Source: Geomonas oryzisoli
GTDB taxonomy: Bacteria > Desulfobacterota > Desulfuromonadia > Geobacterales > Geobacteraceae
Assembly (NCBI RefSeq): GCF_018986915.1
Contig: NZ_CP076723.1
Span: 2,017,501 to 2,081,500, forward strand
Direction: 5' to 3'
DNA length: 64,000 nt
A program made the position numbers and the translations under genes. A model generated the notes under the pieces. The model saw only the letters and a list, made by a program, of their open reading frames with translations. It did no database searches and had not been told where the DNA came from. The number at the start of each line of letters is the position of its first letter. The first letter of the stretch is position 1. Of the stretch, positions 1 through 64,000 are shown one piece after another.

Positions 1-41
1 GGGTAGGGACAGATCACGGCCAAATTGGCTTCAAATGGCAA

Positions 42-130
42 CTTTGCGAAGGGGGATGGTGAAAAGTCCCCCTTTGCGAACGGGGATGGTGAAAAGTCCC
101 CCTTTGCGAAGGGGGATTTAGGGGGATTTG
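42..130. repeat. 30-bp tandem repeat with C-tract/G-tract hairpins
   Basis: A 30-bp unit (beginning ctttgcgaagggggatggtg) occurs twice in full at 42-71 and 72-101 with one mismatch, then a third time in part from 102. Each unit pairs a run of C with a run of G around TTTGCGAA, so it can fold as short hairpins. Similar C/G-tract sequences lie between genes at 7683, 14838, 23454 and 54656, so this is a dispersed intergenic repeat family, not a gene part. Confidence 0.7.
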
Positions 131-200
131 TTTTAGGTAGAAAGACAAATCCGTTCTAGCTAATCGGGCTAGGTCAGTATTGTAGCAAGGAGGACCTTGG

Positions 201-1379
201 ATGGATGAAATGATCGTATTTGCAACAAAGAACAGGCTGGGATGCTGCGAAGGGAATTTCACGGCTCTTGGCAGCAGTCACTACCTGGAAAGATATAAGT
301 TGAACCGTGAATCCATCCACAAGAAAAACGCGTGGAAGACCGAAGGCATGGGCGCGGCCTTTCAAGGACAACATACAAGCGCTGCGCCGGACTTGGAGGA
401 GATAAATGCGCGTGCAACAGTAAACGGTCTGACCTTCGCGAAAGACGACAAGGTTGTCTATACGTTGGCGGTAGAAAGCTACTCGGGGATGTTTATAAAA
501 AACCCTAAGGACGACGCTGAAGCCGAAGGCCACATTATTCATGATAACACGACCCGGTTTCTGAACCTCGATTATCACCCTAAGACCGAAGAGATTGTCA
601 TCTCGGTCCAGGATTCCGCGTGGGAGCGGCACCTGGCCATATTCGAACCCAATATGTCACGGTATCGGACGGTGACTGAAGGTGACTGCTACGACGAGAA
701 CCCGGTTTGGGCCAAGAGAGGCAGTCGGTCGATCTACTATGACTCAGCAGGTGTCGGCACTGACGCGGAAGGTCGCTTTGTTGGGCTGGGTGAGAAGTTG
801 ATCAACCGGCTCGACCTTGACTCCGGGGCCATACACGAGGTGGTCTCGGTCCCCGGTTACGATTGTTTCCTGCCGAAGGTCGACGGCGAAGACACACTCC
901 ACTTCATCAAGCGGCCCCACGAGAAGCCCGGCTCGAAAGGCATGACCTTCAAGGATTTTATTCTGATCCCGTACCGTTTGTGCCGCGCCGTCTACTCGTT
1001 TCTTCAGTTTTTCAGTATGCGTTACACGGGCGAGCCGCTATCCACAGCCGGGCCTGATCCAACCAAGGCAAAGCCCAAAGACCCGAAGGACATATTCATC
1101 AACGGCAACATGGTAAATGCCGAGAAAGCATTCAAAGAAAACAGCGATAAAGGCGACGCATTTCCCGGCATCGCGCCGCGGAGTTGGGAATTAATGCGGC
1201 TTGAAAAAGACGGCAGTCTCACCTGTCTAAAGAAAGGCGTAATCGACTTCGACTTGGGCAAAAACGGCGAAATCGTCTTCTCCAATGGGAAATACCTGCT
1301 CCGGCAGGACAAGAACGGCAAAGAAACGGTGATAGACACGATTGATCTTGTCAGCCGTGTGCGGGTGCGTAACGCCTAA
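201..1379 (+). CDS. Hypothetical beta-propeller-like protein
   Basis: A 392-residue protein without signal peptide or membrane segment. Regularly spaced strand-like pieces (VVYTLAVES at 85-93, EIVISVQDS at 131-139, SIYYDS at 177-182, GEIVFSNGKYLL near the C-terminus) look like WD40/TolB-type propeller blades, but no catalytic motif is visible. The start is supported by AAGGAGG at 187-193, seven bases before the ATG. It stands alone, ahead of a SUFU-like gene, in an accessory stretch. The fold is inferred from pattern only and the function is unknown. Confidence 0.6.
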   Translation: MDEMIVFATKNRLGCCEGNFTALGSSHYLERYKLNRESIHKKNAWKTEGMGAAFQGQHTSAAPDLEEINARATVNGLTFAKDDKVVYTLAVESYSGMFIKNPKDDAEAEGHIIHDNTTRFLNLDYHPKTEEIVISVQDSAWERHLAIFEPNMSRYRTVTEGDCYDENPVWAKRGSRSIYYDSAGVGTDAEGRFVGLGEKLINRLDLDSGAIHEVVSVPGYDCFLPKVDGEDTLHFIKRPHEKPGSKGMTFKDFILIPYRLCRAVYSFLQFFSMRYTGEPLSTAGPDPTKAKPKDPKDIFINGNMVNAEKAFKENSDKGDAFPGIAPRSWELMRLEKDGSLTCLKKGVIDFDLGKNGEIVFSNGKYLLRQDKNGKETVIDTIDLVSRVRVRNA

Positions 1380-1487
1380 ACAGGCTGGTGGTGCCGGCGG
1401 TTGAACGTTCCGAGGAGAATACGATCGTATACCCGTTCCTCATTGTGGCAGGCCGCACTTTATTTTGATTTTGTACTGGGAGGTTCA

Positions 1488-2150
1488 ATGCTGGGTAAGA
1501 TAATTTCGCTATTCAAAAAGCGGGATGAAAAGGAAATTGAAAGACTGGAAGAGGATTGGTTCAACAAGAAAAGTGATGTGATGGCAGCCGTACTTGGGAG
1601 GGAGCACGACATGGTGCTGCATTCCATTATCCCATACGAAATCGGCGGAGCATTGGATCTCTACTACTATCCAAACGGTATTGCCGGTACCGCTATCGCA
1701 ACCAAAGAAGTATCACCTGCTTGTTCCAAAGGTTCTTCAAACGATGCATTCAAGAAGTACGAACTGGTGATGTTCACCAGGCATCTTATGTCTGATGATG
1801 ACTTGGAAGCTGACCAGGGCGATGACATCAGTCCCTTCAAGAAAGCAATGCGCAATATAAGCTCTATCTTGAACCCCGTCGCCCGATACAGCTCCGAGGC
1901 GACTCTCAATCCGAAAGAGACGTGCGAATTTCCCGAGGATTTCGATGACATCGGCGGCAAGTGTCTAATCTTTGATAATTATGGTGAAGTGCCGGTTTCT
2001 CAAGAGGGATTTGGAGTGATGGCGGTCATTGAGATTTACAAGAGCGAGATGCAGTACGCCATGGAGCAAGGTGGCGAGATGCTGCTTTCGAAACTAAAAG
2101 CACAGGGGCACTACCCGTATTCAGACTTGGACAGGGAGCCCGTGGTATAG
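1488..2150 (+). CDS. SUFU-like (suppressor of fused) domain protein
   Basis: A 220-residue cytosolic protein. The second half (about residues 150-220) has the layout of bacterial SUFU-domain proteins: a strand with GFGVMAVIEIYKSEM, a helix with LLSKLKAQGHYPYSD and a terminal D-R-P. In bacteria this domain is often an immunity protein of polymorphic toxins, but no toxin is adjacent. I chose the ATG at 1488 over an upstream in-frame start at 1401 because GGGAGG at 1478-1483 sits just before it and the upstream 29 residues look non-coding. Family assignment is tentative. Confidence 0.5.
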   Translation: MLGKIISLFKKRDEKEIERLEEDWFNKKSDVMAAVLGREHDMVLHSIIPYEIGGALDLYYYPNGIAGTAIATKEVSPACSKGSSNDAFKKYELVMFTRHLMSDDDLEADQGDDISPFKKAMRNISSILNPVARYSSEATLNPKETCEFPEDFDDIGGKCLIFDNYGEVPVSQEGFGVMAVIEIYKSEMQYAMEQGGEMLLSKLKAQGHYPYSDLDREPVV

Positions 2151-2428
2151 CATCACGGCTAGCAGAGAATGTGAGTGGCGTGTTGGGCTTTTGTACCTGG
2201 TCATGTCCATCCCAGAAAAAGTTACATGAGTTATCAACGTCCCTGCTGCTTCCCTAGAAGTTGCATAGACACCAGCGTTACAGCTGCCCACTTCAGCTAC
2301 TATCTTACTGAGTAATACATGGATTATGAAGAGCGGCAGAGGGACGCACATAAGAATATAGGTTTATCCTACATAATCTTATGAGCTTATGTGCGTATCT
2401 TTGATGTTTATACTGAATTGGAGCCAAA

Positions 2429-3241
2429 ATGATTCAGGCCGAGTTGAGAGGAAAAATATCACGTCGAACAGAAGAAATGGAAGACCTATTAACTTCAAAT
2501 ATCTTCAGTTTTTTCAAATATGCTAATCGTCACGTGTATTTAAAAGGCTTTCTAAAATCATTGGGCATGGAAGTCTCAAATGCTGCTCTTGACAAAGCGC
2601 AGTTCCTATTTTGGCCGCGATATGAAGAAAATACAGAGCCGGATTTGGTAATCATCGTGGACGATTATTATATCCTTATTGAGGCCAAACATCTCTCGGG
2701 GTTCGGCAAGGCATTTGAGGAAAAAGAAGAGCAACTTGTCCGCGAGTTCAAGCAAGGCGCGACAGAGGCCGCGAGATTAGAAAAGATTTTTAGGTTTATT
2801 ACTATCACGTCTCATTACACTTTACCCGCGAAGCTATTTGCTCATTTGCCTGATTATATTAGAATGTCCCTGCACTGGACAAACTGGCACTCGATTGCCG
2901 CTCTTTTACTGAACACGTTTGAGGAGATGAAGCCTACCCCGGATGAGGCATTTGCTACAGATCTCTATAAACTCCTGGAAAAGAAAAAGTTAAGAGGCTT
3001 CCTTCCATTTACCCGCTTGAGTACTCAGATTCAACCTTCTCCGCCTGTGATCTTTTTTAATGCAGAGGATGCGGTTTTCAGGGGTGCCTTCATCGGCTTT
3101 GAGCAGAGTCTCAAAAAGTTCTCTGACGTTACCACATCATCGGGGCGGCTATTTTTTAACCGAACATTTTTCGGTCGTCTGTTGGACTCTTCAATCGAAA
3201 CTCCGGCTCACATCAGACTCTTACTAGGAGGTGCACAGTGA
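2429..3241 (+). CDS. PD-(D/E)XK nuclease-like protein
   Basis: A 270-residue protein with the core signature of the PD-(D/E)XK nuclease superfamily: E70, then PD72 at the end of one strand, and E85-A-K87 in the next (PDLVIIVDDYYILIEAKH). This arrangement binds metal and cleaves DNA in restriction, repair and defence nucleases. The rest shows helices and a C-terminal part without known motifs. The gene is visibly AT-richer than the rest of the window, suggesting transfer. Its stop overlaps the GTG start of the next gene (GTGA), so the two are translationally coupled. Substrate and role are unknown. Confidence 0.6.
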   Translation: MIQAELRGKISRRTEEMEDLLTSNIFSFFKYANRHVYLKGFLKSLGMEVSNAALDKAQFLFWPRYEENTEPDLVIIVDDYYILIEAKHLSGFGKAFEEKEEQLVREFKQGATEAARLEKIFRFITITSHYTLPAKLFAHLPDYIRMSLHWTNWHSIAALLLNTFEEMKPTPDEAFATDLYKLLEKKKLRGFLPFTRLSTQIQPSPPVIFFNAEDAVFRGAFIGFEQSLKKFSDVTTSSGRLFFNRTFFGRLLDSSIETPAHIRLLLGGAQ

Positions 3242-3831
3242 CCATTGCCCATCTTGAGACCCAGACAACAAACGCGCTCGACTTCCTGCAAAAGCTGTTC
3301 TTCGAAATCTCGTACTTGATTAAGGAAGTTGAGGGGTTACTACAGCATGAGGGGTTCCGGATCGGCAAGCCATCTGGCTACGGAGTCACTTCTGGCAAGT
3401 CCACAGGGCTCGAAGCGGTCAACGTAGAATCATGGCTATCTAAAAGTTTTACTGTCTTCTTCGTCGCGTCTGATGACTGCACTGACTACAAAGGCCAGAC
3501 CATTACGGACTTCAAAGACGGGCTAAAGGTACTCTTTCTCGATATTGAACTACAAGGTCGTAAAACTAAGGTTCCAACAATTACTGCTGGGATGCTTTAT
3601 AACATACGAACGAAGAGGCCGGATTTTACCAAATTTGAGCAGGTTATGAACCATGTCTTTTTCTATTATCGAGATAAGATCTCTGTTTCTAGAGATTCCC
3701 TGAAGTACGAGGATTCCTACCTTGCCTTCGAAGGAAAAGTTCACTCTTTGCCTTTGTTCGCAGTCCAGTCAACCGAAGACGTACTGCAAAAGATCGTAAC
3801 GCCCATGCTAACCGAATATGGTAATCGGTAA
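3238..3831 (+). CDS. Unknown protein coupled to the nuclease-like gene
   Basis: A 197-residue soluble protein starting at GTG 3238, with GGAGG at 3227-3231 as ribosome site and a four-base overlap with the preceding PD-(D/E)XK gene. It has an N-terminal helix-rich part (about 1-45) followed by mixed strands. I recognise no domain. Low GC like its partner. The tight overlap suggests the two products act together, for example as a nuclease and its specificity, inhibitor or sensor subunit; that is inference from arrangement only. Confidence 0.6.
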   Translation: MTIAHLETQTTNALDFLQKLFFEISYLIKEVEGLLQHEGFRIGKPSGYGVTSGKSTGLEAVNVESWLSKSFTVFFVASDDCTDYKGQTITDFKDGLKVLFLDIELQGRKTKVPTITAGMLYNIRTKRPDFTKFEQVMNHVFFYYRDKISVSRDSLKYEDSYLAFEGKVHSLPLFAVQSTEDVLQKIVTPMLTEYGNR

Positions 3832-3966
3832 CCGTTTCTACTTATCGGGACGTTATTCGATTTTGGGATTTACTTGTCTGGCAAACAGTGAAGTAAAAAA
3901 GTCGACATCGCCCCCGCCTCTAACAAAGTACGATCTTGCCGGCCATATATCAACCAGGAACCACAC

Positions 3967-4575
3967 ATGCTTCTTAAACTATTCACAGCTACTGTAATAA
4001 CCGCATTAGTCACAGCCTGTGCGACACCGTCCGTTCCTTCTACGCCCCCTCAAGGCACTAACAGTAACGGGATGTACATTACTGATGGCCAAAAGGTCGG
4101 CTTCTCCATTTATCAGAAGGGGCAGGTGGTGAATGCCCTATGGGAGAAGGGGTACCTGACGTATCGGTTAACGAACGATGCCTTCACCATCACTACGAAA
4201 TACAATAGCCTGCGGATATACCTTGCTGAGAAAGATGCCGGTGAATTCAGGGAAAGCAAAAAGGTGAAGCTGAGTGTGCTTTCCTCGGTGCTGACCGGAG
4301 CATCAGAAAGCAACTCAGACACCTTGTTTGTTGCTGATCCCACCGACCCCCTGTCGTCCAATAACTCTCTGGATCAATACAGCGGGCTCAAACCCACCAA
4401 ATCCGAAAACTCCTTTGTTGCGGGAAATCTCTATTTCCTGAAAACAGGTAAGGAAATAAGTTTGTCTCGGTACGCCGGGACGTTATATGCCTACGCGTGG
4501 ATTGATTTCAACGGAGACCATAAGATCGACCTCAACGAGGTTTCTAGACTCAAGTTTCTCGTCAACACAAAGTGA
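3967..4575 (+). CDS. Predicted lipoprotein with EF-hand-like loop
   Basis: A 202-residue protein with a signal peptide ending in the lipobox VTAC, so lipidation on Cys18 is expected and the protein should be anchored in the envelope. Near the C-terminus D180-F-N-G-D-H-K-I-D-L-N-E191 has the acidic spacing of an EF-hand/dockerin calcium loop. The middle holds predicted strands of no known family. Its stop is adjacent to or overlaps the next reading frame, so it may be co-transcribed with the LprI-like gene. Confidence 0.6.
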   Translation: MLLKLFTATVITALVTACATPSVPSTPPQGTNSNGMYITDGQKVGFSIYQKGQVVNALWEKGYLTYRLTNDAFTITTKYNSLRIYLAEKDAGEFRESKKVKLSVLSSVLTGASESNSDTLFVADPTDPLSSNNSLDQYSGLKPTKSENSFVAGNLYFLKTGKEISLSRYAGTLYAYAWIDFNGDHKIDLNEVSRLKFLVNTK

Positions 4576-4655
4576 CGGAGGATAGCGAGGTGAGGCAGAA
4601 ATTGCCCCCCCTCGACACGTCGCGAAGGTCACGCCAGGCTCAAGGACAAACTGTC

Positions 4656-5615
4656 ATGACGATCATTACACACCTGTTCGTGTTTCTGCTACTAATAACA
4701 CCTTGGGAAGCATTGGCTGCTGGGTTCGACTGCACCAAGGCTGGAACCAAATTGGAGAAGCTCATCTGCAAGGATCTCGAATTGTCTGCTGCTGACGATC
4801 GGGTTTCCCTGCTCTTTAAAGAAGCCTTAAAGAAGAGCACGGATAGAGACATGCTTCTACAAACTCAACGTGAGTGGCTGAAAAGACGAAATGCCTTTAT
4901 TGATAGAGAAGCCTTGCTCAAAATCTATAATGATCGCGTGATAGAGCTTCAGGAGCCTGTTTGGGTGCCTGTCCGCTCTGTTACCTCGACCTGCCCGCAG
5001 TTTCTTAAGCGAAATGACATCGACGATATCTCTAAATGTCAGGTTTCAGAATCCGGCAGAATTGGCACTGAAGGTAACAAGACCTATCTTTACACCCTTT
5101 ACTGCATAGTTCCTGCTGAGTCAGGTGAAACAGGGAATTGCACGCCAGACTCCTATTATGGCAAAAGAGGCTTATCAGTATATGTCCAAGATGGACCATC
5201 ACAACCATTGAAACTGTTCCTTGATCGCGGCTCATCCGACATAGGTTTGCGCGAATACGAGAAGCCGGAATTACTTCGGAACCAGTTCGGGAAAATCCTA
5301 TACGTCCCAATCAGGCTTGATGGAACCGGTAATTTCAATGAAAGTGACTACTACATATGGGACGAAGGGGCTAAAAGGTGGAGCTACCTGGATTCGAATC
5401 GATGGCTTGATGATCTCGAAAAATATCTGCCCCGTGGCACTCATGTCTTGAGCGGAGTTTGGCCTGATCTAAAAAGCATGACTGCAGAGGTACTTCTCTA
5501 CCGGAAAAACGATCCAAACTGCTGTCCATCCGGAGGGACGGCTTTCGTGACCCTATCGATAGAAAAAGGTCGCTTCAATATCCGATCCGTCAAAGTAACG
5601 AAAGATGTGAAGTAG
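4656..5615 (+). CDS. Exported protein with LprI-like N-terminal domain
   Basis: A 319-residue exported protein. From ATG 4656 it begins with a clear signal peptide (hydrophobic residues 5-19, cleavage likely after ALAA). A GTG at 4572 would place 28 polar residues before this, so the later start is preferred. Residues 24-80 match the lysozyme-inhibitor LprI-like domain: F-D-C26, L-I-C38, then a helix ending QREWLKRRN. That domain is periplasmic or surface exposed and in some bacteria inhibits lysozyme. Residues 100-319 are a strand-rich region I do not recognise. Confidence 0.6.
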   Translation: MTIITHLFVFLLLITPWEALAAGFDCTKAGTKLEKLICKDLELSAADDRVSLLFKEALKKSTDRDMLLQTQREWLKRRNAFIDREALLKIYNDRVIELQEPVWVPVRSVTSTCPQFLKRNDIDDISKCQVSESGRIGTEGNKTYLYTLYCIVPAESGETGNCTPDSYYGKRGLSVYVQDGPSQPLKLFLDRGSSDIGLREYEKPELLRNQFGKILYVPIRLDGTGNFNESDYYIWDEGAKRWSYLDSNRWLDDLEKYLPRGTHVLSGVWPDLKSMTAEVLLYRKNDPNCCPSGGTAFVTLSIEKGRFNIRSVKVTKDVK

Positions 5616-5832
5616 CTGGCCCATGGCCCGCAATGGCAGAAGTAAGACGGCATATGTCCTACCTGTCTTTAAGCAATTTGTAAAAAACCAGAGTGACAAT
5701 CGCAGTGCGTCCCTACTAGATCCCGGTAGCTTATGCCGCGGGGCTAGGCCTGGCCGTTATTTGGAGCCCAGGGGACACCGGCATCTTTTTATTTCATGTT
5801 TTTATGTATTTATACTTTAAGGAGGGGTGTGC

Positions 5833-6735
5833 GTGAAATTGGTTGTTCGTTTGATGATGGTATTGTTGTTTGCCTGTACTGTTACTTTGTACGGATGCGG
5901 GGGCGGTGGCGGCGATGAAGAGTCGATTGACGGGCTGCTCCGCGGTGTCGGTTGGCTTTATGACAACGCGCCTGCCGACTTATCCAGCCACGACATCGGC
6001 TTGGGCGTATGGCTCTATTACGACCAAACGCTTGCTACCAGCGATATCCAGGGATTTACTGTGACCGCTCCTGATGGCGGCCATTGGACTGTCACGGCAA
6101 CCAGCAATCTTTTCGGCACCACGAGAAACGGACCATATGTGACCGGAAGGCTTGTCAACTCCAACACTCCCAGTCGACTCCCGCTCGCCGGCACTTGGAC
6201 CTTCACGTTGAGGCTGAAAAACGGGACCATATCGTCCATCCAGAAAAAGTTTCATGAGCCTGGAAGTTCCGCCGATGCGACTCATCCCTATGTGTACGTG
6301 AAAGAGGACTGGACCCCGAACAGCAATACCTCGCAATACGTTGCGGCACTGGGAAGGTTCTCGGCCTATAATTATGCACTTCAGTACTCGGCTGGTGTCG
6401 GATCGATAACCAGTACGGGGCTGGCCAATATAAGGAGCATGTATTTCAATGCCGAGCCGACGGCGTATAACATGTACTGCTGGCTCTACGATGCCAACCG
6501 TGTCTATCTCGGCTACACGATCACCGAATATTCCGCGTCAGACCATTCCAGCACAGGTCTTGTGACGCCGGGCGGTGAATTGGCGATTTCGGCGGCTGCC
6601 ACGACTGGTGCCAGCGGACCGGTCGACCTCTCACTGGTCAAGTACATCCGGTTCGTCTATGTCGACGGTGCCCAATTCAGCCCTGGATACGGTTACGATT
6701 ACCGCTCCGTTTCGTACCTGGTGCCTGTCAACTGA
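5833..6735 (+). CDS. Predicted surface lipoprotein of unknown function
   Basis: A 300-residue protein with lipobox LYGC (Cys22) followed by a glycine-rich tether, so a lipidated envelope protein. The body is rich in Ser, Thr, Tyr and Gly with beta-strand character and no known catalytic motif. Two GTG starts lie close together (5827 and 5833); 5833 is chosen because AAGGAGG at 5819-5825 is then seven bases away. A strong terminator follows at 6741. No function can be assigned. Confidence 0.6.
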   Translation: MKLVVRLMMVLLFACTVTLYGCGGGGGDEESIDGLLRGVGWLYDNAPADLSSHDIGLGVWLYYDQTLATSDIQGFTVTAPDGGHWTVTATSNLFGTTRNGPYVTGRLVNSNTPSRLPLAGTWTFTLRLKNGTISSIQKKFHEPGSSADATHPYVYVKEDWTPNSNTSQYVAALGRFSAYNYALQYSAGVGSITSTGLANIRSMYFNAEPTAYNMYCWLYDANRVYLGYTITEYSASDHSSTGLVTPGGELAISAAATTGASGPVDLSLVKYIRFVYVDGAQFSPGYGYDYRSVSYLVPVN

Positions 6736-6740
6736 CCATA

Positions 6741-6778
6741 AAAAAAGAGCCTTTCGATGTCGAAAGGCTCTTTTTTTT
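6741..6778 (+). terminator. Rho-independent terminator
   Basis: A perfect 10-bp stem GAGCCTTTCG/CGAAAGGCTC with a 4-base loop, flanked by an A run before and eight T after. It ends the lipoprotein gene and insulates it from the toxin-antitoxin pair. Confidence 0.9.
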
Positions 6779-6920
6779 GTGCCTGGGGTAGGTTGGCTTG
6801 CGCCCATGCTAATACATCGGTTTACACCGATCAAGCATCATACAAAACCATCCTTTGTGTTGCTGGCCGCAGAAACCTGCTATACTATCCTAGTCGATCT
6901 AACTATCTTTAACCAGGTGC

Positions 6921-7208
6921 ATGAGCATGACACGACTTAAACACAATCCAACGCCGAATTATTGGCGATTGCAGGCTGCTAAGGCCCGCTTCAGCGAGGT
7001 CGTAAAGCGTGCCAAGGCAGAAGGGCCACAGCATGTTACCGTCTATGGGCGGGATGAAGTGGTTGTAATTTCCACGGAAGATTTCCGACGGCTCACCGGA
7101 GAGATTACGGGGGACGCTCTTATTCAGGCCATTCAATCGTCTCCCTACAGGGATGTCGATATCGAACCATCGCGTATCACGATGCCGGTTAGGGACGTCG
7201 ACCTATGA
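6921..7208 (+). CDS. Phd/YefM-family antitoxin
   Basis: A 95-residue protein. Residues 14-62 have the Phd/YefM antitoxin pattern: W-x-L-Q-x-A-K-A-R-F-S-E-V-V, then GPQHVTVYGRDEVVVIS and DFRRL. These proteins bind DNA as dimers through the N-terminus and neutralise the toxin with the C-terminal tail. ATG at 6921 and 6927 are both possible starts with weak ribosome sites. The stop overlaps the VapC start by four bases (ATGA). It likely autorepresses its own promoter in 6779-6920. Confidence 0.85.
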   Translation: MSMTRLKHNPTPNYWRLQAAKARFSEVVKRAKAEGPQHVTVYGRDEVVVISTEDFRRLTGEITGDALIQAIQSSPYRDVDIEPSRITMPVRDVDL

Positions 7209-7642
7209 GGCGATGGCTGTTGGATACGAATATCCTTTCGGAGATTCGCAAACCAAAGCCTCAGCCGAAGGTTATCAACTTCATCAAACAACAACCCATA
7301 GAAACTTTATTTGTCAGTACGGTGACCTTTGCAGAGTTCCGATTTGGCATTGAACTGCTCGAAGATGCGGGACGGCGGGCCGAATTGAACGACTGGTTGA
7401 CCCTCAGAGTTCGCCCGATGTTTGAGGGTCGCACTCTTGAGATTACTGAAGAAGTCATGTTTAAGTGGAGGATGCTTGTTGACGTTGGACGCAAGCAGGG
7501 GCACACATTTACGCAACCAGATCTGTTGATCGCTGCCACCGCGATCATCTATGGCATGACTGTCGTGACAAGAGATGCCTCAGACTACAAGCTTACCCGT
7601 GCTTCTATTTTTAATCCCTGGGCTGATCCCGTTCCCTCTTAA
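7205..7642 (+). CDS. vapC: VapC-type PIN-domain toxin
   Basis: A 145-residue PIN-domain ribonuclease. The acidic metal-binding residues are visible: D7 (LLDTNILSE), E44 (TFAEFRFG), D106 (TQPDLLIAA) and D124 (TRDASDY). Known VapC toxins cut tRNA or rRNA when freed from antitoxin. It is translationally coupled to the Phd-type antitoxin by an ATGA overlap, a common mixed Phd-VapC pairing. Length is typical and no key residue is missing, so it is probably active. Confidence 0.9.
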   Translation: MRRWLLDTNILSEIRKPKPQPKVINFIKQQPIETLFVSTVTFAEFRFGIELLEDAGRRAELNDWLTLRVRPMFEGRTLEITEEVMFKWRMLVDVGRKQGHTFTQPDLLIAATAIIYGMTVVTRDASDYKLTRASIFNPWADPVPS

Positions 7643-7682
7643 GAAATCAGCAGTTCTCCACCTTTTAAGTATTACTCCAAGA

Positions 7683-7750
7683 GAAATCCCCCTTGTCCCC
7701 ATTCGAAAAAAGGGGGGGGACGCTAGGGGGACGCGCAACGCTGCGTATCA
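7683..7750. repeat. Dispersed C/G-tract intergenic repeat
   Basis: C-run, short A/T middle and G-run (aaatcccccttgtcccc ... aaaaaagggggggacgc), followed by ggggacgcgcaacgctgcgt. The tail closely resembles the one at 23490-23516, showing that the two copies belong to the same family. No coding signal here. Confidence 0.55.
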
Positions 7751-7821
7751 ACAGCAAAAACTTCCACCGAATGAATTTTCGCTTAGGACAGGGGATCCAA
7801 CGCCTGGAAAGCGCCGCAACA

Positions 7822-8784
7822 TCAGGCACCGGGGCTGCCGGGGTGGAAGGTCTTGCGCCATTCGGTGGGGGTGACGTTGAATCGGGCCCGGAAATGCTGA
7901 CGCAGAGAGGAGGCGGACTGGAAACCGACCAGTTCGGCTATCCTCTCTATGGAGTGGCCGGTGGTCTCCAATAGCTCCTGGCTCCGTTGCAAACGCTCGC
8001 TCATGAGCCACGCGCCGACGGACATACCGGTGGCTTTCTGGAAGTGCCGGGTGAAGGTGCGGCGACTCATTAGGCTGTAATCCGCCAGTTCGTCCAGGCT
8101 GTGCTCCTCGGTGAGGTTGTTGCGCAGATATTCGAGCAGCTTGTTGACGTTGGCGTCGCGGGTGGAAAGGGGGACGGGCTGCTCGATGAACTGCGCCTGG
8201 CCGCCTTCGCGATGCGGCGGGATGACCATGCGCCGTGCAACTTTGTTGGCGATGGCCCGGCCATGTACCCGATGCACCAGGTAGAGACAGCAGTCGAGAC
8301 CGGCCGCGGTCCCGGCCGAGGTGACCAACCGTTCGTCTTCGACGTAGAGGGCGTTGGTGTCTAACTCTACATTGGGGAAACGGGTGACAAAGTCCTGCTC
8401 GAACTCCCAGTGGGTACCGGCCCGGCGGTCATCCAGCAGGCCGGCGTAAGCGAGGACGTAGGTTCCCAGGCACAGCCCAACCACCAGGGCGCCACGCTGG
8501 TACGCCGCAACCAGGGCATCGAGCAACTCCTGGTTCGGCCTCTCTGAGGGATCACGCCAGTAGGGGACGATGACGATGTCCGCTTCCTCCAGGGCCTCCA
8601 GCCCGACGCACGTCTCGATGCTGAAGCCCTGGCGGGAGCGCAAGGCACCGGGCTCTCCCGCACAGATCGTCAGGTTGAAAAGCTTTTGACCGGGCAGAAC
8701 GTCGCCGAAGATGATGCACGGCACCGAGAAGTGGAACGGGCTGAAGTGGTTGATGGCAACGACTGCAACAGACGGAACCGACAT
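7822..8784 (-). CDS. GlxA-family regulator (DJ-1/PfpI plus AraC HTH)
   Basis: A 320-residue transcription regulator. Residues 1-180 form a DJ-1/PfpI-like domain with the nucleophile-elbow motif GLCLGTYVLA, used in this family for ligand sensing. Residues 215-315 form the AraC DNA-binding domain with two helix-turn-helix motifs (LDELADYSLMSRRTFTRHF and IERIAELVGFQSASSLRQHF). ATG 8784 is preferred over GTG 8799 because AAGAGGA precedes it. It lies 45 bp downstream of the metallo-hydrolase on the same strand, a pairing also seen in other genomes, so it probably controls that operon. Confidence 0.85.
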   Translation of the reverse strand: MSVPSVAVVAINHFSPFHFSVPCIIFGDVLPGQKLFNLTICAGEPGALRSRQGFSIETCVGLEALEEADIVIVPYWRDPSERPNQELLDALVAAYQRGALVVGLCLGTYVLAYAGLLDDRRAGTHWEFEQDFVTRFPNVELDTNALYVEDERLVTSAGTAAGLDCCLYLVHRVHGRAIANKVARRMVIPPHREGGQAQFIEQPVPLSTRDANVNKLLEYLRNNLTEEHSLDELADYSLMSRRTFTRHFQKATGMSVGAWLMSERLQRSQELLETTGHSIERIAELVGFQSASSLRQHFRARFNVTPTEWRKTFHPGSPGA

Positions 8785-8829
8785 GTAATCCTCTTGCACT
8801 GCTCCGGAATTAACCGCAACTGACGCGGC

Positions 8830-9600
8830 TCACAGCTCGCAGGTCTCCCCGTCCTCAGGCACGAGCACTCGCTGTATCATGCCATTTTCCTTGAGGAAGT
8901 CACGCAATTCTTTTCTCGACAGCACGGCGTGGTTCATGGCCTCCATGTGGCTCGCTATGATGGTGGCCTCCGGCGCGGCTTTGCAAACTTCATGAACGTC
9001 CTGCTTCCCCATGATGATGGACCCAATCCCGATGATCTGGGCATCACCGCAGTTGAGAACGATAACGCCCGGTGCGTATTTCCGCAGCGCGTCCGCCACA
9101 TGCGCGTTCCAGACGGTATCGCCGGCGAGATAGAGGGTTTTCTCGTCGGGATGCTGGAGAATCACTCCGCATACCTCGCCCAAACGATCACCGAGTTTCG
9201 CCATGGCAGCGTCGCTGCCATGCTGCCCCGATGTTTTTATGAGAGTGATGCCGGCGAATTGCGTTTGCTGCGTGAGCACGGTGACGTCGGTAAAGCCGGC
9301 CTCCCGAAGCAGGGCGGCATCTTTTTCGTTCTGGGCGAAGATAGTCATCGTCTTCGGGATCAGGTTTCTAGCCGCTTCGTCCCAGTGGTCGAGGTGGGTA
9401 TGGGTGACGATGACGGCGTCCACGTCGAGCAATGTCTTCACGGGTACCGGCAGGTCCACCAGCGGATTGCGCAGATGCTGGTTGACCGTTCCCGCAAAGG
9501 GCGGGTACGCCCCTTTCTCGGACAGAACCGGGTCGATCAGAAATCTCTTCCCGCCATATTCAAGCTTCGCCGTCGCATTGCGAACTTGTATGAATTTCAT
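8830..9600 (-). CDS. MBL-fold metal-dependent hydrolase (UlaG-like)
   Basis: A 256-residue metallo-beta-lactamase-fold enzyme. The zinc motif HTHLDHWD lies at about residue 66, a second histidine in TSGQHGSD, an aspartate in LAGDTVW and a final histidine in ASHMEAMNH, the set expected for the UlaG/YcbX-like branch. Substrate cannot be read from sequence. No signal peptide, so cytosolic. ATG 9600 is used because AAGGAGG sits seven bases upstream. It is followed by a GlxA-type regulator and probably co-transcribed with it. Confidence 0.85.
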   Translation of the reverse strand: MKFIQVRNATAKLEYGGKRFLIDPVLSEKGAYPPFAGTVNQHLRNPLVDLPVPVKTLLDVDAVIVTHTHLDHWDEAARNLIPKTMTIFAQNEKDAALLREAGFTDVTVLTQQTQFAGITLIKTSGQHGSDAAMAKLGDRLGEVCGVILQHPDEKTLYLAGDTVWNAHVADALRKYAPGVIVLNCGDAQIIGIGSIIMGKQDVHEVCKAAPEATIIASHMEAMNHAVLSRKELRDFLKENGMIQRVLVPEDGETCEL

Positions 9601-9780
9601 CACTTGCCTCCTTGATTCGGTATGGGTGCATTATCGCCAATTGCATCAGCCCCTGCCAGTGGCCCGAAGGACAGATATCGTCCGGTTTGGGACACAGAGT
9701 TCCATGAGTGTATCTGGCGGATTAAGTTCGGTAAAGGCGGATTTCCATCTGATGCGTCGAATTCCGCTTAACTTCAGATC

Positions 9781-10000
9781 GTTCAGGATTCAAATCGACG
9801 AATCTGATTTCAATTCGGCGATTCTGATCGTAATTCGACGATTCTGATCGTAATTCGACGATTCTGATCGTAATTCGACGATTCTGATCGTAATTCGACG
9901 ATTCTGATCGTAATTCGACGATTCTGATTTCAATTCGTCGATTCTGATTTCAAATCGATAAATCTATTTTCTAATCGACCAATTTGGTTCCAAATCGCCG
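9781..10000. repeat. 20-bp tandem repeat array (about 10 units)
   Basis: A 20-bp unit, taattcgacgattctgatcg, repeats head to tail. Four central copies (9831-9910) are identical. Outward copies drift stepwise: 9811-9830, 9911-9930 and 9931-9950 carry one to four changes, and 9791-9810, 9951-9970 and 9971-9990 are more degraded. This gradient is what central expansion by slippage or unequal crossing-over leaves. No spacer diversity, so not CRISPR. It lies in the 535-bp non-coding stretch 9601-10135; the remainder of that stretch shows nothing except a hairpin at 10103-10126. Confidence 0.9.
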
Positions 10001-10102
10001 AGCGAGCTGACGAAAGACCTGTTGTCTGCCGTGCTTTCTTCAGGGAATGTTTCGTCTGAATTTCAAGGGAGAGAAGGACGGAGAAGTCGGAAGGGGAGGG
10101 GA

Positions 10103-10126
10103 CCCCCCTGGCGGGAACCAGGGGGG
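10103..10126 (-). terminator. GC hairpin after fibronectin-III gene
   Basis: CCCCCCTGG and CCAGGGGGG form a 9-bp stem with a 6-base loop ten bases beyond the stop of the minus-strand gene. There is no T run, so it may stabilise the mRNA end instead of terminating by itself. Confidence 0.45.
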
Positions 10127-10135
10127 GGATGCCAC

Positions 10136-10747
10136 TCAGACTGATGGCAAAATTACCATGTTGGACCAGGGGCCCAAGGTGTTGCCTCGCTTGCCCCTAA
10201 GCTTCAGGTAATTGGTTTTTGTTCTGTTTAACCCGGTGAGGTAGATTCCTTGGCAATTCGTCGACCAGGTCAGGAAAGACCAGTTGCTCTCAACGCTGGG
10301 TTCGCTTTCGCTGAACCATAGTTCGTACCCCTTCGCACCCGCAAGCCTGGTAAGCGAGCAGTAAGGGAGTCCCTGTTTGTCAAAATGGACCCTCAGGTCG
10401 TTGGCAGCTAGCAACGGAATAGCAGCTGAGGTAGTTGCGGGCTTCGGGGCCACGTTGAACTTGTTCATTAACGAAGGGTCTATAGGGCTCACGGCTTTAC
10501 TGAACCCGTTGATGATGGAGATAGCTTGGTACAGTTCGGCCCCCGCCTCTTCGCACTCCTTGACCTGTTCGGGGTCGCCTTTTAAATAGCCGGTGAGACT
10601 CGCCTCCAATCGGTTGTGCAGTTGGGCATATTTGTCGGGAGTAGGGAATAGGGAGAGGATGTAGGCGTGGAATTCCGGCGTCAGCGCTCGACGTATCTCT
10701 TCTGACTTGGCGACCATCTCTGGAAGCGTAAGATCGTTATGGGGCAT
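10136..10747 (-). CDS. Fibronectin type III domain protein
   Basis: A 203-residue protein without signal peptide. The N-terminal half (1-90) is helical. The C-terminal part (about 115-203) has fibronectin-III character: a strand pair around AGAKGYELWFSES, a tryptophan-rich middle (SNWSFLTWSTNC) and an ending typical of the fold (YLKLRGKRGN...GPWSNMV). Proteins of this two-part type are frequent in Geobacter relatives but have no known role. ATG 10747 is preceded by AAGGAGG, so the 33 upstream in-frame residues are rejected. Confidence 0.7.
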   Translation of the reverse strand: MPHNDLTLPEMVAKSEEIRRALTPEFHAYILSLFPTPDKYAQLHNRLEASLTGYLKGDPEQVKECEEAGAELYQAISIINGFSKAVSPIDPSLMNKFNVAPKPATTSAAIPLLAANDLRVHFDKQGLPYCSLTRLAGAKGYELWFSESEPSVESNWSFLTWSTNCQGIYLTGLNRTKTNYLKLRGKRGNTLGPWSNMVILPSV

Positions 10748-10914
10748 TGGCGTCCTCCTTCTCAGAACTTGGATTGATTGGCGTGTGTTAATGTTGCCAT
10801 CGTTTTTGCAGCGCGCAAGAAAAAAAGTTTGATGCTGTCCTCCCATCGCCTTTTCTTGACAACGCCACCTCGATCAGGAAACTTAAATTGAATTAATGTT
10901 TGATCGGAGGCACC

Positions 10915-12234
10915 ATGGATAACCTCCTCGCTGCCCGTGCCCTCATGGGCGTTTCCTTTGTCTTCCACATCATTTATGCCACCCTTGGGATCGGTCTACC
11001 CCTCTTGCTCATGCTGGCCGAAGGACTGGCATTGAAGACCGGCGATGACAGTTGGCACCGAATCGCCAGGCGCTGGGTCCTCCCCGCAGGCGTTGTCTTC
11101 GCCATCGGCGCCGTTTCGGGAACAATCCTCTCCTTCGAGCTGGGGCTGCTGTGGCCCAGGTTCATGGCCTTCAGCGGGGCGATGATCGGCTTGGCCTTCT
11201 CCATGGAAGGGTTCGCCTTCTTCACCGAGGCGATCTTTCTCTCCCTTTACTTTTACGGTGAACGACGGCTTTCCAGGCGTGCTCTTTTCCTTTGCACCAT
11301 ACCCCTTACCCTGGCCGCGGCGATCTCCGCCATCTTCGTTATCAGCGCCAACGGTTGGATGAACGCACCCTCCGGGTTTCGGATGGTGAACGGATCCCCC
11401 TCCGATGTGCTGCCGCTCAAGGCCTTTGCCAACGAGGCATGGCCGCACGAGGCGCTGCACGGCACCCTCGCCGCCTATGTCGCCACGTCCTTTGCCGTTG
11501 CCGGCTACTACGCCGCCTTGCTCCTCAGGCGGAGGGACACCGTCGATGCGAAAAAGGCGCTGGTGTTGTCGCTTTCGGTGGCTGCGGTGACGGCGCCCCT
11601 CATGCTGGTGACGGGTGACTGGGCTGCCGATTCGGTGGCACATTTTCAGAAGGCGAAGCTGGCCGCGATGGAGGCGCATTTCAAAACCTCGGCTGCCGCG
11701 CCCCTGGTGATCGGCGGTTGGCCGGATCCGGATAACGGGCAGGTCCTCTACGCCTTGCGCATCCCGAAGCTTTTGAGCCTTCTCGCGCAGGACGACCCCA
11801 ATGCTGTGGTGCAGGGGCTCGACGCGTTTCCCCAAGGAACAACGCCCGATCCCAGGCTGGTGCATCCCTTCTTCGACCTGATGGTCGGCTCTTTCTTCGT
11901 CATGGCGATCGGTCTGGGCTGGTTCTGGTGGCTGCGCTGGCGCACAAAGGTGGTACCGGATGGGCCTCGGTTATTGAAGTACCTCATCTTCGCCTCTCCC
12001 TTCGGCATCATCGCCCTGGAGAGCGGGTGGCTGGTGACCGAGTTCGGCCGGCAGCCCTGGGTGGTGCAGGGCTACCTGCGCACCTCGCAATCGGTTACCC
12101 CCAACGCCGGTATGGTCTCCGTGTTTGTAACCTTTGTCGTGGTCTACTTTTGCCTGACCGCCGGAATGTTGAAACTGCTGCTGCGTCACCAGGGGCGCCA
12201 CGGTGTGGACGGCAAGGAGGTGGGACATGCCTGA
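10915..12234 (+). CDS. cydA: Cytochrome bd ubiquinol oxidase subunit I
   Basis: A 439-residue, multi-span inner-membrane protein, the haem-bearing subunit of cytochrome bd quinol oxidase, which reduces O2 to water. Visible: the haem b595 histidine H18 (FVFHIIYATLG), the conserved acidic region SMEGFAFFTEAIFLSLYFYGE, the HEALHG segment with the haem b558 histidine, and GRQPW in the late quinol loop. The protein is shorter than E. coli CydA and the Q-loop is short, as in the cyanide-insensitive (CIO) branch. ATG 10915 follows GGAGG with a 5-base gap. It overlaps cydB by 8 bases. In an anaerobe this would serve oxygen removal and microaerobic respiration. Confidence 0.95.
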   Translation: MDNLLAARALMGVSFVFHIIYATLGIGLPLLLMLAEGLALKTGDDSWHRIARRWVLPAGVVFAIGAVSGTILSFELGLLWPRFMAFSGAMIGLAFSMEGFAFFTEAIFLSLYFYGERRLSRRALFLCTIPLTLAAAISAIFVISANGWMNAPSGFRMVNGSPSDVLPLKAFANEAWPHEALHGTLAAYVATSFAVAGYYAALLLRRRDTVDAKKALVLSLSVAAVTAPLMLVTGDWAADSVAHFQKAKLAAMEAHFKTSAAAPLVIGGWPDPDNGQVLYALRIPKLLSLLAQDDPNAVVQGLDAFPQGTTPDPRLVHPFFDLMVGSFFVMAIGLGWFWWLRWRTKVVPDGPRLLKYLIFASPFGIIALESGWLVTEFGRQPWVVQGYLRTSQSVTPNAGMVSVFVTFVVVYFCLTAGMLKLLLRHQGRHGVDGKEVGHA

Positions 12235-13249
12235 TCCGGTATCGCTGGCCGCCCTGGTGGCCGCTCTCGCCTTGGTGCTGTACGCCCTTTTCGGCGGCGC
12301 CGATTTCGGAGGAGGCATCTGGACCGCGCTCGCTTTCGGGCCCCGGGCGCGTGAGCAGCGGGAGGCGCTCTTCAATGCCATAGGTCCGGTGTGGGAGACC
12401 AACCATGTCTGGCTCATTTTCGTGGTGGTGACGCTGTTCACGGCATTTCCTGCCGGCTTTTCCGCCTTGTTTATTGCGCTCATGACACCGCTGGTGGTCG
12501 CCCTGGTGGGAATCAACTTCAGGGGGGCGGCCTATGCCTTCCGGCACTACGGCAGGGCGTCGGGCCGGGAATTGCCTCTCACCGCGCTGGTCTTCGAGAT
12601 CGCCAGTGTGCTCACCCCCTTTGCCCTGGGCATGGCGGTGTCGGCGACTGCGGCCGGCAGCATCACCATCGACAACGACGTGGTCGCTACCGGTACCGCG
12701 GTTTGGCTCAACCCTTTTACCCTCATGGGTGGCGTGATTGCCCTCTGCATGTGTGCTTACCTGGCGCCGGTGTACATGACGGTTCGGGTGAGCGGTGCGC
12801 TCCAGGAGGATTTCCGCAACGCATCGATCGCCGCCGGCGTGGCGCTCGGTGTGGTGACCGCGGTCATGATCCCGCTCGCCCTGCAGACGGCCCCGGAGTT
12901 CTCCCACAGGCTGCTCGGTTCCTGGCCCATGCTCTGTGTGGTCTGCGCGGTGCTCTCCGGGGTGACCACCCAGCTTTTGCTGCTGTTGAGGCACTACCGG
13001 CTCGCGCAGGTGATGACCGGTGCCACCGTGGTCCTTACCCTGGCCGGTTTTGCCGCCGCACTCCATCCCGATCTCATAATACAGGAGATGCCCCTGCGAG
13101 CCGCCGCAGCACCGCGCAGTACGCTCGTTGCATACCTGACCGTGCTTCCCGTCGGGGCCGCGATACTGGTTCCTTCCTTGTGGTTTCTGTACTGGACCTT
13201 CAGGGGGGAGCCGGCGCCGGAGCTCCCGCCGGCCGGGAAGGAGCCGTGA
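12227..13249 (+). CDS. cydB: Cytochrome bd ubiquinol oxidase subunit II
   Basis: A 340-residue membrane protein with about eight or nine hydrophobic spans. The start (YALFGGADFGGGIWTAL) and the following W-E-T-N-H-V-W-L segment are diagnostic for CydB/CioB. It forms the heterodimer with CydA; haem is bound only by CydA. ATG 12227 is preceded by AAGGAGGTGGG inside cydA, giving an 8-base overlap and coupled translation. No cydX, cydC or cydD lies next to it here. Confidence 0.95.
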   Translation: MPDPVSLAALVAALALVLYALFGGADFGGGIWTALAFGPRAREQREALFNAIGPVWETNHVWLIFVVVTLFTAFPAGFSALFIALMTPLVVALVGINFRGAAYAFRHYGRASGRELPLTALVFEIASVLTPFALGMAVSATAAGSITIDNDVVATGTAVWLNPFTLMGGVIALCMCAYLAPVYMTVRVSGALQEDFRNASIAAGVALGVVTAVMIPLALQTAPEFSHRLLGSWPMLCVVCAVLSGVTTQLLLLLRHYRLAQVMTGATVVLTLAGFAAALHPDLIIQEMPLRAAAAPRSTLVAYLTVLPVGAAILVPSLWFLYWTFRGEPAPELPPAGKEP

Positions 13250-13338
13250 GGGCAACAGGAAAAGATGTGAAAAATTTAACCTTTGTGCTAACCTGAACTG
13301 GGCATTTTGCCATAATCCTCAGTACAAGGAGTGCAGCT

Positions 13339-13584
13339 ATGAAAAGGATACTTCTCATAATCAGCATGGTGGTAACTGCGCTCGCCTCCGGGTGTGCCTC
13401 CCGCGAAGGGAGCGCGGTCGGCGGTGCCTTGGGCGGCGCTGCGCTAGGCGTCGGCGGTTACGAGTATAGTGCACACAGGCAGATGGAACAGGTGGAGGCT
13501 GACTACCGGGCGGGCAAGATCGACAGGAGAGAGTACGAGATCCGTAAAAACCAGATCGAAAAGGGATCCCTGTTCCAAAGGTAG
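13339..13584 (+). CDS. Small lipoprotein with glycine-zipper segment
   Basis: An 81-residue lipoprotein: signal peptide with lipobox ASGC (Cys19), then a glycine-rich stretch (VGGALGGAALGVGG) like glycine-zipper membrane segments, then a charged helix whose D-Y-R-A-G-K-I-D-R-R-E-Y-E-I-R resembles a SHOCT-type short helical motif. CAAGGAG precedes the ATG. A terminator follows at 13613. Probably an outer-membrane-associated structural protein; function unknown. Confidence 0.7.
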   Translation: MKRILLIISMVVTALASGCASREGSAVGGALGGAALGVGGYEYSAHRQMEQVEADYRAGKIDRREYEIRKNQIEKGSLFQR

Positions 13585-13612
13585 AGTTCACACACAAAGC
13601 GAAGCCACTGGC

Positions 13613-13641
13613 AAAGCCGCCCCGAAAAGGGCGGCTTTTTG
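13613..13641 (+). terminator. Rho-independent terminator
   Basis: AAGCCGCCC / GGGCGGCTT stem with a short loop followed by TTTTT, right after the small lipoprotein gene. Confidence 0.85.
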
Positions 13642-13747
13642 TTGGTCCAGTCAAACTTTTTGCCTCCGTATACAAACAAATATGGCATCTGGATGTGAAA
13701 AATAGTAAAGTTGCGGGTCTTGTGACTTAACTAGCCTCAGAGGCCGC

Positions 13748-14200
13748 ATGAAACCCTTCCACACCGAAACAGTGCTGCAAACGACCAGGGACAGGGTATG
13801 GGAGCTGTTGAGCGACTTTTCCCTCTACCCGCAGTGGAACCCGCTGTTTCCCAAGCTTGCCGGACCCGGTACCGTGGGGAGCAGCCACGAAATGGTGGTC
13901 CATCTCCCCGGGATCGATCCCTTTACCGTGCAGGCGACGCTTGATGTTAAAGGGGAGGGGGGACTCTCGTGGCACAGTGTCTTCCTGGGACGTCCCGTGC
14001 TTACCTGGACCTTTTCCTCCCGCATCCGGGTGGTTGCTCCCGAGAGCCTTGAGGTCCGGCTCGACTCCGAGTTTCGCGGCGTGCTGGCGCCTTTGTTCCG
14101 GTTCGCCCTGGCGAGGTCGATGGAAGAGGGGATGGAGCAACTGAACCAGGCGCTGCGCCGCTGGGGCGAGAAGGGAAATGTGCGCTGCATGAGGTGCTGA
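13748..14200 (+). CDS. SRPBCC-family protein
   Basis: A 150-residue protein of the START/SRPBCC ligand-binding fold: the N-terminal T-x-L-Q-T-T-R-D-R-V-W-E-L-L-S-D, the signature YPQWNPLFP at about 27-35, and a long C-terminal helix (residues 115-145). These proteins hold hydrophobic ligands in a helix-grip cavity. The stop lies 32 bp before the thioesterase gene, so the two may be transcribed together. Ligand unknown. Confidence 0.75.
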   Translation: MKPFHTETVLQTTRDRVWELLSDFSLYPQWNPLFPKLAGPGTVGSSHEMVVHLPGIDPFTVQATLDVKGEGGLSWHSVFLGRPVLTWTFSSRIRVVAPESLEVRLDSEFRGVLAPLFRFALARSMEEGMEQLNQALRRWGEKGNVRCMRC

Positions 14201-14232
14201 GTCGCATTCAAGTTTATTTTCAGGAGGGATCG

Positions 14233-14760
14233 ATGAATGAATGTTGCACTGCGGACCAGCATGCGTCCGTTCTTAACCTGCCGCCGGTTCAGGGGCGCTG
14301 GCCCGGCTCCTGCTTTGTCTGCTCGGAGGGGCACCCGCACGGGTTGGGCCTTCGCTTTCACCATACCGCCGACGGCGTCGCCTGCCTGACCGCCGTCCCC
14401 GCGACGTACTGCGGTTTCGACGGTATGGTGCACGGAGGGATCATCTCCGCGCTCATGGACGAGGCCGCCGCCTACGCGCTTTTCGCACGTCACGGCAGGC
14501 TCGGGGTGACCCGCGAGATCAACGTCCGTTTTCTGAAACCGGTCCCTACCGGCACCGAGATCCGGGTTGTGGGCCAGGTGCTCACCTTCGATCCCCCGGA
14601 GGCGGAGGTGGTGATGGCCATCTACGATGCCGACGGGCAGCGTCTTGCCGAGGGGCGCACCTTGTGGTCCTTCCCGCGCCTGTCCCGCATCGCGGCCCTG
14701 GCCGGCGTAGAAGAAGAGGTGCTGCAGAATTTCCTGGATGACTGCCAGAAGGTTTCCTGA
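14233..14760 (+). CDS. PaaI-type hotdog-fold thioesterase
   Basis: A 175-residue single hotdog domain. The signature G-M-V-H-G-G-I-I-S-A-L-M-D-E-A at about residues 64-78 carries the acidic residue used by PaaI-like acyl-CoA thioesterases, followed by the strand TREINVRFLKPVP. The preceding C-F-V-C-S-E-G-H-P-H-G-L-G-L is common in this branch. ATG 14233 follows CAGGAGG. Its position before an acyl-CoA ligase suggests a role in fatty or aromatic acyl-CoA turnover. Confidence 0.85.
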   Translation: MNECCTADQHASVLNLPPVQGRWPGSCFVCSEGHPHGLGLRFHHTADGVACLTAVPATYCGFDGMVHGGIISALMDEAAAYALFARHGRLGVTREINVRFLKPVPTGTEIRVVGQVLTFDPPEAEVVMAIYDADGQRLAEGRTLWSFPRLSRIAALAGVEEEVLQNFLDDCQKVS

Positions 14761-14837
14761 TTAGTGACCATCTTCCGTTGCCTGCCGCTCCCTCTTTTCA
14801 AAGCGGGGCGGGGGGGGAGATTTGCTTTTCCGCAACC

Positions 14838-14882
14838 CAAAACAAATCCCCCTAAATCCCCCTTTATCAAGGGGGACTTTCC
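14838..14882. repeat. Dispersed C/G-tract intergenic repeat
   Basis: Contains aaatccccctaaatcccc followed by tttatcaagggggac, the same family as at 42-130 but read from the other strand. It separates the thioesterase and ligase genes and can form a hairpin. Confidence 0.6.
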
Positions 14883-14947
14883 AGCGGTAGGTAGGCGGCA
14901 GACAGTTGGGTAAAAGTTTAACCATTGCTTCAATGAGGAGGATATAA

Positions 14948-16591
14948 ATGAGTGATTTGCTGATTCCGCGCACCCCTTCCGCGTTCGATTACCAGCTGCT
15001 GATCAAGAACATGCTGCTGTACCCCGTGGTCGACAACCCGGACCAGGAGATCGTCTACCGCGACCTCTACCGCGGCACCTATCGGCAGCTCAGGGAGCGG
15101 GTAGGGCGGGCCGCCAGCATGCTGACCGACCTCGGGGTGCGCCCCGGGCAGACGGTCGCGGTGATGGACTGGGACAGCCACCGCTACCTGGAGCTCTTCT
15201 TCGCGGTGCCCATGATCGGCGCCGTGTTGCACACCATCAACGTGCGCCTGTCGCCGGAACAGATCCTGTACACCATCGACCACGCCGAAGACGACGTGCT
15301 GCTGGTCAACGCGGAGTTTCTTCCCATCCTGGAACAGATCCGCGGCAGGATCGACAACGTGCGCACCTACATCCTGATCAGCGACGAGGAGGCCAAGGAA
15401 GACGATACCGTCCCCTTCGCCGGCGAATACGAGGAACTCCTGGCCAAGGCGTCCCCCGATTTCGACTTCCCGGACCTGGACGAGAACACCAGGGCCACCA
15501 CGTTCTACACCACCGGCACCACGGGGATGCCCAAGGGGGTCTACTTCAGCCACCGGCAGCTCGTGTTGCACACCATGGCCCTCATGACCACGCTCGGCAC
15601 CGCGACCGCGCACGGCTGCCTGCACCGCGACGACGTCTACATGCCCATAACGCCCATGTTCCACGTCCACGCCTGGGGCGTCCCCTACATCGCCACCATG
15701 CTGGGGCTGAAGCAGGTTTACCCGGGCCGCTACCTCCCGGAGACCCTGCTGGAACTGAAGGAAAAGGAAGGGGCAACCTTCTCGCACTGCGTGCCGACCA
15801 TCCTGCACATGATGTTAAAGCACCCGCATGCGGCGCGCATGGACTTAAGCGGCTGGAAGCTCATCATCGGCGGCGCCGCCTTGTCGCGCAACCTCTGCGT
15901 CGAGGCGCTGAAAGCCGGTATGGATGTCTTTACCGGCTACGGCATGTCCGAGACCTGCCCCATCCTCACCATCTCCCAGCTGACGCCCGAGATGCTTGAG
16001 CTCTCCCACGCGGATCAGGCGGAAGTCCGCTGCAAGACTGGCCTTACGCTGCCGCTGGTGGACCTGCGCGTGGTGGATGCCGATCTCAACGAGCTGCCGC
16101 GGGACGGCGTAAGCGCGGGCAACGTGGTGGTGCGCTCTCCCTGGCTCACCCAGGGGTATCTCAAAGACCACAAGGCCTCCGAACGCCTTTGGCTTGGAAG
16201 TTATCTGCACACCGGCGACGTGGCGGTGCGCGACCAGCTTGGCTACCTGCGTATTACCGACCGGAGCAAGGACGTCATCAAGGTCGCTGGTGAGTGGGTC
16301 TCTTCCCTGGAGCTCGAGGACATCATCGCTCACCATCCTGCCGTGGCCGAGGTGGCGGTGATCGGCAAGGCCGACGAGAAATGGGGCGAGCGTCCCCTGG
16401 CCCTGGTGGTTCCCAAGCCGTCGGTGAAGATCACCGAGAAGGACATCTCGCACCACGTCAGGCAGTACGCCGACAAGGGGGTGGTGAGCAAGCAGGTCGT
16501 GCTGGTCAAGGTGAAGTTCGTGGAGGCCATCGACAAGACCAGCGTCGGCAAGATCAACAAGGTGGCGCTCCGGGAGAGGCATCTGGGGTAG
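14948..16591 (+). CDS. Fatty-acyl-CoA ligase (AMP-binding enzyme)
   Basis: A 547-residue adenylate-forming enzyme. Motif A3 YTTGTTGMPKGV lies at about 183-194, motif A5 (TGYGMSET) at about 325, the hinge YLHTGDVAV at about 420 and the catalytic lysine in KTSVGKINK near the C-terminus. Length and layout fit AlkK-like medium/long-chain acyl-CoA synthetases, which couple ATP cleavage to acyl-CoA formation. GAGGAGGAT precedes the ATG. Chain length preference cannot be decided from sequence. Confidence 0.9.
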   Translation: MSDLLIPRTPSAFDYQLLIKNMLLYPVVDNPDQEIVYRDLYRGTYRQLRERVGRAASMLTDLGVRPGQTVAVMDWDSHRYLELFFAVPMIGAVLHTINVRLSPEQILYTIDHAEDDVLLVNAEFLPILEQIRGRIDNVRTYILISDEEAKEDDTVPFAGEYEELLAKASPDFDFPDLDENTRATTFYTTGTTGMPKGVYFSHRQLVLHTMALMTTLGTATAHGCLHRDDVYMPITPMFHVHAWGVPYIATMLGLKQVYPGRYLPETLLELKEKEGATFSHCVPTILHMMLKHPHAARMDLSGWKLIIGGAALSRNLCVEALKAGMDVFTGYGMSETCPILTISQLTPEMLELSHADQAEVRCKTGLTLPLVDLRVVDADLNELPRDGVSAGNVVVRSPWLTQGYLKDHKASERLWLGSYLHTGDVAVRDQLGYLRITDRSKDVIKVAGEWVSSLELEDIIAHHPAVAEVAVIGKADEKWGERPLALVVPKPSVKITEKDISHHVRQYADKGVVSKQVVLVKVKFVEAIDKTSVGKINKVALRERHLG

Positions 16592-16615
16592 GGGGACGGA
16601 AGGTAAGGGGAAAAG

Positions 16616-16650
16616 GAAAGGGGGAGCGCCGGTGCGGTCCCCCTTTTTTT
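16616..16650. terminator. Convergent terminator
   Basis: AAAGGGGGA and TCCCCCTTT arms around a GC loop, then a T run on the plus strand and a pyrimidine-rich tail on the minus strand. It sits between the ligase (+) and aminotransferase (-) genes and may serve both. Confidence 0.75.
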
Positions 16651-16691
16651 GTTTCCTTGGATGCTGTGGTGCGCCGGGCTAAATTCCGGCG

Positions 16692-18080
16692 CTAGCGGGC
16701 GGAAAGCTCCGCCATGCAGTCGCTCCACACCTGCACCAATGTGTCGATCTGGGCGTCGGTGGCCATGGGGGGGATGAGCATCATGTTGTGGAACGGGGTG
16801 ATGAGCACGCCGCGGTTGGCCAGGTAGAGATGGGTGTAGTATATGAGTTCCCAGTCGAAATGGGCCTTGGCCTCGGAGCCGTTCCTGGGCAGACGCGGCA
16901 TGAACTGCAGTTCGCACCGGGCACCGCTCCTGGTCACGCTCCAGGGAATGTCGTGCCGCTTCAGAGCCGCATCGAGCCCGTCCGAGAGCCGATGCTGGCC
17001 GGCGATCATCCGCTCGAAGGCATCGTCGGTGGCCACGTGCTTCAGGGTGGCCTCCATGGCGCGGATGGCGAACATGTTGCCGGACAGGGTTCCGCCGATC
17101 CCCATGGGGTCGGAGACGCTCTTCCTGCCGAAGGAGGCATTGATCCGGTCTGCGATCTCCCGGGTGAACCCGTACACCGCCACCGGGATGCCGCCGGCGA
17201 TGGATTTGCCGAGGGTGACGAAGTCGGGCTTGAGGCCGTAGGCCGCCGTGTAGCCGCCGGGGCCCGTGGAAAGGGTGTGGGTCTCGTCGATGACCAGGAC
17301 GCTGCCGTACCTGGTGCAAAGTTCCCTGAGCGTCTCGTGATACCCTGGCGCCGGCAGCACCATGCCGCAGTTGGTCATGATCGGCTCGGCGAGGACGCAG
17401 GCCACGTCGCCGTGGGCCAGCTCCTTTTCCAGTGCGGCGATGTCGTTGAATTCGACTACACGGGTGAGCGCGTCCTTGGGGACGCCGGGGTTCATGTCGA
17501 AATCGGAACGGAGCTCAAGCTTTCCGGTGGGGCCTATGTGCGGCAGGGTTTCGTCGATGGAGCCGTGGTAGCACTCGTTCATCACCAGGACCTTGTGCCG
17601 TCCGGTGAGGGCGCGGCAGATCCTGAGCACGTAGCGGTTCGCCTCGGTGGCGGTCATGGCGACCTGCCAGAAGGGGAGGCCGAACCGGCGCCCGAGTTCG
17701 CTTCCGATGGCAAGGGCGCTCTCCGAGGGGAGCATGGTGGTGATGCCGTGGCGCACCTGGTCGGCGACAGCGGCGGCGGTCGCCTCGGGGGAGTGACCGA
17801 ACATGGCCCCGGTGTCCCCCAGGCAGAAGTCGAGGTACTCGTTGCCGTCGATGTCGGTGATCTTGTTGCCCTGCGCCTTTTTTACGAATATCGGGTGGGA
17901 GGTGCCCCAGTCGCCCATCCACGGCATCGGGACCCCGTTCAGGAGCATTTCGTGGGCGCGCTCGAAGGTCTTTCGGGACGCGGGAGTGCGCTCCAGAAAG
18001 ATCCGGTTCTCGCGGTCCCTGAGCTCGACCAGCCGCGCATCGGATACCACCCGGTAGGACGTCTTCATTTCAGTAATCAT
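16692..18080 (-). CDS. Class III aminotransferase, last gene of GDH operon
   Basis: A 462-residue PLP enzyme of the class III (GSAM/omega-aminotransferase) fold. Seen: LDFCLGDTGAMFGH (83-96), NECYHGSIDE (168-177), the PLP aspartate in VLVIDETHTL (262-271) and PLP lysine K292 (LGKSIAGGIPV). The usual S-G-T/S-E-A phosphate loop reads TATEAN (143-148). It follows AOR1 by 37 bp and ends the operon that starts with glutamate dehydrogenase. I infer that it makes an aldehyde or oxo-acid from an amine or amino acid while producing glutamate. Substrate unknown; glutamate-semialdehyde mutase is unlikely given the neighbours. Confidence 0.85.
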   Translation of the reverse strand: MITEMKTSYRVVSDARLVELRDRENRIFLERTPASRKTFERAHEMLLNGVPMPWMGDWGTSHPIFVKKAQGNKITDIDGNEYLDFCLGDTGAMFGHSPEATAAAVADQVRHGITTMLPSESALAIGSELGRRFGLPFWQVAMTATEANRYVLRICRALTGRHKVLVMNECYHGSIDETLPHIGPTGKLELRSDFDMNPGVPKDALTRVVEFNDIAALEKELAHGDVACVLAEPIMTNCGMVLPAPGYHETLRELCTRYGSVLVIDETHTLSTGPGGYTAAYGLKPDFVTLGKSIAGGIPVAVYGFTREIADRINASFGRKSVSDPMGIGGTLSGNMFAIRAMEATLKHVATDDAFERMIAGQHRLSDGLDAALKRHDIPWSVTRSGARCELQFMPRLPRNGSEAKAHFDWELIYYTHLYLANRGVLITPFHNMMLIPPMATDAQIDTLVQVWSDCMAELSAR

Positions 18081-18117
18081 CGTTCCTCCCTTATTGTTCT
18101 TTGTTTTCCCGGCTGGT

Positions 18118-19950
18118 TCAGGCGAAGAGTCCTGCCATTTCCGGTTCGAATGCGTCCCAGACCCGCTTTTTCATCTCGTCGAGGAACTCTTGGGTGACGA
18201 AGCGGGGCAGGGTGATGTTCGGGTTTGGGTCGCTGAAAACCTGCTGCGGCAGGGTGTACTCGTCGTCCTGGTACCCCTGGCGCAACTCCAGGGCGAGCCC
18301 TCTCAGGTAGGCGCGCCGTACCGCCGCGACGATCTCCGCGGAAGTGACCTCCAACCCGGTCGCGGCCTTGACCGCCCGCACCACGAAGTCGTGGCCGAGG
18401 CCGAGCCCCACGAACTTGCACAGCCCGATCATGTCGTAACCCACCTGGAGCAGTCCCTGCTGCGTGATGGCGTGGACCCAATCGTTCAGCCCCACTTTTC
18501 CCTCCCGGGCGACCATCATGTGGGTCCCCATGGACATATGCCCGCCGGCGATGGCGAAGGCGTAGCCGGGGTTGGTTTCCGGGAGGTAGGCGGGGAGTTC
18601 CAGCCCCTTTACCTGCATGGCGTAGCCGGTTTCGCCAAGCTGGGTGGAGAGCCGCTGCACCCCGTGGCCGATGCGGTCGCAATTGCCATTGCCGGTGGCG
18701 AGCACAAGCTCCCGCACCTTGTCGTAGTCGCCGAAGGTGGCACCGTTGAGGATGGTGTCTTCCGGGTGGCGCGCGTTGTAGTCGAGGACGTAGGCTATGG
18801 TGGAGCCGAGGGATATGGCGTCCATGGCCAGGTTGTCGCACAGCCTGATCAGTTCGGCGACCTGCTCCCCGTTGTGAATGCCCAGGTTGGTGCCGAAGAG
18901 GTTCAGCGGCTCGAAGTCGAACTTGGCGATGAATTCGCCGGCGCTGCCGTCCTCGTTTTTGCGGTAGAGGTTGTTGTGGCAGCGTACCCCGCAGCGAAAG
19001 CAGGCTTCGCTGCGCACGTGGAGCGACTTATCCACGCTGTCGCGGTAGAGTCCCTCGATCCGCTTGCCTGCTATGGAGCGGAAGTTGTTTTCCGGCACCG
19101 CCTTGAAGACGTCCAGCACTTCCAGGTTGGCCCAGGTCCCGCCGCCGCCCCCCTGTGTCAGGGGTTGGAACCTGTTGGAGCCGCCCCCCTTCACTACGTC
19201 CCGGTTTACGTCCCGCATCTCCGCAGCGATGGGCGGGAGCCGGTCCTCGCTCTGCGCCACGATGGCGACCAGGTTCTTGTACCCCATCAGGCTCCCCATG
19301 CCGCCGCGACCGGCAAAGCGGCACTTGTCCTCGCCGGACTTCAGCTGGTTTTCCGTGCTGAGCGCGACGGCACCCATCAGCACCTCCCGGTAGCGTTCTC
19401 CGGCGGGACCGATGGCGGCGAAATGCGCCTCCGGATATTCCTTTTGCAGGGCCATGATCTTGTCGTGGCTGCTGAGACCGAGCAGGTGCCCGGCGGGTTT
19501 CAGTTCCGCTTCCGGCCCGTTCGCCCCGGCGCGGAAGACGGCGTAGACCGGCTCATCGGCGCGCCCCTCGAATACCACTTCGTCGATGCCGGTCCACTTG
19601 AGCTTGCTGCCGAATTTACCGCTGGCGGCGGACCACATGGCGGCGGGAAGTCCCTTGCGGGACTGCTTGAGCGGGCTGTAGGCGGAAAAGTAGCTGCGCA
19701 GCCCGGTCATCACGTTGCTTCCGGTAAGGAGCCCCGTGTTGAGGATGAGCGGGTTCTCCGGCGTGTATGCCTGCTGCACCGGCCGCGTGGCCAGCATCTG
19801 GAATGACCTGCCGAAGCCGCCCAGCACCTCCTCAAGGTTGCGGCAGGGTATCTCTTCCATGGTTATGGTGCCGTCCCCAAGGGAGACCGTGCAGCGGTTG
19901 TAGAGCACCGCGGACGGGTCGCTCCCCGGGGTAGTGGTGGTAAATCTCAT
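18118..19950 (-). CDS. Aldehyde:ferredoxin oxidoreductase, divergent (AOR1)
   Basis: A 610-residue tungsten/molybdenum bis-pterin enzyme family member that oxidises aldehydes to acids. The [4Fe-4S] ligands are in place: C317-x2-C320-x3-C324 and C511, the same spacing as in characterised AOR. The block GRGGMGSLMGYKNL (about 214-227) is the cofactor-binding region. The N-terminal domain differs from AOR2 and lacks the usual start around GK-L-VDLS. It lies between GDH and a class III aminotransferase, with gaps of 53 and 37 bp. No dedicated ferredoxin gene is adjacent. Likely oxidises the aldehyde made by the downstream transaminase (inference). Confidence 0.85.
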   Translation of the reverse strand: MRFTTTTPGSDPSAVLYNRCTVSLGDGTITMEEIPCRNLEEVLGGFGRSFQMLATRPVQQAYTPENPLILNTGLLTGSNVMTGLRSYFSAYSPLKQSRKGLPAAMWSAASGKFGSKLKWTGIDEVVFEGRADEPVYAVFRAGANGPEAELKPAGHLLGLSSHDKIMALQKEYPEAHFAAIGPAGERYREVLMGAVALSTENQLKSGEDKCRFAGRGGMGSLMGYKNLVAIVAQSEDRLPPIAAEMRDVNRDVVKGGGSNRFQPLTQGGGGGTWANLEVLDVFKAVPENNFRSIAGKRIEGLYRDSVDKSLHVRSEACFRCGVRCHNNLYRKNEDGSAGEFIAKFDFEPLNLFGTNLGIHNGEQVAELIRLCDNLAMDAISLGSTIAYVLDYNARHPEDTILNGATFGDYDKVRELVLATGNGNCDRIGHGVQRLSTQLGETGYAMQVKGLELPAYLPETNPGYAFAIAGGHMSMGTHMMVAREGKVGLNDWVHAITQQGLLQVGYDMIGLCKFVGLGLGHDFVVRAVKAATGLEVTSAEIVAAVRRAYLRGLALELRQGYQDDEYTLPQQVFSDPNPNITLPRFVTQEFLDEMKKRVWDAFEPEMAGLFA

Positions 19951-20003
19951 TTTTTTTACCTCTTTTCGATGTGTTGGTGTGCAGGTCCGCCACCCAGGCG
20001 TTG

Positions 20004-22979
20004 TCAGGCCGACAACCGTTTCAGGTGCGCCTCCAGGAGCTCACGGTAGCCGTCGCTCTCCTTTTCGCCGCGGTAGACCATGGAAGAGGCGATCTCGCTG
20101 GAGAGGATGGCGTACTTGTACTTGGGCGGCAGCCCCTTGGTCCGTATCCGGTATCCCGGCCGGTCGGCGAGCATGCCGGGCAGGTGGGCGAGGATGGCCT
20201 TCCGGTACAGCGGCCGGTCGCACAGCTGCGGGTGCTTCTGGAAGAAGTTGAACAGGGTCGCGTACTGGGCGTTGATCTCGGTGCTGATGGCGTCGGAGAT
20301 CTCGGTGAAGAGCTGTGCCCCGCCCGCCTCGCGGTGGCGGCGGAAGATGAGCCGCGCCTCGTCCTCGGCCCTCTTGTTCAGGATGCGGATCACGTCGCGG
20401 ACGTAGGGCTCCTTCTGTTCCAGGAACTCCTTCTCCGTCAACAGCAGGTTGGCGATGATCTCGTACGAGGAGGAGATGACCCCGCACTTGTTGGCGGAGG
20501 CGTCCCGCATCAGCACGATGCCGCGCTTTTGCAGCTCGATGCGCGCCTTTGGGGTGATGAAGGAGTTGGCCCCCTCCACGATGGCGCGGCTGAGCGGGGT
20601 GCCGTCCTCGGCGAAGAAGCGGTCGCAGTCGTGCTCCCGGACCGTTTCCGGCCGGCCGCCCGCGGGTATGAACAGGTCCGCCGCCACGGTGAACACCAGC
20701 GAGTTGTATTCGCGGTAGAACTCGTCGTTGGAGATCCAGAGCTCCTTGAGCCCATCCTGGTCGCGCATGACCTTGCAGTAGAGCTCCTTCATCCCGTCAC
20801 GGCGGGTCCGGTTGCGGTAGAGGATGAAGCCGCCCGGATGCAGGGCACCGGCATCGAAGGCGTCGATGTCGGACTGCAGCACGACCCTGCCCAGGGCGTC
20901 GCGATCGGCCCCGGCCGGGTCGTAGAGCGCGCCGGTGCCGTCGATGATGAGCCGGATGGCAACCTTGGGGCAGCGCTCCAGCAGAAGGCGCATGGAGTTG
21001 CCTGCCACGTCGCCGTTGGGGCCGCCGGTGAACTTCACCGAGAACGGGTCGCGGTGCATGTCGATGCCCAGTTCGGCCATGGTGATCTCGGCGAACCTGA
21101 TCACCCCCGCCGAGGTGACGCCGTACTCCTTGTGGTTGATGCCTACCTTCTTGCTGGACATGATCCCGATGCCCAAAAGGTAGCCGCGGCGCACCGACTG
21201 GGCCGCCACCAGCTCGACCATGGCGTCGTGCATGTTCTCGTCGGGACCGAGCTCGATGGGCTCGTCCTCGCCGTAGTAGTCGACGACGCGCGGATCCTTC
21301 GCTTTCCCGTTCTCGGTTACGAAGATGTCGAGGAAGGCGTTGATCAGCGAGTACTGCAGCTTGTACAGGCGCTGGGTGACCAGGTCGCGGTCCCGGATGC
21401 CGGCCGCGTCCAGCACGACCACCATCTTGGAGCCCCCCTCGTAGATGTCCTTGTTCTTGAGGTGCTGGGTGTGGGCGAGCACGTAGTTTTCGCGGAAGAG
21501 CGAGTTGGCGCAGGTCACGTAGTCGTCGCGGCCGTTGGTGATCAGTGTGCGCCACCCGCCGCGGGCGATATCCGAGAAGCCTATGTGGTAGCCGAGCCCG
21601 TAGCGGGCGTGGAAGTAGGTGATGCGGAAGGGGCGCTCGGGGGGGAGGTCCGCCGAGAACTTGGGCTCCATCTCGGACATGTAGCCCGGGTCGAGGCGGA
21701 ACGCGAGGGCGCTTTTCTCCAGCACGTAGAAGTTGGTCTTCAGCGTGTATCGTATGAAGAGCAGCGCGCAGCGGAAGATGGTGCGCCGGAACTCGTCCAA
21801 AAAGCCGTGCCCGGTGTTGTAGCTGTCCACGACCCGCGTGGTTTCGTCCAGCACCGCGGCGTAGTGCGCCTCTCGGTCGGCGACGGCCGGATCGAAGCGG
21901 GAGCGGAAGAGCTTCACCAGTTGCTGGGCGATGTCGGGGTGGTTGTGGAAGGCGCGCATGATCCCTTCGAGGTCGAAGCTGTCCGGATGGGTGTGCGCCA
22001 GGTTGGTGTGGCAAAAGCCGATCATGGCGTTGACCAGCAGAGCATCCTCGCCGCTCATCACCCCCTTGACCACGAGTTCGGCGTAGGAGGGGGAGGCGGT
22101 GGAGAGGATCTGGGTGTTGTAGAGCTCGCTTTGCAGCCGCAGGAAGAGTTCAGAGCCCCGGGTGACCTCGGCGCCGTCGCGGGTGGTTACGTAGAAGTTG
22201 CCGAGGAAGTAGGGGTGGATCTCGTTGCTGATAGTAAGGCAGTAGGCCCGCTTCACACTCACTTCGAGGCGGTTGAACACCTCCATGGTCTGCTGCAGGA
22301 AGTCGCGCTGGGGCGGGTTGCCGACCGCGAACATGAGCCGGGTCTCGCCGGTGTTGGCGGGCTCGGCGTCGAGGTAAACCCCGCTGTTGTTTCTGGTGCG
22401 CTGGAACAGCGCCAGCGTGCGCGCCACGCGGGTGGCGGGAGAGATGCGCACGTAGTCCTGGTTGTTGATCCAGAGGATGTTGAGGAGGTAATCGAGCCTC
22501 TTGTGGTCGAAATCGGGATAGTCGCGTTTGAGGGCCGCCGCTATGCGGCGCTTGATTGCGGTGGGGGCCTTGTCGCTGCTTGCCGCCACCTCCTGCGGCG
22601 TCTTGCGGTCGAACTCGAAGCGCTGCAGCTCCAGGTGGTGCTCCGAGTCGGGAAGCGGCCCATTGGAGACTGCGAAATGGGCGTAGGAGATCTCGCGCTC
22701 CTTCAAGGTGCGCAGGGTCTCGTACAGCGAGCCGGGACGGTTGAGCACTGCCTGGATCAGCATCCGGTCGCGGTCAGCGAGGATCATGCGGCGGTTGCGG
22801 GACAGGTTGTGCAGCCCGTCGGCCAGGATGGCGATGGCGTCGATCTCCTCCTGCATGGTGATGAAGAAATAGGGATGGATTCGGGAGTGAATCCATGCGA
22901 GGTTCCGGTCGGCGAGAGAGCGGTTCTGCTTCATGACTCGCTGCACCTTCCCCGAAATGCGGTCATCAACAATATCCAT
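20004..22979 (-). CDS. NAD-dependent glutamate dehydrogenase, large type
   Basis: A 991-residue enzyme of the large (about 115 kDa) NAD-GDH class, converting glutamate to 2-oxoglutarate, ammonia and NADH. The N-terminal half (1-480) is the regulatory region. The catalytic part carries A-R-G-G-W-R-T, KNKDIYEGGSKMVVVLD, GGPNGDVAGNSM and DLFIPAGGRPETV, the last two in the nucleotide-binding domain. ATG 22979 follows GGGGAG; about 100 upstream in-frame residues are low-complexity and are rejected. First gene of the GDH-AOR1-aminotransferase operon, downstream of a sigma-54 promoter at 23110 and palindromes at 23275-23427. It regenerates the transamination acceptor for this catabolic region. Confidence 0.9.
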   Translation of the reverse strand: MDIVDDRISGKVQRVMKQNRSLADRNLAWIHSRIHPYFFITMQEEIDAIAILADGLHNLSRNRRMILADRDRMLIQAVLNRPGSLYETLRTLKEREISYAHFAVSNGPLPDSEHHLELQRFEFDRKTPQEVAASSDKAPTAIKRRIAAALKRDYPDFDHKRLDYLLNILWINNQDYVRISPATRVARTLALFQRTRNNSGVYLDAEPANTGETRLMFAVGNPPQRDFLQQTMEVFNRLEVSVKRAYCLTISNEIHPYFLGNFYVTTRDGAEVTRGSELFLRLQSELYNTQILSTASPSYAELVVKGVMSGEDALLVNAMIGFCHTNLAHTHPDSFDLEGIMRAFHNHPDIAQQLVKLFRSRFDPAVADREAHYAAVLDETTRVVDSYNTGHGFLDEFRRTIFRCALLFIRYTLKTNFYVLEKSALAFRLDPGYMSEMEPKFSADLPPERPFRITYFHARYGLGYHIGFSDIARGGWRTLITNGRDDYVTCANSLFRENYVLAHTQHLKNKDIYEGGSKMVVVLDAAGIRDRDLVTQRLYKLQYSLINAFLDIFVTENGKAKDPRVVDYYGEDEPIELGPDENMHDAMVELVAAQSVRRGYLLGIGIMSSKKVGINHKEYGVTSAGVIRFAEITMAELGIDMHRDPFSVKFTGGPNGDVAGNSMRLLLERCPKVAIRLIIDGTGALYDPAGADRDALGRVVLQSDIDAFDAGALHPGGFILYRNRTRRDGMKELYCKVMRDQDGLKELWISNDEFYREYNSLVFTVAADLFIPAGGRPETVREHDCDRFFAEDGTPLSRAIVEGANSFITPKARIELQKRGIVLMRDASANKCGVISSSYEIIANLLLTEKEFLEQKEPYVRDVIRILNKRAEDEARLIFRRHREAGGAQLFTEISDAISTEINAQYATLFNFFQKHPQLCDRPLYRKAILAHLPGMLADRPGYRIRTKGLPPKYKYAILSSEIASSMVYRGEKESDGYRELLEAHLKRLSA

Positions 22980-23109
22980 CGGTAACTCCCCTAGTACGGC
23001 CAGTGGCCGGGATGAAATGGCAACGCTGCCATCTTGATGCCTTGTGTTCGCCGCCGCCTCGATCCGGGCTGCAATTGCTACGACTCCAGGGCGGCCGTTT
23101 GTGTAAACA

Positions 23110-23124
23110 GCATAAGGTGTGCCA
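23110..23124 (-). promoter_or_regulatory. Sigma-54 promoter of the GDH operon
   Basis: Minus-strand TGGCACACCTTATGC, with GG and GC separated by exactly ten bases, matches the TGGCAC-N5-TTGC consensus in 10 of 10 fixed positions except A for T at the -12 box. Predicted start of transcription near 23098, about 119 bp before the GDH start codon. Confidence 0.75.
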
Positions 23125-23274
23125 TTGTGGCGGAAGGAAGGGGGGGGAGGTGGTTGCTGCGTGATGATTGGGGAGTGTGTGGTAAGTTGCCGGAGTTCCG
23201 CCGGATTTACACGTTGTGCACGGATGGGGCGAGGGGGTGAGACAACGGCGTTGCATGGGGCACACCCTGCAAGT

Positions 23275-23290
23275 GATGCGGTCATGCATG
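23275..23290. promoter_or_regulatory. Activator palindrome upstream of GDH operon
   Basis: GATGC-GGTCAT-GCATG, one mismatch from the GATGC-N6-GCATC palindrome found before each sigma-54 unit of this region. It lies about 160 bp upstream of the -24 box, a normal distance for an enhancer site. Confidence 0.55.
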
Positions 23291-23391
23291 CGCCGGGCGT
23301 CTGGCGTGTTTGGTCAGGGGAGGATTGAATGGTTCGGTTTGTTAATTCGCGTAAAGGGCCGTAAATGCATCTGTTTTGTTTTTGAGTGGTT

Positions 23392-23427
23392 CATGCCCGG
23401 TTGCATCTCCGGATGCGGAGTGGCATC
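23392..23427. promoter_or_regulatory. Tandem activator palindromes upstream of GDH
   Basis: CATGC-CCGGTT-GCATC (23392-23407) and the perfect GATGC-GGAGTG-GCATC (23412-23427), start to start 20 bp. They are about 270-300 bp upstream of the GDH sigma-54 promoter. Apart from these, the promoter, and the repeat/terminator near 23454-23554, I see nothing else in the 596-bp stretch 22980-23575. Confidence 0.7.
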
Positions 23428-23453
23428 TCACGGTGTTACAGTACAAACAACGC

Positions 23454-23516
23454 AATTCCCCCCTGCCCCCCTTTCACAAGGAGGGAACCTTAGGGGACGC
23501 GCGGCGCTTCGTGGAT
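23454..23516. repeat. Dispersed C/G-tract intergenic repeat
   Basis: Runs aattcccccctgccccc and acaaggagggaacc followed by ggggacgcgcggcgcttcgt, closely related to the copy at 7683-7750. Confidence 0.6.
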
Positions 23517-23521
23517 AAATC

Positions 23522-23554
23522 AAAAGGGGCCTCCCGGTTGGGAGGCCCCTTTTT
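23522..23554 (-). terminator. Terminator of the permease gene
   Basis: Perfect 10-bp stem GGGGCCTCCC / GGGAGGCCCC with a GGTT loop, flanked by A and T runs on both sides, so it can work in either direction. It closes the permease gene on the minus strand. Confidence 0.85.
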
Positions 23555-23575
23555 CGTGCCCGGTGCAGGGGGAGG

Positions 23576-25087
23576 CTATTCGGTTTCGGCGGCTGCGTAG
23601 TCGACGGCGCAGGTGGTGCGCGGCTTGAAGAGGTCGTCGAAACGCACCTTGCTGTGCAGCTTCGCCAGCAACTCGTGATCAACCTTGCGCATCTTGTGGA
23701 TGACGATGGGCAGGATCAGCAGCGGAACCCCTGCATAGAAGCCGATGCGCAGGCTCTCGTTGAAGGCGGTGAAGACCAGACAGCCGACCATGCTCCAGAT
23801 GCCCAGGTGCGCGAGGTAGGGGAAGCCCGGCGCCACGTACTTGAGGTCCTTGGTGCTGTAGCCGTTGGCGACCAGGCGCTTGCGGAAGTTCATCTGCGAC
23901 CAGATGATGGAGATCCAGGCGATGGTCCCGGTGAAGCCTGAGATGGAGAGGAGGGCGACGAACACCTTGGAGGCGGCGAAGAAGTAGGAGCCTGCCAGGA
24001 AGAACCAGACGCCTGCGATGACGAAGAGGGCGGCGTTGCCCGGAACCTGGTGCTTGTTAAGGGCGCCCAGGAACTTCGGTGCCATCCCTTCGCGCGCCAT
24101 GGCCCAGGTGACCCGGACCGTGGAGTAGAGGCCGGAATTGGCGCAGGAAAGGGCGGCGGTGAGGACCACGAAGCTGAAGAGGCCGGCGGCCCAGTGCAGT
24201 CCGTACTGCTCCAGGGCCGCGGCGAAGACGGAGCCGCCTTCGACGCCTGCCTTGGCCCACGGGAAGATGGTCACCAGCAGGAATACTGGGACCATGAACA
24301 GCATGATGACCCTGATGGTGATGCTGCGCACGGCGGTAGGGATGGTCTTGCTGGGATCTTTAGCCTCACCGGCGGTAAGACCGATGATCTCAACCCCCTG
24401 GAAGTTGACCAGCAGCATGACCATGGTGGTTAGCAGCACGAAGCCGCCGTTGGGGAAGATGCCACCGTTGCCGGTCAGGTAGGTGCTGCCCAGGCCGGCC
24501 GGGTGCTGGTTGGGGATCACGTTGAAGTAGATGAGAACGGCAACTACGCAGAAGACGACGATGGCCATGACCTTGACGATGGAGAGCCAGAACTCGATCT
24601 CGCCGAAGGCCTCAACATGGGAGATGTTGACCACCGTGATGACGATCCCGAAGAGGACTGCCCACATGAATTCGCTGGTGCCTGGCACGAAGGTCTTCAT
24701 GATGATGCCCCCCGCGATACATTCTGCGGGTATGTAGGCCATCCAGTTGAAGACGTAGCTCCAGCCGACCCCGGCCGCCCAGGAGGGGGAGATGAATTCG
24801 GAGGCGTAGGTGACGAAAGAGCCCGAAATGGGGATGGCGACGGCCAACTCGCCCAGGGCGATCATGACCAGGTAGACGATGAGGCCGCCCAAGGCGTAGG
24901 TGATGAAGGCGGACGGGCCGACGTCCTTGACGATGGAACCGGTGCCGAGGAAGAAAGCAGAGCCGATGATGCCCCCCAGGGCAATCATCATGACGTGGCG
25001 GTCCTTAAGCCCTCGTTTGAGGCCGCCGTCGTCGAACGATTCAAATCCAGTTTCCAACAGATGCACTTCTTTAACTTGATCTGTCAT
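23576..25087 (-). CDS. APC-superfamily amino acid/amine permease
   Basis: A 503-residue inner-membrane transporter with about 12 hydrophobic spans. The start of span 1, LKRGLKDRHVMMIALGGIIG, and the TAGEAKDPSKTIPTA stretch after span 6 are typical of the AAT branch of the APC superfamily that includes GabP. Such carriers import amino acids or GABA by proton symport. It lies 91 bp after patA copy 1, with a terminator hairpin between, so it is probably expressed partly by read-through. GABA, putrescine or a similar amine is a reasonable substrate from context only. Confidence 0.85.
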   Translation of the reverse strand: MTDQVKEVHLLETGFESFDDGGLKRGLKDRHVMMIALGGIIGSAFFLGTGSIVKDVGPSAFITYALGGLIVYLVMIALGELAVAIPISGSFVTYASEFISPSWAAGVGWSYVFNWMAYIPAECIAGGIIMKTFVPGTSEFMWAVLFGIVITVVNISHVEAFGEIEFWLSIVKVMAIVVFCVVAVLIYFNVIPNQHPAGLGSTYLTGNGGIFPNGGFVLLTTMVMLLVNFQGVEIIGLTAGEAKDPSKTIPTAVRSITIRVIMLFMVPVFLLVTIFPWAKAGVEGGSVFAAALEQYGLHWAAGLFSFVVLTAALSCANSGLYSTVRVTWAMAREGMAPKFLGALNKHQVPGNAALFVIAGVWFFLAGSYFFAASKVFVALLSISGFTGTIAWISIIWSQMNFRKRLVANGYSTKDLKYVAPGFPYLAHLGIWSMVGCLVFTAFNESLRIGFYAGVPLLILPIVIHKMRKVDHELLAKLHSKVRFDDLFKPRTTCAVDYAAAETE

Positions 25088-25137
25088 TGGGTTCTCCGTT
25101 CATTGGAATAAATAACAAAAATGGTTTTATCTGTATA

Positions 25138-25172
25138 CAAAAAGCCGCGGCGGGAAGAATCCCGGCCGCGGC
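25138..25172 (-). terminator. Terminator/attenuator between patA copy 1 and permease
   Basis: On the minus strand GCCGCGGCCGGGA and TCCCGCCGCGGC pair with one bulge and are followed by TTTTTG. It lies just after the patA stop and before the permease, so it would lower permease transcription relative to patA. Confidence 0.8.
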
Positions 25173-25178
25173 AGATAA

Positions 25179-26537
25179 TCATTGCTCCTTGGCGATGCTC
25201 TTGAACACGTCTTCGAGCCTGACCAGCATCTCGTCGATGAGGTCGTAGCCGATGGTGAGGGCGGGCTCGATCCTGATGCTCTTGGCGTTGATGAAGGTGC
25301 CCGCGGTCAAGACGCGGCGGCTGAACATGCCCGAGGCGACCTGCCACCCCATCTCGTCGGTCGGGAAGTCCATGCCGATCAGGAGGCCCCTGCCGCGCAC
25401 TTCCTTCAGCACCTTCGGGTACTTCGCCTTCAGCCCCTCCAGCTTCTCTACGATGTACTCGCCTTTCTCGCGCGCCTGGCGCGGCAGATCTTCTTCCAGC
25501 ATCACGTTGATGTAGGCCAACGCCGCGGCGCAGGCGATCGGGTTGCCGCCGGTGGTGGTGGAGTGCATGAAGGGGTTGGGCTCCATGCATTCCCACACCT
25601 TCTTGCTGGCGAAGAAGCCGGAGCAGGGGATGACACCGCCGCCCAGCGCCTTGCCCAGGCAGATGATGTCCGGGGTCACGTTCCAGTGGTCCACGCCGAA
25701 CAGGGTGCCGGTGCGCCCGAGGCCGGTCTGCACCTCGTCCGCGATGAGGAGCACACCGTACTTGTCGCAGATCTCGCGCAGTTTCGGCCAGTAGTCGTCC
25801 GGCGGGATGATGGCGCCGGCCTCACCCTGGATCGGCTCGGCGATCATGGCGGCGATGCCGTCGCCCACCTGGTTTGCCGACTGGATCGCCTTCTCGACCG
25901 CGGCCGCGTCGCCGTAGGGTACGTGGCGCACGTTGCCCAGAAGCGGCAGGAGCGGCTCGCGGTACATCGCCTTGCCCATCAGGGTGAGCGGCCCCAGGGT
26001 CTTGCCGTGGAAGGCGCGCTCGGTGGAGATGAAACCGGCCTTGCCGGTGTAGAGCTTGGCGAGCTTCATGGCACCGTCCACCGCCTCGGTGCCGGAGTTG
26101 ATGAAGAAGCCGTACTGGATGTCGCCCGGGAGCAGGTGGGCGAGCACCTTGCCCAGGTGGGCGCGCAGCGGGTCGAGCATTTCCTGGCTGTACTGCGGGC
26201 TGCGGTCGAGCTGCGCCTTGGCGGCGGCGACGATCTTGGGGTGCCTGATGCCGGCGGAGTAGAGGCCGAAACCGCCCAGGATGTCGATGAACTCGCGGCC
26301 GCGGGTGTCGGTGAGGATGGAGCCCTGCCCGGTCCACTCGACGGAGGCGAAGTCGCCGGCCTCGGTCATGGACTTTCTGTACTTGAGCCACCCCTTGTTG
26401 ATGTGGTTGGCGAAGTTCTCAACGGTCTCCTGCTCGATCTTCTCGCGCTCCGCCGCCGGAACCTCGTGCTCCGGGGTCAGGAGCAGGTTCAGCATCCTCT
26501 GTGCTTCGCTTTGTGCGTACGCTACGTCTCTCGTCAT
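25179..26537 (-). CDS. patA: Putrescine aminotransferase, copy 1
   Basis: A 452-residue class III PLP aminotransferase very close in length and layout to E. coli PatA (459 residues), which transfers the amino group of putrescine or cadaverine to 2-oxoglutarate. Seen: phosphate loop NSGTEAVDGAMK (147-158), AFHGKTLG (175-182), PLP aspartate in LIADEVQTGLG (264-274), PLP lysine K296 (CLGKALGGGVIP). The block 25191-26551 is repeated almost perfectly at 33004-34364. ATG 26537 follows AAAGGAG. A sigma-54 promoter (26591) and paired palindromes (26818-26852) precede it. Confidence 0.9.
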   Translation of the reverse strand: MTRDVAYAQSEAQRMLNLLLTPEHEVPAAEREKIEQETVENFANHINKGWLKYRKSMTEAGDFASVEWTGQGSILTDTRGREFIDILGGFGLYSAGIRHPKIVAAAKAQLDRSPQYSQEMLDPLRAHLGKVLAHLLPGDIQYGFFINSGTEAVDGAMKLAKLYTGKAGFISTERAFHGKTLGPLTLMGKAMYREPLLPLLGNVRHVPYGDAAAVEKAIQSANQVGDGIAAMIAEPIQGEAGAIIPPDDYWPKLREICDKYGVLLIADEVQTGLGRTGTLFGVDHWNVTPDIICLGKALGGGVIPCSGFFASKKVWECMEPNPFMHSTTTGGNPIACAAALAYINVMLEEDLPRQAREKGEYIVEKLEGLKAKYPKVLKEVRGRGLLIGMDFPTDEMGWQVASGMFSRRVLTAGTFINAKSIRIEPALTIGYDLIDEMLVRLEDVFKSIAKEQ

Positions 26538-26551
26538 CACTGAATCTCCTT
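25191..26551 (-). repeat. 1361-bp direct duplication, copy 1
   Basis: Covers nearly all of patA copy 1 and its ribosome site. Offset to copy 2 is 7813 bp with the same orientation. The only difference noticed is at 26533 (G) versus 34346 (A), changing codon 2 from Thr to Met. Sequence on both sides diverges abruptly. Confidence 0.9.
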
Positions 26552-26590
26552 TAGACAGCAAAATGCGATGTGATATCGCTTTCTAATTTT

Positions 26591-26605
26591 GCACGGGACA
26601 TGCCA
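26591..26605 (-). promoter_or_regulatory. Sigma-54 promoter of patA copy 1
   Basis: Minus-strand TGGCATGTCCCGTGC, GG-N10-GC, close to TGGCAC-N5-TTGC. Predicted transcription start near 26579, about 42 bp before the patA ATG. Confidence 0.7.
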
Positions 26606-26817
26606 CGCTGAAAGGAGGCGTGACCGGAGAAGCGGCTGGAGGCGTGTTGGCAACTGGTCAGGTGGCCGAAGCTATTTTTGGTATACGGCTGATATAAAAC
26701 GATATTTCGTATACGCTGTTGATCGTGGTGAGCCCCGGTCTGAACTGCTTTTTTTTTCTGGAGGCAGGGGGGCGGCGCTGGCGTGCGCGGCGCTGGGATA
26801 CCTGAGGCATGGTTTGG

Positions 26818-26852
26818 GATGCATTGCCGCATCTTGGCTGCGGGTTTGCATC
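26818..26852. promoter_or_regulatory. Tandem activator palindromes upstream of patA
   Basis: Perfect GATGC-ATTGCC-GCATC (26818-26833) and GCTGC-GGGTTT-GCATC (26837-26852), 19 bp start to start, about 220-240 bp upstream of the -24 box. Besides these, the promoter, a 12-bp tandem repeat and a hairpin, the 426-bp stretch 26538-26963 shows nothing. Confidence 0.7.
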
Positions 26853-26856
26853 CGGG

Positions 26857-26902
26857 CGTGGACAGGAACGTGGACAGGAACGTGGACAGGAACGTGGACA
26901 GG
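26857..26902. repeat. 12-bp tandem repeat, 3.8 copies
   Basis: Unit cgtggacaggaa, three exact copies at 26857-26892 plus ten bases of a fourth. It lies directly next to the activator palindromes and between patA and the outer-membrane protein gene. Confidence 0.9.
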
Positions 26903-26922
26903 GAGAAAACTGGAAGGGGAGA

Positions 26923-26950
26923 CTGCAGGGGGGGCGTCCCCCCCCTGCAG
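26923..26950 (-). terminator. Strong hairpin after outer-membrane protein gene
   Basis: CTGCAGGGGGG and CCCCCCCTGCAG arms around a 2-4 base loop, 14 bases beyond the stop. It lacks a T run, so it may stabilise the 3' end or act as a weak terminator. Confidence 0.55.
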
Positions 26951-26963
26951 ATAGGCGGGGTAT

Positions 26964-27764
26964 TTAGAACGAGAGCATGGCTTTGATGCCGTAACAGTTT
27001 TTCGCGCCGATGCCGACGTTTTTGGCGTTGCTGCTCAGATGGTCGGAAAAGATGTAGGAGGGGGTGATGGTCACGTTATTCAACACCTTGTAGTCGATTG
27101 TGGCGGAAAGCTCGTAGTTGTGCCAGTCGCTGTAGATGCCGCTGCGGGAATCGAGATCGGTGTAGGCGGCGCTGGGGTTGTGCTGGTTGTAGGAAACCAA
27201 CGCCCCCAGGTTAAGAGTCAGCTTGTCCTGGATAAGGGGTACGGGCTGGGCGACCGAGGCGGTATAGAAAAGACCGTCGTTGCGCGCCTCCAGGAAGTCC
27301 CAGTAGATTCCCAGGGTCGGGTTGAGCAGGGTGTTGTAGGTGGCACGCAGGTAGAACTCGGCGGTATCCTCGGCGGCATCGAGCGAGAAGTACTGGGCGC
27401 CGACGTTGATGGTGACGTCCTTCACAAGCTCCGGAAGGGCGTAATTGATGATAGCGTCGTTCTCGGTGGTCTTCGCCTTGGCGTAGCCGTTGGCGCGGTT
27501 CTGATTGTTGAACCAGTAGCTGAAAGTGAAGGAGTTGTAGGTAAGATCCATGCCCCCCTGGGTGACGAAGGAACTGTTGGCGTTGAGCTGGTTGCCGCGG
27601 AAGAGGTACTTGTTCATCACTCCGATGTAGACATCGCCGTTCACCTTGGGCCCGGGGGGGAGGGCCGGCGCCTCGCCCTTTGCATGCGGATCGCCGTCCG
27701 CCGCCATTACCGCCGAGCCTAACATCAGAACCAACGCTGCTGCCAATAAACCGCTTTTGCTCAT
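26964..27764 (-). CDS. Outer-membrane porin-like protein (TorF-like)
   Basis: A 266-residue exported protein: signal peptide ending AVMAA (residues 1-22), then alternating polar/aromatic strands and a C-terminal phenylalanine after K-A-M-L-S, the usual signal for outer-membrane barrel assembly. The motif DVYIGVMNKYLFRGNQLN near the start resembles the TorF family of putative porins. CCAAAGGAGG precedes the ATG. A sigma-54 promoter at 27843 and a pair of activator palindromes at 28021-28055 lie upstream, so it probably belongs to the amine regulon and admits the substrate through the outer membrane. Confidence 0.7.
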   Translation of the reverse strand: MSKSGLLAAALVLMLGSAVMAADGDPHAKGEAPALPPGPKVNGDVYIGVMNKYLFRGNQLNANSSFVTQGGMDLTYNSFTFSYWFNNQNRANGYAKAKTTENDAIINYALPELVKDVTINVGAQYFSLDAAEDTAEFYLRATYNTLLNPTLGIYWDFLEARNDGLFYTASVAQPVPLIQDKLTLNLGALVSYNQHNPSAAYTDLDSRSGIYSDWHNYELSATIDYKVLNNVTITPSYIFSDHLSSNAKNVGIGAKNCYGIKAMLSF

Positions 27765-27842
27765 CTCTTCCTCCTTTGGGTGAAGTACAACAGTTTTTTA
27801 CATTGCAGTTGCTCATGAGGGGACTTTTGGGCGGGATGATCA

Positions 27843-27857
27843 GCACGAGGCGTGCCA
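27843..27857 (-). promoter_or_regulatory. Sigma-54 promoter of the porin-like gene
   Basis: Minus-strand TGGCACGCCTCGTGC: perfect -24 box, GG-N10-GC spacing, GTGC at -12. Predicted start near 27831, giving a leader of about 67 bases. Confidence 0.75.
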
Positions 27858-28020
27858 GATGCGTATACGGTTGGCGATGCAGTGGCGTATTCCCGGGAGA
27901 TTGGCAGGAAAAACCTGTTTTGCAGGATGATTTGGGATGGCAGAGGGGCGGTCGGGTGAGGCGGTGGGCGTTGTGAAATGGTCGGCCAGGGGCTGGCGAC
28001 GATACCGCCAACCCCTGTTT

Positions 28021-28055
28021 GATGCAATTCGGCATCATGAATGCGGCGAGGCATC
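28021..28055. promoter_or_regulatory. Tandem activator palindromes upstream of porin-like gene
   Basis: Perfect GATGC-AATTCG-GCATC (28021-28036) and AATGC-GGCGAG-GCATC (28040-28055), 19 bp start to start, 165-200 bp upstream of the promoter. I see nothing else in the rest of the 319-bp stretch 27765-28083. Confidence 0.75.
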
Positions 28056-28083
28056 CGCCGCGAGGGGGGAGAGGGAGGGGAAG

Positions 28084-29865
28084 CTAGGAAACGCCGTACT
28101 TCTTGAGCTTGCGGGCCACGGTGGACTGGTTGATCCCGAGTGCCTCGGCGATCCGGTACTGGTTGCCGTGCTCCTTCATGGCGTCGCTCAACAACGAACG
28201 CTCCACGCTTTCCAGGATCTGCTCCAGGGTCATGTCACCTGGCCACACCGGCAGGGTCTGCTCCGACTGCGACAGCGGTTTCTCTTCGAGACTGCCGAAA
28301 AGCTGCTTGGGGAGGTCCTGCAGGTCGATCACCTCGGTCTCGGACATGACCACCAGCCGCTCGCACAGGTTCATCAGTTCGCGCACGTTGCCGGGATAGC
28401 TGTAGGCAAGCAGGGCGTCGAGGGCGGCGCGGGCCAGACGCTTCTGCTTGCCGACCTTCTGGCTGAAATAGTCGATGTAGTGGCGGATGAGCGGTAAGAG
28501 GCATTCCTGGCGTTCGCGCAACGCGGGGATGTAGAGCGGGATCACGTTGAGGCGGTAGTAGAGGTCGAGGCGGAAGGTCTTTTCCACCACCATCTTTTCC
28601 AGGTCGCGGTGTGTGGCGGCGATGATGCGCACGTCGACCGTCCGCCCGGTGGTGCCGCCGAGCCTGGTCACGCGCCCGTCCTCGAGAAAGCGCAAAAGCT
28701 TCACCTGGGAGGCCAGCGGCAGTTCCGCGATCTCGTCCAGGAAGAGGATGCCGTTGTCGGCGAGCTCGAGGTAGCCGGGCTTGGCGGTCTGGGCGCCGGT
28801 GAAGGCGCCGCGTTCGTGCCCGAACAGTTCGGATTCGATGAGCGACTCCGGGATGGCGCCGCAGTTGAGCTTGATGATGGGCTTGGCGCTGCGGCTCGAA
28901 TTCTTGTGGATCAGGTCGGCAAAGAGCCCCTTGCCGACGCCGGATTCACCGTGGATCAGCACGGTCGAGTCGGCGGAGCTCACCTTGACCGCCTGGCGCA
29001 GGGCGGTGATCATGCGCGGGCTCTTGGCGATGATGGTCTGGGAGGCGAGCTCGGCCTGCTGCTGCTCCAGCATGTGGTGCCAGAACTGCCCCTTGATGGC
29101 TTCCTGGTCCTCCAGTTCGCGCTGCAGCTTGTCGATCTCGGTGATGTCCCGCTCCGAGACCACCACCCTGATGATGCCCCCCTCGTCGCCGAAAACCGGC
29201 GTGCCGGTGACGATGAGCTTGCGGTTTCCTTCGTTGACCAGCATGTTGACCACGCCCTTGGACCCGAGTACTTCCAGTGCAGGCGAGCGTTCCATGTACC
29301 CCTGCTCGATCAGTTCGCGCGCGGTCAGGCCGACCACCACCTCTTTCTTGACCCGGTTGTTGCGCTCGGCGGCCGGATTGACGCGCAGCACCACACCGTA
29401 GCCGTCGAATACCCAGAGTCCCTCCGAGGAGGAGTCGATGATGGCAGCCAGCTCCTTGGTTAGTTCCCGGAACGACCGCAACTGCCGGGTCATGATCTCG
29501 AGATCGGTGTTCTCCACGAAGACGCAGATGGCGCCGGATACCTCGTCGTCGACCATCACCGGGCTCACCGTGACCAGGAAGCTCGTTTCCCCCCTCTGAA
29601 CCGACAACTCGAAGCGGGGCCTGCGGTCGCGCATGGTCTCCACCACCTTGCTCCACAGCGCGGGGAACTGTTCTCTCAGGGAACTGCCCGGGTAGATGTC
29701 GAGGCTAACGCGACTGACCCGGTCGGACAGCAGCACGGTTCCGGCGGTGTTCACCGAGATGATGCCGTCGCCCATGGCGTTGTACTGCGCTGCATTGAAT
29801 GCGTCCTGGTGGGTCTGCTCCGGGGTGGGGGCGGTTTCGCCCACGAAATCAGCCATTATCGTCAT
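28084..29865 (-). CDS. TyrR-like sigma-54 activator with two PAS domains
   Basis: A 593-residue enhancer-binding protein. Two PAS-like domains (about 20-125 and 135-245) precede the AAA+ domain with Walker A GESGVGKG (306-313), the sigma-54 contact loop GAFTGA (353-358) and LFLDEIAELPL. The C-terminal helix-turn-helix (about 545-593, ending YRIAEALGINQSTVARKLKKYGVS in pieces) is of TyrR type, not Fis/NtrC type. TyrR-type proteins bind palindromes with a 6-bp centre, matching GATGC-N6-GCATC here. No receiver domain, so it probably senses a small molecule. ATG 29865 follows CAGGAG. Likely master regulator of the surrounding amine genes. Confidence 0.9.
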   Translation of the reverse strand: MTIMADFVGETAPTPEQTHQDAFNAAQYNAMGDGIISVNTAGTVLLSDRVSRVSLDIYPGSSLREQFPALWSKVVETMRDRRPRFELSVQRGETSFLVTVSPVMVDDEVSGAICVFVENTDLEIMTRQLRSFRELTKELAAIIDSSSEGLWVFDGYGVVLRVNPAAERNNRVKKEVVVGLTARELIEQGYMERSPALEVLGSKGVVNMLVNEGNRKLIVTGTPVFGDEGGIIRVVVSERDITEIDKLQRELEDQEAIKGQFWHHMLEQQQAELASQTIIAKSPRMITALRQAVKVSSADSTVLIHGESGVGKGLFADLIHKNSSRSAKPIIKLNCGAIPESLIESELFGHERGAFTGAQTAKPGYLELADNGILFLDEIAELPLASQVKLLRFLEDGRVTRLGGTTGRTVDVRIIAATHRDLEKMVVEKTFRLDLYYRLNVIPLYIPALRERQECLLPLIRHYIDYFSQKVGKQKRLARAALDALLAYSYPGNVRELMNLCERLVVMSETEVIDLQDLPKQLFGSLEEKPLSQSEQTLPVWPGDMTLEQILESVERSLLSDAMKEHGNQYRIAEALGINQSTVARKLKKYGVS

Positions 29866-29890
29866 CTGGTTCTCCTGCCGCGGCGGTTGG

Positions 29891-29926
29891 GATGCCGTGG
29901 TGTGCCAATAAATGCATAGCTGCATC
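29891..29926. promoter_or_regulatory. Palindromes at the activator gene's own promoter
   Basis: AATGC-ATAGCT-GCATC (29911-29926) and a weaker GATGC-CGTGGT-GTGCC (29891-29906), 20 bp start to start, only 25-60 bp from the activator start codon. The weaker one overlaps a sequence (TGGCACACCACGGCA on the minus strand) that resembles a sigma-54 promoter but has one base too few between GG and GC. Binding here would favour autorepression. Confidence 0.5.
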
Positions 29927-30139
29927 AAAAATGCAAGAAGGAATGCCGTGGCAGGATTTATTCACGATCCGCGCCGATTCCGTATACGGGGCGCGCTCCT
30001 GGTAGGAGGACGCGATGAAAGGGCAGTTTATGTGCCGGGCAGGTTCGGAACCCGAGATTGCCGCCTTTGTCCTAACGCCGGTTTTCATCATCTGGGCCGG
30101 CAACCCGCCTGAGAGGATGCTAACCGTGATGCCGGAGTT

Positions 30140-30174
30140 GATGCTGATTCGCATTGTCGATGCAGTTGAGCATC
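30140..30174. promoter_or_regulatory. Tandem activator palindromes upstream of gabT
   Basis: GATGC-TGATTC-GCATT (30140-30155) and perfect GATGC-AGTTGA-GCATC (30159-30174), 19 bp start to start, roughly 110-140 bp before the candidate gabT promoter. The rest of the 506-bp divergent region 29866-30371 shows no gene. Confidence 0.75.
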
Positions 30175-30280
30175 AACCGATGCCGTTCGATGGGAGCGTT
30201 TGCCGGGCAGGGCAGGGCAGGTGCCATGCAAAGTGGGGGAAAAAGGGCGAAAGAAGGGGAAGGGTGAGGCGGGGGAGCTT

Positions 30281-30295
30281 TGGTACGTTCCTTGA
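30281..30295 (+). promoter_or_regulatory. Candidate sigma-54 promoter of gabT
   Basis: TGGTACGTTCCTTGA keeps GG and the TTG of the -12 box at the right spacing but has A for C in the final GC. A second candidate, CGGCATGCACCGGGC at 30319-30333, keeps GG-N10-GC but fits the flanks less well. Either would place the start 25-65 bp before gabT. Confidence 0.45.
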
Positions 30296-30371
30296 TAACC
30301 TGGTTACCCGGTGCCCGGCGGCATGCACCGGGCGCGCATGCAATCTACTTCAGTCAAAGGAGCCAGAATCG

Positions 30372-31673
30372 ATGAGAACCCCAGAAGTGTCGCAAGCGTT
30401 GCGCAACAAGCATGTACCGCCCGGTGTGAGCATTTTGTCCCCGTCCTTCGTCAAGGAGGCCCGTGGCGCCATTATCGTGGATACCGAAGGTCGCGAATTT
30501 ATCGACTTCGCCGGGGGGATCGGCGTCGCCAACGTCGGGCACTGCCATCCCAAGGTCGTCGCCGCCGTCAAGGACCAAGCCGAGAAGTTCCTGCACACCT
30601 GCTTCCACATCGTCCCCTACGACCTGTACATCGACCTCGCGGCGCGGTTGAACGAACTGGCACCCGGCGACGGGGACAAGATGACCATCTTCCTCAATTC
30701 CGGCGCGGAGGCCGTGGAAAATGCCATCAAGATCGCGCGCCACGCCACCGGGCGCCCCTCGGTGATCGCCTTCGAGAACGGCTTTCACGGGCGTACCAAC
30801 CTCACCATGACCCTCACCAGCAAGGTGAAGCCGTACAAGCTCGGTTTCGGGCCCTTCGCGCCGGAAATCTACCGGATGCCCTACGCCTACTGCTACCGCT
30901 GTCCCTTCGGGCTCAAGCACCCAGGCTGCAACACCGCCTGCGCAGAACACCTGGAGGAATTCTTCATAAGCCACGTCGCCGCCGAGAAGACTGCAGCGGT
31001 CATCGCCGAGCCGATCCAGGGGGAAGGGGGCTTCGTCACCCCGCCCCCCGAATACTTCCCCAAACTGCGCGAGATCTGCGACAAGCACGGCATCATGCTG
31101 ATCATCGACGAGGTGCAGACCGGGATGGGGCGCACCGGCAAGTTGTTCGCCATCGATCACTGGGGAGTGGTCCCCGACCTGGTTACCACGGCCAAGAGCC
31201 TGGGGGGCGGACTCCCCATCTCGGCGGTAACCGGGAAGGCCGAAGTTATGAGCGCGCCGCACGTAGGGGGGCTGGGAGGGACCTACGGGGGGAACCCCAT
31301 CGCGCTGGCAGCGGCCCAGGCGGTGCTGGAGATATTCACCACCGACGGCCTGCTCGCTCGCGCCGAGGAACTGGGCGTGAAGATGCGCGCCCGCTTCGAC
31401 GAGATGCAAACGCGCCACGAGATCATCGGCGAGGTGCGCGGCAAGGGGCCCATGCTGGCCCTGGAACTGGTGCGCGACCGGGAGAGCAAGGAGCCTGCGG
31501 CGGCTGAGGCGAAGAAACTGGTCAACCTCTGCTATCAGAAAGGGCTGGTGGTCCTGTCCTGCGGCAACCACGGCAACGTGATCCGAACACTGATGCCGCT
31601 GGTCATCACCGACGCCGAGCTGGAGCGCGGCATGTCCATTCTCGAGGAGTCTCTGCAGGAACTGAGGGGCTAG
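30372..31673 (+). CDS. gabT: 4-Aminobutyrate aminotransferase
   Basis: A 433-residue class III aminotransferase of the GABA type, converting GABA and 2-oxoglutarate to succinate semialdehyde and glutamate. Seen: NSGAEAVENAIK (109-120), GFHGRTN (137-143), AEPIQGEGGF (212-221), PLP aspartate in IIDEVQTGMGRTG (244-256), K275 (TTAKSLGGGLP). An insert at 174-190 holds four cysteines (C174, C177, C186, C190) in a zinc- or iron-sulfur-like spacing. ATG 30372 follows AAAGGAG; about 119 upstream in-frame codons are promoter sequence. Divergent from the activator gene. 5-Aminovalerate could be an alternative substrate. Confidence 0.9.
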   Translation: MRTPEVSQALRNKHVPPGVSILSPSFVKEARGAIIVDTEGREFIDFAGGIGVANVGHCHPKVVAAVKDQAEKFLHTCFHIVPYDLYIDLAARLNELAPGDGDKMTIFLNSGAEAVENAIKIARHATGRPSVIAFENGFHGRTNLTMTLTSKVKPYKLGFGPFAPEIYRMPYAYCYRCPFGLKHPGCNTACAEHLEEFFISHVAAEKTAAVIAEPIQGEGGFVTPPPEYFPKLREICDKHGIMLIIDEVQTGMGRTGKLFAIDHWGVVPDLVTTAKSLGGGLPISAVTGKAEVMSAPHVGGLGGTYGGNPIALAAAQAVLEIFTTDGLLARAEELGVKMRARFDEMQTRHEIIGEVRGKGPMLALELVRDRESKEPAAAEAKKLVNLCYQKGLVVLSCGNHGNVIRTLMPLVITDAELERGMSILEESLQELRG

Positions 31674-31679
31674 GATCAA

Positions 31680-31715
31680 GGCGCAGCCGGCGGGTGTCTC
31701 ACTGCCGGCTGCGCC
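31680..31715 (+). terminator. Strong hairpin between gabT and moaD-like gene
   Basis: GGCGCAGCCGGC and GCCGGCTGCGCC form a perfect 12-bp stem with a 12-base loop, followed by GTTTCC. The T run is short, so it may attenuate and stabilise instead of fully terminating, leaving some read-through into the MoaD-like gene. Confidence 0.6.
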
Positions 31716-31736
31716 GTTTCCGCATCGGAGGGTGCA

Positions 31737-31961
31737 TTGAAAGTAACCATCAAGCTTTTCGCTCACTACCGCATCGGCAGGTTCAGGGAGGCCGTGCGCG
31801 AGTATGCTCCGGGCACCTCGGTGCGCGCCGGCATCGCCGAGCTCAGGTTCAACGAGCCCGGCCCGGGCGTGATCCTGGTTAACGGTGCCCCGGCACAGCT
31901 GGACCACGTGCTGCAGGAGGGGGACACAGTGGCCCTCTTTCCGCTCATCTCCGGGGGGTAG
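31737..31961 (+). CDS. MoaD/ThiS-like sulfur-carrier protein
   Basis: A 74-residue beta-grasp protein ending in LISGG, the C-terminal Gly-Gly that is adenylated and thiocarboxylated in MoaD/ThiS proteins. The strands MKVTIKLFAHYR, GVILVNGAPAQ and GDTVALFPLI are in the usual order. It starts with TTG at 31737, with CGGAGGG upstream, which suggests low translation. Given two tungsten oxidoreductases and a ThiF-like activating enzyme nearby, it most likely supplies sulfur for the pterin cofactor. It is 63 bp from gabT. Confidence 0.8.
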   Translation: MKVTIKLFAHYRIGRFREAVREYAPGTSVRAGIAELRFNEPGPGVILVNGAPAQLDHVLQEGDTVALFPLISGG

Positions 31962-31978
31962 CCCGTACTCACTCTGCT

Positions 31979-32818
31979 TCAGGTCAAAAGTGCGATTGCC
32001 GCCAGCGCGGTCGCAATTCCCCCCATCTGCAGCCGCGAAACCCGCTCCTTTAGTATCAGCCAGGCCAGAAAGACGGTGGCGCCCGGAAAGAGGGAGCTGA
32101 GCACCGCCGCCACGTCCATCCTCCCCGATTGTCCCGCCACGATGTAAAACCCGTTGCCGGCAACGTCGAGAAATGCGTTGAGAAGCACCATCCGCCAGGG
32201 GAGTGCGCCCCAGTCGCCGCCCCCCTGTTTTCCGGCAGCCATAAACAAGAGCAGCACCAGGACCCCGCCGCAGCGGACCGCTACCATCGGCCAGAGTACC
32301 GCTCCGCCGCTCGCGCTATGCATGAGTATCAGGAAAAGCCCCAGGCAGCTCCCGGAAAGTAGCGGCAGCCAGACGTGGATGGGCTTGAGCGGTTCTACCG
32401 GCCCCTGCGCATCTTCCCGGCACAGAAACCACACCGAGGCAAGGGCAAGTGCCAGCCCGGCCACCACCTTCCCGTCGGGAATCCCCTGGGTGAGCATACC
32501 CACGATCACCGGGAGCGCAGCCGCGGTGAGTGCGGACAGCGGCGCGGCGAGGCTCAGCCGGCCAAGCGTCATGGACCGGTACAGCAGCAGGATACCCAGG
32601 GCGTCGAAGCCGCCGGCAAGCATGTTGAGCGCCCACCCCCCGGCAGTTACCGGTGTTTCCCGTACCAGCAGGGCCACCGGGACCAGCATGGCGAGCCCTG
32701 AGGCGATGGTGGCCAGGGTCATGAAGAAGGCACCGGTGCGGCGGCTGCTGGTGCCGCCGATGAAGTCGCAGGTCCCCCAGCAGAAGGCTGTCGCGAGACC
32801 GCAGAGCACGGAGAGCAT
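31979..32818 (-). CDS. EamA/DMT-family transporter
   Basis: A 279-residue membrane protein with ten hydrophobic spans in two internally similar halves, as in the drug/metabolite transporter superfamily. The opening LCGLATAFCWGTCDFIGG and the late segment LSSLFPGATVFLAWLILKERVS are characteristic of EamA repeats. AAAGGTG precedes the ATG. Such carriers export amino acids or other metabolites. It is convergent with the MoaD-like gene, and no palindrome or sigma-54 promoter was seen before it. Confidence 0.85.
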   Translation of the reverse strand: MLSVLCGLATAFCWGTCDFIGGTSSRRTGAFFMTLATIASGLAMLVPVALLVRETPVTAGGWALNMLAGGFDALGILLLYRSMTLGRLSLAAPLSALTAAALPVIVGMLTQGIPDGKVVAGLALALASVWFLCREDAQGPVEPLKPIHVWLPLLSGSCLGLFLILMHSASGGAVLWPMVAVRCGGVLVLLLFMAAGKQGGGDWGALPWRMVLLNAFLDVAGNGFYIVAGQSGRMDVAAVLSSLFPGATVFLAWLILKERVSRLQMGGIATALAAIALLT

Positions 32819-32883
32819 GGTGGTTCACCTTTAAGGTAGTAGTTGAGGGTTAGGGCGCAATAAGTTGTTACAGCATAGTTGTC

Positions 32884-32917
32884 AAAAAGGGGGCGCGCGA
32901 AAGCGCCCCCCCTTTAT
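32884..32917 (-). terminator. Terminator of the AOR2-patA copy 2 operon
   Basis: AAGGGGGCGC and GCGCCCCCCTT arms with a GCGAAA-type loop. On the minus strand it is followed by TTTTTGAC, placing it about 75 bp after the patA copy 2 stop. Confidence 0.85.
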
Positions 32918-32991
32918 TTGAATCGTTCCGGATTACGTGGCGATGCGTGTCGGTTTCCCGCCTTAGAGCCCTTTCCCTCTAGCCGCGGCGG

Positions 32992-34350
32992 CTAGAGGTC
33001 GCCGGCGATGCTCTTGAACACGTCTTCGAGCCTGACCAGCATCTCGTCGATGAGGTCGTAGCCGATGGTGAGGGCGGGCTCGATCCTGATGCTCTTGGCG
33101 TTGATGAAGGTGCCCGCGGTCAAGACGCGGCGGCTGAACATGCCCGAGGCGACCTGCCACCCCATCTCGTCGGTCGGGAAGTCCATGCCGATCAGGAGGC
33201 CCCTGCCGCGCACTTCCTTCAGCACCTTCGGGTACTTCGCCTTCAGCCCCTCCAGCTTCTCTACGATGTACTCGCCTTTCTCGCGCGCCTGGCGCGGCAG
33301 ATCTTCTTCCAGCATCACGTTGATGTAGGCCAACGCCGCGGCGCAGGCGATCGGGTTGCCGCCGGTGGTGGTGGAGTGCATGAAGGGGTTGGGCTCCATG
33401 CATTCCCACACCTTCTTGCTGGCGAAGAAGCCGGAGCAGGGGATGACACCGCCGCCCAGCGCCTTGCCCAGGCAGATGATGTCCGGGGTCACGTTCCAGT
33501 GGTCCACGCCGAACAGGGTGCCGGTGCGCCCGAGGCCGGTCTGCACCTCGTCCGCGATGAGGAGCACACCGTACTTGTCGCAGATCTCGCGCAGTTTCGG
33601 CCAGTAGTCGTCCGGCGGGATGATGGCGCCGGCCTCACCCTGGATCGGCTCGGCGATCATGGCGGCGATGCCGTCGCCCACCTGGTTTGCCGACTGGATC
33701 GCCTTCTCGACCGCGGCCGCGTCGCCGTAGGGTACGTGGCGCACGTTGCCCAGAAGCGGCAGGAGCGGCTCGCGGTACATCGCCTTGCCCATCAGGGTGA
33801 GCGGCCCCAGGGTCTTGCCGTGGAAGGCGCGCTCGGTGGAGATGAAACCGGCCTTGCCGGTGTAGAGCTTGGCGAGCTTCATGGCACCGTCCACCGCCTC
33901 GGTGCCGGAGTTGATGAAGAAGCCGTACTGGATGTCGCCCGGGAGCAGGTGGGCGAGCACCTTGCCCAGGTGGGCGCGCAGCGGGTCGAGCATTTCCTGG
34001 CTGTACTGCGGGCTGCGGTCGAGCTGCGCCTTGGCGGCGGCGACGATCTTGGGGTGCCTGATGCCGGCGGAGTAGAGGCCGAAACCGCCCAGGATGTCGA
34101 TGAACTCGCGGCCGCGGGTGTCGGTGAGGATGGAGCCCTGCCCGGTCCACTCGACGGAGGCGAAGTCGCCGGCCTCGGTCATGGACTTTCTGTACTTGAG
34201 CCACCCCTTGTTGATGTGGTTGGCGAAGTTCTCAACGGTCTCCTGCTCGATCTTCTCGCGCTCCGCCGCCGGAACCTCGTGCTCCGGGGTCAGGAGCAGG
34301 TTCAGCATCCTCTGTGCTTCGCTTTGTGCGTACGCTACGTCTCTCATCAT
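32992..34350 (-). CDS. patA: Putrescine aminotransferase, copy 2
   Basis: A 452-residue class III aminotransferase identical to copy 1 except residue 2 (Met for Thr) and the last three residues (GDL for KEQ). All catalytic residues including K296 are kept. It is the third gene of the AOR2-polyferredoxin-patA operon (81 bp after the ferredoxin stop), unlike copy 1, which has its own promoter and a permease behind it. Near-identity means very recent duplication or ongoing gene conversion. It links amine transamination directly to AOR2 aldehyde oxidation. Confidence 0.9.
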   Translation of the reverse strand: MMRDVAYAQSEAQRMLNLLLTPEHEVPAAEREKIEQETVENFANHINKGWLKYRKSMTEAGDFASVEWTGQGSILTDTRGREFIDILGGFGLYSAGIRHPKIVAAAKAQLDRSPQYSQEMLDPLRAHLGKVLAHLLPGDIQYGFFINSGTEAVDGAMKLAKLYTGKAGFISTERAFHGKTLGPLTLMGKAMYREPLLPLLGNVRHVPYGDAAAVEKAIQSANQVGDGIAAMIAEPIQGEAGAIIPPDDYWPKLREICDKYGVLLIADEVQTGLGRTGTLFGVDHWNVTPDIICLGKALGGGVIPCSGFFASKKVWECMEPNPFMHSTTTGGNPIACAAALAYINVMLEEDLPRQAREKGEYIVEKLEGLKAKYPKVLKEVRGRGLLIGMDFPTDEMGWQVASGMFSRRVLTAGTFINAKSIRIEPALTIGYDLIDEMLVRLEDVFKSIAGDL

Positions 34351-34364
34351 CACTGAATCTCCTT
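33004..34364 (-). repeat. 1361-bp direct duplication, copy 2
   Basis: Same block as 25191-26551, same orientation. It begins inside the last codons of the gene and ends within the ribosome site, so only the coding unit was copied and the promoter was not. Confidence 0.9.
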
Positions 34365-34431
34365 GTCGCTTCGCGTGAAGCATCTGGTGTAGAGCTATCA
34401 ATAGCACCTTCCTGCTGAAAAGGTGCAGGTT

Positions 34432-34950
34432 CTAGCCTCGTGAGTTCCTTTTCAACGCTTCGGCAACCTTGTGCCGCTTCTCGAGCGGTGTGCCCGAGTT
34501 GTGTCGTGTCTTCATCTGCGCCGCCTTGAGCTGGAAGAGCGCGGCATCCCCGGTGGTATGCACGAGAGCTTCGGAGTGGCACTCCTTGGCGCAGGCCGGA
34601 TCGCCGTCACAGAGATCGCACTTGTAGGGGATCCCCTTGGCGTCCTGCTCGACCATGCCGTAGGGACAGGCGGTGACACAGGCGCCGCATCCGGAGCACA
34701 GGTCGCGGTTGAGACGAACCACCCCGTCCGCGCCGCGGAACATGGCGTCGGTAGGGCAGACTTCCAGGCAGTTTGCCTTGGGGCACTGGAAGCAGATGTT
34801 GGGTACCGAGAAGCCGCGCAGCGGGAAGTTGGTCACGCGCATCCTGGCCTTGCTGGGTTGAAAGACGCCCTCCTTGTTGGCGGAGCAGGCGAGGGTGCAC
34901 CTGTTGCATCCGGTGCACAGATCCGGGTTGGCGAAGAGTTCTTTTTTCAA
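34432..34950 (-). CDS. Polyferredoxin subunit for AOR2
   Basis: A 172-residue protein with sixteen cysteines in four groups: C12/15/18/22, C53/56/61/65, C85/88/91/95 and C111/114/120/124, enough for four [4Fe-4S] clusters in the HycB/DMSO-reductase-B arrangement. It starts 11 bp after the AOR2 stop, so it is almost certainly its electron-transfer partner, as in AOR enzymes with a small FeS subunit. The tail after residue 135 is basic and helical. No signal peptide or twin arginine, so it works in the cytosol. Confidence 0.9.
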   Translation of the reverse strand: MKKELFANPDLCTGCNRCTLACSANKEGVFQPSKARMRVTNFPLRGFSVPNICFQCPKANCLEVCPTDAMFRGADGVVRLNRDLCSGCGACVTACPYGMVEQDAKGIPYKCDLCDGDPACAKECHSEALVHTTGDAALFQLKAAQMKTRHNSGTPLEKRHKVAEALKRNSRG

Positions 34951-34961
34951 GGTCAGGTCTC

Positions 34962-36731
34962 CTATAGGGTCGTGGTCTCGAGTCCGAGCGCGGCCAGCTT
35001 GCGCGACGAAGGGATCCCCTTGGCGCTCCAGTCGCGCAGTTCATAGTAGGACTGCATGGCGCGGGCGAGGTCGGCTCTGCTAAACACGCGCCCCTCGTGG
35101 CGTCCCCCTTCGAGCGGTCGCTCCATAATCTTCTTGGGAAGCGTATCGTCGGCCGCAGTGAAGCCTGCCGCAAGGTTGAAGAGCCTGCTCAGGGTCCAGA
35201 TCCGCTCTCCGGCCCGGTCCAGTTCCTCGGCGCTCACCGCCTCACCCAGACCGGCCGACATGAGGTCCGCCTCGATGGATGTGTTGACCGTGCCCCAGAA
35301 GTCGCAGAAACCGAGCGACCACTTGATCGAGTTGGCGTTTTGCGCGTCGACCACGTCCGAGACCAGCGCGTCGATGTCGTGCGGGTCGGTGGCAAAGATG
35401 GGGAAGGCGCGCAGGTGGCAGGCGCCGCGCTCGCTGGTTGCGTAGGCAATCCCCATGCCGAAGTTGCCGCGCGGCTCGTAAGCGGGCATCTCGAGCCCCT
35501 TCACCTCCATGCTGAGCTCTTCAGCGCCGTACTTGGCGGCCAGGTGCTTCGCCCCCTTGGCCAGGTCGCGTCCGCGCTCGGTGGAGAGGGTGGCGATCTC
35601 GTAGACGACCTTGAGGTATTCGTCCACCTGCCCGAAACGCAGGTTGAAGTTGTGAACGCCGTTCTCGGTCATCTCCATGGCGAGGCTGATGGTGCTGCCG
35701 CAGGTCATGGTGTCGAGTCCGAGGTCGTCGCACAGGCGGTTGAAGCGGATCACCGCCTCGAGGTCGTGGATGTCGCAGTTGGAGCCCCCCAGGCACAGTG
35801 TCTCGTATTCGGGCCCCTCGATCTCGGCGGAGTTGACCCGGGTGAACTTGCCGCAGGCCATCGGGCAGGAGGCACAGGCGCGGTTGCCCAATTTGGCGGC
35901 CTGGATGGCGTCGGAGTTGAGCTGCTCCTTCCTTCCGTTGAACCCCTTGGTGTAGTTCCTGGTGGGATGGATCCCCATCTCGTTGGTCACCTCCACCAGG
36001 ATGGGGGTGCCGTCGGTCTTGGCCCAGAGGTTGTCGTCGCACAACAGGTCGTTTTTGGTGTAGTGATCGGTGCGCTCAAGGAACCTGGACATGTCGGCGA
36101 CCCGGACCGCGCCGGTGCCGCGGCAGACGATCCCCTTCAGGTTCTTGCTCCCGAACAGGGCACCGGTCCCGCCGCGGCCGAACTGGCGGTAGGATTCGGA
36201 GCCGATCATGCTGTAGGTGATCATGTTCTCGGCGGCGGGGCCGATGGCGAGCGTCTTGGCACCGTGGGCGCCGATGGCCGCTTCCATCAGTTTCTCGGTC
36301 TCGAAGATCCCCTGGCCGGTCATGTGCTCGGCGCTTTCGAGGCTGACCCTGTCGTTGTCGATCTTGAGGAAGACCGGCGCGGAGGCGCGCCCCTTGATGA
36401 TGATGCCGTCATAACCGGCGTACTTCAGTTCCGGGCCGAAGGAGCCCCCCACGTTGGACTCGAAGATGGTCCCGGTGTGCGGCGACTTGGAGACCAGGCA
36501 CATGCGGGAGGCGAGCGGGACCAAGGTCCCGCACAGGGGGGCGGTCATGATGACCACGACGTTCTCCGGCGCGAGCGGGTCGATCTCGGGCGAGACCGCA
36601 TCCGTGTAGTAGCGCAGCGCCAGCCCCCATGCTCCCCAGTACTCGCGGAGCCATTCGGCGCGCAACGGCTCAGTCGTGACCGATTCCGCGCTCAGGTCGA
36701 CCATCAGCATCTTTCCCATGTAAAGATTCAT
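34962..36731 (-). CDS. aor: Tungsten aldehyde:ferredoxin oxidoreductase (AOR2)
   Basis: A 589-residue AOR catalytic subunit. It opens with GKMLMVDLS, has the pterin-binding block FGRGGTGALFGSKNL at about 184-198 and the cluster cysteines C286-x2-C289-x3-C293 plus C476, matching characterised tungsten AOR in spacing. It oxidises aldehydes to acids with two low-potential electrons. First gene of an operon with polyferredoxin and patA copy 2. Sigma-54 promoter at 36816 and palindromes at 37005 and 37153-37187 lie upstream. 4-Aminobutanal from putrescine is the substrate I infer. ATG 36731 is chosen; GTG 36737 is also possible. Confidence 0.9.
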   Translation of the reverse strand: MNLYMGKMLMVDLSAESVTTEPLRAEWLREYWGAWGLALRYYTDAVSPEIDPLAPENVVVIMTAPLCGTLVPLASRMCLVSKSPHTGTIFESNVGGSFGPELKYAGYDGIIIKGRASAPVFLKIDNDRVSLESAEHMTGQGIFETEKLMEAAIGAHGAKTLAIGPAAENMITYSMIGSESYRQFGRGGTGALFGSKNLKGIVCRGTGAVRVADMSRFLERTDHYTKNDLLCDDNLWAKTDGTPILVEVTNEMGIHPTRNYTKGFNGRKEQLNSDAIQAAKLGNRACASCPMACGKFTRVNSAEIEGPEYETLCLGGSNCDIHDLEAVIRFNRLCDDLGLDTMTCGSTISLAMEMTENGVHNFNLRFGQVDEYLKVVYEIATLSTERGRDLAKGAKHLAAKYGAEELSMEVKGLEMPAYEPRGNFGMGIAYATSERGACHLRAFPIFATDPHDIDALVSDVVDAQNANSIKWSLGFCDFWGTVNTSIEADLMSAGLGEAVSAEELDRAGERIWTLSRLFNLAAGFTAADDTLPKKIMERPLEGGRHEGRVFSRADLARAMQSYYELRDWSAKGIPSSRKLAALGLETTTL

Positions 36732-36815
36732 GTTCACCCCGTGTTTTGTCTGAAATTGGATGCAGCGGGGCCGCCTTTGGAAACCGTGCGCCCCTTCGTC
36801 GGCGCTGTCGTGTTA

Positions 36816-36830
36816 GCACAGGGCGTGCCA
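36816..36830 (-). promoter_or_regulatory. Sigma-54 promoter of the AOR2 operon
   Basis: Minus-strand TGGCACGCCCTGTGC: perfect -24 box, GG-N10-GC. Predicted start near 36804, about 70 bp before the AOR2 start codon. Confidence 0.75.
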
Positions 36831-37004
36831 CGAGGCGGAACCGCTGAGGGACGGAGAGGAGTGGGCGCCAGGTTCGGCAGGGTGCAGTGTACAACCTGCT
36901 GTTTTCACGCAGATCGTGATGCTTTGAAAGCGCCTCGTTGTATCACGTGCCTTTTGCACGGAGCGCGCGGAGCCTGCCAGCCGCATCACGTTCCGGCATG
37001 GGAT

Positions 37005-37020
37005 GATGCAGGGGCGCATC
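37005..37020. promoter_or_regulatory. Activator palindrome upstream of AOR2
   Basis: Perfect GATGC-AGGGGC-GCATC, about 180 bp upstream of the AOR2 -24 box. A degenerate half-site (GCATG at 36996-37000) sits 20 bp away in phase. Confidence 0.7.
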
Positions 37021-37152
37021 TGTCGTAAAAACGGTGGGGAAAGCCGGGACTGGGGCCGGATAATTGCGCTGCTGCTTGGTATTGCGAGGAGGTGACGGAA
37101 GAGACGGGACGTAATCGGTGGACCGAAAGCGGTGCGGCAGCCACCACGGTGT

Positions 37153-37187
37153 GATGCGGCGCTGCATCAAGGATGCAGCGCCACATT
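37153..37187. promoter_or_regulatory. Tandem activator palindromes further upstream of AOR2
   Basis: Perfect GATGC-GGCGCT-GCATC (37153-37168) and GATGC-AGCGCC-ACATT (37172-37187), 19 bp start to start, about 330-350 bp before the AOR2 promoter and just beyond the ThiF-like stop. The rest of the 483-bp stretch 36732-37214 shows no gene. Confidence 0.7.
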
Positions 37188-37214
37188 GCGCTTATGGGCC
37201 GCAACCGGATCCGG

Positions 37215-38039
37215 TCAGGTGGGGACGGTGAATTGGTCCATGTCCATGTGCAGCAGGTCGATCACCAGCTTGCGGCCGGTCAGGGGGCGCCCGGAGCCGA
37301 GCAGCAGTTTGCAGACTTCCGCGGCCTGGAGGCTCGCCACGGCGGCAGGGGTGAAGGAGGGGTTGCCCAATTCGCGCTCCACGCCTGCGCCGGAGGTCCA
37401 GGAGCTGTAGATAAGGCGAAGTGTTGCCTCCCCGGGCAGTTGCGTGGCGACCTGGCCGTACCAGCCGGCAATGGCGCCATGTACCAGCGGGACTTCCAAG
37501 CTGTTGCAGGCGTCGGCCAATTCCAGCCTGCCCTGCACGTTGTCCAGGGCGTCTACGGCCACTGAGCTTGCGGCGATAAGCTCGCGGGCGTTGTCGGGGC
37601 AAAAGGCAACCTGTTCCGGCACCACGGTGACCGCCGGGTTGATGGCTGCGACCCGTTGCGCTGCAGCCGCGGCCTTAGACGCCCCGAGCGCGTCGATGCT
37701 GCTCAGGAGCTGCCGGTTGAGGTTGTGTTCTTCGAACACGTCCGGGTCAACGGCCACAATGGTGCCGACCCCCGCCCGGGCCAGTTGTTCCACAACGTAT
37801 CCTCCCAATCCGCCGCATCCTATCACCGTAACCCGGCTGCGGTGCAGGACCAGCTGCCCCTCCGGGGGCACCGTGCCGCTGTTGCGCTGGTAGCGCGCCG
37901 GCAGCAGGCCCATTTCCAGGATGGCGCGCTCCGTTTGGTGGACGGTGATGCCGTAGCGGCGCGCCGCCTCTGCCTGGTGCTGCCAAGAGATGAGGGTTCC
38001 CTTTGCGCGTTCGTTGAGAAACTTGTTCAGTTGCTCCAT
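37215..38039 (-). CDS. ThiF/MoeB/HesA-family adenylyltransferase
   Basis: A 274-residue E1-like enzyme that adenylates the C-terminal Gly-Gly of a MoaD/ThiS partner. The nucleotide fold GCGGLGGYV lies at about 74-82, followed by D-x-D-V-F-E-E-H-N-L-N-R-Q, the ATP-binding arginine motif, and the aspartate in AVDALDN. An N-terminal helical extension (1-45) precedes the fold. The CxxC zinc pairs of MoeB are absent. Its likely partner is the MoaD-like protein at 31737. It lies upstream of the AOR2 promoter and probably has its own promoter in 38040-38218. Confidence 0.85.
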   Translation of the reverse strand: MEQLNKFLNERAKGTLISWQHQAEAARRYGITVHQTERAILEMGLLPARYQRNSGTVPPEGQLVLHRSRVTVIGCGGLGGYVVEQLARAGVGTIVAVDPDVFEEHNLNRQLLSSIDALGASKAAAAAQRVAAINPAVTVVPEQVAFCPDNARELIAASSVAVDALDNVQGRLELADACNSLEVPLVHGAIAGWYGQVATQLPGEATLRLIYSSWTSGAGVERELGNPSFTPAAVASLQAAEVCKLLLGSGRPLTGRKLVIDLLHMDMDQFTVPT

Positions 38040-38218
38040 TGCGGTTATCCTTGCGCCGACTGTTCGCCCGTTGCAGGCGCTGCCCGGCCCGTTTTTGCAC
38101 TACGGCAATGCTGACTGTTGCCTGCCATGCTAAGTCTGTGATATCGTGCCTGACTACCGGAGTGGCACGGGCTGTAGCCTGAGCTTCCCGGTCACACCCC
38201 AAGGTACAAGGTGACGAC

Positions 38219-39154
38219 ATGGCAGTGAAGCAAAAAGGGGGCCCGATGAACGCGCTGGAGATAGAAATCGCCATCGCGTCGTTGCATAACACGGGGGATT
38301 ACCAGGTGCTGCGGCGCTTGAACCTGGCGCGGGATGCCAGGCTCGGCCGTCCCGGCCCAAGCCACGCCAAGGTCGCCCTTTGCCTCGATACCGAGACCAC
38401 CGGTTTGAACCACAAGCAGGACAAGGTCATCGAGCTCGGTATCGTCGCCTTCGAGTTCGATGCCGAAAGCGGCGAGATTTACCGGATCACTGACCGCTAT
38501 TCCGGTTTCGAAGACCCCGGCTTCGCCATCCCCCCCGAGGTGCGGGAGATCACCGGCCTCTCGGACGACATGGTGCGCGGCCAGAGCTTCGACGACGCCT
38601 TCATCACATCCCTGGCCGAGAAGGCGGATCTTGTCATCGCCCACAACGCGGCCTTCGACCGCAAGTTCGTGGAAACCCGCTTTCCCGCCTTCGTGAGCCT
38701 TCCCTGGGCCTGCACCGTCTGCCAGATCGACTGGGGTGCGGAGCGGCTTTCCTCGCGCACCCTGGAGTTTCTCCTGTTCAAGACCGGTTCCCTCACCATC
38801 AACGCCCACCGCGCGCTGGATGATGCCGAGGGGGTGCTCGGGCTTTTGCTGGAGCGTTTGCCGGTGAGCGGCGCGCCGATTTTCCTGGAGCTGCTGAAGC
38901 GGGCCCACGAGGTCACCTCGCGCATCTATGCAGTATCGGCCCCCTTCGACAAGAAGGATGTGCTCAAGGAGCGCGGCTACCGTTGGAGTGACGGGACGCA
39001 GGGGGGGAGCAAGGCATGGTGGCGCGATGTGCCGGCGCATGAGGAGCCGGAAGAGCTGGCGTACCTTGCCCGGGAGATCTATCCGAGGGGTAACACGAGC
39101 GCCGTCCAGATCATGCGTTGCGACGCCTACGCGCGTTTCTCGGTGCGGGAGTAA
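38219..39154 (+). CDS. DnaQ-like 3'-5' exonuclease domain protein
   Basis: A 311-residue protein with a DEDDh exonuclease domain at about 55-220: CLDTETTGL (acidic pair), IAHNAAFDRKF (second acidic region) and INAHRALDDAEG (His and Asp of the fifth motif). This is the fold of DNA polymerase III epsilon. The last 90 residues (RGYRWSDGTQGGSKAWWRDVP) resemble a C-terminal region seen in stand-alone DnaQ-like proteins. AAGGTG precedes the ATG. Housekeeping polymerase proofreading or RNA/DNA trimming are both possible. Confidence 0.85.
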   Translation: MAVKQKGGPMNALEIEIAIASLHNTGDYQVLRRLNLARDARLGRPGPSHAKVALCLDTETTGLNHKQDKVIELGIVAFEFDAESGEIYRITDRYSGFEDPGFAIPPEVREITGLSDDMVRGQSFDDAFITSLAEKADLVIAHNAAFDRKFVETRFPAFVSLPWACTVCQIDWGAERLSSRTLEFLLFKTGSLTINAHRALDDAEGVLGLLLERLPVSGAPIFLELLKRAHEVTSRIYAVSAPFDKKDVLKERGYRWSDGTQGGSKAWWRDVPAHEEPEELAYLAREIYPRGNTSAVQIMRCDAYARFSVRE

Positions 39155-39171
39155 AACCTAAAGCGCTCACG

Positions 39172-39370
39172 CAAAGCCGCAAAGGCGCAAAGAAAACCTT
39201 TTGAACAAAGGCTTCAACGCAAAGGCGCAATGGCGCGGAGTCGCTAAGAAAACCTAAAACTGAAAAGTTAAATATTTAACGCCAATGGCGCAAAGACGCT
39301 AAGAGAAACAAAATCCTTTCGTTTGGTTTTGACTCCCTTTGCGCCTTTGCGGCTTGGCGGCTTTGCGTTA
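39172..39370. repeat. Inverted-repeat element, MITE-like
   Basis: The left arm around 39172-39200 (gccgcaaaggcgcaaag) and right arm around 39340-39366 (ctttgcgcctttgcggc) are exact complements over 17 bp, with further copies of the CGCAAAGGCGC motif between. The structure, about 195 bp, is non-coding and fills most of the gap before lhgO. Confidence 0.7.
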
Positions 39371-39403
39371 ATGACTTAAATATCGCCCAAATACGGAGAC
39401 AGC

Positions 39404-40600
39404 ATGAGCATCGACAAGGCTGAGATACTGATCGTCGGGGCGGGGATCATCGGGCTTACCATCGCTCGCGAGCTGGTACGCTCCGGTCACGGCGACATCG
39501 TCATCATCGAGAAGGAAGCGGAACTTGGGGTGCACGCCTCCGGCCGCAACTCCGGGGTGCTGCACGCGGGCATATACTATTCTCCCGACAGCCTCAAGGC
39601 GAAATCCTGCCTCAACGGCAACTTCCTGATGCGGGCCTACTGCAAGGAGAAGGGACTGCCGCTTCTGGAAAACGGCAAGGTGATCGTGACGCGCACGCAG
39701 GCCGAACTGCCGGTCCTCGACGAGCTGTTCAAACGCGCCACCGCAAACGGCGCCAAGGTCGAGATGATCGACGAACACCAGCTCGCGGCGATCGAACCCA
39801 ACGCCCGCACCGTGGAACGCGCGCTCTTCTCGCACTACACTGCGGTTGTCGACCCAAAGGCCGTGCTGAAAAGCCTCAAAAAGGACCTTGAGGAAAGCGG
39901 CAAGGTGAACTTCGTGATGGGGTGCCGCATGACCGGCCTCAAGGGGAGCGGGGTGGCGGTGACCACCAAGGGAGAGATCCGCTTCAACAGGTTCGTCAAC
40001 GCGGCGGGAGCGTACTGCAACAAGGTGGCGGCCTTCTTCGGCGTGGGAGAAAATTACCGTCTGATCCCCTTCAAGGGGGTGTACCGGCTGCTCAAAAAGG
40101 ACGCCCCGTACACGGTCAACTCCAGCATCTACCCCGTCCCCGACATCAGAAACCCCTTCCTCGGGGTCCACTTCACCCGCAGCGTGCACGGCGACGTCTA
40201 CTTGGGGCCCACGGCGATCCCCGCTTTCGGCAGGGAAAACTACGGCATCGTCAAGGGGATCGACGCCGAGGCCTTCTCCATCGCGTTCCAGGACCTGGTG
40301 CTGTTTCTTACCAACAAGCCCTTCCGTAATGTCGCGCTCACCGAACCCGCCAAGTACATCCCGTCGGTCTTCTTCAAGGACGCCGCCCGACTGGTCAAGG
40401 AACTTTCGCCCGGTGACGTGGTGGCAGCCTCCAAGGTGGGGATCCGGCCGCAGCTCGTGGACTGGACCACGAAGCAACTGGTCATGGACTTCCTGGTGGT
40501 GGCCGACGGGCCGACGGTCCACGTGCTGAACCCCATCTCACCCGCCTTCACCTCGTCCATGGACCTCGCGCAGGGGATCGTGGGGGGGCACTTCCGGTAA
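39404..40600 (+). CDS. lhgO: L-2-hydroxyglutarate oxidase
   Basis: A 398-residue FAD enzyme of the LhgO/L2HGDH family, oxidising L-2-hydroxyglutarate to 2-oxoglutarate and passing electrons to quinone. The Rossmann start ILIVGAGIIGLTIAREL (about 8-24) and the family motif HASGRNSGVLHAGIYY (about 45-60) are clear, and residue H in HAGIYY is in the active site. Length is typical. No operon partner. It repairs a metabolic by-product and yields 2-oxoglutarate, the acceptor for the nearby transaminases. Confidence 0.9.
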   Translation: MSIDKAEILIVGAGIIGLTIARELVRSGHGDIVIIEKEAELGVHASGRNSGVLHAGIYYSPDSLKAKSCLNGNFLMRAYCKEKGLPLLENGKVIVTRTQAELPVLDELFKRATANGAKVEMIDEHQLAAIEPNARTVERALFSHYTAVVDPKAVLKSLKKDLEESGKVNFVMGCRMTGLKGSGVAVTTKGEIRFNRFVNAAGAYCNKVAAFFGVGENYRLIPFKGVYRLLKKDAPYTVNSSIYPVPDIRNPFLGVHFTRSVHGDVYLGPTAIPAFGRENYGIVKGIDAEAFSIAFQDLVLFLTNKPFRNVALTEPAKYIPSVFFKDAARLVKELSPGDVVAASKVGIRPQLVDWTTKQLVMDFLVVADGPTVHVLNPISPAFTSSMDLAQGIVGGHFR

Positions 40601-40621
40601 AGCAAAGAAACGAGACTTAAA

Positions 40622-40753
40622 AAAAGCAGTTACGCAAAATACACGGAGTATCCGCGAAGAACGCGAAGGAACGACCTGACGGGGGGTAAACCCCGATCGA
40701 GATTTTCTTCGCGCGCTTCGCGACGGCTTCCCGTTCTTTGCGTAACTGCTTTT
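40622..40753. repeat. Inverted-repeat element after lhgO
   Basis: Arms aaaagcagttacgcaaa (40622-40638) and tttgcgtaactgctttt (40737-40753) are perfect 17-bp complements. The inner part has CGCGAAG/CTTCGCG and GGGGTAAACCCC pairs, so the element can fold into a large cruciform. It lies between the convergent lhgO and sigma-54 regulator genes and could also terminate transcription. Confidence 0.8.
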
Positions 40754-40759
40754 GAATTT

Positions 40760-42181
40760 TCAGGCGGGTTGTGACTTGAGGCGCTTATTGAGGGTCTGGC
40801 GACCCATGCCCAGGATCTTGCCGGCCAGCCCCTGGTTCCCCTTGGCCATCTTCATCGCCTCGCTGATCATGTACTGCTCCACTTCGTCCAGGGTGGGGAA
40901 GTGACCGAAGATGCCGCAGAGGGGGCTTTCGCCGTCTGCCTTGCCGGTGGCGGGGTCCCCCTGGGGTGCTGGACGCTCGTTGCCGATCACGGCCCGGAAG
41001 GTCTCCATGGAAAGCACGCCGGAGGTGTGGCGCAAGACGGCGTCGGAGACCATGGCCTCAAATTCGCGCACGTTGCCGGGAAACGGGTACAAGGTGAGCA
41101 TCACGGCCAGCTCCGGGGGAGGGGTGGGCTTCTTCTTGCCCAGACGCTCGGCCGCCTTCTCCAGGAAATGGTCCAGAAGCAGCGGAATGTCGTCCCGCCT
41201 TTCACGCAGGGGAGGGAGGTGCACCCGGTGCCCGCACAGGCGGTAGTAAAGGTCGTTGCGGAATTTTCCCTGCTTGATCATCTCCTGCAGGTCGCGGTTG
41301 GTGGCCATGACGATGCGGGCGTCGCTTTTCTTGACGAAGTCGGACCCGACCGGGTAGTACTCCTGTTCCTGCAACAGCCTCAAAAGCTTTATCTGGGACA
41401 TCTCGTTCAGGTCGCCGATCTCGTCCAAGAATAGGGTCCCACCGGCGGCACGGGTGATCAGGCCGTCGCGGGCCTGGTCAGCGCCGGTGAAGGCACCCTT
41501 GCGGTGCCCGAACAGGGTGTCGGAGAACATGTTGTCGTCGAGGCCGGCGACGTTCAAGGCGACGTAATCGCCGCTGCAGCCGCTCATGTCGTGGATGGCG
41601 CGGGCGATCAGCTCCTTTCCGGTGCCGGTCTCGCCGGTGATGGTCACGGGCTGCCTGGTCCCGGCGATCACCTCGAGGTACTGGAACACGGCCCGCATTG
41701 CCTTGTTGCGGGTGACGATGCCGGCGAAGGCCTCGGGATGGTCCAGGCGGTCGCTGAACATGTAACTTTTCAGCGCGGAAAGCTCGTTGGAGAGGCTGCG
41801 CATTTCCAGCGCTTTTTTCACCGAGGTGAGCAGGCGTTTTACGTCGATCGGCTTCACCATGTAGTCGAAGGCGCCGTTCTTCATGCAATTCACCACCGTC
41901 TCCACCTCGTTGCTGGCGGTGGCCACGATCACCTTGATCTGCGGGTGCTCCCTGACGATTTGCGGCAGCAGCTCGATGCCGGTGATGTTGGGCATGCGCA
42001 GGTCGAGCACGATGACGTCAACCTCCTCCCGTTCCAGAAGCGGCAGGACCAGCCGGCTGTCGCTTTCGATGAGCACGTCGCTCCAGCCCGCAGTGTTGAG
42101 GCAGGACCGGCAACTCTCCAGGATCACCATCTCGTCGTCCACCAGTAAAATCCGTTGCGAGTGCTTGTTTATCGCTGTCAC
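40760..42181 (-). CDS. NtrC-type sigma-54 response regulator
   Basis: A 473-residue response regulator with receiver (about 10-125, phosphoacceptor D60 in VLDLRMP), AAA+ domain with Walker A GETGTGKE (183-190) and GAFTGA (229-234), and a C-terminal Fis-type helix-turn-helix ending GLAGKILGMGRQTLNKRL. Its start lies 48 bp after the stop of the REC-PAS-kinase gene. It is the last gene of the chemosensory operon and its probable transcriptional output, comparable in position to CrdA of the Myxococcus Che3 system. Targets are not evident here. Confidence 0.9.
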   Translation of the reverse strand: MTAINKHSQRILLVDDEMVILESCRSCLNTAGWSDVLIESDSRLVLPLLEREEVDVIVLDLRMPNITGIELLPQIVREHPQIKVIVATASNEVETVVNCMKNGAFDYMVKPIDVKRLLTSVKKALEMRSLSNELSALKSYMFSDRLDHPEAFAGIVTRNKAMRAVFQYLEVIAGTRQPVTITGETGTGKELIARAIHDMSGCSGDYVALNVAGLDDNMFSDTLFGHRKGAFTGADQARDGLITRAAGGTLFLDEIGDLNEMSQIKLLRLLQEQEYYPVGSDFVKKSDARIVMATNRDLQEMIKQGKFRNDLYYRLCGHRVHLPPLRERRDDIPLLLDHFLEKAAERLGKKKPTPPPELAVMLTLYPFPGNVREFEAMVSDAVLRHTSGVLSMETFRAVIGNERPAPQGDPATGKADGESPLCGIFGHFPTLDEVEQYMISEAMKMAKGNQGLAGKILGMGRQTLNKRLKSQPA

Positions 42182-42229
42182 TGCTGAAACCTCCCGCTGA
42201 CCGTAAGAAACTCCCCGCGCCGCCGCCGA

Positions 42230-43738
42230 CTATGCCTGCGGGCCGGGGAGGGTGAAGTAGAAGCACGCGCCTCGGTCGACCTCGCCTTCTGCCCAGACGC
42301 GACCGCCGTGACGCTGGATTATGCGCTGGACCGTGGCCAGACCGACCCCGAAGCCGCTGAATTCGCGTTCCGAGTGGAGACGCTGGAACGGACTGAAGAG
42401 CTTGTCCGCATGCGTCATGTCGAACCCCGCCCCATTGTCGCGTACCAGGTACACCGTTTCCCCCTCGCTCTCCATGCGACCGAATTCGATCCGGGATTGC
42501 TCCCTCTTGCCGGAATATTTGCAGGCGTTGGAGAAAAGATTCTCCAGCACCACCTTCAGCAGGTTCGGGTCCCCGTAGCCGTTCATGTCGGGCTCGATGG
42601 TGAATGAGAGCTTGCGCCCGGGGGCGGCGAGTTGCTGTCCGGCGGCGATGAGGCCCGCCATCTCGCTTAGATCCACCGGGGACTTGACCATCTCGGCGCG
42701 GGAAATCCGGGAGAACTCCAGGAGGGTTCTGATCAGCTGGTTCATGCTGATGGTCTCGTTGAAAATGGTGTTGATGAAGTCCTTGCACCCCTGCTCAAGG
42801 CTCCCGCCGTAGAGCTCCAGGATGACCTGACAGTAGCCGTTGATGTTGGTGAGAGGGGTGCGCAGGTCGTGGGAGACCGTGTAGCTGAATCCCTCCAGGT
42901 CGCGGTTGGCGATCTCCAGTTCCTCGGCGCGCGCGGAGAGGCTTTGATTGAGCTGCTCGATTTTCCGCTCGTTTTGCACCCGCTCGCTGATGTCCTCCTG
43001 TACCGCAACGAAGTTTGTGATTGCCCCGGCCTCGTCGATGACCGGCGAGATCGAACAGAACTGGTACAGCGGGAGGCCGTCCCGGCCCACATCTTCGAGC
43101 TCCCCGTGCCAGGTGGCACCGCCCGATACGCGGTCCCAGATTTCGGCTCCGCCCGGCAGCACTGCAGCCAGGGGGCGCCCCAGCACTTCTGCCTCCTCTC
43201 GGCCGGTCAGGTCCCGGAACTTCGGATTCACGTACTCCACCGTTCCCTGGGGATCGGTGATCACGATCGAGCTGGGACTTTGCTGCACCGCCCGCGACAG
43301 TTTGCGTACGAAGGCCTGCTGGGCCTGCAGTTCACGTTGCAGGGAGAGGGTGTTGAGGCAGGCGTCGATGGAAGCGAAAAGCTTGCCGCTGTCGATGGGC
43401 TTCAGGACGTAGCGTGCGATACCGAGCTCGATCGATTCCAGCAGGTACTGCATGTCGCTGTGGGCGCTGGTAACGATGATCGGCAGGGTAGGGGTGCGTG
43501 CAAGGAGCCGCCGGGCCATCTCGATGCCGCTCATCACCGGCATCTTGATGTCGGTGATCACGAGGTCCGGCGCGAAGGTGCCGTAGAGCTCCAGCGCCTC
43601 GGCGCCGTTTCGGGCGCCACAGATGGCGAGGTCGGGAAAGCGCCGCCCCAGCAGGGTGAGCACCGTCTGCCTCGTTATCTCGTCGTCCTCCACGTACAGT
43701 AGTCTGAATCCGTTATCCGGTGCCGCGGTTACCGCCAT
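42230..43738 (-). CDS. Hybrid REC-PAS-histidine kinase
   Basis: A 502-residue cytosolic kinase: N-terminal receiver (10-130, D63 in VITDIKMP), PAS domain (about 150-255), coiled linker, HisKA with H290 (SHDLRTPLTNINGY) and a HATPase_c domain (about 395-500, with VLENLFSNACKYSG and DNGAGFD). No membrane span. It lies directly after the preceding kinase gene with a one-base gap. The receiver would let the CheA homologue or the other kinase control it, and it is a candidate kinase for the NtrC-type regulator. Confidence 0.9.
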   Translation of the reverse strand: MAVTAAPDNGFRLLYVEDDEITRQTVLTLLGRRFPDLAICGARNGAEALELYGTFAPDLVITDIKMPVMSGIEMARRLLARTPTLPIIVTSAHSDMQYLLESIELGIARYVLKPIDSGKLFASIDACLNTLSLQRELQAQQAFVRKLSRAVQQSPSSIVITDPQGTVEYVNPKFRDLTGREEAEVLGRPLAAVLPGGAEIWDRVSGGATWHGELEDVGRDGLPLYQFCSISPVIDEAGAITNFVAVQEDISERVQNERKIEQLNQSLSARAEELEIANRDLEGFSYTVSHDLRTPLTNINGYCQVILELYGGSLEQGCKDFINTIFNETISMNQLIRTLLEFSRISRAEMVKSPVDLSEMAGLIAAGQQLAAPGRKLSFTIEPDMNGYGDPNLLKVVLENLFSNACKYSGKREQSRIEFGRMESEGETVYLVRDNGAGFDMTHADKLFSPFQRLHSEREFSGFGVGLATVQRIIQRHGGRVWAEGEVDRGACFYFTLPGPQA

Positions 43739-43739
43739 G

Positions 43740-45098
43740 TCAAACCTCGATCCTGAACTCGGCGCCTTCCCCGGTGTTGCACACGGTCAGCGAGCCGTTC
43801 ATGCTCTTTTCCACTATGTTCTTGGCCATGAAGAGGCCGATGCCGGTCCCTTTCCCCTGTTCCTTGGTGGTGAAGTAGGGTTCGAAGATGCGTCCGATGA
43901 TCTCGTCCGGGATGCCGCCGGCGTTGTCTGCGATGGTGACCACGGCCCTGTCGTCCTCGCTGGAGAGGGTGACCTTCAGCCGGGGAGCGCGGACCTTCGC
44001 TTCGGCGAAGGCGTCCATGGCGTTGTTCATGATGTTCAGCAGGACCTGGGAGAACTCGTTGGGATGGCCCACCACCGTGGGGACCTCGCCGACCTCGAGC
44101 TCTATGGTGATCCCCTTGTCGTTCAAGCTGCCGTCGATGAGCGCCAGGGTGCGCCGCAGCACCTTCTCCAGGTGGAACTCGATCTTCTCCTTGTCGGGGG
44201 TGAAGAAGTTCCTGAAATCGTCGATGGTCTGGGACATGTGCCGGACCATCTGCATGATTTTGCCGGTGCTGGACTCGAGGTATTCCCGGCTGAAGTTGCC
44301 GTACTCGTAGGAGAGGGTGAGGTCCTGGACCAGGAGGCCGACGGCGTTGAGCGGCTGGCGCCACTGGTGCGCGATGTTGCCGATCATCTCGCCCATGGCG
44401 GCCTGCCTGCTTTGCTGCATGAGCACCTCGTCCTTTTTGCGCAGCTCTTCCAGCGCCTGCAGGCGCTCTGCGGTTTCCTGGGTAAGGGCAGCGGTCCGCT
44501 CCAGGACACGTTTTTCCAACTCGCGGTTCAGGTTGGAAAGAAGCGCCTGCGCCCCGAGCAGTTCCTGGTTCTTTTCCGCGGCCATCTCGTAGGTCGCCAG
44601 CAGCAGCTCCAGGGTATGGGCGCAGTCGGCCTGGACCTGGTACTGCCTTCCGCGGTAGCGGACCGAGACCTCCCCGTCTGCCTCGCCCTGGCGGCAGAGG
44701 CGCTCGCCTTCCAGGACCGACCGGATCCGCGAGAGGAGCAGTTTCTGGCTGTAGGGCTTGGATACGAAGTAATCCGCCCCCACCTCGAGGCTGTGCAGCA
44801 CGTCGGCCGGGTCGTTCAGGTGGGTGAGCAGGATGATCGGCATCTGCTCCCCCTGCGGGAGCTGCCTGACGCGCCGGCAGAGCTCGAAGCCGTCCATCTG
44901 GGGCATCAGGATGTCGCTGATGACCAGGTCCGGGGAGGCGGACCGGATGATTTCCAGCGCCTCGTTGCCGTTTCTGGCACTGGAGACGCCGTACCCCTGT
45001 TCGGCCAGCATGAGCTCCAAAAGCTTCGCCTGGGTCGGGCTGTCGTCTACGATCAGTATGCGGTGCTGCCTGGCGGCAGCGGTATGGGTGGTTTCCAT
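43740..45098 (-). CDS. REC-histidine kinase
   Basis: A 452-residue cytosolic kinase: receiver (12-130, D62 in VISDILMP), a long coiled coil (about 165-230), HisKA with H244 (GNIAHQWRQPLNAVG) and a HATPase_c domain (about 330-450). The HQWRQPLN box is typical of kinases coupled to chemosensory or sporulation-type phosphorelays. ATG 45098 follows GAGGAAG; GTG 45101 is also possible. It follows cheB by 13 bp in the operon. Confidence 0.9.
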   Translation of the reverse strand: METTHTAAARQHRILIVDDSPTQAKLLELMLAEQGYGVSSARNGNEALEIIRSASPDLVISDILMPQMDGFELCRRVRQLPQGEQMPIILLTHLNDPADVLHSLEVGADYFVSKPYSQKLLLSRIRSVLEGERLCRQGEADGEVSVRYRGRQYQVQADCAHTLELLLATYEMAAEKNQELLGAQALLSNLNRELEKRVLERTAALTQETAERLQALEELRKKDEVLMQQSRQAAMGEMIGNIAHQWRQPLNAVGLLVQDLTLSYEYGNFSREYLESSTGKIMQMVRHMSQTIDDFRNFFTPDKEKIEFHLEKVLRRTLALIDGSLNDKGITIELEVGEVPTVVGHPNEFSQVLLNIMNNAMDAFAEAKVRAPRLKVTLSSEDDRAVVTIADNAGGIPDEIIGRIFEPYFTTKEQGKGTGIGLFMAKNIVEKSMNGSLTVCNTGEGAEFRIEV

Positions 45099-45111
45099 CA
45101 CGTTTTCTTCC

Positions 45112-46167
45112 TCAACTTGAGACGGTGCTTGTTGTGCCGGTCATGCGTTGCAACAGTTCGATGATTGCCCCCGGGGGGAGCACATGCTGTGCCGCGTCGA
45201 TCTCTATCGCCTCGCCGGGCATGCCAAAGACCATGGAGCTTTCCTTGTCCTGGGCCACGGTGATGCCGCCGCGCCCCCGGATCGTCTTCAACTCCAGCGC
45301 GCCGTCCTTACCCATGCCGGTAAGAAGCACGCCCATGGCCTGCCTGCCGTAACACTGTGCCACCGTGCGGAACAGCGCCGAGACCGACGGGCGGACCCCA
45401 TGCTCGGGCGGGGTGTCGGCGAGGACGATCCGGCCTGCCGGGGTGACCTCCATGTGGAAATGGTCCGGCGCGACGTAGACCTGCCCGGGGGCGACCTGCG
45501 TCCCGTCCATGCCCAGTTGCACCGGCAGTTTCGAGGTACGGTTCAGCCAGTGCACGAAATTCTCCGTGAAGCCGACGGCCATGTGCTGCACCACGAGGAC
45601 CGCGGCGGGGAACCGCTCCGGGAGCTCGGCGAGGATCTGGCGCAAAAGGGGAGGTCCCCCGGTAGAGGCCCCGATCGCCACCACCTTGACCGGTTGCACG
45701 CCGGGAAGGGGAAGCGGACGTTCGGGACGGGGTGCAACCTTGCCGGAAGGGAAGATGCGGCGTACCACCTTGATCTCCGCCATCAGCTTCAGATGGTGCA
45801 CCAGGTTGTCCACGGATGCCTGGTAACCGGCGCTTCCCACCGGGGCGGGCTTGGAGAGGACCATCAGCGCGCCCGCCTCCATGACCCGGAACAGCGTGGC
45901 CGAATCCTTGGGGTTCATCTTTCCGGTGACGATGACGATGGGGACCGGGCAGCTGGACATGATGGCGCGGGTGGCGTCGAAGCCGTCCATGCCGGGGAGG
46001 TTGATGTCCATGGTGATCAGGTCGGGCCGCAGGGTCCTGGCGGCCTCGACCGCCTCCTCGCCGGTTTCGGCGGTGCCGATCACCTTGAGCTCCGGATCGG
46101 CCTCGAATGCCGCCACCAGTGCGCGCTGCACCGTTTTTGAATCCTCTACTACCAACAGTCTGATCAC
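45112..46167 (-). CDS. cheB: Chemoreceptor methylesterase CheB
   Basis: A 351-residue CheB with receiver domain (1-125, phosphoacceptor D54 in ITMDINLPG) and methylesterase domain (about 160-345). The catalytic triad is visible: S168 (IGASTGGP), H195 (VVQHMAVGF) and D288 (TGMGKDGA). It removes methyl groups from the chemoreceptor, resetting signalling. It starts with GTG 46167, 12 bp after the CheA stop. In the Wsp system the equivalent is WspF. Confidence 0.95.
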   Translation of the reverse strand: MIRLLVVEDSKTVQRALVAAFEADPELKVIGTAETGEEAVEAARTLRPDLITMDINLPGMDGFDATRAIMSSCPVPIVIVTGKMNPKDSATLFRVMEAGALMVLSKPAPVGSAGYQASVDNLVHHLKLMAEIKVVRRIFPSGKVAPRPERPLPLPGVQPVKVVAIGASTGGPPLLRQILAELPERFPAAVLVVQHMAVGFTENFVHWLNRTSKLPVQLGMDGTQVAPGQVYVAPDHFHMEVTPAGRIVLADTPPEHGVRPSVSALFRTVAQCYGRQAMGVLLTGMGKDGALELKTIRGRGGITVAQDKESSMVFGMPGEAIEIDAAQHVLPPGAIIELLQRMTGTTSTVSS

Positions 46168-46179
46168 GCCTGATCCTCG

Positions 46180-48477
46180 TCAGCTCAGTTTTTGAATTAC
46201 CTCAATGAGGTTGCCCTGGTCGAAGCTGCTCTTCACCAGGTAGGCGCTCGCGCCCACGTCGATGCCCCGTTCACGGTCGCTGCGCGACTCGAGCCCCGTC
46301 ACCAGGATCACCGGCAGCGTCGAGAGCCTGCTGTCGGCGCGGATCGCCGCGGTGAGCTGGAAGCCGTCCATGCGCGGCATCTCGATGTCGGAGATCACCA
46401 CGTCGCAGGCCTGGGTCTTGAGCTGGGAGAGCGCGTCCGCCCCGTCCACCGCGGTACGCACCGCGTAGCCCGCCGACTCCAGGATGTTCTTCAGCAGCGT
46501 GCGCGAAGTGATGGAGTCCTCCGCCACCAGCACCGAAACCTGCCGGTTCTGGGGCGCGGGGGATGGGGGCGGTGCCGGGGGCGCCTCGACGAAGAGCGCG
46601 GAGCGGAACAGGTCGGCGACGTTGAGAACCGGCACTACCCGGCCGTTACCGAGCACGGTGGCCCCGGAAACGTTGCGGACCCGGGAGAGCTGCCGTCCCA
46701 GCGGCTTGACCAGGATCTCCTGGACCCCAAGCACCTGGTCCACGGCGAAGGCGATCCGCTTCTCCCCCGCGTGCAGCAGCACGAAGCAGAGATTCCCTTC
46801 TGCCGCCTGCGCGCTTTGCTTCAGCTCGAGGATGCGCGCCAGGGAGACCAGCGCGACCACCTCGCCGTTCACGAGCACCGTGTCGCGGTTTTCCACGCGC
46901 TTCACCTCTGAATGCGCCGTCCGCGAGCTCAGTTCCACGTTGGTGGCGGGGATCACGCACTCCCGCCCCCCGACCTGTACCAGCAGGCCGCGTATCCTCG
47001 CGAAGGAGAGGGGGAAGACCAGGCGGAAGGCCGTGCCCACACCGGGAGTGCTGGTGACGGTGACGTGTCCCCCCAGGCGCTCGAGGGATTGGCGCACGAT
47101 GGCGAGCCCCACGCCCCGCCCCGAGACGCTGCCGACGGCAGGGCTGGTGGAGAGGCCGGATTCGAAGATGAGCTGCAGCGCCTCGTGGTCGGGCATACGC
47201 TCCAAAACATCGGCGGGTGCGGCGTCGACGCGCTGCGCGGCGGCCTTGACGCGGGACAGGTCGATGCCTCGGCCGTCGTCTTCCAGGACGAGTTCGGCGC
47301 GGCCGGCATCCTGCAGCCTGATCTCGATACTGATCGCCCCCCTCGGGGACTTGCCCGCTGCGACACGCTGCCGCGGCTCCTCGATGCCGTGGTCGACGGT
47401 ATTGCGTACCAGGTGCAGCAGCGGCTCCCGGAGTTCGGCAAGGATGCGGCGGTCGATTTCGAGCTCTCCCCCACGGCAGGAGAACTCCGCCTCCTTGCCC
47501 AGTTCGCGCGAGAGGTCCCGCACGAGCTTCGCAAACGGATCGCAGAGCGTAGAGCAGGGGAGGAGTTGCAGTTTCTTCATCTCCTCCAGGAGCGGGTCGA
47601 GCATCGCCTGCAGTGACCGCTGGTGCTTCTCCGCGCTCTTTTCCAAAAAGCGCAGGCGCCCCTCCAGGTGACGCTCCGCCTGGCAGCTTTGTTCCAGCAG
47701 GGAGGCGAGCACGGCTTCGCTGCCGGTAGCACCCTTCACGGACTTGCGGGCGGTTTCGAGGGCACGGCTGCGCTCTCCCTGGCGCAGCGCGAGCTCTCCG
47801 GCCAAGGAGGCCAGCTCTTCGTGCAGTACCGAGGAGGAAAGCTTCGCGGAGACCAGCTCCTCGGATTGCAGCAGCAGCTCTTCCAGGAGCCGGGCGGAAA
47901 CCCGGACCGTCTCGTCTCCTTGCGGGCGGGGCGAAACCGGGCGCGGCTCCGACGTTTTCCACTCGCGCGGCTGCGCCGGGACGGCCTCAGGGGTGGAAGG
48001 TTCGGGACGCGTAAGAGGCGTGCTGGGCGGGGTGGGGACGGAGGGTTCCCGCACCACGGCCGCTGTATCGGTGGGCACCGCCGCGGCGACCGGCAACTCA
48101 TGCGGCGCGGCAGGAGACGGTACCGCTGGCGCGGCCGGTCCCTGGGCGAAACACAGCCGCTCGCCGAGCGCGTTGATGCTGCCGTGCAGCGAGTCGAACT
48201 GCTCGAGCCCGAGAGGGAGGCTCCCACCTTTGAGCGCGGCGAGCACGTCCTCCAGCCGCTGGCAGGAGAGGGCGACGTCCGGGAGGTTCACCGCGTGCGC
48301 CGCTCCCTTCAGGGTGTGCACGCGGCGGAAAATCGCCTCGAGCAGGCGTACCCGTTCGGCAGCCTCCGGCTCGCGCTCCAGCAAAAGGAGCAGGGAGGAG
48401 AGCTCCCCTAAGTGCTCCTGCGCCTCCAGTTCGAAGGTAGCCAGCAGTTCTTTTAGCAAGGCGTCGCTGTCAAGCAT
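46180..48477 (-). CDS. cheA: CheA-type kinase with C-terminal receiver
   Basis: A 765-residue hybrid CheA: Hpt domain with phospho-site H54 (RRVHTLKGAAH), a proline-rich linker (about 112-190), dimerisation/linker helices, HATPase domain with N-box HLVRNTVDHG (355-364) and SGRGVGLAIV (452-461), CheW-like domain (about 494-630), and receiver (647-765, D697 in VISDIEMPRMDG). This CheA-REC layout is that of WspE and FrzE. The P2 docking domain is not evident. It phosphorylates its own receiver and the downstream response regulators or CheB. Confidence 0.9.
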   Translation of the reverse strand: MLDSDALLKELLATFELEAQEHLGELSSLLLLLEREPEAAERVRLLEAIFRRVHTLKGAAHAVNLPDVALSCQRLEDVLAALKGGSLPLGLEQFDSLHGSINALGERLCFAQGPAAPAVPSPAAPHELPVAAAVPTDTAAVVREPSVPTPPSTPLTRPEPSTPEAVPAQPREWKTSEPRPVSPRPQGDETVRVSARLLEELLLQSEELVSAKLSSSVLHEELASLAGELALRQGERSRALETARKSVKGATGSEAVLASLLEQSCQAERHLEGRLRFLEKSAEKHQRSLQAMLDPLLEEMKKLQLLPCSTLCDPFAKLVRDLSRELGKEAEFSCRGGELEIDRRILAELREPLLHLVRNTVDHGIEEPRQRVAAGKSPRGAISIEIRLQDAGRAELVLEDDGRGIDLSRVKAAAQRVDAAPADVLERMPDHEALQLIFESGLSTSPAVGSVSGRGVGLAIVRQSLERLGGHVTVTSTPGVGTAFRLVFPLSFARIRGLLVQVGGRECVIPATNVELSSRTAHSEVKRVENRDTVLVNGEVVALVSLARILELKQSAQAAEGNLCFVLLHAGEKRIAFAVDQVLGVQEILVKPLGRQLSRVRNVSGATVLGNGRVVPVLNVADLFRSALFVEAPPAPPPSPAPQNRQVSVLVAEDSITSRTLLKNILESAGYAVRTAVDGADALSQLKTQACDVVISDIEMPRMDGFQLTAAIRADSRLSTLPVILVTGLESRSDRERGIDVGASAYLVKSSFDQGNLIEVIQKLS

Positions 48478-48513
48478 GCGGCAATAGGTCCCCGTGTGCT
48501 GCGGTCATGGGCT

Positions 48514-50370
48514 TTAGGCCACTTTGTAGCCGCTGACCAGCTTCTGCAGCTTCTGGTTCAGTTCGTAAAGGTTGCGGGCGGCGGACTCGATCTGGCGTGA
48601 CCCCTCTACGTTCTGGTCGCTGGCCTGGTTGATGCTCTGGATGGCGATGGCGATCTGGTCCATGCCGATGGCCTGCTCCTGGGTGGAGGTGACGATCTGC
48701 AGGGTCGCGTTGGAGGATTCCTCGATGCTGGCGGCGAGTTGACGGATCGATTCCCCCGCCTCGCTGGACTGTTTCACCCCCGCCTCGACCGCTTTGCTCC
48801 CCTGTTCGGTAGCGAGGACCGCCGCGGTGGTGGCCTTCTGGATCTGGCCGATGATGTTCCTGACCTGGGAGGTCGCCTGTTTGGACTGGGTGGCCAGGTT
48901 CTTCACCTCCTGCGCCACGACGGCGAACCCCTTGCCGTGCTCGCCCGCCTTGGCTGCCTCGATGGCCGCGTTAACCGCGAGCAGGTTGGACTGCTCCGCG
49001 AGGTCCGCAACGGTGGCGATGATCTCGCCGATGGCCTGGCTCTGTTCGGAGAGATTCACGATGCGCTCGGCGATGAAGCCCATGCGCTCGTCGATGCCCT
49101 GCATGCCGCCAATGGCGCTGTTGACCGATTCGCGGCCGGTGCGGGCGATCTGGGTGGAGCGGTGCGCGCTCTCGTAGACCTGACGCGATTTCTGGGAGGT
49201 GAGGTCGGTGGTCTGGCGAATCTCCTGGACGGTGGCGTTGGTCTCGGAGATGGAGGTGGCGGTCTGGGCCGAGCTGGAGGCGAGCTCGCTCACGGTGGTC
49301 ATGATCTCCGCGGCGGAACCGGCCAGGACGTTGACGACCTCGGCGATCTCGACGGTGAGCTCCCTGAGGTTCCTGGTCATCGCCTGGAAGGAGTTGCCCA
49401 GCCGGTCCTTTGGGGAGGCGGGGAGGACTTCGATGGTGAGGTCGCCCGAAGCGATGCGGTCGGCGTTGTCGGCGAGGCTGTTGAGCGATGCCACCATGTT
49501 GCGCATCGCCTTGCCGAAGACGTCCCGGTCGGAAAGGGGGACGACTTCCACGTCGAGGTCGCCAAGGGCTATGCGGTTGGCGGTTTCCCCCATGCCGCGC
49601 ATGGACTGCACCACCTGACCCATCGCCCGCAACAGCTGCCCGAGCTCGTCCGCAGATCCGCTGCCGATTTCGACGGAGACGTCGCCCTGGGCGAGCCTGT
49701 CGGCGGCCTGGACCGCGTCGGTCAGGGGCCTGGTGATGGAAGCGGTGATGGCGAAAGCGATGACGGCGGCCAGGATGCAGGCAAGCGCCACGAGGACCGC
49801 GGTGATGGCGAAGGTGAGGCGCTGGTTCTTGCCCGACTCGGCGGCGAAGTTCTCGGCCATGGAGTAGGAAACCTTGAGCACGTCGTTCACCTGGGTGTCG
49901 ATCTGGGCGACGGTGCGCCGGGCGTAGGCCTTGTGGAAGGAGATGGCCTCCTTGAGCTTCCCCTGCTGCACCATGACGATGGTCTTGTCGCGCACCACCT
50001 TCCACTGGTCCATCGACTCCTTGATCTGGTCGATCTTTGACTTGTCTCCGGGGACGCGCTCCCTGGCCAGGGCCAGCAGCCGGTAGACGTTCTTTTCGCA
50101 GTTGTTTATCTCCGCGATCGACGCCTCGAGATCCTCGCGGTCGCTGGCGTAGAGGATCACGTCCTTCATGCTGCGATGCATGCGGGTTATGTTGGTGTCC
50201 ACCTGCTGGATGGCGTTGTTCACGGCGAAGGGGTGCTCGTAGAACTCGCTCAGGAGGTCCCCCTCGGCGGAGAGGTTTTTCAGAGAGAGCACCCCGATCA
50301 GGATCAGGAACAGGACCAGCACGGAAAAGCCGGCAACCAGTCGGGAACGGATCTTCAGATTACTAAGCAT
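48514..50370 (-). CDS. Methyl-accepting chemotaxis protein with three HAMP units
   Basis: A 618-residue chemoreceptor. TM1 at about 11-30, a helical periplasmic sensor (31-184) like a four-helix bundle, TM2 at 185-212. Then three successive HAMP-like units at about 213-257, 258-300 and 301-343, each with the A-D/N-R-(L/I)-A-x-G-D pattern. The signalling domain follows, with its tip around [21 protein letters not shown] in pieces. No C-terminal CheR/CheB tether pentapeptide. It is the only receptor in this operon and would feed the CheA-REC kinase. Confidence 0.9.
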
Positions 50371-50388
50371 GAAACCCCCTAGAAATTA

Positions 50389-50994
50389 TTACCCTATCTC
50401 TTCGTGCACCACCAGGCGCGGGTCGGCCAGGATCCTCGCCATGTCGAGCAGTGCCAGGCGTTCGGCGGTCACGCCGGCGACAAACTCCTCCCTGGGCCCG
50501 GCAAATGTGTCGGGGGTGGGGAGAAGCTCCGCGGCGGGCACGGTTTTCGTGCCGACGATGCTGTCGGCCAGCACCCCGAACTCCATCTCTTCGTTCCCCA
50601 CAACGATAACCCGGTTCAGGTCCGAAAGCCCCAGGGCGGGCAGCTCGAAGAAACGGCGCAGGTCGACGATTGAGATGATGCGGCCGCGCAGGTTGGTGAT
50701 CCCCAGCACGAAGGAGGGGGCACAGAAAAGCGGCGTGAAATCGGTAAGCGGCAGCGTCGCCGCTATATAGGAAAGTTCGATGGCGTAGCGCTCGCCCGAC
50801 AGGACGAACTCGAGACAGTCGATGCCGGTCCCATCGTCGGCGGGCTCCGGCGGCCGGCTCAACTGGCGCGCCCGTTCCTTGAGAAGCGCCTGTTCGCGCA
50901 CCGGGTCGTCCGATGGCGCACCCGCTGCAGCGAAGGCGGCCTCCTGGCGCTTGAGCAGGGCTGCCCAATCTATCCTGGAACTGTGTGCTGTCAT
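50389..50994 (-). CDS. cheW: CheW-type adaptor
   Basis: A 201-residue adaptor with an N-terminal helical extension (1-60) and a CheW domain (about 62-200: CLEFVLSGERYAIELSYIAA, FVLGITNLRGRIISIVDLRRFF in pieces, VIVVGNEEMEFGVLADSIVG). It links receptor and CheA. GAGGAGATGGG precedes the ATG. It lies between the CheR-TPR and receptor genes, with gaps of about 18-31 bp. Probably the WspD/WspB counterpart. Confidence 0.9.
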   Translation of the reverse strand: MTAHSSRIDWAALLKRQEAAFAAAGAPSDDPVREQALLKERARQLSRPPEPADDGTGIDCLEFVLSGERYAIELSYIAATLPLTDFTPLFCAPSFVLGITNLRGRIISIVDLRRFFELPALGLSDLNRVIVVGNEEMEFGVLADSIVGTKTVPAAELLPTPDTFAGPREEFVAGVTAERLALLDMARILADPRLVVHEEIG

Positions 50995-51025
50995 CCCATC
51001 TCCTCGGACTGTCGTAGCGCCGGTG

Positions 51026-52480
51026 TCACCTGCGGTTCAAACCGGCGATCATTCCCTTGATCAACTGCGCGAGCATCCCGGCGGTGATCCCTTCCGCCTC
51101 GGGCAGCACCTCGGCAGGATCGTGCCGCTGTAACAGTCGCAGTGCGTTGCCGAAGCTCTGCTCCGCTTCGCGCAGCTCGCCGCGCTTGCGGCACAGGTTC
51201 CCCAGGGCGAAGTAGGCGAGCAGGTAGTCGTGGTCCAGGTACAGCGCGCGCTTAAGGGATGCTTCCGCCCCGGCGTCGTCACCCAGCTGCTCCAGGATCA
51301 TGGAAAGCAGGTAGTGGGTACGCACGTCCAGACGCTCGAGCAGCAACGCCTTTTCGCATTGTTCGCGCGCCTCCTGATAGAGCCCGAGGTTCGCGTAGCT
51401 GCGTGCCGCCAGGGCGAGGCAGTCGGGGAGGTGCGGCGCGGAGAGCGCGAGCCTGGCCGCCTCCTGGTAATCGCCTGCGCGGTAGGCTGTGCGGGCCCGC
51501 TCGACGCTTTCGGGAAGCGGGTCCGCCTGCTGCGAAGCCGGGCCGCAGGGGGGCGCATCCGCTTGAGAACCCTTCGCCTGGGCCGTGTGCGCGGCCGCAG
51601 CGGGCACCGTCGGCGCAGGTACGCTCGGCCTGAGCGCTTTTCGGCGCGGTTCGCCCTTTCGAAGCAGCAGCGCTCCTTCGAAGTAGTGACAGCTGAAGCT
51701 GCGCAGCCTCTGGTGGTCCACTTCGGTGGGGCCCACGAAGAGCCAGCCCCCCTGTTTCAGTGCGGCGTGAAACCTGGCCACCGTTTTTTCGATCTGCTCG
51801 GCGTGGAAATAGAGCATCACGTTACGGCAGAAGATGATGTCCGCCCCCGCGGTGAGCGCGCTGCCCGCGTCGACGGCCAGGTTCAGCTGGCTGAAGTGCA
51901 CCATCTGCCGGATGCGGGGGATAACCTCGAAGTGGCCGTCCCCCAGGGGAGTGAAATACTCCATGAGCCATTCCGGCGCGTTGCGGAAGGACCATTTGCC
52001 GTACACCCCCCTTCGGGCACGTTCCAGCGCTTCTTCGTTGATGTCGGTGCCAAGGAGCGTGATCTTCCACTCGGGCAGATCCTGAAGCAGGCGGCTCAGT
52101 ATGATGGCGATGGAGTAGGGCTCCTCGCCGGTGGAGCAGCCGGCGCTCCAGATCTTGAGGGTCCTGCCGCCGCGACGTCGGGACGCAATGAGCGCGGGGA
52201 GCACCTGCTCTTCGAGCACGCGGTAGCTCTTGGGGTCGCGCATGAAGTACGTTTCGCCGATGGTAAGGGCGGCGGAGAGCGCCCTCAACTGTTCCTGGGA
52301 GAGCGGGACGGCCATGAGCTGGAACAGGTAGTGGTCCAGGTCCTCGAAACCCGCCTCACGCGCCAGGGTGGACATCTTTTGCGCCAGGTCCCGTAACCGG
52401 GTCTGGGGGAAGTGCAGCCCCATGTTCCTGGCGATGAACCTGGCGAAAGCGGGCAGCGAGTGATGCAGGTCGTCGCCCAC
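51026..52480 (-). CDS. cheR: Chemoreceptor methyltransferase CheR with TPR domain
   Basis: A 484-residue protein: CheR methyltransferase (about 1-265) with the SAM site IWSAGCSTGEEPYS, the segment TYFMRDP and CRNVMLYF, then a proline/alanine-rich linker (about 275-320) and three or four TPR repeats (about 330-465). CheR-TPR fusion is the hallmark of WspC-type systems. GTG 52480 is used: it lies just beyond the upstream cheW stop, with GGAGAG before it. It methylates receptor glutamates. Confidence 0.9.
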   Translation of the reverse strand: MGDDLHHSLPAFARFIARNMGLHFPQTRLRDLAQKMSTLAREAGFEDLDHYLFQLMAVPLSQEQLRALSAALTIGETYFMRDPKSYRVLEEQVLPALIASRRRGGRTLKIWSAGCSTGEEPYSIAIILSRLLQDLPEWKITLLGTDINEEALERARRGVYGKWSFRNAPEWLMEYFTPLGDGHFEVIPRIRQMVHFSQLNLAVDAGSALTAGADIIFCRNVMLYFHAEQIEKTVARFHAALKQGGWLFVGPTEVDHQRLRSFSCHYFEGALLLRKGEPRRKALRPSVPAPTVPAAAAHTAQAKGSQADAPPCGPASQQADPLPESVERARTAYRAGDYQEAARLALSAPHLPDCLALAARSYANLGLYQEAREQCEKALLLERLDVRTHYLLSMILEQLGDDAGAEASLKRALYLDHDYLLAYFALGNLCRKRGELREAEQSFGNALRLLQRHDPAEVLPEAEGITAGMLAQLIKGMIAGLNRR

Positions 52481-52481
52481 G

Positions 52482-52959
52482 CTACGCGCTCTCCAGCGCG
52501 GCACGGATCTGTTTCTCTTCCTCGGCGAAGAGCAGGGTGTCCAGGTCGTGAATCAGCACCAGCCCCTCCGCGGTCCTGGTTACGCCGGCAAGAAATTCCG
52601 TTCCCATGACGATGTCGTCCGCGGGGACGAGTCCCCCGGCCGGCTGTTCGCAGACCCCTTCCGTCGAGTCGACATGCAGCGCCAGGGCGAGTCTGCCGGT
52701 GCGAGCCACGACGAAGTGGTCGTCGCAGCCGATGTCGCGCTCCGGCAGCCGGAACCTTTTTCTCAGATTTATGACGGGGATGACATCCCCCTGCAGGTCG
52801 AGTATGCCGAGTACGATGTCCGGGGCGTTGGGAATCGGGGTGAGCGCCGCCGCCCTGATGACCCTGGTGATCTGGTCGAGTCTCAAGGCGTAGCGTTTGC
52901 CGTCGAGGGCGAAGATGAGCAGGTGGATCGTGTCTATCGGTCTTCTCCATGTGCGACAT
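52482..52959 (-). pseudogene. cheW: CheW-type adaptor with apparent frameshift
   Basis: From codon TTG 52886 onward a normal CheW sequence reads RLDQITRVI ... VLGILDLQGDVIPVINLRKRF. In the same frame upstream the missing first strand HLLIFALDGKRYAL is present, but that frame runs into a stop without an ATG, GTG or TTG. The only good start, ATG 52959 (MSHMEKTDRHD), is in another frame, and removing one base at about 52921-52926 would join the two perfectly. So this is either a one-base insertion, a sequencing error, or a non-standard start or frameshift. It is the first gene of the chemosensory operon. Confidence 0.7.
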
Positions 52960-53222
52960 CAATACGGCGCTTTAATTTACCGCGCGTGTGGCTTCTATTC
53001 AAGTGGATTGTTGCGATTTAATGACTGAACGTGTGATTTTTTGCAGTAGAAGTTTCGGTTTGGAGTGCCGGGTGGGATTGTTCCTTCTTTAAAGGTCGGT
53101 TGGGAGCATGTAGAGGTAAGGTGAAATAGAGAAAAGGGGGGCTTAGTGACAATCGTGGCCCGGGGGGAAACAAAGGAACATCACTCTACTGACAGTGGCG
53201 AAGCCGTAGCGCTCCCTCTGTC

Positions 53223-53801
53223 TCAGCGCCCCAGATACTGCTGTGCGTACCGGCTCACCTCGGGGAGGAATGCCAGGAAATCCTCTTGCAATGCTTGGTA
53301 GTTGCGGGTAAGCTCCCTGCCGCCACCGGCCAGGGGATTGGAGCGCGCAACGCGTCTGGACATCCGTTCCAGCGCGCCGGCCACCCCGTCGGTGGTGAGA
53401 TACGAGGGGATCATGTCCTCGAAGATCACCGGGACCAGCCTCTGCAGACGCTCCGGCAGCAGGGGCCGGTTTCCCTCGACGATCCTCCTGGCGCGCTCGA
53501 GGTAGACCGGCAGCGGTTCCCGGTGCAACTTCTGCCAGCCGGTCGCCAGGAAGTGGTCGTAATAGAGGTCGACGAGGATGCCCCGGTAAAGCCCGAATTC
53601 CGGTGCGATACGGAGGCGGCTGCTGGTGAAGGCGGGGTGCTGTTGGGCAAATGAATCGATGCGTCGGTGCAGTTCCAGGCCTTGGCGCAGGGGGGCGGGA
53701 TAGCGGTCGGCGAGCGGTCCCTTGACGAAATCGCCCATGAAGTTGCCGGTCAGGGTGTCGGGGTCGTCGCCCGACAAGTAGAGGTGGAAGAGGTAGTTCA
53801 T
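53223..53801 (-). CDS. acpH: ACP phosphodiesterase (AcpH family)
   Basis: A 192-residue protein of the AcpH/DUF479 family, which removes the phosphopantetheine arm from acyl carrier protein. The start MNYLFHLYLSGDDPDTLTGNFMGDFVKG and LHRRIDSF and D-L-Y-Y-D-H-F-L-A metal-site motifs are typical of this HD-like fold. ATG 53801 is preferred, as this is the usual family start, although the ribosome site is weak. Divergent from the ADP-ribosylglycohydrolase gene with only 47 bp between. Confidence 0.85.
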   Translation of the reverse strand: MNYLFHLYLSGDDPDTLTGNFMGDFVKGPLADRYPAPLRQGLELHRRIDSFAQQHPAFTSSRLRIAPEFGLYRGILVDLYYDHFLATGWQKLHREPLPVYLERARRIVEGNRPLLPERLQRLVPVIFEDMIPSYLTTDGVAGALERMSRRVARSNPLAGGGRELTRNYQALQEDFLAFLPEVSRYAQQYLGR

Positions 53802-53848
53802 GGCAAGTGATGATACCAAAACCCGCGCAGAAGGGGTAGGGGGGTAAC

Positions 53849-54631
53849 ATGCTGGGTGCGCTGGCCGGCGACATCGTCGGTTCCGTCTACGAGTGGAACA
53901 ACATCAAGACCACATCCTTTCCGCTGTTCCAGGACCAGTGCCGCTTCACCGACGATACGGTCCTCACCGTCGCGCTTGCGGAGGCGATCATGAGCGGCGA
54001 GCCGTACGCCCAGGTGATGCGGCGCTACTATCGCAGGTATCCCGAGGCGGGATACGGCAAGAACTTCGCGCTGTGGGCCGCCAGCGCGGATGCCGCTCCC
54101 TACCACAGCTGGGGCAACGGCTCCGCGATGCGCATCGCGCCGGCGGCCTGGGCCTTCGATTCCCTGGATGAAGTGCTGCGCAGGGCCGAGGAGTACACCC
54201 TCCCCACCCACGGGCACCCGGAGGGTGTGAAAGGCGCGCAGGCTACGGCCGCGGCGATTTTCCTGGCGCGCAGCGGCGCCGACAAAGAGGAAATCCGCCA
54301 CTTCATCAGCGGCCGTTTCGGCTATGACCTCTCTCGCAGCTGCGACGAGATCCGTCCCGGCTACCGTTTCGACGTGTCATGCCAGGGGACGGTCCCCCAG
54401 GCGCTGGCTGCCTTCTTCGATTCCGAAGACTTCGAGGACGCCCTGCGGCTGGCAGTCTCCCTCGGCGGGGATTCCGATACGCTGGCCTGCATTACCGGCG
54501 GCATCGCGCAAGCCTTTTACGGCGGGGTTCCGGGGGCGATCGCCAGCTGCACGCTGGGTTTTCTGGACGAGCCGCTGAGGAGGGTGACTTTGGAGTTCGA
54601 GGCGCGCTTCGTGGCGGGGAAGAGTACTTAG
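53849..54631 (+). CDS. ADP-ribosylglycohydrolase family protein
   Basis: A 260-residue all-helical enzyme of the ARH/DraG family that hydrolyses ADP-ribosyl bonds with two magnesium ions. The metal residues are visible at FTDDTVLTVA (about 31-40) and at SLGGDSDTLACITGG (about 208-222). The start LGALAGDIVGSVYEW is typical. No DraT-like ADP-ribosyltransferase lies nearby, so its substrate (protein, nucleotide or ADP-ribosylated nucleic acid) is open. Confidence 0.9.
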   Translation: MLGALAGDIVGSVYEWNNIKTTSFPLFQDQCRFTDDTVLTVALAEAIMSGEPYAQVMRRYYRRYPEAGYGKNFALWAASADAAPYHSWGNGSAMRIAPAAWAFDSLDEVLRRAEEYTLPTHGHPEGVKGAQATAAAIFLARSGADKEEIRHFISGRFGYDLSRSCDEIRPGYRFDVSCQGTVPQALAAFFDSEDFEDALRLAVSLGGDSDTLACITGGIAQAFYGGVPGAIASCTLGFLDEPLRRVTLEFEARFVAGKST

Positions 54632-54655
54632 GGGGAGTTGCCCGCAACGTGCAAA

Positions 54656-54720
54656 CTGAAAACTGCAAATCCCCCCTGTGCCCCCTGTGCCCCCTTCAAA
54701 AAAGGGGTGGGCGTGGGTTC
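54656..54720. repeat. Dispersed C/G-tract intergenic repeat
   Basis: Three C runs (aatcccccctgtgccccc...) followed by ttcaaaaaaggggtgggcg; same dispersed family as at 42-130. Confidence 0.5.
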
Positions 54721-54751
54721 ACGTGCAACCTTTTGGACTGTAACCATCCAG

Positions 54752-55324
54752 CTACTTCATCAGTTGCTTGCCGATGTCGAATCCTTTGCCGACCGGCTCT
54801 CCCAAACCGTAGTAGATACGGTTGGTCGGGCTGTAGATGAGCGGCTGCACCTTGGCCGGATCGGGGAGGCCGTTGCCGTCGAGCACGGACTCGTCGGCTT
54901 TCACATCGACGATCTCGCCGATGAACTGGGTGTGCACCCCTATCTCCACCGTCTGCAGCAGGCGGCACTCGATGACCAGCGGAAATTCAGCGACGTAGGG
55001 CGCATCGACCAGATCGCTTTTCACCGCGGTGAGGCCGGCCTGGGCGAACTTGTCCTCGTTCTTGCCGGAGGCGATACCGGCGTAATCGGCCGCGACCGCG
55101 AACTGCTGCGAGGGGATGTTGACGGTAAAGGCACCGCGCCTGAGGATCGCGTCGTAGCTGTAGCGCGATTTGCGCAGGGATACGGTGACCGCGGCAGGAT
55201 CGGAGCTGCAGACGCCGCCCCAGGCGACGGTGGCAAGGTTCGGCTTGCCCGCCATGTCGTAACTCCCTACCAGCCACACCGGGGTCGGCATGGCGTGGGT
55301 TCCTTTGCCCAGACTCTTCTTCAT
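54752..55324 (-). CDS. Flavin reductase-like FMN-binding protein
   Basis: A 190-residue FMN-binding split-barrel protein of the flavoredoxin/flavin reductase branch. Seen: PVWLVGSYD and LATVAWGGVCSSDPAAVTVSLR in the N-terminal barrel, then FTVNIPSQQ and the long loop with DKFAQAGL. Members bind FMN and act as electron carriers or reduce flavin with NAD(P)H. AGGAGG precedes the ATG. The tautomerase gene follows on the same strand in front, 22 bp upstream, so the two are probably co-transcribed. Confidence 0.85.
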   Translation of the reverse strand: MKKSLGKGTHAMPTPVWLVGSYDMAGKPNLATVAWGGVCSSDPAAVTVSLRKSRYSYDAILRRGAFTVNIPSQQFAVAADYAGIASGKNEDKFAQAGLTAVKSDLVDAPYVAEFPLVIECRLLQTVEIGVHTQFIGEIVDVKADESVLDGNGLPDPAKVQPLIYSPTNRIYYGLGEPVGKGFDIGKQLMK

Positions 55325-55346
55325 ATGGCCTCCTGTGAGCCTATTT

Positions 55347-55538
55347 TTATTTGAGGATGTCCGACAGGAGCTTCCCGCCGACGCCGATGTTTTCCCGTTC
55401 CATTTCCTTGATGAAAACGATGAACTTTTCGGCAGGGATCTGGGTGACGGAGCTGGCGGCTTCGGTCAGTGCCTGTACCAGTTGGCCCTTTTTCTCTTTG
55501 TTCTCAATGGTGCCGAGGTCGATGGTGATAACGGGCAT
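55347..55538 (-). CDS. 4-Oxalocrotonate tautomerase-family enzyme
   Basis: A 63-residue tautomerase. After removal of Met the N-terminal proline (MPVITIDLG) is the catalytic base, and length and helix LVQALTEAASSVTQIP fit the 4-OT family, which forms hexamers. Physiological substrate unknown. It is upstream of and close to the flavin reductase-like gene. Confidence 0.85.
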   Translation of the reverse strand: MPVITIDLGTIENKEKKGQLVQALTEAASSVTQIPAEKFIVFIKEMERENIGVGGKLLSDILK

Positions 55539-55764
55539 GGGGATTCTCCTTGTTGCCGGTGTGGAAGTTGAGAGGAGGCCAATGTAACAAATATCAGCGG
55601 CGACATCAACAGCGGGATCCGCCGAATGTCGAGTATAAACGTGTCAGGTATTACCGGCGCAGGTAAGTATCTGTTTATTGCGACATGTAACAGACGAGAA
55701 AGCTAGGGAGTATGCCGCAGTCGTGATATAGTCGCCGGATGCAGCAACGACAAGGATAAGGAAT

Positions 55765-56091
55765 ATGGTAGAGATCAAGGAATCAGATATCAAAGTGGAG
55801 TTTTACCGCGCTTCGGGGCCGGGAGGGCAGCACCGCAACACGACCGACTCAGCGGTGCGGATACGGCATCTCCCCACCGGGATCGTGGCCCAGGCCAGCG
55901 AGAGCCGTTCCCAGGCGCAAAACCGTGAGATGGCGCTGCAGCGGCTGGCCGAGTTGTTGCACAGGCGGGAGATGAAGAGGAAAAAGCGGATCGCCACCAA
56001 GGTGCCGCGCGGCGCCAAGGAAAAGCGACTCTCGGAAAAGAAGGCGGTTTCGGAGAGGAAAAAACAAAGAAGTAAATCAATTGACAATTGA
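55765..56091 (+). CDS. Release factor-like GGQ-domain protein
   Basis: A 108-residue protein with the peptidyl-tRNA hydrolysis motif GGQ at residues 20-22 ([16 protein letters not shown]) and a very basic C-terminal tail ([18 protein letters not shown]). It lacks the stop-codon-recognition domains of RF1/RF2. This is the layout of ArfB/YaeJ-like ribosome rescue proteins or the RfH-like group; the shortness and tail favour rescue of stalled ribosomes. Confidence 0.85.
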
Positions 56092-56300
56092 CAATGGACA
56101 ATTGACAACTGGATCGCACCTTCGAGCACTTCTCCGAAGGAGGGGACTGGCTCCGCCAGGTGCCTGTCCCCTTGCTGCTATGCGAAGGCGGCTGATGTAT
56201 CGTGACCAACCCTGAAGGTGTAGTTGCGACAACTCTTACATGTGCGCAGGCCAAGCGTCACTTTAGCTGTCAATTGTCAATTGGTCAGTTGTTCATTGCC
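56077..56300. repeat. Inverted repeat of CAATTGACAATT motifs
   Basis: Left arm at 56077-56112 (tcaattgacaattgacaa...) is complementary to the right arm at 56267-56300 (gtcaattgtcaattggtc). The left arm overlaps the end of the GGQ gene and the right arm overlaps the LysR stop, so the element separates two convergent genes. Confidence 0.7.
56142..56172. repeat. REP-like palindrome, copy 1
   Basis: GGGGACTGGCTCCGCCAGG followed by TGCCTGTCCCC: an imperfect palindrome of about 28 bp with a GCCA loop. Related copies lie at 61253 and, inverted, at 61327. Confidence 0.75.
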
Positions 56301-57191
56301 TCTATACATCTCCACCATGATGCCCCTGAAGGCGACGGCGGCGGGGGACAACTCCCGCCCTTTGCGGCTCGCCAGGTAGAACTGCCGCTTGATGGAAACG
56401 CCCGCAACGGGAACCTGGATCAGCGTCCCCTGTTCCAACTCGTGCTGCACGGACACCGAAGAAACGAATGAGACGCCGATCGCGGCGATCACGGCGCGCT
56501 TCACCGCTTCGTTACTCCCCAGGTGCGCCGCTACCCGCAAGGTGCCGGGATCGATGCCTGCCGCGCGCAGGGCCTGGGCTGCCGCCTTACCGGTTCCGGA
56601 ACCGGTTTCCCGCAGCACCACCGACTCACCAAGCAGTTCCTCTTTGCGGATCGCCCGCTCCTTGCCCCAACGGTGCCCGCTGGGAGCTATCAGTACCAGT
56701 TCGTCCTCCGCAAACGGCACGAATTCGAGCGTCTCTTCCTCGAAACACCCGCCCACTACACCCAGCTCCACCTCTTCGGAGAGCAGCTTCCCGAGCACGT
56801 CCCGGCTGTCACCCTGCCTCAGCACGATGGTCACGCCGGGAAAACGGCTGATCAGGAGAGGAAGGGCGGCCGGTATCATGTACTCGCCCGGTATGCTGCT
56901 CCCCGCGATGTTCAGCTCCGCCTCTTCGATCCCCTTGAAGCGCGCCAGCGCGACCGGTATCTCTTTCGCGTAATCCACCAGTTTGCGGGCCCGCTCCAAA
57001 AGGATCTTCCCTCCTTCGGTGGGAAGGGCGCCTTTGCCGGTGCGATCGAGGAGTTTCATGCCGAATTCACTCTCCAGTGCGGAGATGTGCTGGCTTACCG
57101 TGGATTGCGTTATGAAGGTGGCTTCGGCTCCCTTGGAGAAGCTGCCGCTCTCTGCCACCTTGATGAAAACCTCCAATTGCTTCAGGTTCAC
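56277..57191 (-). CDS. LysR-family transcription regulator
   Basis: A 304-residue LysR regulator: winged helix-turn-helix at 1-60 (LEVFIKVAESGSFSKGAE, QSTVSQHISALE) and a periplasmic-binding-like effector domain (90-300, AGSSIPGEYMIPAALP). The sequence resembles the CysB-like group annotated as selenium-metabolism-associated LysR proteins in delta-proteobacteria; that subgroup call is from memory. Divergent from the activase and double-cubane reductase operon, with 149 bp between, so it probably controls it. Confidence 0.85.
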   Translation of the reverse strand: MNLKQLEVFIKVAESGSFSKGAEATFITQSTVSQHISALESEFGMKLLDRTGKGALPTEGGKILLERARKLVDYAKEIPVALARFKGIEEAELNIAGSSIPGEYMIPAALPLLISRFPGVTIVLRQGDSRDVLGKLLSEEVELGVVGGCFEEETLEFVPFAEDELVLIAPSGHRWGKERAIRKEELLGESVVLRETGSGTGKAAAQALRAAGIDPGTLRVAAHLGSNEAVKRAVIAAIGVSFVSSVSVQHELEQGTLIQVPVAGVSIKRQFYLASRKGRELSPAAVAFRGIMVEMYRGNEQLTN

Positions 57192-57340
57192 CGCTCCCTC
57201 CTATTAAGGATTGCGATCATGGTTATTTATTTCATCGAATTTATCAATTTGACTACGGCCGGTCAATTAGTTATTCATGTCAGTGGTTTTTCCCACTTCC
57301 CCCACTTCTTTCTGACATTCCATTTCAGCGAGAGACATAG

Positions 57341-58102
57341 ATGGTTGCAGCAGGAATCGACATAGGCTCGACAGGGACAAAAGCGGTCATCTTCGATGGT
57401 GAGATCCGCGCCAGTGTGGTCGTTCCCACCGGTTGGGATCCCAAGGCCGCAGGGCTCGAGGCGTTTCGCCAGGCGCTGGATTGCGCCGGCCTCGCCGAAG
57501 GCGACGTGGGGAGCATCGTCGGGACCGGCTACGGCCGTGTTTCCCTGCCCATATTCGACAGGAAGGTCACCGAGATCACCTGTCACGCCCGCGGTGCCCA
57601 CTTCCTTTATCCCGAAACCCGCAGCGTCATCGATATCGGCGGTCAGGACAGCAAGGTGATCAGCGTCGATGAACAGGGGAGGGTGGCAGAATTCGCCATG
57701 AACGACAAGTGTGCCGCCGGAACCGGGAGGTTTTTGCAGGTGATGGCGGGCGTGCTCGACGTCTCCCTGGAGCAACTGGGACAACTCGCCGTCGGGGCGA
57801 CGCCGGCACGGATCTCCAGCATGTGCGCCGTCTTCGCCGAGTCGGAGGTCATCGGCCTGCTGGCCCGCGGGACGGACAAGGGGAGCATCGCGGCCGGCAT
57901 CTTCCACTCCATAGCGGGAAGGATCCAGGGGCTGGCCGGGAAGGTCACCCTGTCGCACCGGGTCACCTTCAGCGGCGGCGTGGCGCTAAACCGCGAGCTC
58001 TGCCGCGCCATCGGGGCTAGCCTCGGCGTAGATATGTGCGTTCCGCAGGCGCCGCAGATGGTGGGTGCGCTGGGCGCCGCGATCATGGGGTTCGAGGCAT
58101 GA
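57341..58102 (+). CDS. Acyl-CoA dehydratase activase-type ATPase
   Basis: A 253-residue ASKHA-fold ATPase. Seen: AGIDIGSTGTKAVIFDG phosphate loop (4-20), DIGGQDSKVI (about 96-105), the cluster cysteines in NDKCAAGTGRF and SSMCAVFAESE, and FSGGVALN. Homodimers bridge one [4Fe-4S] cluster and use ATP to inject a low-potential electron into a partner. The partner is the next gene, overlapped by four bases (ATGA). No benzoyl-CoA or hydroxyglutaryl-CoA genes lie nearby, favouring a double-cubane partner. Confidence 0.9.
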   Translation: MVAAGIDIGSTGTKAVIFDGEIRASVVVPTGWDPKAAGLEAFRQALDCAGLAEGDVGSIVGTGYGRVSLPIFDRKVTEITCHARGAHFLYPETRSVIDIGGQDSKVISVDEQGRVAEFAMNDKCAAGTGRFLQVMAGVLDVSLEQLGQLAVGATPARISSMCAVFAESEVIGLLARGTDKGSIAAGIFHSIAGRIQGLAGKVTLSHRVTFSGGVALNRELCRAIGASLGVDMCVPQAPQMVGALGAAIMGFEA

Positions 58103-59265
58103 GGGATGTCTGTGCAGCCTTCGATGAGATCGCGGGCCTCAGGGAGAAAAACGCCATCGCGCTCAAGGTCGCCAAGGATCGCGGCAGGAAGGTGGTCGGC
58201 ACCTATTGCCTCTTTTCGCCGGTGGAGCTGATCGTAGCCGCCGGTGCCATCCCGGTTTCGCTGTGCGGCACCAGCGCGACCCCTATTCCGGCCGCGGAAA
58301 AGGTGCTGCCGCGCTCGCTCTGCCCGCTGATCAAGTCCAGCTACGGTTTCGCGCTCACCGATACCTGCCCCTTCTTCCATTTCTCCGACCTTTTGCTCGC
58401 CGAGACCACCTGCGACGGCAAGAAGAAGATGTACGAGCTGCTGGCGCAGATGAAACCGCTGCACCTGATGCAACTGCCCCAGGTGCAGGACGAGGCGGCG
58501 CTGGACTACTGGGTTCTGGAGCTCAAGCGCCTGATCACTCGCCTTGAAGAGTCCTTCGGCGTGCGCATCACCCCTGAGAAACTGGCCGGTGCGGTTCTGC
58601 TTCTGAACGAGGAACGGCGCTCGCTCAAGGCCTTGCAGGACGTTTTGAAGCGCAGGCCGGCGCCGATCTCAGGGATTGACCTGCTGACCGTGCTGCACAA
58701 CCGCGGTTTCACCGTGGACAAGCGGGAGGCGATCGAGCTCATCGACCGGCTCACCACTGAGCTGACCGAACTGAGCGACCAGGGCGTCTCTCCCTTCAGC
58801 GACCGGACCCCGCGCATCCTGCTGACCGGTGTGCCGGTCGGGATCGGATCGGAAAAGGTGGTGCGCCTGGTCGAGGAACTGGGGGGCAGCGTGGCCTGCT
58901 TCGAGAGTTGCGGCGGTTACAAAAAGGTGGATCCGGTGCTGCCGGGAAACGACCTGCTCCGTTCCATCGCGGAAAAGTACCTGCGCGTTCCCTGTTCGTG
59001 CATGTCTCCCAACACGGGGCGCTTGCAACTGCTGGAGAAGCTGGTGCGGGAATTCGACGCGGACGGGGTGATCGATCTCACCTGGCAGGGGTGCCACACC
59101 TACAACGTGGAATCGTTCTCGGTGAAGCGCCACCTTCAGGAGACGGTGCAGGTCCCTTTCCTGCAGATCGAAACCGATTATTCGGAATCGGACACGGAGC
59201 AACTGAAGGTGCGTATCGAGGCCTTCCTGGAGGTGATAGGGACCAGGCGAGGAGGGCGTCCGTGA
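58099..59265 (+). CDS. Double-cubane-cluster anaerobic reductase
   Basis: A 388-residue protein of the HgdB/BcrB superfamily. Cysteines in TYCLFSP, PRSLCPLIKSSYG, TDTCPFFHF, ESCGGYKK, VPCSCMSP and WQGCHTYN are enough for more than one [4Fe-4S] cluster, as in single-subunit double-cubane-cluster proteins that take up electrons from an activase and reduce difficult small molecules. A separate A or C subunit is absent, unlike hydroxyacyl-CoA dehydratases. ATG 58099 overlaps the activase stop. The native substrate is unknown. Confidence 0.85.
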   Translation: MRDVCAAFDEIAGLREKNAIALKVAKDRGRKVVGTYCLFSPVELIVAAGAIPVSLCGTSATPIPAAEKVLPRSLCPLIKSSYGFALTDTCPFFHFSDLLLAETTCDGKKKMYELLAQMKPLHLMQLPQVQDEAALDYWVLELKRLITRLEESFGVRITPEKLAGAVLLLNEERRSLKALQDVLKRRPAPISGIDLLTVLHNRGFTVDKREAIELIDRLTTELTELSDQGVSPFSDRTPRILLTGVPVGIGSEKVVRLVEELGGSVACFESCGGYKKVDPVLPGNDLLRSIAEKYLRVPCSCMSPNTGRLQLLEKLVREFDADGVIDLTWQGCHTYNVESFSVKRHLQETVQVPFLQIETDYSESDTEQLKVRIEAFLEVIGTRRGGRP

Positions 59266-59349
59266 CAGGTTCGCGACACGGGGTACTTTTCGACGACTGC
59301 AGGTACCACGTCGATTCTGTGATGTCATGTCAATCAAATGGAGGTCAAC

Positions 59350-60117
59350 ATGAAAAGCTTCACCCGCTTAATCGGCACTTCGGTTCTTTCACTGGTAGCA
59401 CTTTGCCTGGTTTTGACTGCCGCGATGCCGCTCTTTGCCGCGGAGGGGGAGTTCAAAACCGTCTCCAGCGAGGTTTTGCGGGACATGCTGGAAGAGAAAA
59501 GGGCGTTTACACTGGTTGATGCCCGTACCAGCGACGAATACCAGGTAGCCCACCTCGTCGGCGCGATCAGCATCCCCGACAAGGAGTTCGACAAGCACGT
59601 CGCGCTGCTTCCCAAAGACAAGGGGGCGTTGATCGTCTTGTACTGCAACGGGGTCAAGTGCGGCAAGAGCAAGAAGGTGGCGGCCAAGGCGAGAGAGGCC
59701 GGCTACACCAACCTGGTCATTTATCCCGACGGCTTCCCCGTCTGGGAAGAGAAGGGGTACCCGATCGTAGCCGGCGCGGAATACGCCAGGAAGATCGAAA
59801 CCACCAAGTTTTCCCCGGCGCAGCTAAAGCAGATACTGGCTGAAAAAAAGGACGCCTACGTACTGGTGGACGTGCGTGACGAGTTCGAGTTCGCCGAGGG
59901 ACACATCCAGGGAGCGATCAATATCCCTGCTGAGACCTTCGCCGCCAAGTCCGGTGTTCTCCCCAAGGAGAAGGGAATCATCGTCTACTGCAACAGCGGC
60001 GGACGCAGTTACTCTGCCTACCGCAAGCTGATGAAACTCGCCTATCCTTCCATCTTCCAGGCCATCCTGGCCGAGTGGAAGGAAGCCGGCTTCCCTGTCG
60101 TAAAATCTCAGTTGTAA
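59350..60117 (+). CDS. Exported tandem rhodanese-domain protein
   Basis: A 255-residue exported protein: signal peptide (1-31, ending LFAAE) and two rhodanese domains. Domain 1 (about 37-140) has C99 (LYCNGVKCGKSKK) and domain 2 (about 155-250) has C214 (VYCNSGGRSYSAYR). Both loops keep the persulfide-forming cysteine, so both may be active in sulfur or selenium transfer. ATG 59350 follows TGGAGG. It follows the double-cubane reductase by 84 bp and is divergent in location (periplasm) from it. Confidence 0.85.
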   Translation: MKSFTRLIGTSVLSLVALCLVLTAAMPLFAAEGEFKTVSSEVLRDMLEEKRAFTLVDARTSDEYQVAHLVGAISIPDKEFDKHVALLPKDKGALIVLYCNGVKCGKSKKVAAKAREAGYTNLVIYPDGFPVWEEKGYPIVAGAEYARKIETTKFSPAQLKQILAEKKDAYVLVDVRDEFEFAEGHIQGAINIPAETFAAKSGVLPKEKGIIVYCNSGGRSYSAYRKLMKLAYPSIFQAILAEWKEAGFPVVKSQL

Positions 60118-60160
60118 TAGCCGTTTATATCCCACACTTCAAGTAACGAAGGAGTAGTCG

Positions 60161-61171
60161 ATGAAAAGGTTGTTGTTGTCAATGCTGGCGTTTTCCCTTT
60201 GCGTAACCCCTGCTGCCTGGGCCAAAAGCCGCAGCGGCCAGGTCACCGTCGAGGTCGATCTTTCCAAACAGGAGTCCGGTAAGGAAACCAGGCTTTGGAT
60301 CCCCTACGCGGTCTCCGATGCCAACCAAAACGTAACCGACGTCAAGGTAAGCGGCGATTTTGCCTCCTCGGCGGTTTACACCGACCAGGCCAACGGCACC
60401 CCGATGCTGTTCGCCCAGTGGGACAAGGACGCCAAGAGCCGCAAGCTCACCTACAGCTTCACCGTGAAGCGCGAAGAGCTCCGGATCAAGGATCTTTCCG
60501 CAAAGGAGCCGGCGTGGAACCAGGCCGATTACGCCGAGTATCTGAAGCCGACCTCGATGGGGCCGGTGGACGGCGAGGTGAAGAAGCTCGCGGAGAGCAT
60601 CGTGAAGGGCAAGACGACGGTTCTCGACAAGGCGAAGGCGATCTACGACTGGGCCTGCGAGAACATGTACCGCGACCCGGCCACAGTTGGGTGCGGCAAG
60701 GGCGACGTCTGCGAACTGCTGAAAAAGCCCGGCGGCAAGTGCACCGATATCTCCTCGGTCTACATCGCGCTGGCGCGTGCGGCCGGGGTGCCGGCGCGCG
60801 AGGTGTTCGGCCTGCGCCTGGGCAAAAAGGCCGAGGAGGACATCACCACCTGGCAGCACTGCTGGGTCGAGTTCTTCCTCCCGGGCACGGGATGGGTGCC
60901 GGTTGACCCGGCCGACGTGAGAAAGGCCATGCTGGTCGAAAAGCTGGAGCTTAAGGACGCCAAGACCCGCGAGTACCGGGACTACTTCTGGGGCGGCATC
61001 GATCCCTACCGTTTCAAGATCGCCTCTGGGCGCGATGTCGTGCTGAATCCGCCGCAGGCCGGCGCGCCGCTCAACACCTTCGGCTATCCCTACGCGGAAG
61101 TGGGAGGCAAGGTGCTGGACTTCTACGACCCCAGGGGGTTCAGCTATCGCATCGGCTTCAAGGAGAAGTAG
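60161..61171 (+). CDS. Exported transglutaminase-like protein
   Basis: A 336-residue exported protein: signal peptide (1-21, ending AWA) then a strand-rich region (25-130) and a transglutaminase-like core with the triad C194 (GGKCTDISSVY), H233 (TWQHCWVEF) and D249 (VPVDPADV). Members act as cysteine proteases or amide-bond enzymes. The same orientation as the rhodanese gene, 43 bp behind it. A terminator follows at 61196. Confidence 0.85.
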   Translation: MKRLLLSMLAFSLCVTPAAWAKSRSGQVTVEVDLSKQESGKETRLWIPYAVSDANQNVTDVKVSGDFASSAVYTDQANGTPMLFAQWDKDAKSRKLTYSFTVKREELRIKDLSAKEPAWNQADYAEYLKPTSMGPVDGEVKKLAESIVKGKTTVLDKAKAIYDWACENMYRDPATVGCGKGDVCELLKKPGGKCTDISSVYIALARAAGVPAREVFGLRLGKKAEEDITTWQHCWVEFFLPGTGWVPVDPADVRKAMLVEKLELKDAKTREYRDYFWGGIDPYRFKIASGRDVVLNPPQAGAPLNTFGYPYAEVGGKVLDFYDPRGFSYRIGFKEK

Positions 61172-61195
61172 GGAAGGGGACTCTGATCTCATCGG

Positions 61196-61224
61196 GGCCG
61201 TGCCGCAAGGCGCGGCCTTTTTTA
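61196..61224 (+). terminator. Rho-independent terminator
   Basis: GGCCGTGCC / GGCGCGGCC stem with GCAA loop followed by TTTTTT, 24 bases after the transglutaminase stop. Confidence 0.85.
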
Positions 61225-61252
61225 TTGGCTCTGTTAGCGGGGCGCGGCTGAA

Positions 61253-61356
61253 GGGACTGGCTCCGTCCGGTGCCTGTCCCTCTAGCGGAACGCTCCTTTC
61301 AGCTCAGCAAGCTTGCCCAGGCAGTAAGGGGACAGGCACCTGGCGGAGCCAGTCCC
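61253..61356. repeat. Pair of inverted REP-like palindromes
   Basis: GGGACTGGCTCCGTCCGG-TGCCTGTCCC at 61253-61280 and its inverse GGGGACAGGCACCTGGCGG-AGCCAGTCCC at 61327-61356. Together with 56142 this makes three copies of one element. The pair faces each other and can form a large hairpin. Confidence 0.8.
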
Positions 61357-61462
61357 CCCCAGCCGACGGAATCACCGGATTGAACCTTTTTTGTTTGTGT
61401 GCCTGCGGGGATTGATGTATCTTCCCTTGCAGTTTGTCGCAATTTCCTGCCAGGAGTACACT

Positions 61463-62401
61463 GTGCAAATTCGCATCGTTATCGCCGCTTTACTTCTCGG
61501 CGCGAGCTTCATCGCGCCTCAGGCCTGGGCTTCCGAACCCATCCCGGCCTCTCTCCCTACGACTGCCACACCGGCCGCCGTTGCCGTGCCCCAGGTCTCC
61601 GACCAGGCGGCCGCCATCGCGGCTCTCACGAAGGAGAACGCGCTCCTGCAGGAGAGGATCAAGTCGCTCGAGAGCTGCAGCATCAGTTCCACCGATCTTG
61701 CCGCCCGCAACTCCAAAAAGCTCAAGGAGATCACCGCCGACGTGCGCAGCCAGCGCCAGGCCATGGCGGAGTTCGAAAGCTACGTGAAGTGGATGTCCGG
61801 GCACGTCGCCAGCTACTCCAAGTACATCCAGGCCAGCTCCGTTGCCGCGCGCTTCGTGAAGTTCTTCCCGATCCCGTACGCCGGGCAGGCCTCGCTCTTC
61901 ACCAAGTTCGTCTCCGATTCGGCCGTTTCCCTGGCTGCCGCTTCCGTTTCGATCAACAAGTACCTGGGTACCTCGCAGCAGTTCCTTTCCCGCGCCGACG
62001 CGCTGGACCCGAACAAACCGACCTACAACCAGGATGTGTCCGACCTGGTGCGTTTCGCCGACCATGACCTGCTGAAGGGGATGACCGAGGTGCAGGACCG
62101 GCTCACCACCACCTCCCAGCTCTCCGCATCCTCGCTTTCCTTCCTGGAGAGCGTGAACCACTACGTGGGCTCCGGCGACGAGGCCCTGACCAAGGCCAAA
62201 TCGTTCCTGAAGAGCGACGACAAGGCGGAGAAGAGCTTCCTCGCCGAAAGCACCGCCTCTTTGAAGAACAAGGCCCAGGTCTTCAACGGCAAACTGCAGC
62301 TCTTCGACGCTACCGTGAAGAAGACCTCGCCCCAGATCAAGGCGCTGGTCGCCTATGACGACCTGGCGCGCAGCCTGGATCCGAAGTTCGCCAAGAAGTA
62401 G
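61463..62401 (+). CDS. Exported coiled-coil protein of unknown function
   Basis: A 312-residue protein with signal peptide (1-24, ending AWA) and mostly helical, heptad-like content (about 50-110 and 180-300). I recognise no family. GTG 61463 is the start: CAGGAG lies seven bases before and the signal peptide then begins directly; the upstream in-frame ATG 61391 would add 24 residues. Probably a periplasmic structural or anchoring protein. Confidence 0.65.
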   Translation: MQIRIVIAALLLGASFIAPQAWASEPIPASLPTTATPAAVAVPQVSDQAAAIAALTKENALLQERIKSLESCSISSTDLAARNSKKLKEITADVRSQRQAMAEFESYVKWMSGHVASYSKYIQASSVAARFVKFFPIPYAGQASLFTKFVSDSAVSLAAASVSINKYLGTSQQFLSRADALDPNKPTYNQDVSDLVRFADHDLLKGMTEVQDRLTTTSQLSASSLSFLESVNHYVGSGDEALTKAKSFLKSDDKAEKSFLAESTASLKNKAQVFNGKLQLFDATVKKTSPQIKALVAYDDLARSLDPKFAKK

Positions 62402-62421
62402 ACGTCGTGCTCTACTGAAAC

Positions 62422-62460
62422 GCAAAAGGCCTCACCCGGTTCGGGAGAGGCCTTTTTTTA
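62422..62460. terminator. Convergent terminator
   Basis: AAAAGGCCTC and GAGGCCTTTT pair around an inner CCCG-GTT-CGGG stem, with A run before and T run after, so it works in both directions, between the coiled-coil gene (+) and the FadL gene (-). Confidence 0.85.
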
Positions 62461-62495
62461 TGCTGCGCCGCAACCTGCGGCGTCGCGAGGACGGT

Positions 62496-63773
62496 TTAGA
62501 ACTTGTAGCCCAGCGAGAGCGCCACGAGATGGGCGTCGCTTTGGTACTTGCCGTTGGCCGAGGTGGCAGCAATGCCGGGAAGACCGTAGATGGTGTTGTT
62601 CTTGTTCCGGTTCTCGTAGTACTGGTAGCCGTAGGCGACGGCCACGGTAAAGGGTTTGAGATCGACATCGGTGCCGACGCAGAAAACGTGGGTCGTGGCG
62701 TCCGGGATGGAGGGGTCGAAGGTGCTGTCGGGTACCGCGCTTTCCCCGTAGACGTAGCCTGCCAGCAGCGCGACTTTCGGGTCCACCTGATACCTGCCGC
62801 CCAGGTTGAGCCCCCAGCTGTCCTTCCAGTTCCTCGGGGTGATCGAGGAGCTGCCGTTGTCGAGACGGATGTCCAGATTCTTGAACTTGGACCACCCCTC
62901 CCAGCGCACCCCCGCCTCCAGGGTGAGCCTGTCGATCCCCTTGAAGGCGACGCCTGCCGTGAACTGCGGGGGGAGGGTGAGGTCGGTCTTGCCGCCGCTG
63001 TTCAGGACGGTGACCGGCGGCACCAGCGGCGTCGGGCTGGCAAAGACCGCGTCCCCGGAGATGTCGACGTAGACCTGGCTGCGGTAGGAGGCGCCGACGG
63101 TCAGGTGCTCGCAGGGATCCCAGGCGGCCGCCACGTTGAATCCGACGCCGGTCCCGTCACCCTTGAACTTCTGGTTGATGTCCGTGCCCGGAGCGTAGCC
63201 GAGCAGGGGGGTGAGCGCGGCGGACGGGATCTTTCTCTGCAGCGTCGCGTCGAGCAGCACGACGTCGACCCCGGCGGCCAGTGAGAGCGAGGGAAGCACG
63301 CGGTAGGAAAGTACCGGGTTGATGTCGAAGGTCTTCAGGTTGGACCTGGTGGCGAGGTAGCGGCCGTCCCAGTTGTCCTTCCACTCGGTGCCCAGGCCGA
63401 AGGGGTTGAAGATGCCGAGGCCGGCGCTTACCTGGTCGTTGAACTTGTGGGTTACGTAGAGGTGGCTCGGGAAGAATACCGATTCGTCGGAGGAGGGGTT
63501 TCCGCCGATGGAACTCGCGTACTCGCGCGAGGAGAGTATCGCCGTGGTGCCTACCATCACCTGGGTTCCGTCGAGCTTGTTCATCAGGGCAGGGTTGTAA
63601 AAGATGGTGCTGGCATCGCTGGTGTGGGCGGTGACCGCGTTGCCCTGGCCCAGGGCGCTGGCCCCGTGGGTGAAGACGGCGTAGCCGGCGGCAAGTGCGG
63701 ACGAAGGAGCACCGGCTCCCAGCGAGACCGCCGAAGCGAGCAGCCCGGCGATCAGGCTCTTCCTGTAATTCAT
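62496..63773 (-). CDS. fadL: FadL/OmpP1-family outer-membrane transporter
   Basis: A 425-residue outer-membrane barrel: signal peptide (1-28, ending ALAAG), then the FadL opening GYAVFTHGASALGQGNAVTAH with the hatch segment, regular amphipathic strands, and a C-terminal aromatic (LSLGYKF). FadL proteins move long-chain fatty acids and other hydrophobic compounds across the outer membrane. ATG 63773 follows CCAGGAGG; 27 upstream in-frame residues are rejected. The acyl-CoA ligase of this window is 46 kb away. Confidence 0.9.
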   Translation of the reverse strand: MNYRKSLIAGLLASAVSLGAGAPSSALAAGYAVFTHGASALGQGNAVTAHTSDASTIFYNPALMNKLDGTQVMVGTTAILSSREYASSIGGNPSSDESVFFPSHLYVTHKFNDQVSAGLGIFNPFGLGTEWKDNWDGRYLATRSNLKTFDINPVLSYRVLPSLSLAAGVDVVLLDATLQRKIPSAALTPLLGYAPGTDINQKFKGDGTGVGFNVAAAWDPCEHLTVGASYRSQVYVDISGDAVFASPTPLVPPVTVLNSGGKTDLTLPPQFTAGVAFKGIDRLTLEAGVRWEGWSKFKNLDIRLDNGSSSITPRNWKDSWGLNLGGRYQVDPKVALLAGYVYGESAVPDSTFDPSIPDATTHVFCVGTDVDLKPFTVAVAYGYQYYENRNKNNTIYGLPGIAATSANGKYQSDAHLVALSLGYKF

Positions 63774-63929
63774 AGATCCTCCTGGAATTGAAACCGCGGT
63801 ATTGATCTCTGTCATGCTGCGGCGTTGACGAATCGCCGCGACAACGGGTAACATGGCTGTCGTGGTTGACTAACCACAAGGCTTCGTGTTAAAAGTCTAA
63901 TGATTCGAATCGGTTAACGGGAGCATTCG

Positions 63930-64000
63930 ATGCACTCAGAAAGACGATACCTGATGGAACACGCCGAGGAGTCCCTTCGGCTCGACATGAAAACGGACAA
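63930..64000 (+). CDS. Start of a further gene, cut by the window end
   Basis: From ATG 63930, with GGGAG upstream, the frame stays open to the window end for 23 codons: MHSERRYLMEHAEESLRLDMKTD. The pattern (SLRLDMKTD) resembles starts of class I SAM-dependent methyltransferases in this group, but too little is present to be sure. Confidence 0.45.
   Translation, partial: MHSERRYLMEHAEESLRLDMKTD

Follow-up and report, generated by a model that had tools for sequence, protein, structure and literature searches.

The closest described system, in terms of operation, is GabR of Bacillus thuringiensis, which is described as a PAS, AAA+ and HTH protein that serves as sigma-54-dependent activator of gabT in its own cluster, takes GABA or succinic semialdehyde as its signal, and recognizes a 21-bp repeat inside a 96-bp footprint near the promoter, its own promoter being reported as not bound (PMC4279683). 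TyrR, which according to the same description carries an ACT domain besides PAS (PMC4279683), has the operator TGTAAA-N6-TTTACA, with a 6-bp centre and an essential G-N14-C spacing, and represses its own gene; the TyrR-like GcsR is described with tandem sites and N4-spaced arms (PMC4374768, PMC4894688). The sigma-54 regulons of Desulfovibrio vulgaris are reported to comprise mostly one to four operons, with a motif upstream of the sigma-54 promoters and the regulator gene nearby; the main text of that report contains no words starting with TyrR, putrescine, aminobutyrate or GATGC (PMC4641369).

The locus described here lies in a window of 64,000 nucleotides (the whole stretch of DNA that was analysed) from Geomonas oryzisoli. 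Its predicted regulon is a further example of the known sigma-54 enhancer-binding type, in operation nearest to Bacillus GabR. As in the published description of GabR, a PAS-AAA-HTH activator adjoins a gabT with sigma-54 promoter, which is a likeness of operation; unlike GabR as described, the Geomonas system has 5-bp arms in pairs spaced by 19-20 bp, five units, and a pair at the promoter of the activator itself. It shares with the D. vulgaris regulons, as reported, the logic of motif, promoter and adjacent regulator. Judging by sequence, the palindrome pairs are very probably the enhancer sites of the activator encoded at 28084-29865, which would drive five sigma-54 units together for putrescine and GABA breakdown. 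The features, in window coordinates, are:

16692-18080, minus strand: class-III transaminase (PRK07046 subfamily; family search), 3' of the following gene on the same strand
18118-19950, minus strand: second protein of the aldehyde:ferredoxin oxidoreductase (AOR) family (family search), 3' of GDH on the same strand, possibly in one operon judging by the gap
20004-22979, minus strand: NAD-type glutamate dehydrogenase (GDH; Pfam PF05088/PF00208), start picked from the sequence
23109-23124, minus strand: sigma-54 promoter TGGCACACCTTATGCT of the GDH unit (promoter scoring, as for all promoters below)
23275-23290: lone palindrome with one change, GDH upstream (pattern scan, as for the pairs below)
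23392-23427: paired palindrome (20 bp), GDH upstream
23576-25087, minus strand: amino acid permease (Pfam PF00324)
25179-26540, minus strand: AT1, putrescine aminotransferase type (NF008570, 649.5 bits, cut-off 612)
26590-26605, minus strand: sigma-54 promoter TGGCATGTCCCGTGCA of AT1-permease
26818-26852: paired palindrome (19 bp), AT1-permease upstream
26964-27764, minus strand: 266-aa protein, whose start resembles a signal peptide by eye
27842-27857, minus strand: sigma-54 promoter TGGCACGCCTCGTGCT of the 266-aa gene
28021-28055: paired palindrome (19 bp), 266-aa gene upstream
28084-29865, minus strand: activator, with N-terminal PAS-type sensor, sigma-54 AAA+ domain with GAFTGA, and HTH_50/Fis-type DNA-binding domain (Pfam, model, fold search)
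29911-29945: own-promoter pair of the activator (AATGC-N6-GCATC, N3, weaker AATGC-N6-GAATG at 29930; pattern scan)
30140-30174: paired palindrome (19 bp), gabT upstream
30281-30296, plus strand: sigma-54-type promoter TGGTACGTTCCTTGAT of gabT (GG-N10-GA; TGGTACG-N4-TTGAT)
30372-31673, plus strand: GabT, 4-aminobutyrate transaminase (TIGR00700, 574.9 bits, cut-off 506.65)
31737-31961, plus strand: ThiS/MoaD-type small protein with C-terminal GG, 3' of gabT (PF02597, 40.2 bits, cut-off 22.5)
32992-34362, minus strand: AT2, second putrescine aminotransferase type (NF008570, 649.1 bits, cut-off 612), near-identical to AT1 (99.93% DNA identity)
34432-34950, minus strand: 4Fe-4S protein between AOR and AT2 (family search)
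34962-36731, minus strand: AOR (AFOR_N and AFOR_C; Pfam, structure match)
36815-36830, minus strand: sigma-54 promoter TGGCACGCCCTGTGCT of the AOR operon
37005-37020: lone exact palindrome, AOR operon upstream, also present in L016, at 2409
37153-37187: paired palindrome (19 bp), AOR operon upstream

All 13 GATGC-N6-GCATC palindromes named in the initial annotation are present, six of them exact (23412, 26818, 28021, 30159, 37005, 37153), six with one change (23275, 23392, 26837, 28040, 29911, 30140) and one with two (37172). The exact copies of the window are confined to 23.4-37.2 kb, where six stand against 0.23 expected in the window (0 of 100 shuffles gave six); when up to two changes are allowed, the window holds 82 matches against 40.6 expected. 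Seven further one-change palindromes are found (9306, 14626, 17742, 31382, 31592, 31820, 48175), three of them within gabT or the next gene. Because there are 28 exact places in the 4.85-Mb genome, six of them in 14 kb here (Poisson P ~9e-11, with the other 22 as background), the single word is clustered at the locus, yet not specific to it, and the idea of its specificity was rejected. Coding status was tried for 15 of the 28 places, and long open frames cover intergenic sites as well. The pairing at 19-20 bp, also noticed earlier, fared better in the genome scan: pairs with at most two mismatches are confined to this locus. The 19-bp pair with up to three mismatches occurs at five genomic places, four at the locus (one or two mismatches) and one elsewhere (three), and the 20-bp pair with up to two mismatches is that of GDH alone.

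Each of the five units, namely GDH, AT1-permease, the 266-aa protein, gabT and the AOR operon, has a pair and a conserved sigma-54 promoter. Four of these promoters had been predicted; they are the only sites in the window with a score of at least 20 (on a scale of this analysis's own), and each lies one base lower than originally placed. The promoter of gabT had been missed; upstream of this gene a match of at least 18 is found in 10 of 10 genomes. Scores of at least 18 are reached at all 44 target copies (null 0.046), and of at least 20 at 35 of them (null 0.005), while none of 19 control copies (nine eam, five perm, five thiF) reaches 18. For the activator gene, no conserved sigma-54 promoter was found, best scores being 13-15.5 in eight of 10 genomes; two higher-scoring candidates, one at -361 in the window (18.5, on the side of gabT) and one at -161 in a relative, G011 (20.5), were rejected, neither being repeated elsewhere.

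The comparison between species backs an activator-controlled putrescine/GABA regulon well, as far as sequence can do so, and the proposal of one regulon is supported by it. A pair with at most two mismatches precedes 39 of the 44 target-gene copies in 10 genomes, against none of 48 control copies (operon-internal or neighbouring genes) even with three mismatches; none of 3000 simulated 600-base stretches has a pair with up to two mismatches, and a fraction of 0.001 has one with up to three. The five targets without a good pair are AOR (three mismatches) and AT1 (five) of G011, the 266-aa gene (six) and GDH (six) of G098, and GDH of G081 (seven); the 44 do not include AT2 of G013 and the 266-aa gene of G053 (both without upstream sequence), AT1 of G053 (upstream sequence of 87 bases), or the genes of the activators themselves. 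Divergent genes share pairs (the 266-aa gene and gabT in G081, G111 and G110; AOR and gabT, as well as GDH and the activator, in G053), and the 44 targets are therefore not independent. The P values in this study are also optimistic, because the patterns (the K of the 141-genome pattern, the relaxed own-promoter form and the paralogue form) were first shaped on the sites of relatives.

The AAA+ domain of the activator matches Sigma54_activat with 228.4 bits (cut-off 20.2), and the GAFTGA loop is found in 31 of 32 family rows, that of the window among them, and is absent from L056, a partial row (44%). With upstream sites and -24/-12 promoters at its targets, the activator looks by sequence like an enhancer-binding protein. 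The initial annotation had called it TyrR-like, which holds for the DNA-binding domain, an HTH_50 (42.8 bits, cut-off 27), the HTH type of TyrR, but not for the remainder: the NCBIfam TyrR model gives 246.1 bits against a cut-off of 576, no ACT domain was found by Pfam, and the sensor part, modelled alone, forms two PAS-like folds with moderate confidence (pLDDT 73.4, pTM 0.46), the PDB matches listed for it being mostly PAS or LOV proteins. The full-length model was poor (pLDDT 62.2, pTM 0.27). By its predicted domain content, the activator is not a TyrR. Its best NCBIfam match, covering residues 145-612 of the longer scanned frame, is PrdR (NF041552), for which 392.5 bits fall below the cut-off of 795. 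As far as the published descriptions go, the Geomonas system resembles TyrR in the HTH_50, the 6-bp centre, and an outer G and C at the same G-N14-C spacing, and GcsR in its tandem sites; it differs from TyrR in showing no ACT domain in the searches, in falling short of the TyrR model, and in arms that read RATGC/GCATY instead of TGTAAA/TTTACA, with A in place of the outer G in 28% of target sites, and from GcsR, whose arms are N4-spaced.

We consider the activator family to be the probable pair binder, as had been proposed for the activator, because the pairs track the orthologue and mark the promoters of the activator and its paralogues. An orthologue is present in 10 of 141 genomes of the order, and pairs are found in all 10, against one of the 131 others (Fisher ~2e-14, kinship not corrected for). 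The threshold for orthologues was chosen at 1e-230, where G033 (62%) passes yet falls with the paralogues and the best protein of G096 (59%) just fails; the 10 orthologues form one side of a tree branch with support 100/100, in a tree made without L056 (whose long branch distorted the first tree) and L126 (identical to L026). G096 has a perfect pair without an orthologue, ahead of polyamine-transporter fragments; the highest sigma-54 score there, 18.0, belongs to a match that overlaps this pair. The own-promoter pair, in relaxed form, is found in 27 of 29 family regulators (null 0.002), the exceptions being L035 and L074; L039, L040, L043-L047 and short paralogues were left out of this count.

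It is improbable that some other regulator binds the pairs and runs the same module while the neighbouring activator acts elsewhere. The genome does have 47 places that match the activator, most over the AAA+ and C-terminal part alone, and an attempt to separate regulator from targets by genome co-occurrence failed: the AOR orthologue is found in nine of the 10 activator-positive genomes (in G053 it is interrupted by a contig end) and in none of the rest of the 141, so that co-inheritance of module and activator cannot tell the two apart. However, the own-promoter pairs track the activator family, including two paralogues of this genome that sit in other neighbourhoods, and the sigma-54 promoters at all five units need an activator of this class, one of which sits in the middle of the locus. 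Slightly less remote, though still unlikely, is that these paralogues (60% and 64% identical to the activator) also act at GATGC pairs, so that several related activators would share control of the regulon. Their recognition part is nearly identical (INQSTVARKLKKYG in the activator, VNQSTIARKLKKHG or VSQPTIARKLKRYG in the paralogues) and the pair layout is unchanged, but the outer arm base is G or A at the targets and mostly T at paralogue promoters. The paralogue form of the pair, at zero mismatches, occurs in this genome at the two paralogue promoters only (the reversed control yielded a single match when up to two mismatches were allowed). Moreover, 14 of 19 Geomonas genomes lack the orthologue, and although 12 of these 14 have paralogues, only one has a single pair with up to two mismatches and none has one at a single mismatch. 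Reading the palindromes as RNA hairpins, as repeats or as words arisen by chance in GC-rich gaps is scarcely credible: the single word is found 28 times against a chance expectation of ~17 for the genome (window shuffle mean scaled up), but the arms alone are conserved while the centres vary, pairs are very rare by chance, and at the targets the pairs precede the promoters and therefore fall outside the predicted transcripts.

Together, these data suggest a model in which the activator encoded at 28084-29865 is the regulator. Its dimers would occupy both palindromes of a pair, after which the AAA+ ring would assemble and, by DNA looping across ~130-350 bp, open sigma-54 polymerase at the five promoters. 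Because all five would be opened by the same protein, GDH, AT1-permease, the 266-aa protein, gabT and the AOR-FeS-AT2 operon would be turned on jointly. Since no conserved sigma-54 promoter was found at its own gene, which carries the pair near the start codon, the activator most likely represses itself. The signal, probably sensed by the PAS domains, would be putrescine, GABA or a semialdehyde.

In support of amine catabolism, AT1 and AT2 exceed the cut-off of one putrescine aminotransferase model, and GabT exceeds that of one GABA transaminase model; a second putrescine aminotransferase model, TIGR03372, stays below its cut-off (493.5 bits for AT1, cut-off 658.65). The enzyme families indicate a route from putrescine via GABA to succinate, with an aldehyde oxidoreductase of the tungsten type in the same regulon. 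AT1 and AT2 would convert putrescine to 4-aminobutanal, which would become GABA, then succinate semialdehyde through GabT, and finally succinate; either aldehyde step, or both, may fall to AOR, while glutamate would be recycled by GDH. GabD is present elsewhere in the genome, outside the locus, and AOR is therefore not required for succinate semialdehyde. AOR matches solved AORs (PDB 9mqx, 1aor, 9g7j, 8c0z) over the full length and, as there, an Fe-S protein adjoins; unlike there, it shares an operon with a putrescine-type aminotransferase, with a dedicated activator alongside. In G110, the AOR operon continues into genes resembling PotA, B, C and D, all under their cut-offs. Family searches gave no family for the 266-aa protein.

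A tentative extension, to which we give slightly less than even odds, is that this PAS-type sigma-54 activator family of the order split into separate branches, one for putrescine/GABA at this locus, one for GABA at the second gabT and one for proline at putA, which would have kept the 19-bp pair layout and changed the outer arm base (G or A against mostly T), and that the branch of the window gathered a whole ferredoxin-linked putrescine pathway, with the tungsten-type oxidoreductase replacing the usual NAD-dependent aminobutyraldehyde dehydrogenase. In the literature searched, no described member of the activator family was recognised, and putrescine, aldehyde ferredoxin oxidoreductase and tungsten were found together in one archaeal genome study only, as far as the accessible text of these sources goes. 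The locus provides a concrete candidate regulon for this activator family in Geomonas soil bacteria, and it suggests that aldehydes from putrescine pass to an AOR-type enzyme and therefore to ferredoxin. Three paralogues with related but differing operators in one genome would also suit the study of how DNA specificity splits after duplication.

A single contig, 4,846,465 bases long, carries the window at positions 2,017,501 to 2,081,500; the genes under discussion are arranged as follows.

16692-19950, minus strand, after GDH: a second protein of the aldehyde:ferredoxin oxidoreductase (AOR) family, then a class-III transaminase of PRK07046 type
20004-22979, minus strand: glutamate dehydrogenase (GDH)
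25179-26540, minus strand: putrescine-type aminotransferase AT1, with a permease on the same strand
26964-27764, minus strand: 266-aa protein without an assigned family
28084-29865, minus strand: predicted sigma-54 activator
minus strand: AOR, an Fe-S protein and the aminotransferase AT2 (32992-34362)
plus strand: gabT and a ThiS/MoaD-type protein (31737-31961)

An orthologue of the activator (identity at least 70%) is present in 10 of the 141 genomes of the order Geobacterales; among named species its closest relatives come from Geomonas paludis (identity 99%) and Geomonas azotofigens (98%). An eleventh match above the orthologue threshold (G033, 62%) groups with the paralogues in the tree and was rejected. 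The initial annotation had proposed that a shared palindrome, GATGC-N6-GCATC, and sigma-54 promoters define one amine-catabolism regulon, and conservation supports this. Within 600 bases upstream in the ten orthologue-positive genomes, 39 of 44 target copies have a pair with no more than two mismatches (gabT 10/10, AOR operon 9/10, AT1-permease 4/5, 266-aa gene 8/9, GDH 8/10). These counts are not independent, since five of the genomes belong to close relatives within Geomonas and some pairs, several in number, are common to two genes; the activators of the other five genomes are 71-85% identical. None of 48 control copies, from operon-internal or neighbouring genes, has a pair with three mismatches or fewer, the lowest count being four, and under a first-order Markov null the frequency is 0.001 for at most three mismatches and 0/3000 for at most two. 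Sigma-54 matches, on our own scale, reach 18 at all 44 targets and 20 at 35 of them, but 18 at none of 19 control copies.

The four sigma-54 promoters read earlier are the sole window sites scoring at least 20. A fifth sigma-54-type promoter, TGGTACG-N4-TTGAT, lies upstream of gabT, where all ten genomes have a match of 18-20 and five share identical 16 bases. The distance from pair to promoter, taken from coordinates, is shortest at gabT (about 130 bp) and longest at AOR (about 350 bp), and the layout is typical of one-component sigma-54 enhancer-binding proteins. Neither Pfam nor NCBIfam assigns the 266-aa protein to a family; the clusters of the eight other genomes examined retain a relative (45-98% identity), G053 has one at a contig end, and the sigma-54 promoter scores 20.5 in the window and in those eight. 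The second AOR-family protein and the transaminase following GDH may also be regulon members; the counterpart of the former in locus L016 shares 25% identity with the first AOR.

Six of the palindromes listed initially are exact, against 0.23 expected in the window, and the other seven have one or two changes. The window has seven further one-change matches, and exact ones occur at 28 places genome-wide, so that a single copy tells little. Two copies in register, unlike one, tell much: 19-bp pairs with at most three mismatches occur at five places in 4.85 Mb, four in the locus (one or two mismatches) and one outside it (three), and a genome scan for 20-bp pairs with at most two returns only the GDH pair. 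A 12-bp tandem repeat (26857-26902, 3.8 perfect copies) directly adjoins the AT1 pair.

With K allowed for G in one arm, a pattern chosen after GATTC was seen in relatives, pairs with at most one mismatch are found in 10/10 activator-positive genomes versus 1/131 others. In the exceptional genome, G096, a pair without mismatches stands before PotC- and PotD-like gene fragments and an EamA gene (locus L133, region 8978-10640); G096 has only 59-60% paralogues and no activator orthologue, and the highest-scoring sigma-54 match of this region (18.0) overlaps the pair. The region looks like a decayed locus. In the family set of 48 genomes (two mismatches), each of the five with an orthologue has three to five pairs; among the 43 without one, five have a single pair and 38 none, and a reversed control pattern matches in 2/48. 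Because AOR orthologues share the activator's distribution, co-occurrence alone cannot name the binder.

The regulators' own promoters bear on this question. A pair of the form NATKC-N6-GMATN, chosen after inspecting some of the same sequences, is present with at most two mismatches before 27 of 29 family regulators (L026 and L126 being the same protein; null 0.002), and absent before L035 and L074 within the up to 435 bases searched. Orthologue targets carry RATGC-N6-GCATY, paralogue promoters mostly TATKC-N6-GMATA. Scanned in the own genome, the paralogue form occurs at two places, each with zero mismatches on one strand and just upstream of a paralogue gene (genes at 4,007,392 and 2,514,431-2,515,873). 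The promoter of the first gene was close to the pattern's source sequences; that of the second had not been inspected beforehand. The reversed control gave one match at up to two mismatches. One paralogue adjoins a second gabT, the other a PutA-type proline gene whose sigma-54 match scores 20.5; at both loci (L145, 2505000-2520000; L146, 4000000-4018000) the paralogue promoter carries a distinct version of the paired operator. The pair therefore follows this family of regulators. For several paralogues the pair overlies a TTGMAT-N16-CATAAT-like promoter, read by eye, which suggests self-repression; the -10-like part is weaker for the window activator. Self-repression is known for TyrR (PMC4374768).

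The description "TyrR-like" holds for the HTH_50 domain, but the activator misses the TyrR equivalog cut-off and the model of its sensor part shows two PAS-like folds, so by domain content it is not a TyrR. The nearest functional parallel we found is GabR of Bacillus thuringiensis (PMC4279683). We recognised no description of motif or activator in the literature searched, which was queried by terms other than the palindrome and lay mostly outside subscription papers; GATGC, putrescine and gabT are absent from the main text of the paper on Geobacter sulfurreducens RpoN (PMC2725144).

AT1 and AT2 score 649 bits with one putrescine aminotransferase model, above its cut-off of 612, and 493.5 with another, below its cut-off of 658.65; GabT reaches the TIGR00700 cut-off. 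The two aminotransferase copies, AT1 and AT2, are 99.93% identical over 1361 bp and 97.0-99.9% alike inside each of five Geomonas genomes, versus 90.6-97.4% between the window's copies and those of the other four, which looks like gene conversion, although in G021 the two ranges are not clearly different. PF00171 has four matches in the genome, one a GabD above cut-off and one part of the PutA-type gene mentioned above. The match of AOR to solved aldehyde:ferredoxin oxidoreductases is full-length; the ThiS/MoaD-type protein inside the module and a ThiF/MoeB-type protein beside it (37215-38039) look as if they supplied its metal-pterin. Judging from family membership, for substrates and metal alike, AOR could oxidise either 4-aminobutanal or succinate semialdehyde, or both of them. 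The AOR operon of G110 runs on into PotA-, PotB-, PotC- and PotD-like genes, all under cut-offs (the PotA-like one scores slightly higher as PhnT2), and frames of similar length, known by length alone, follow AT2 in G098, G081 and G111. The Pot-like continuation in G110 favours polyamines as substrate.
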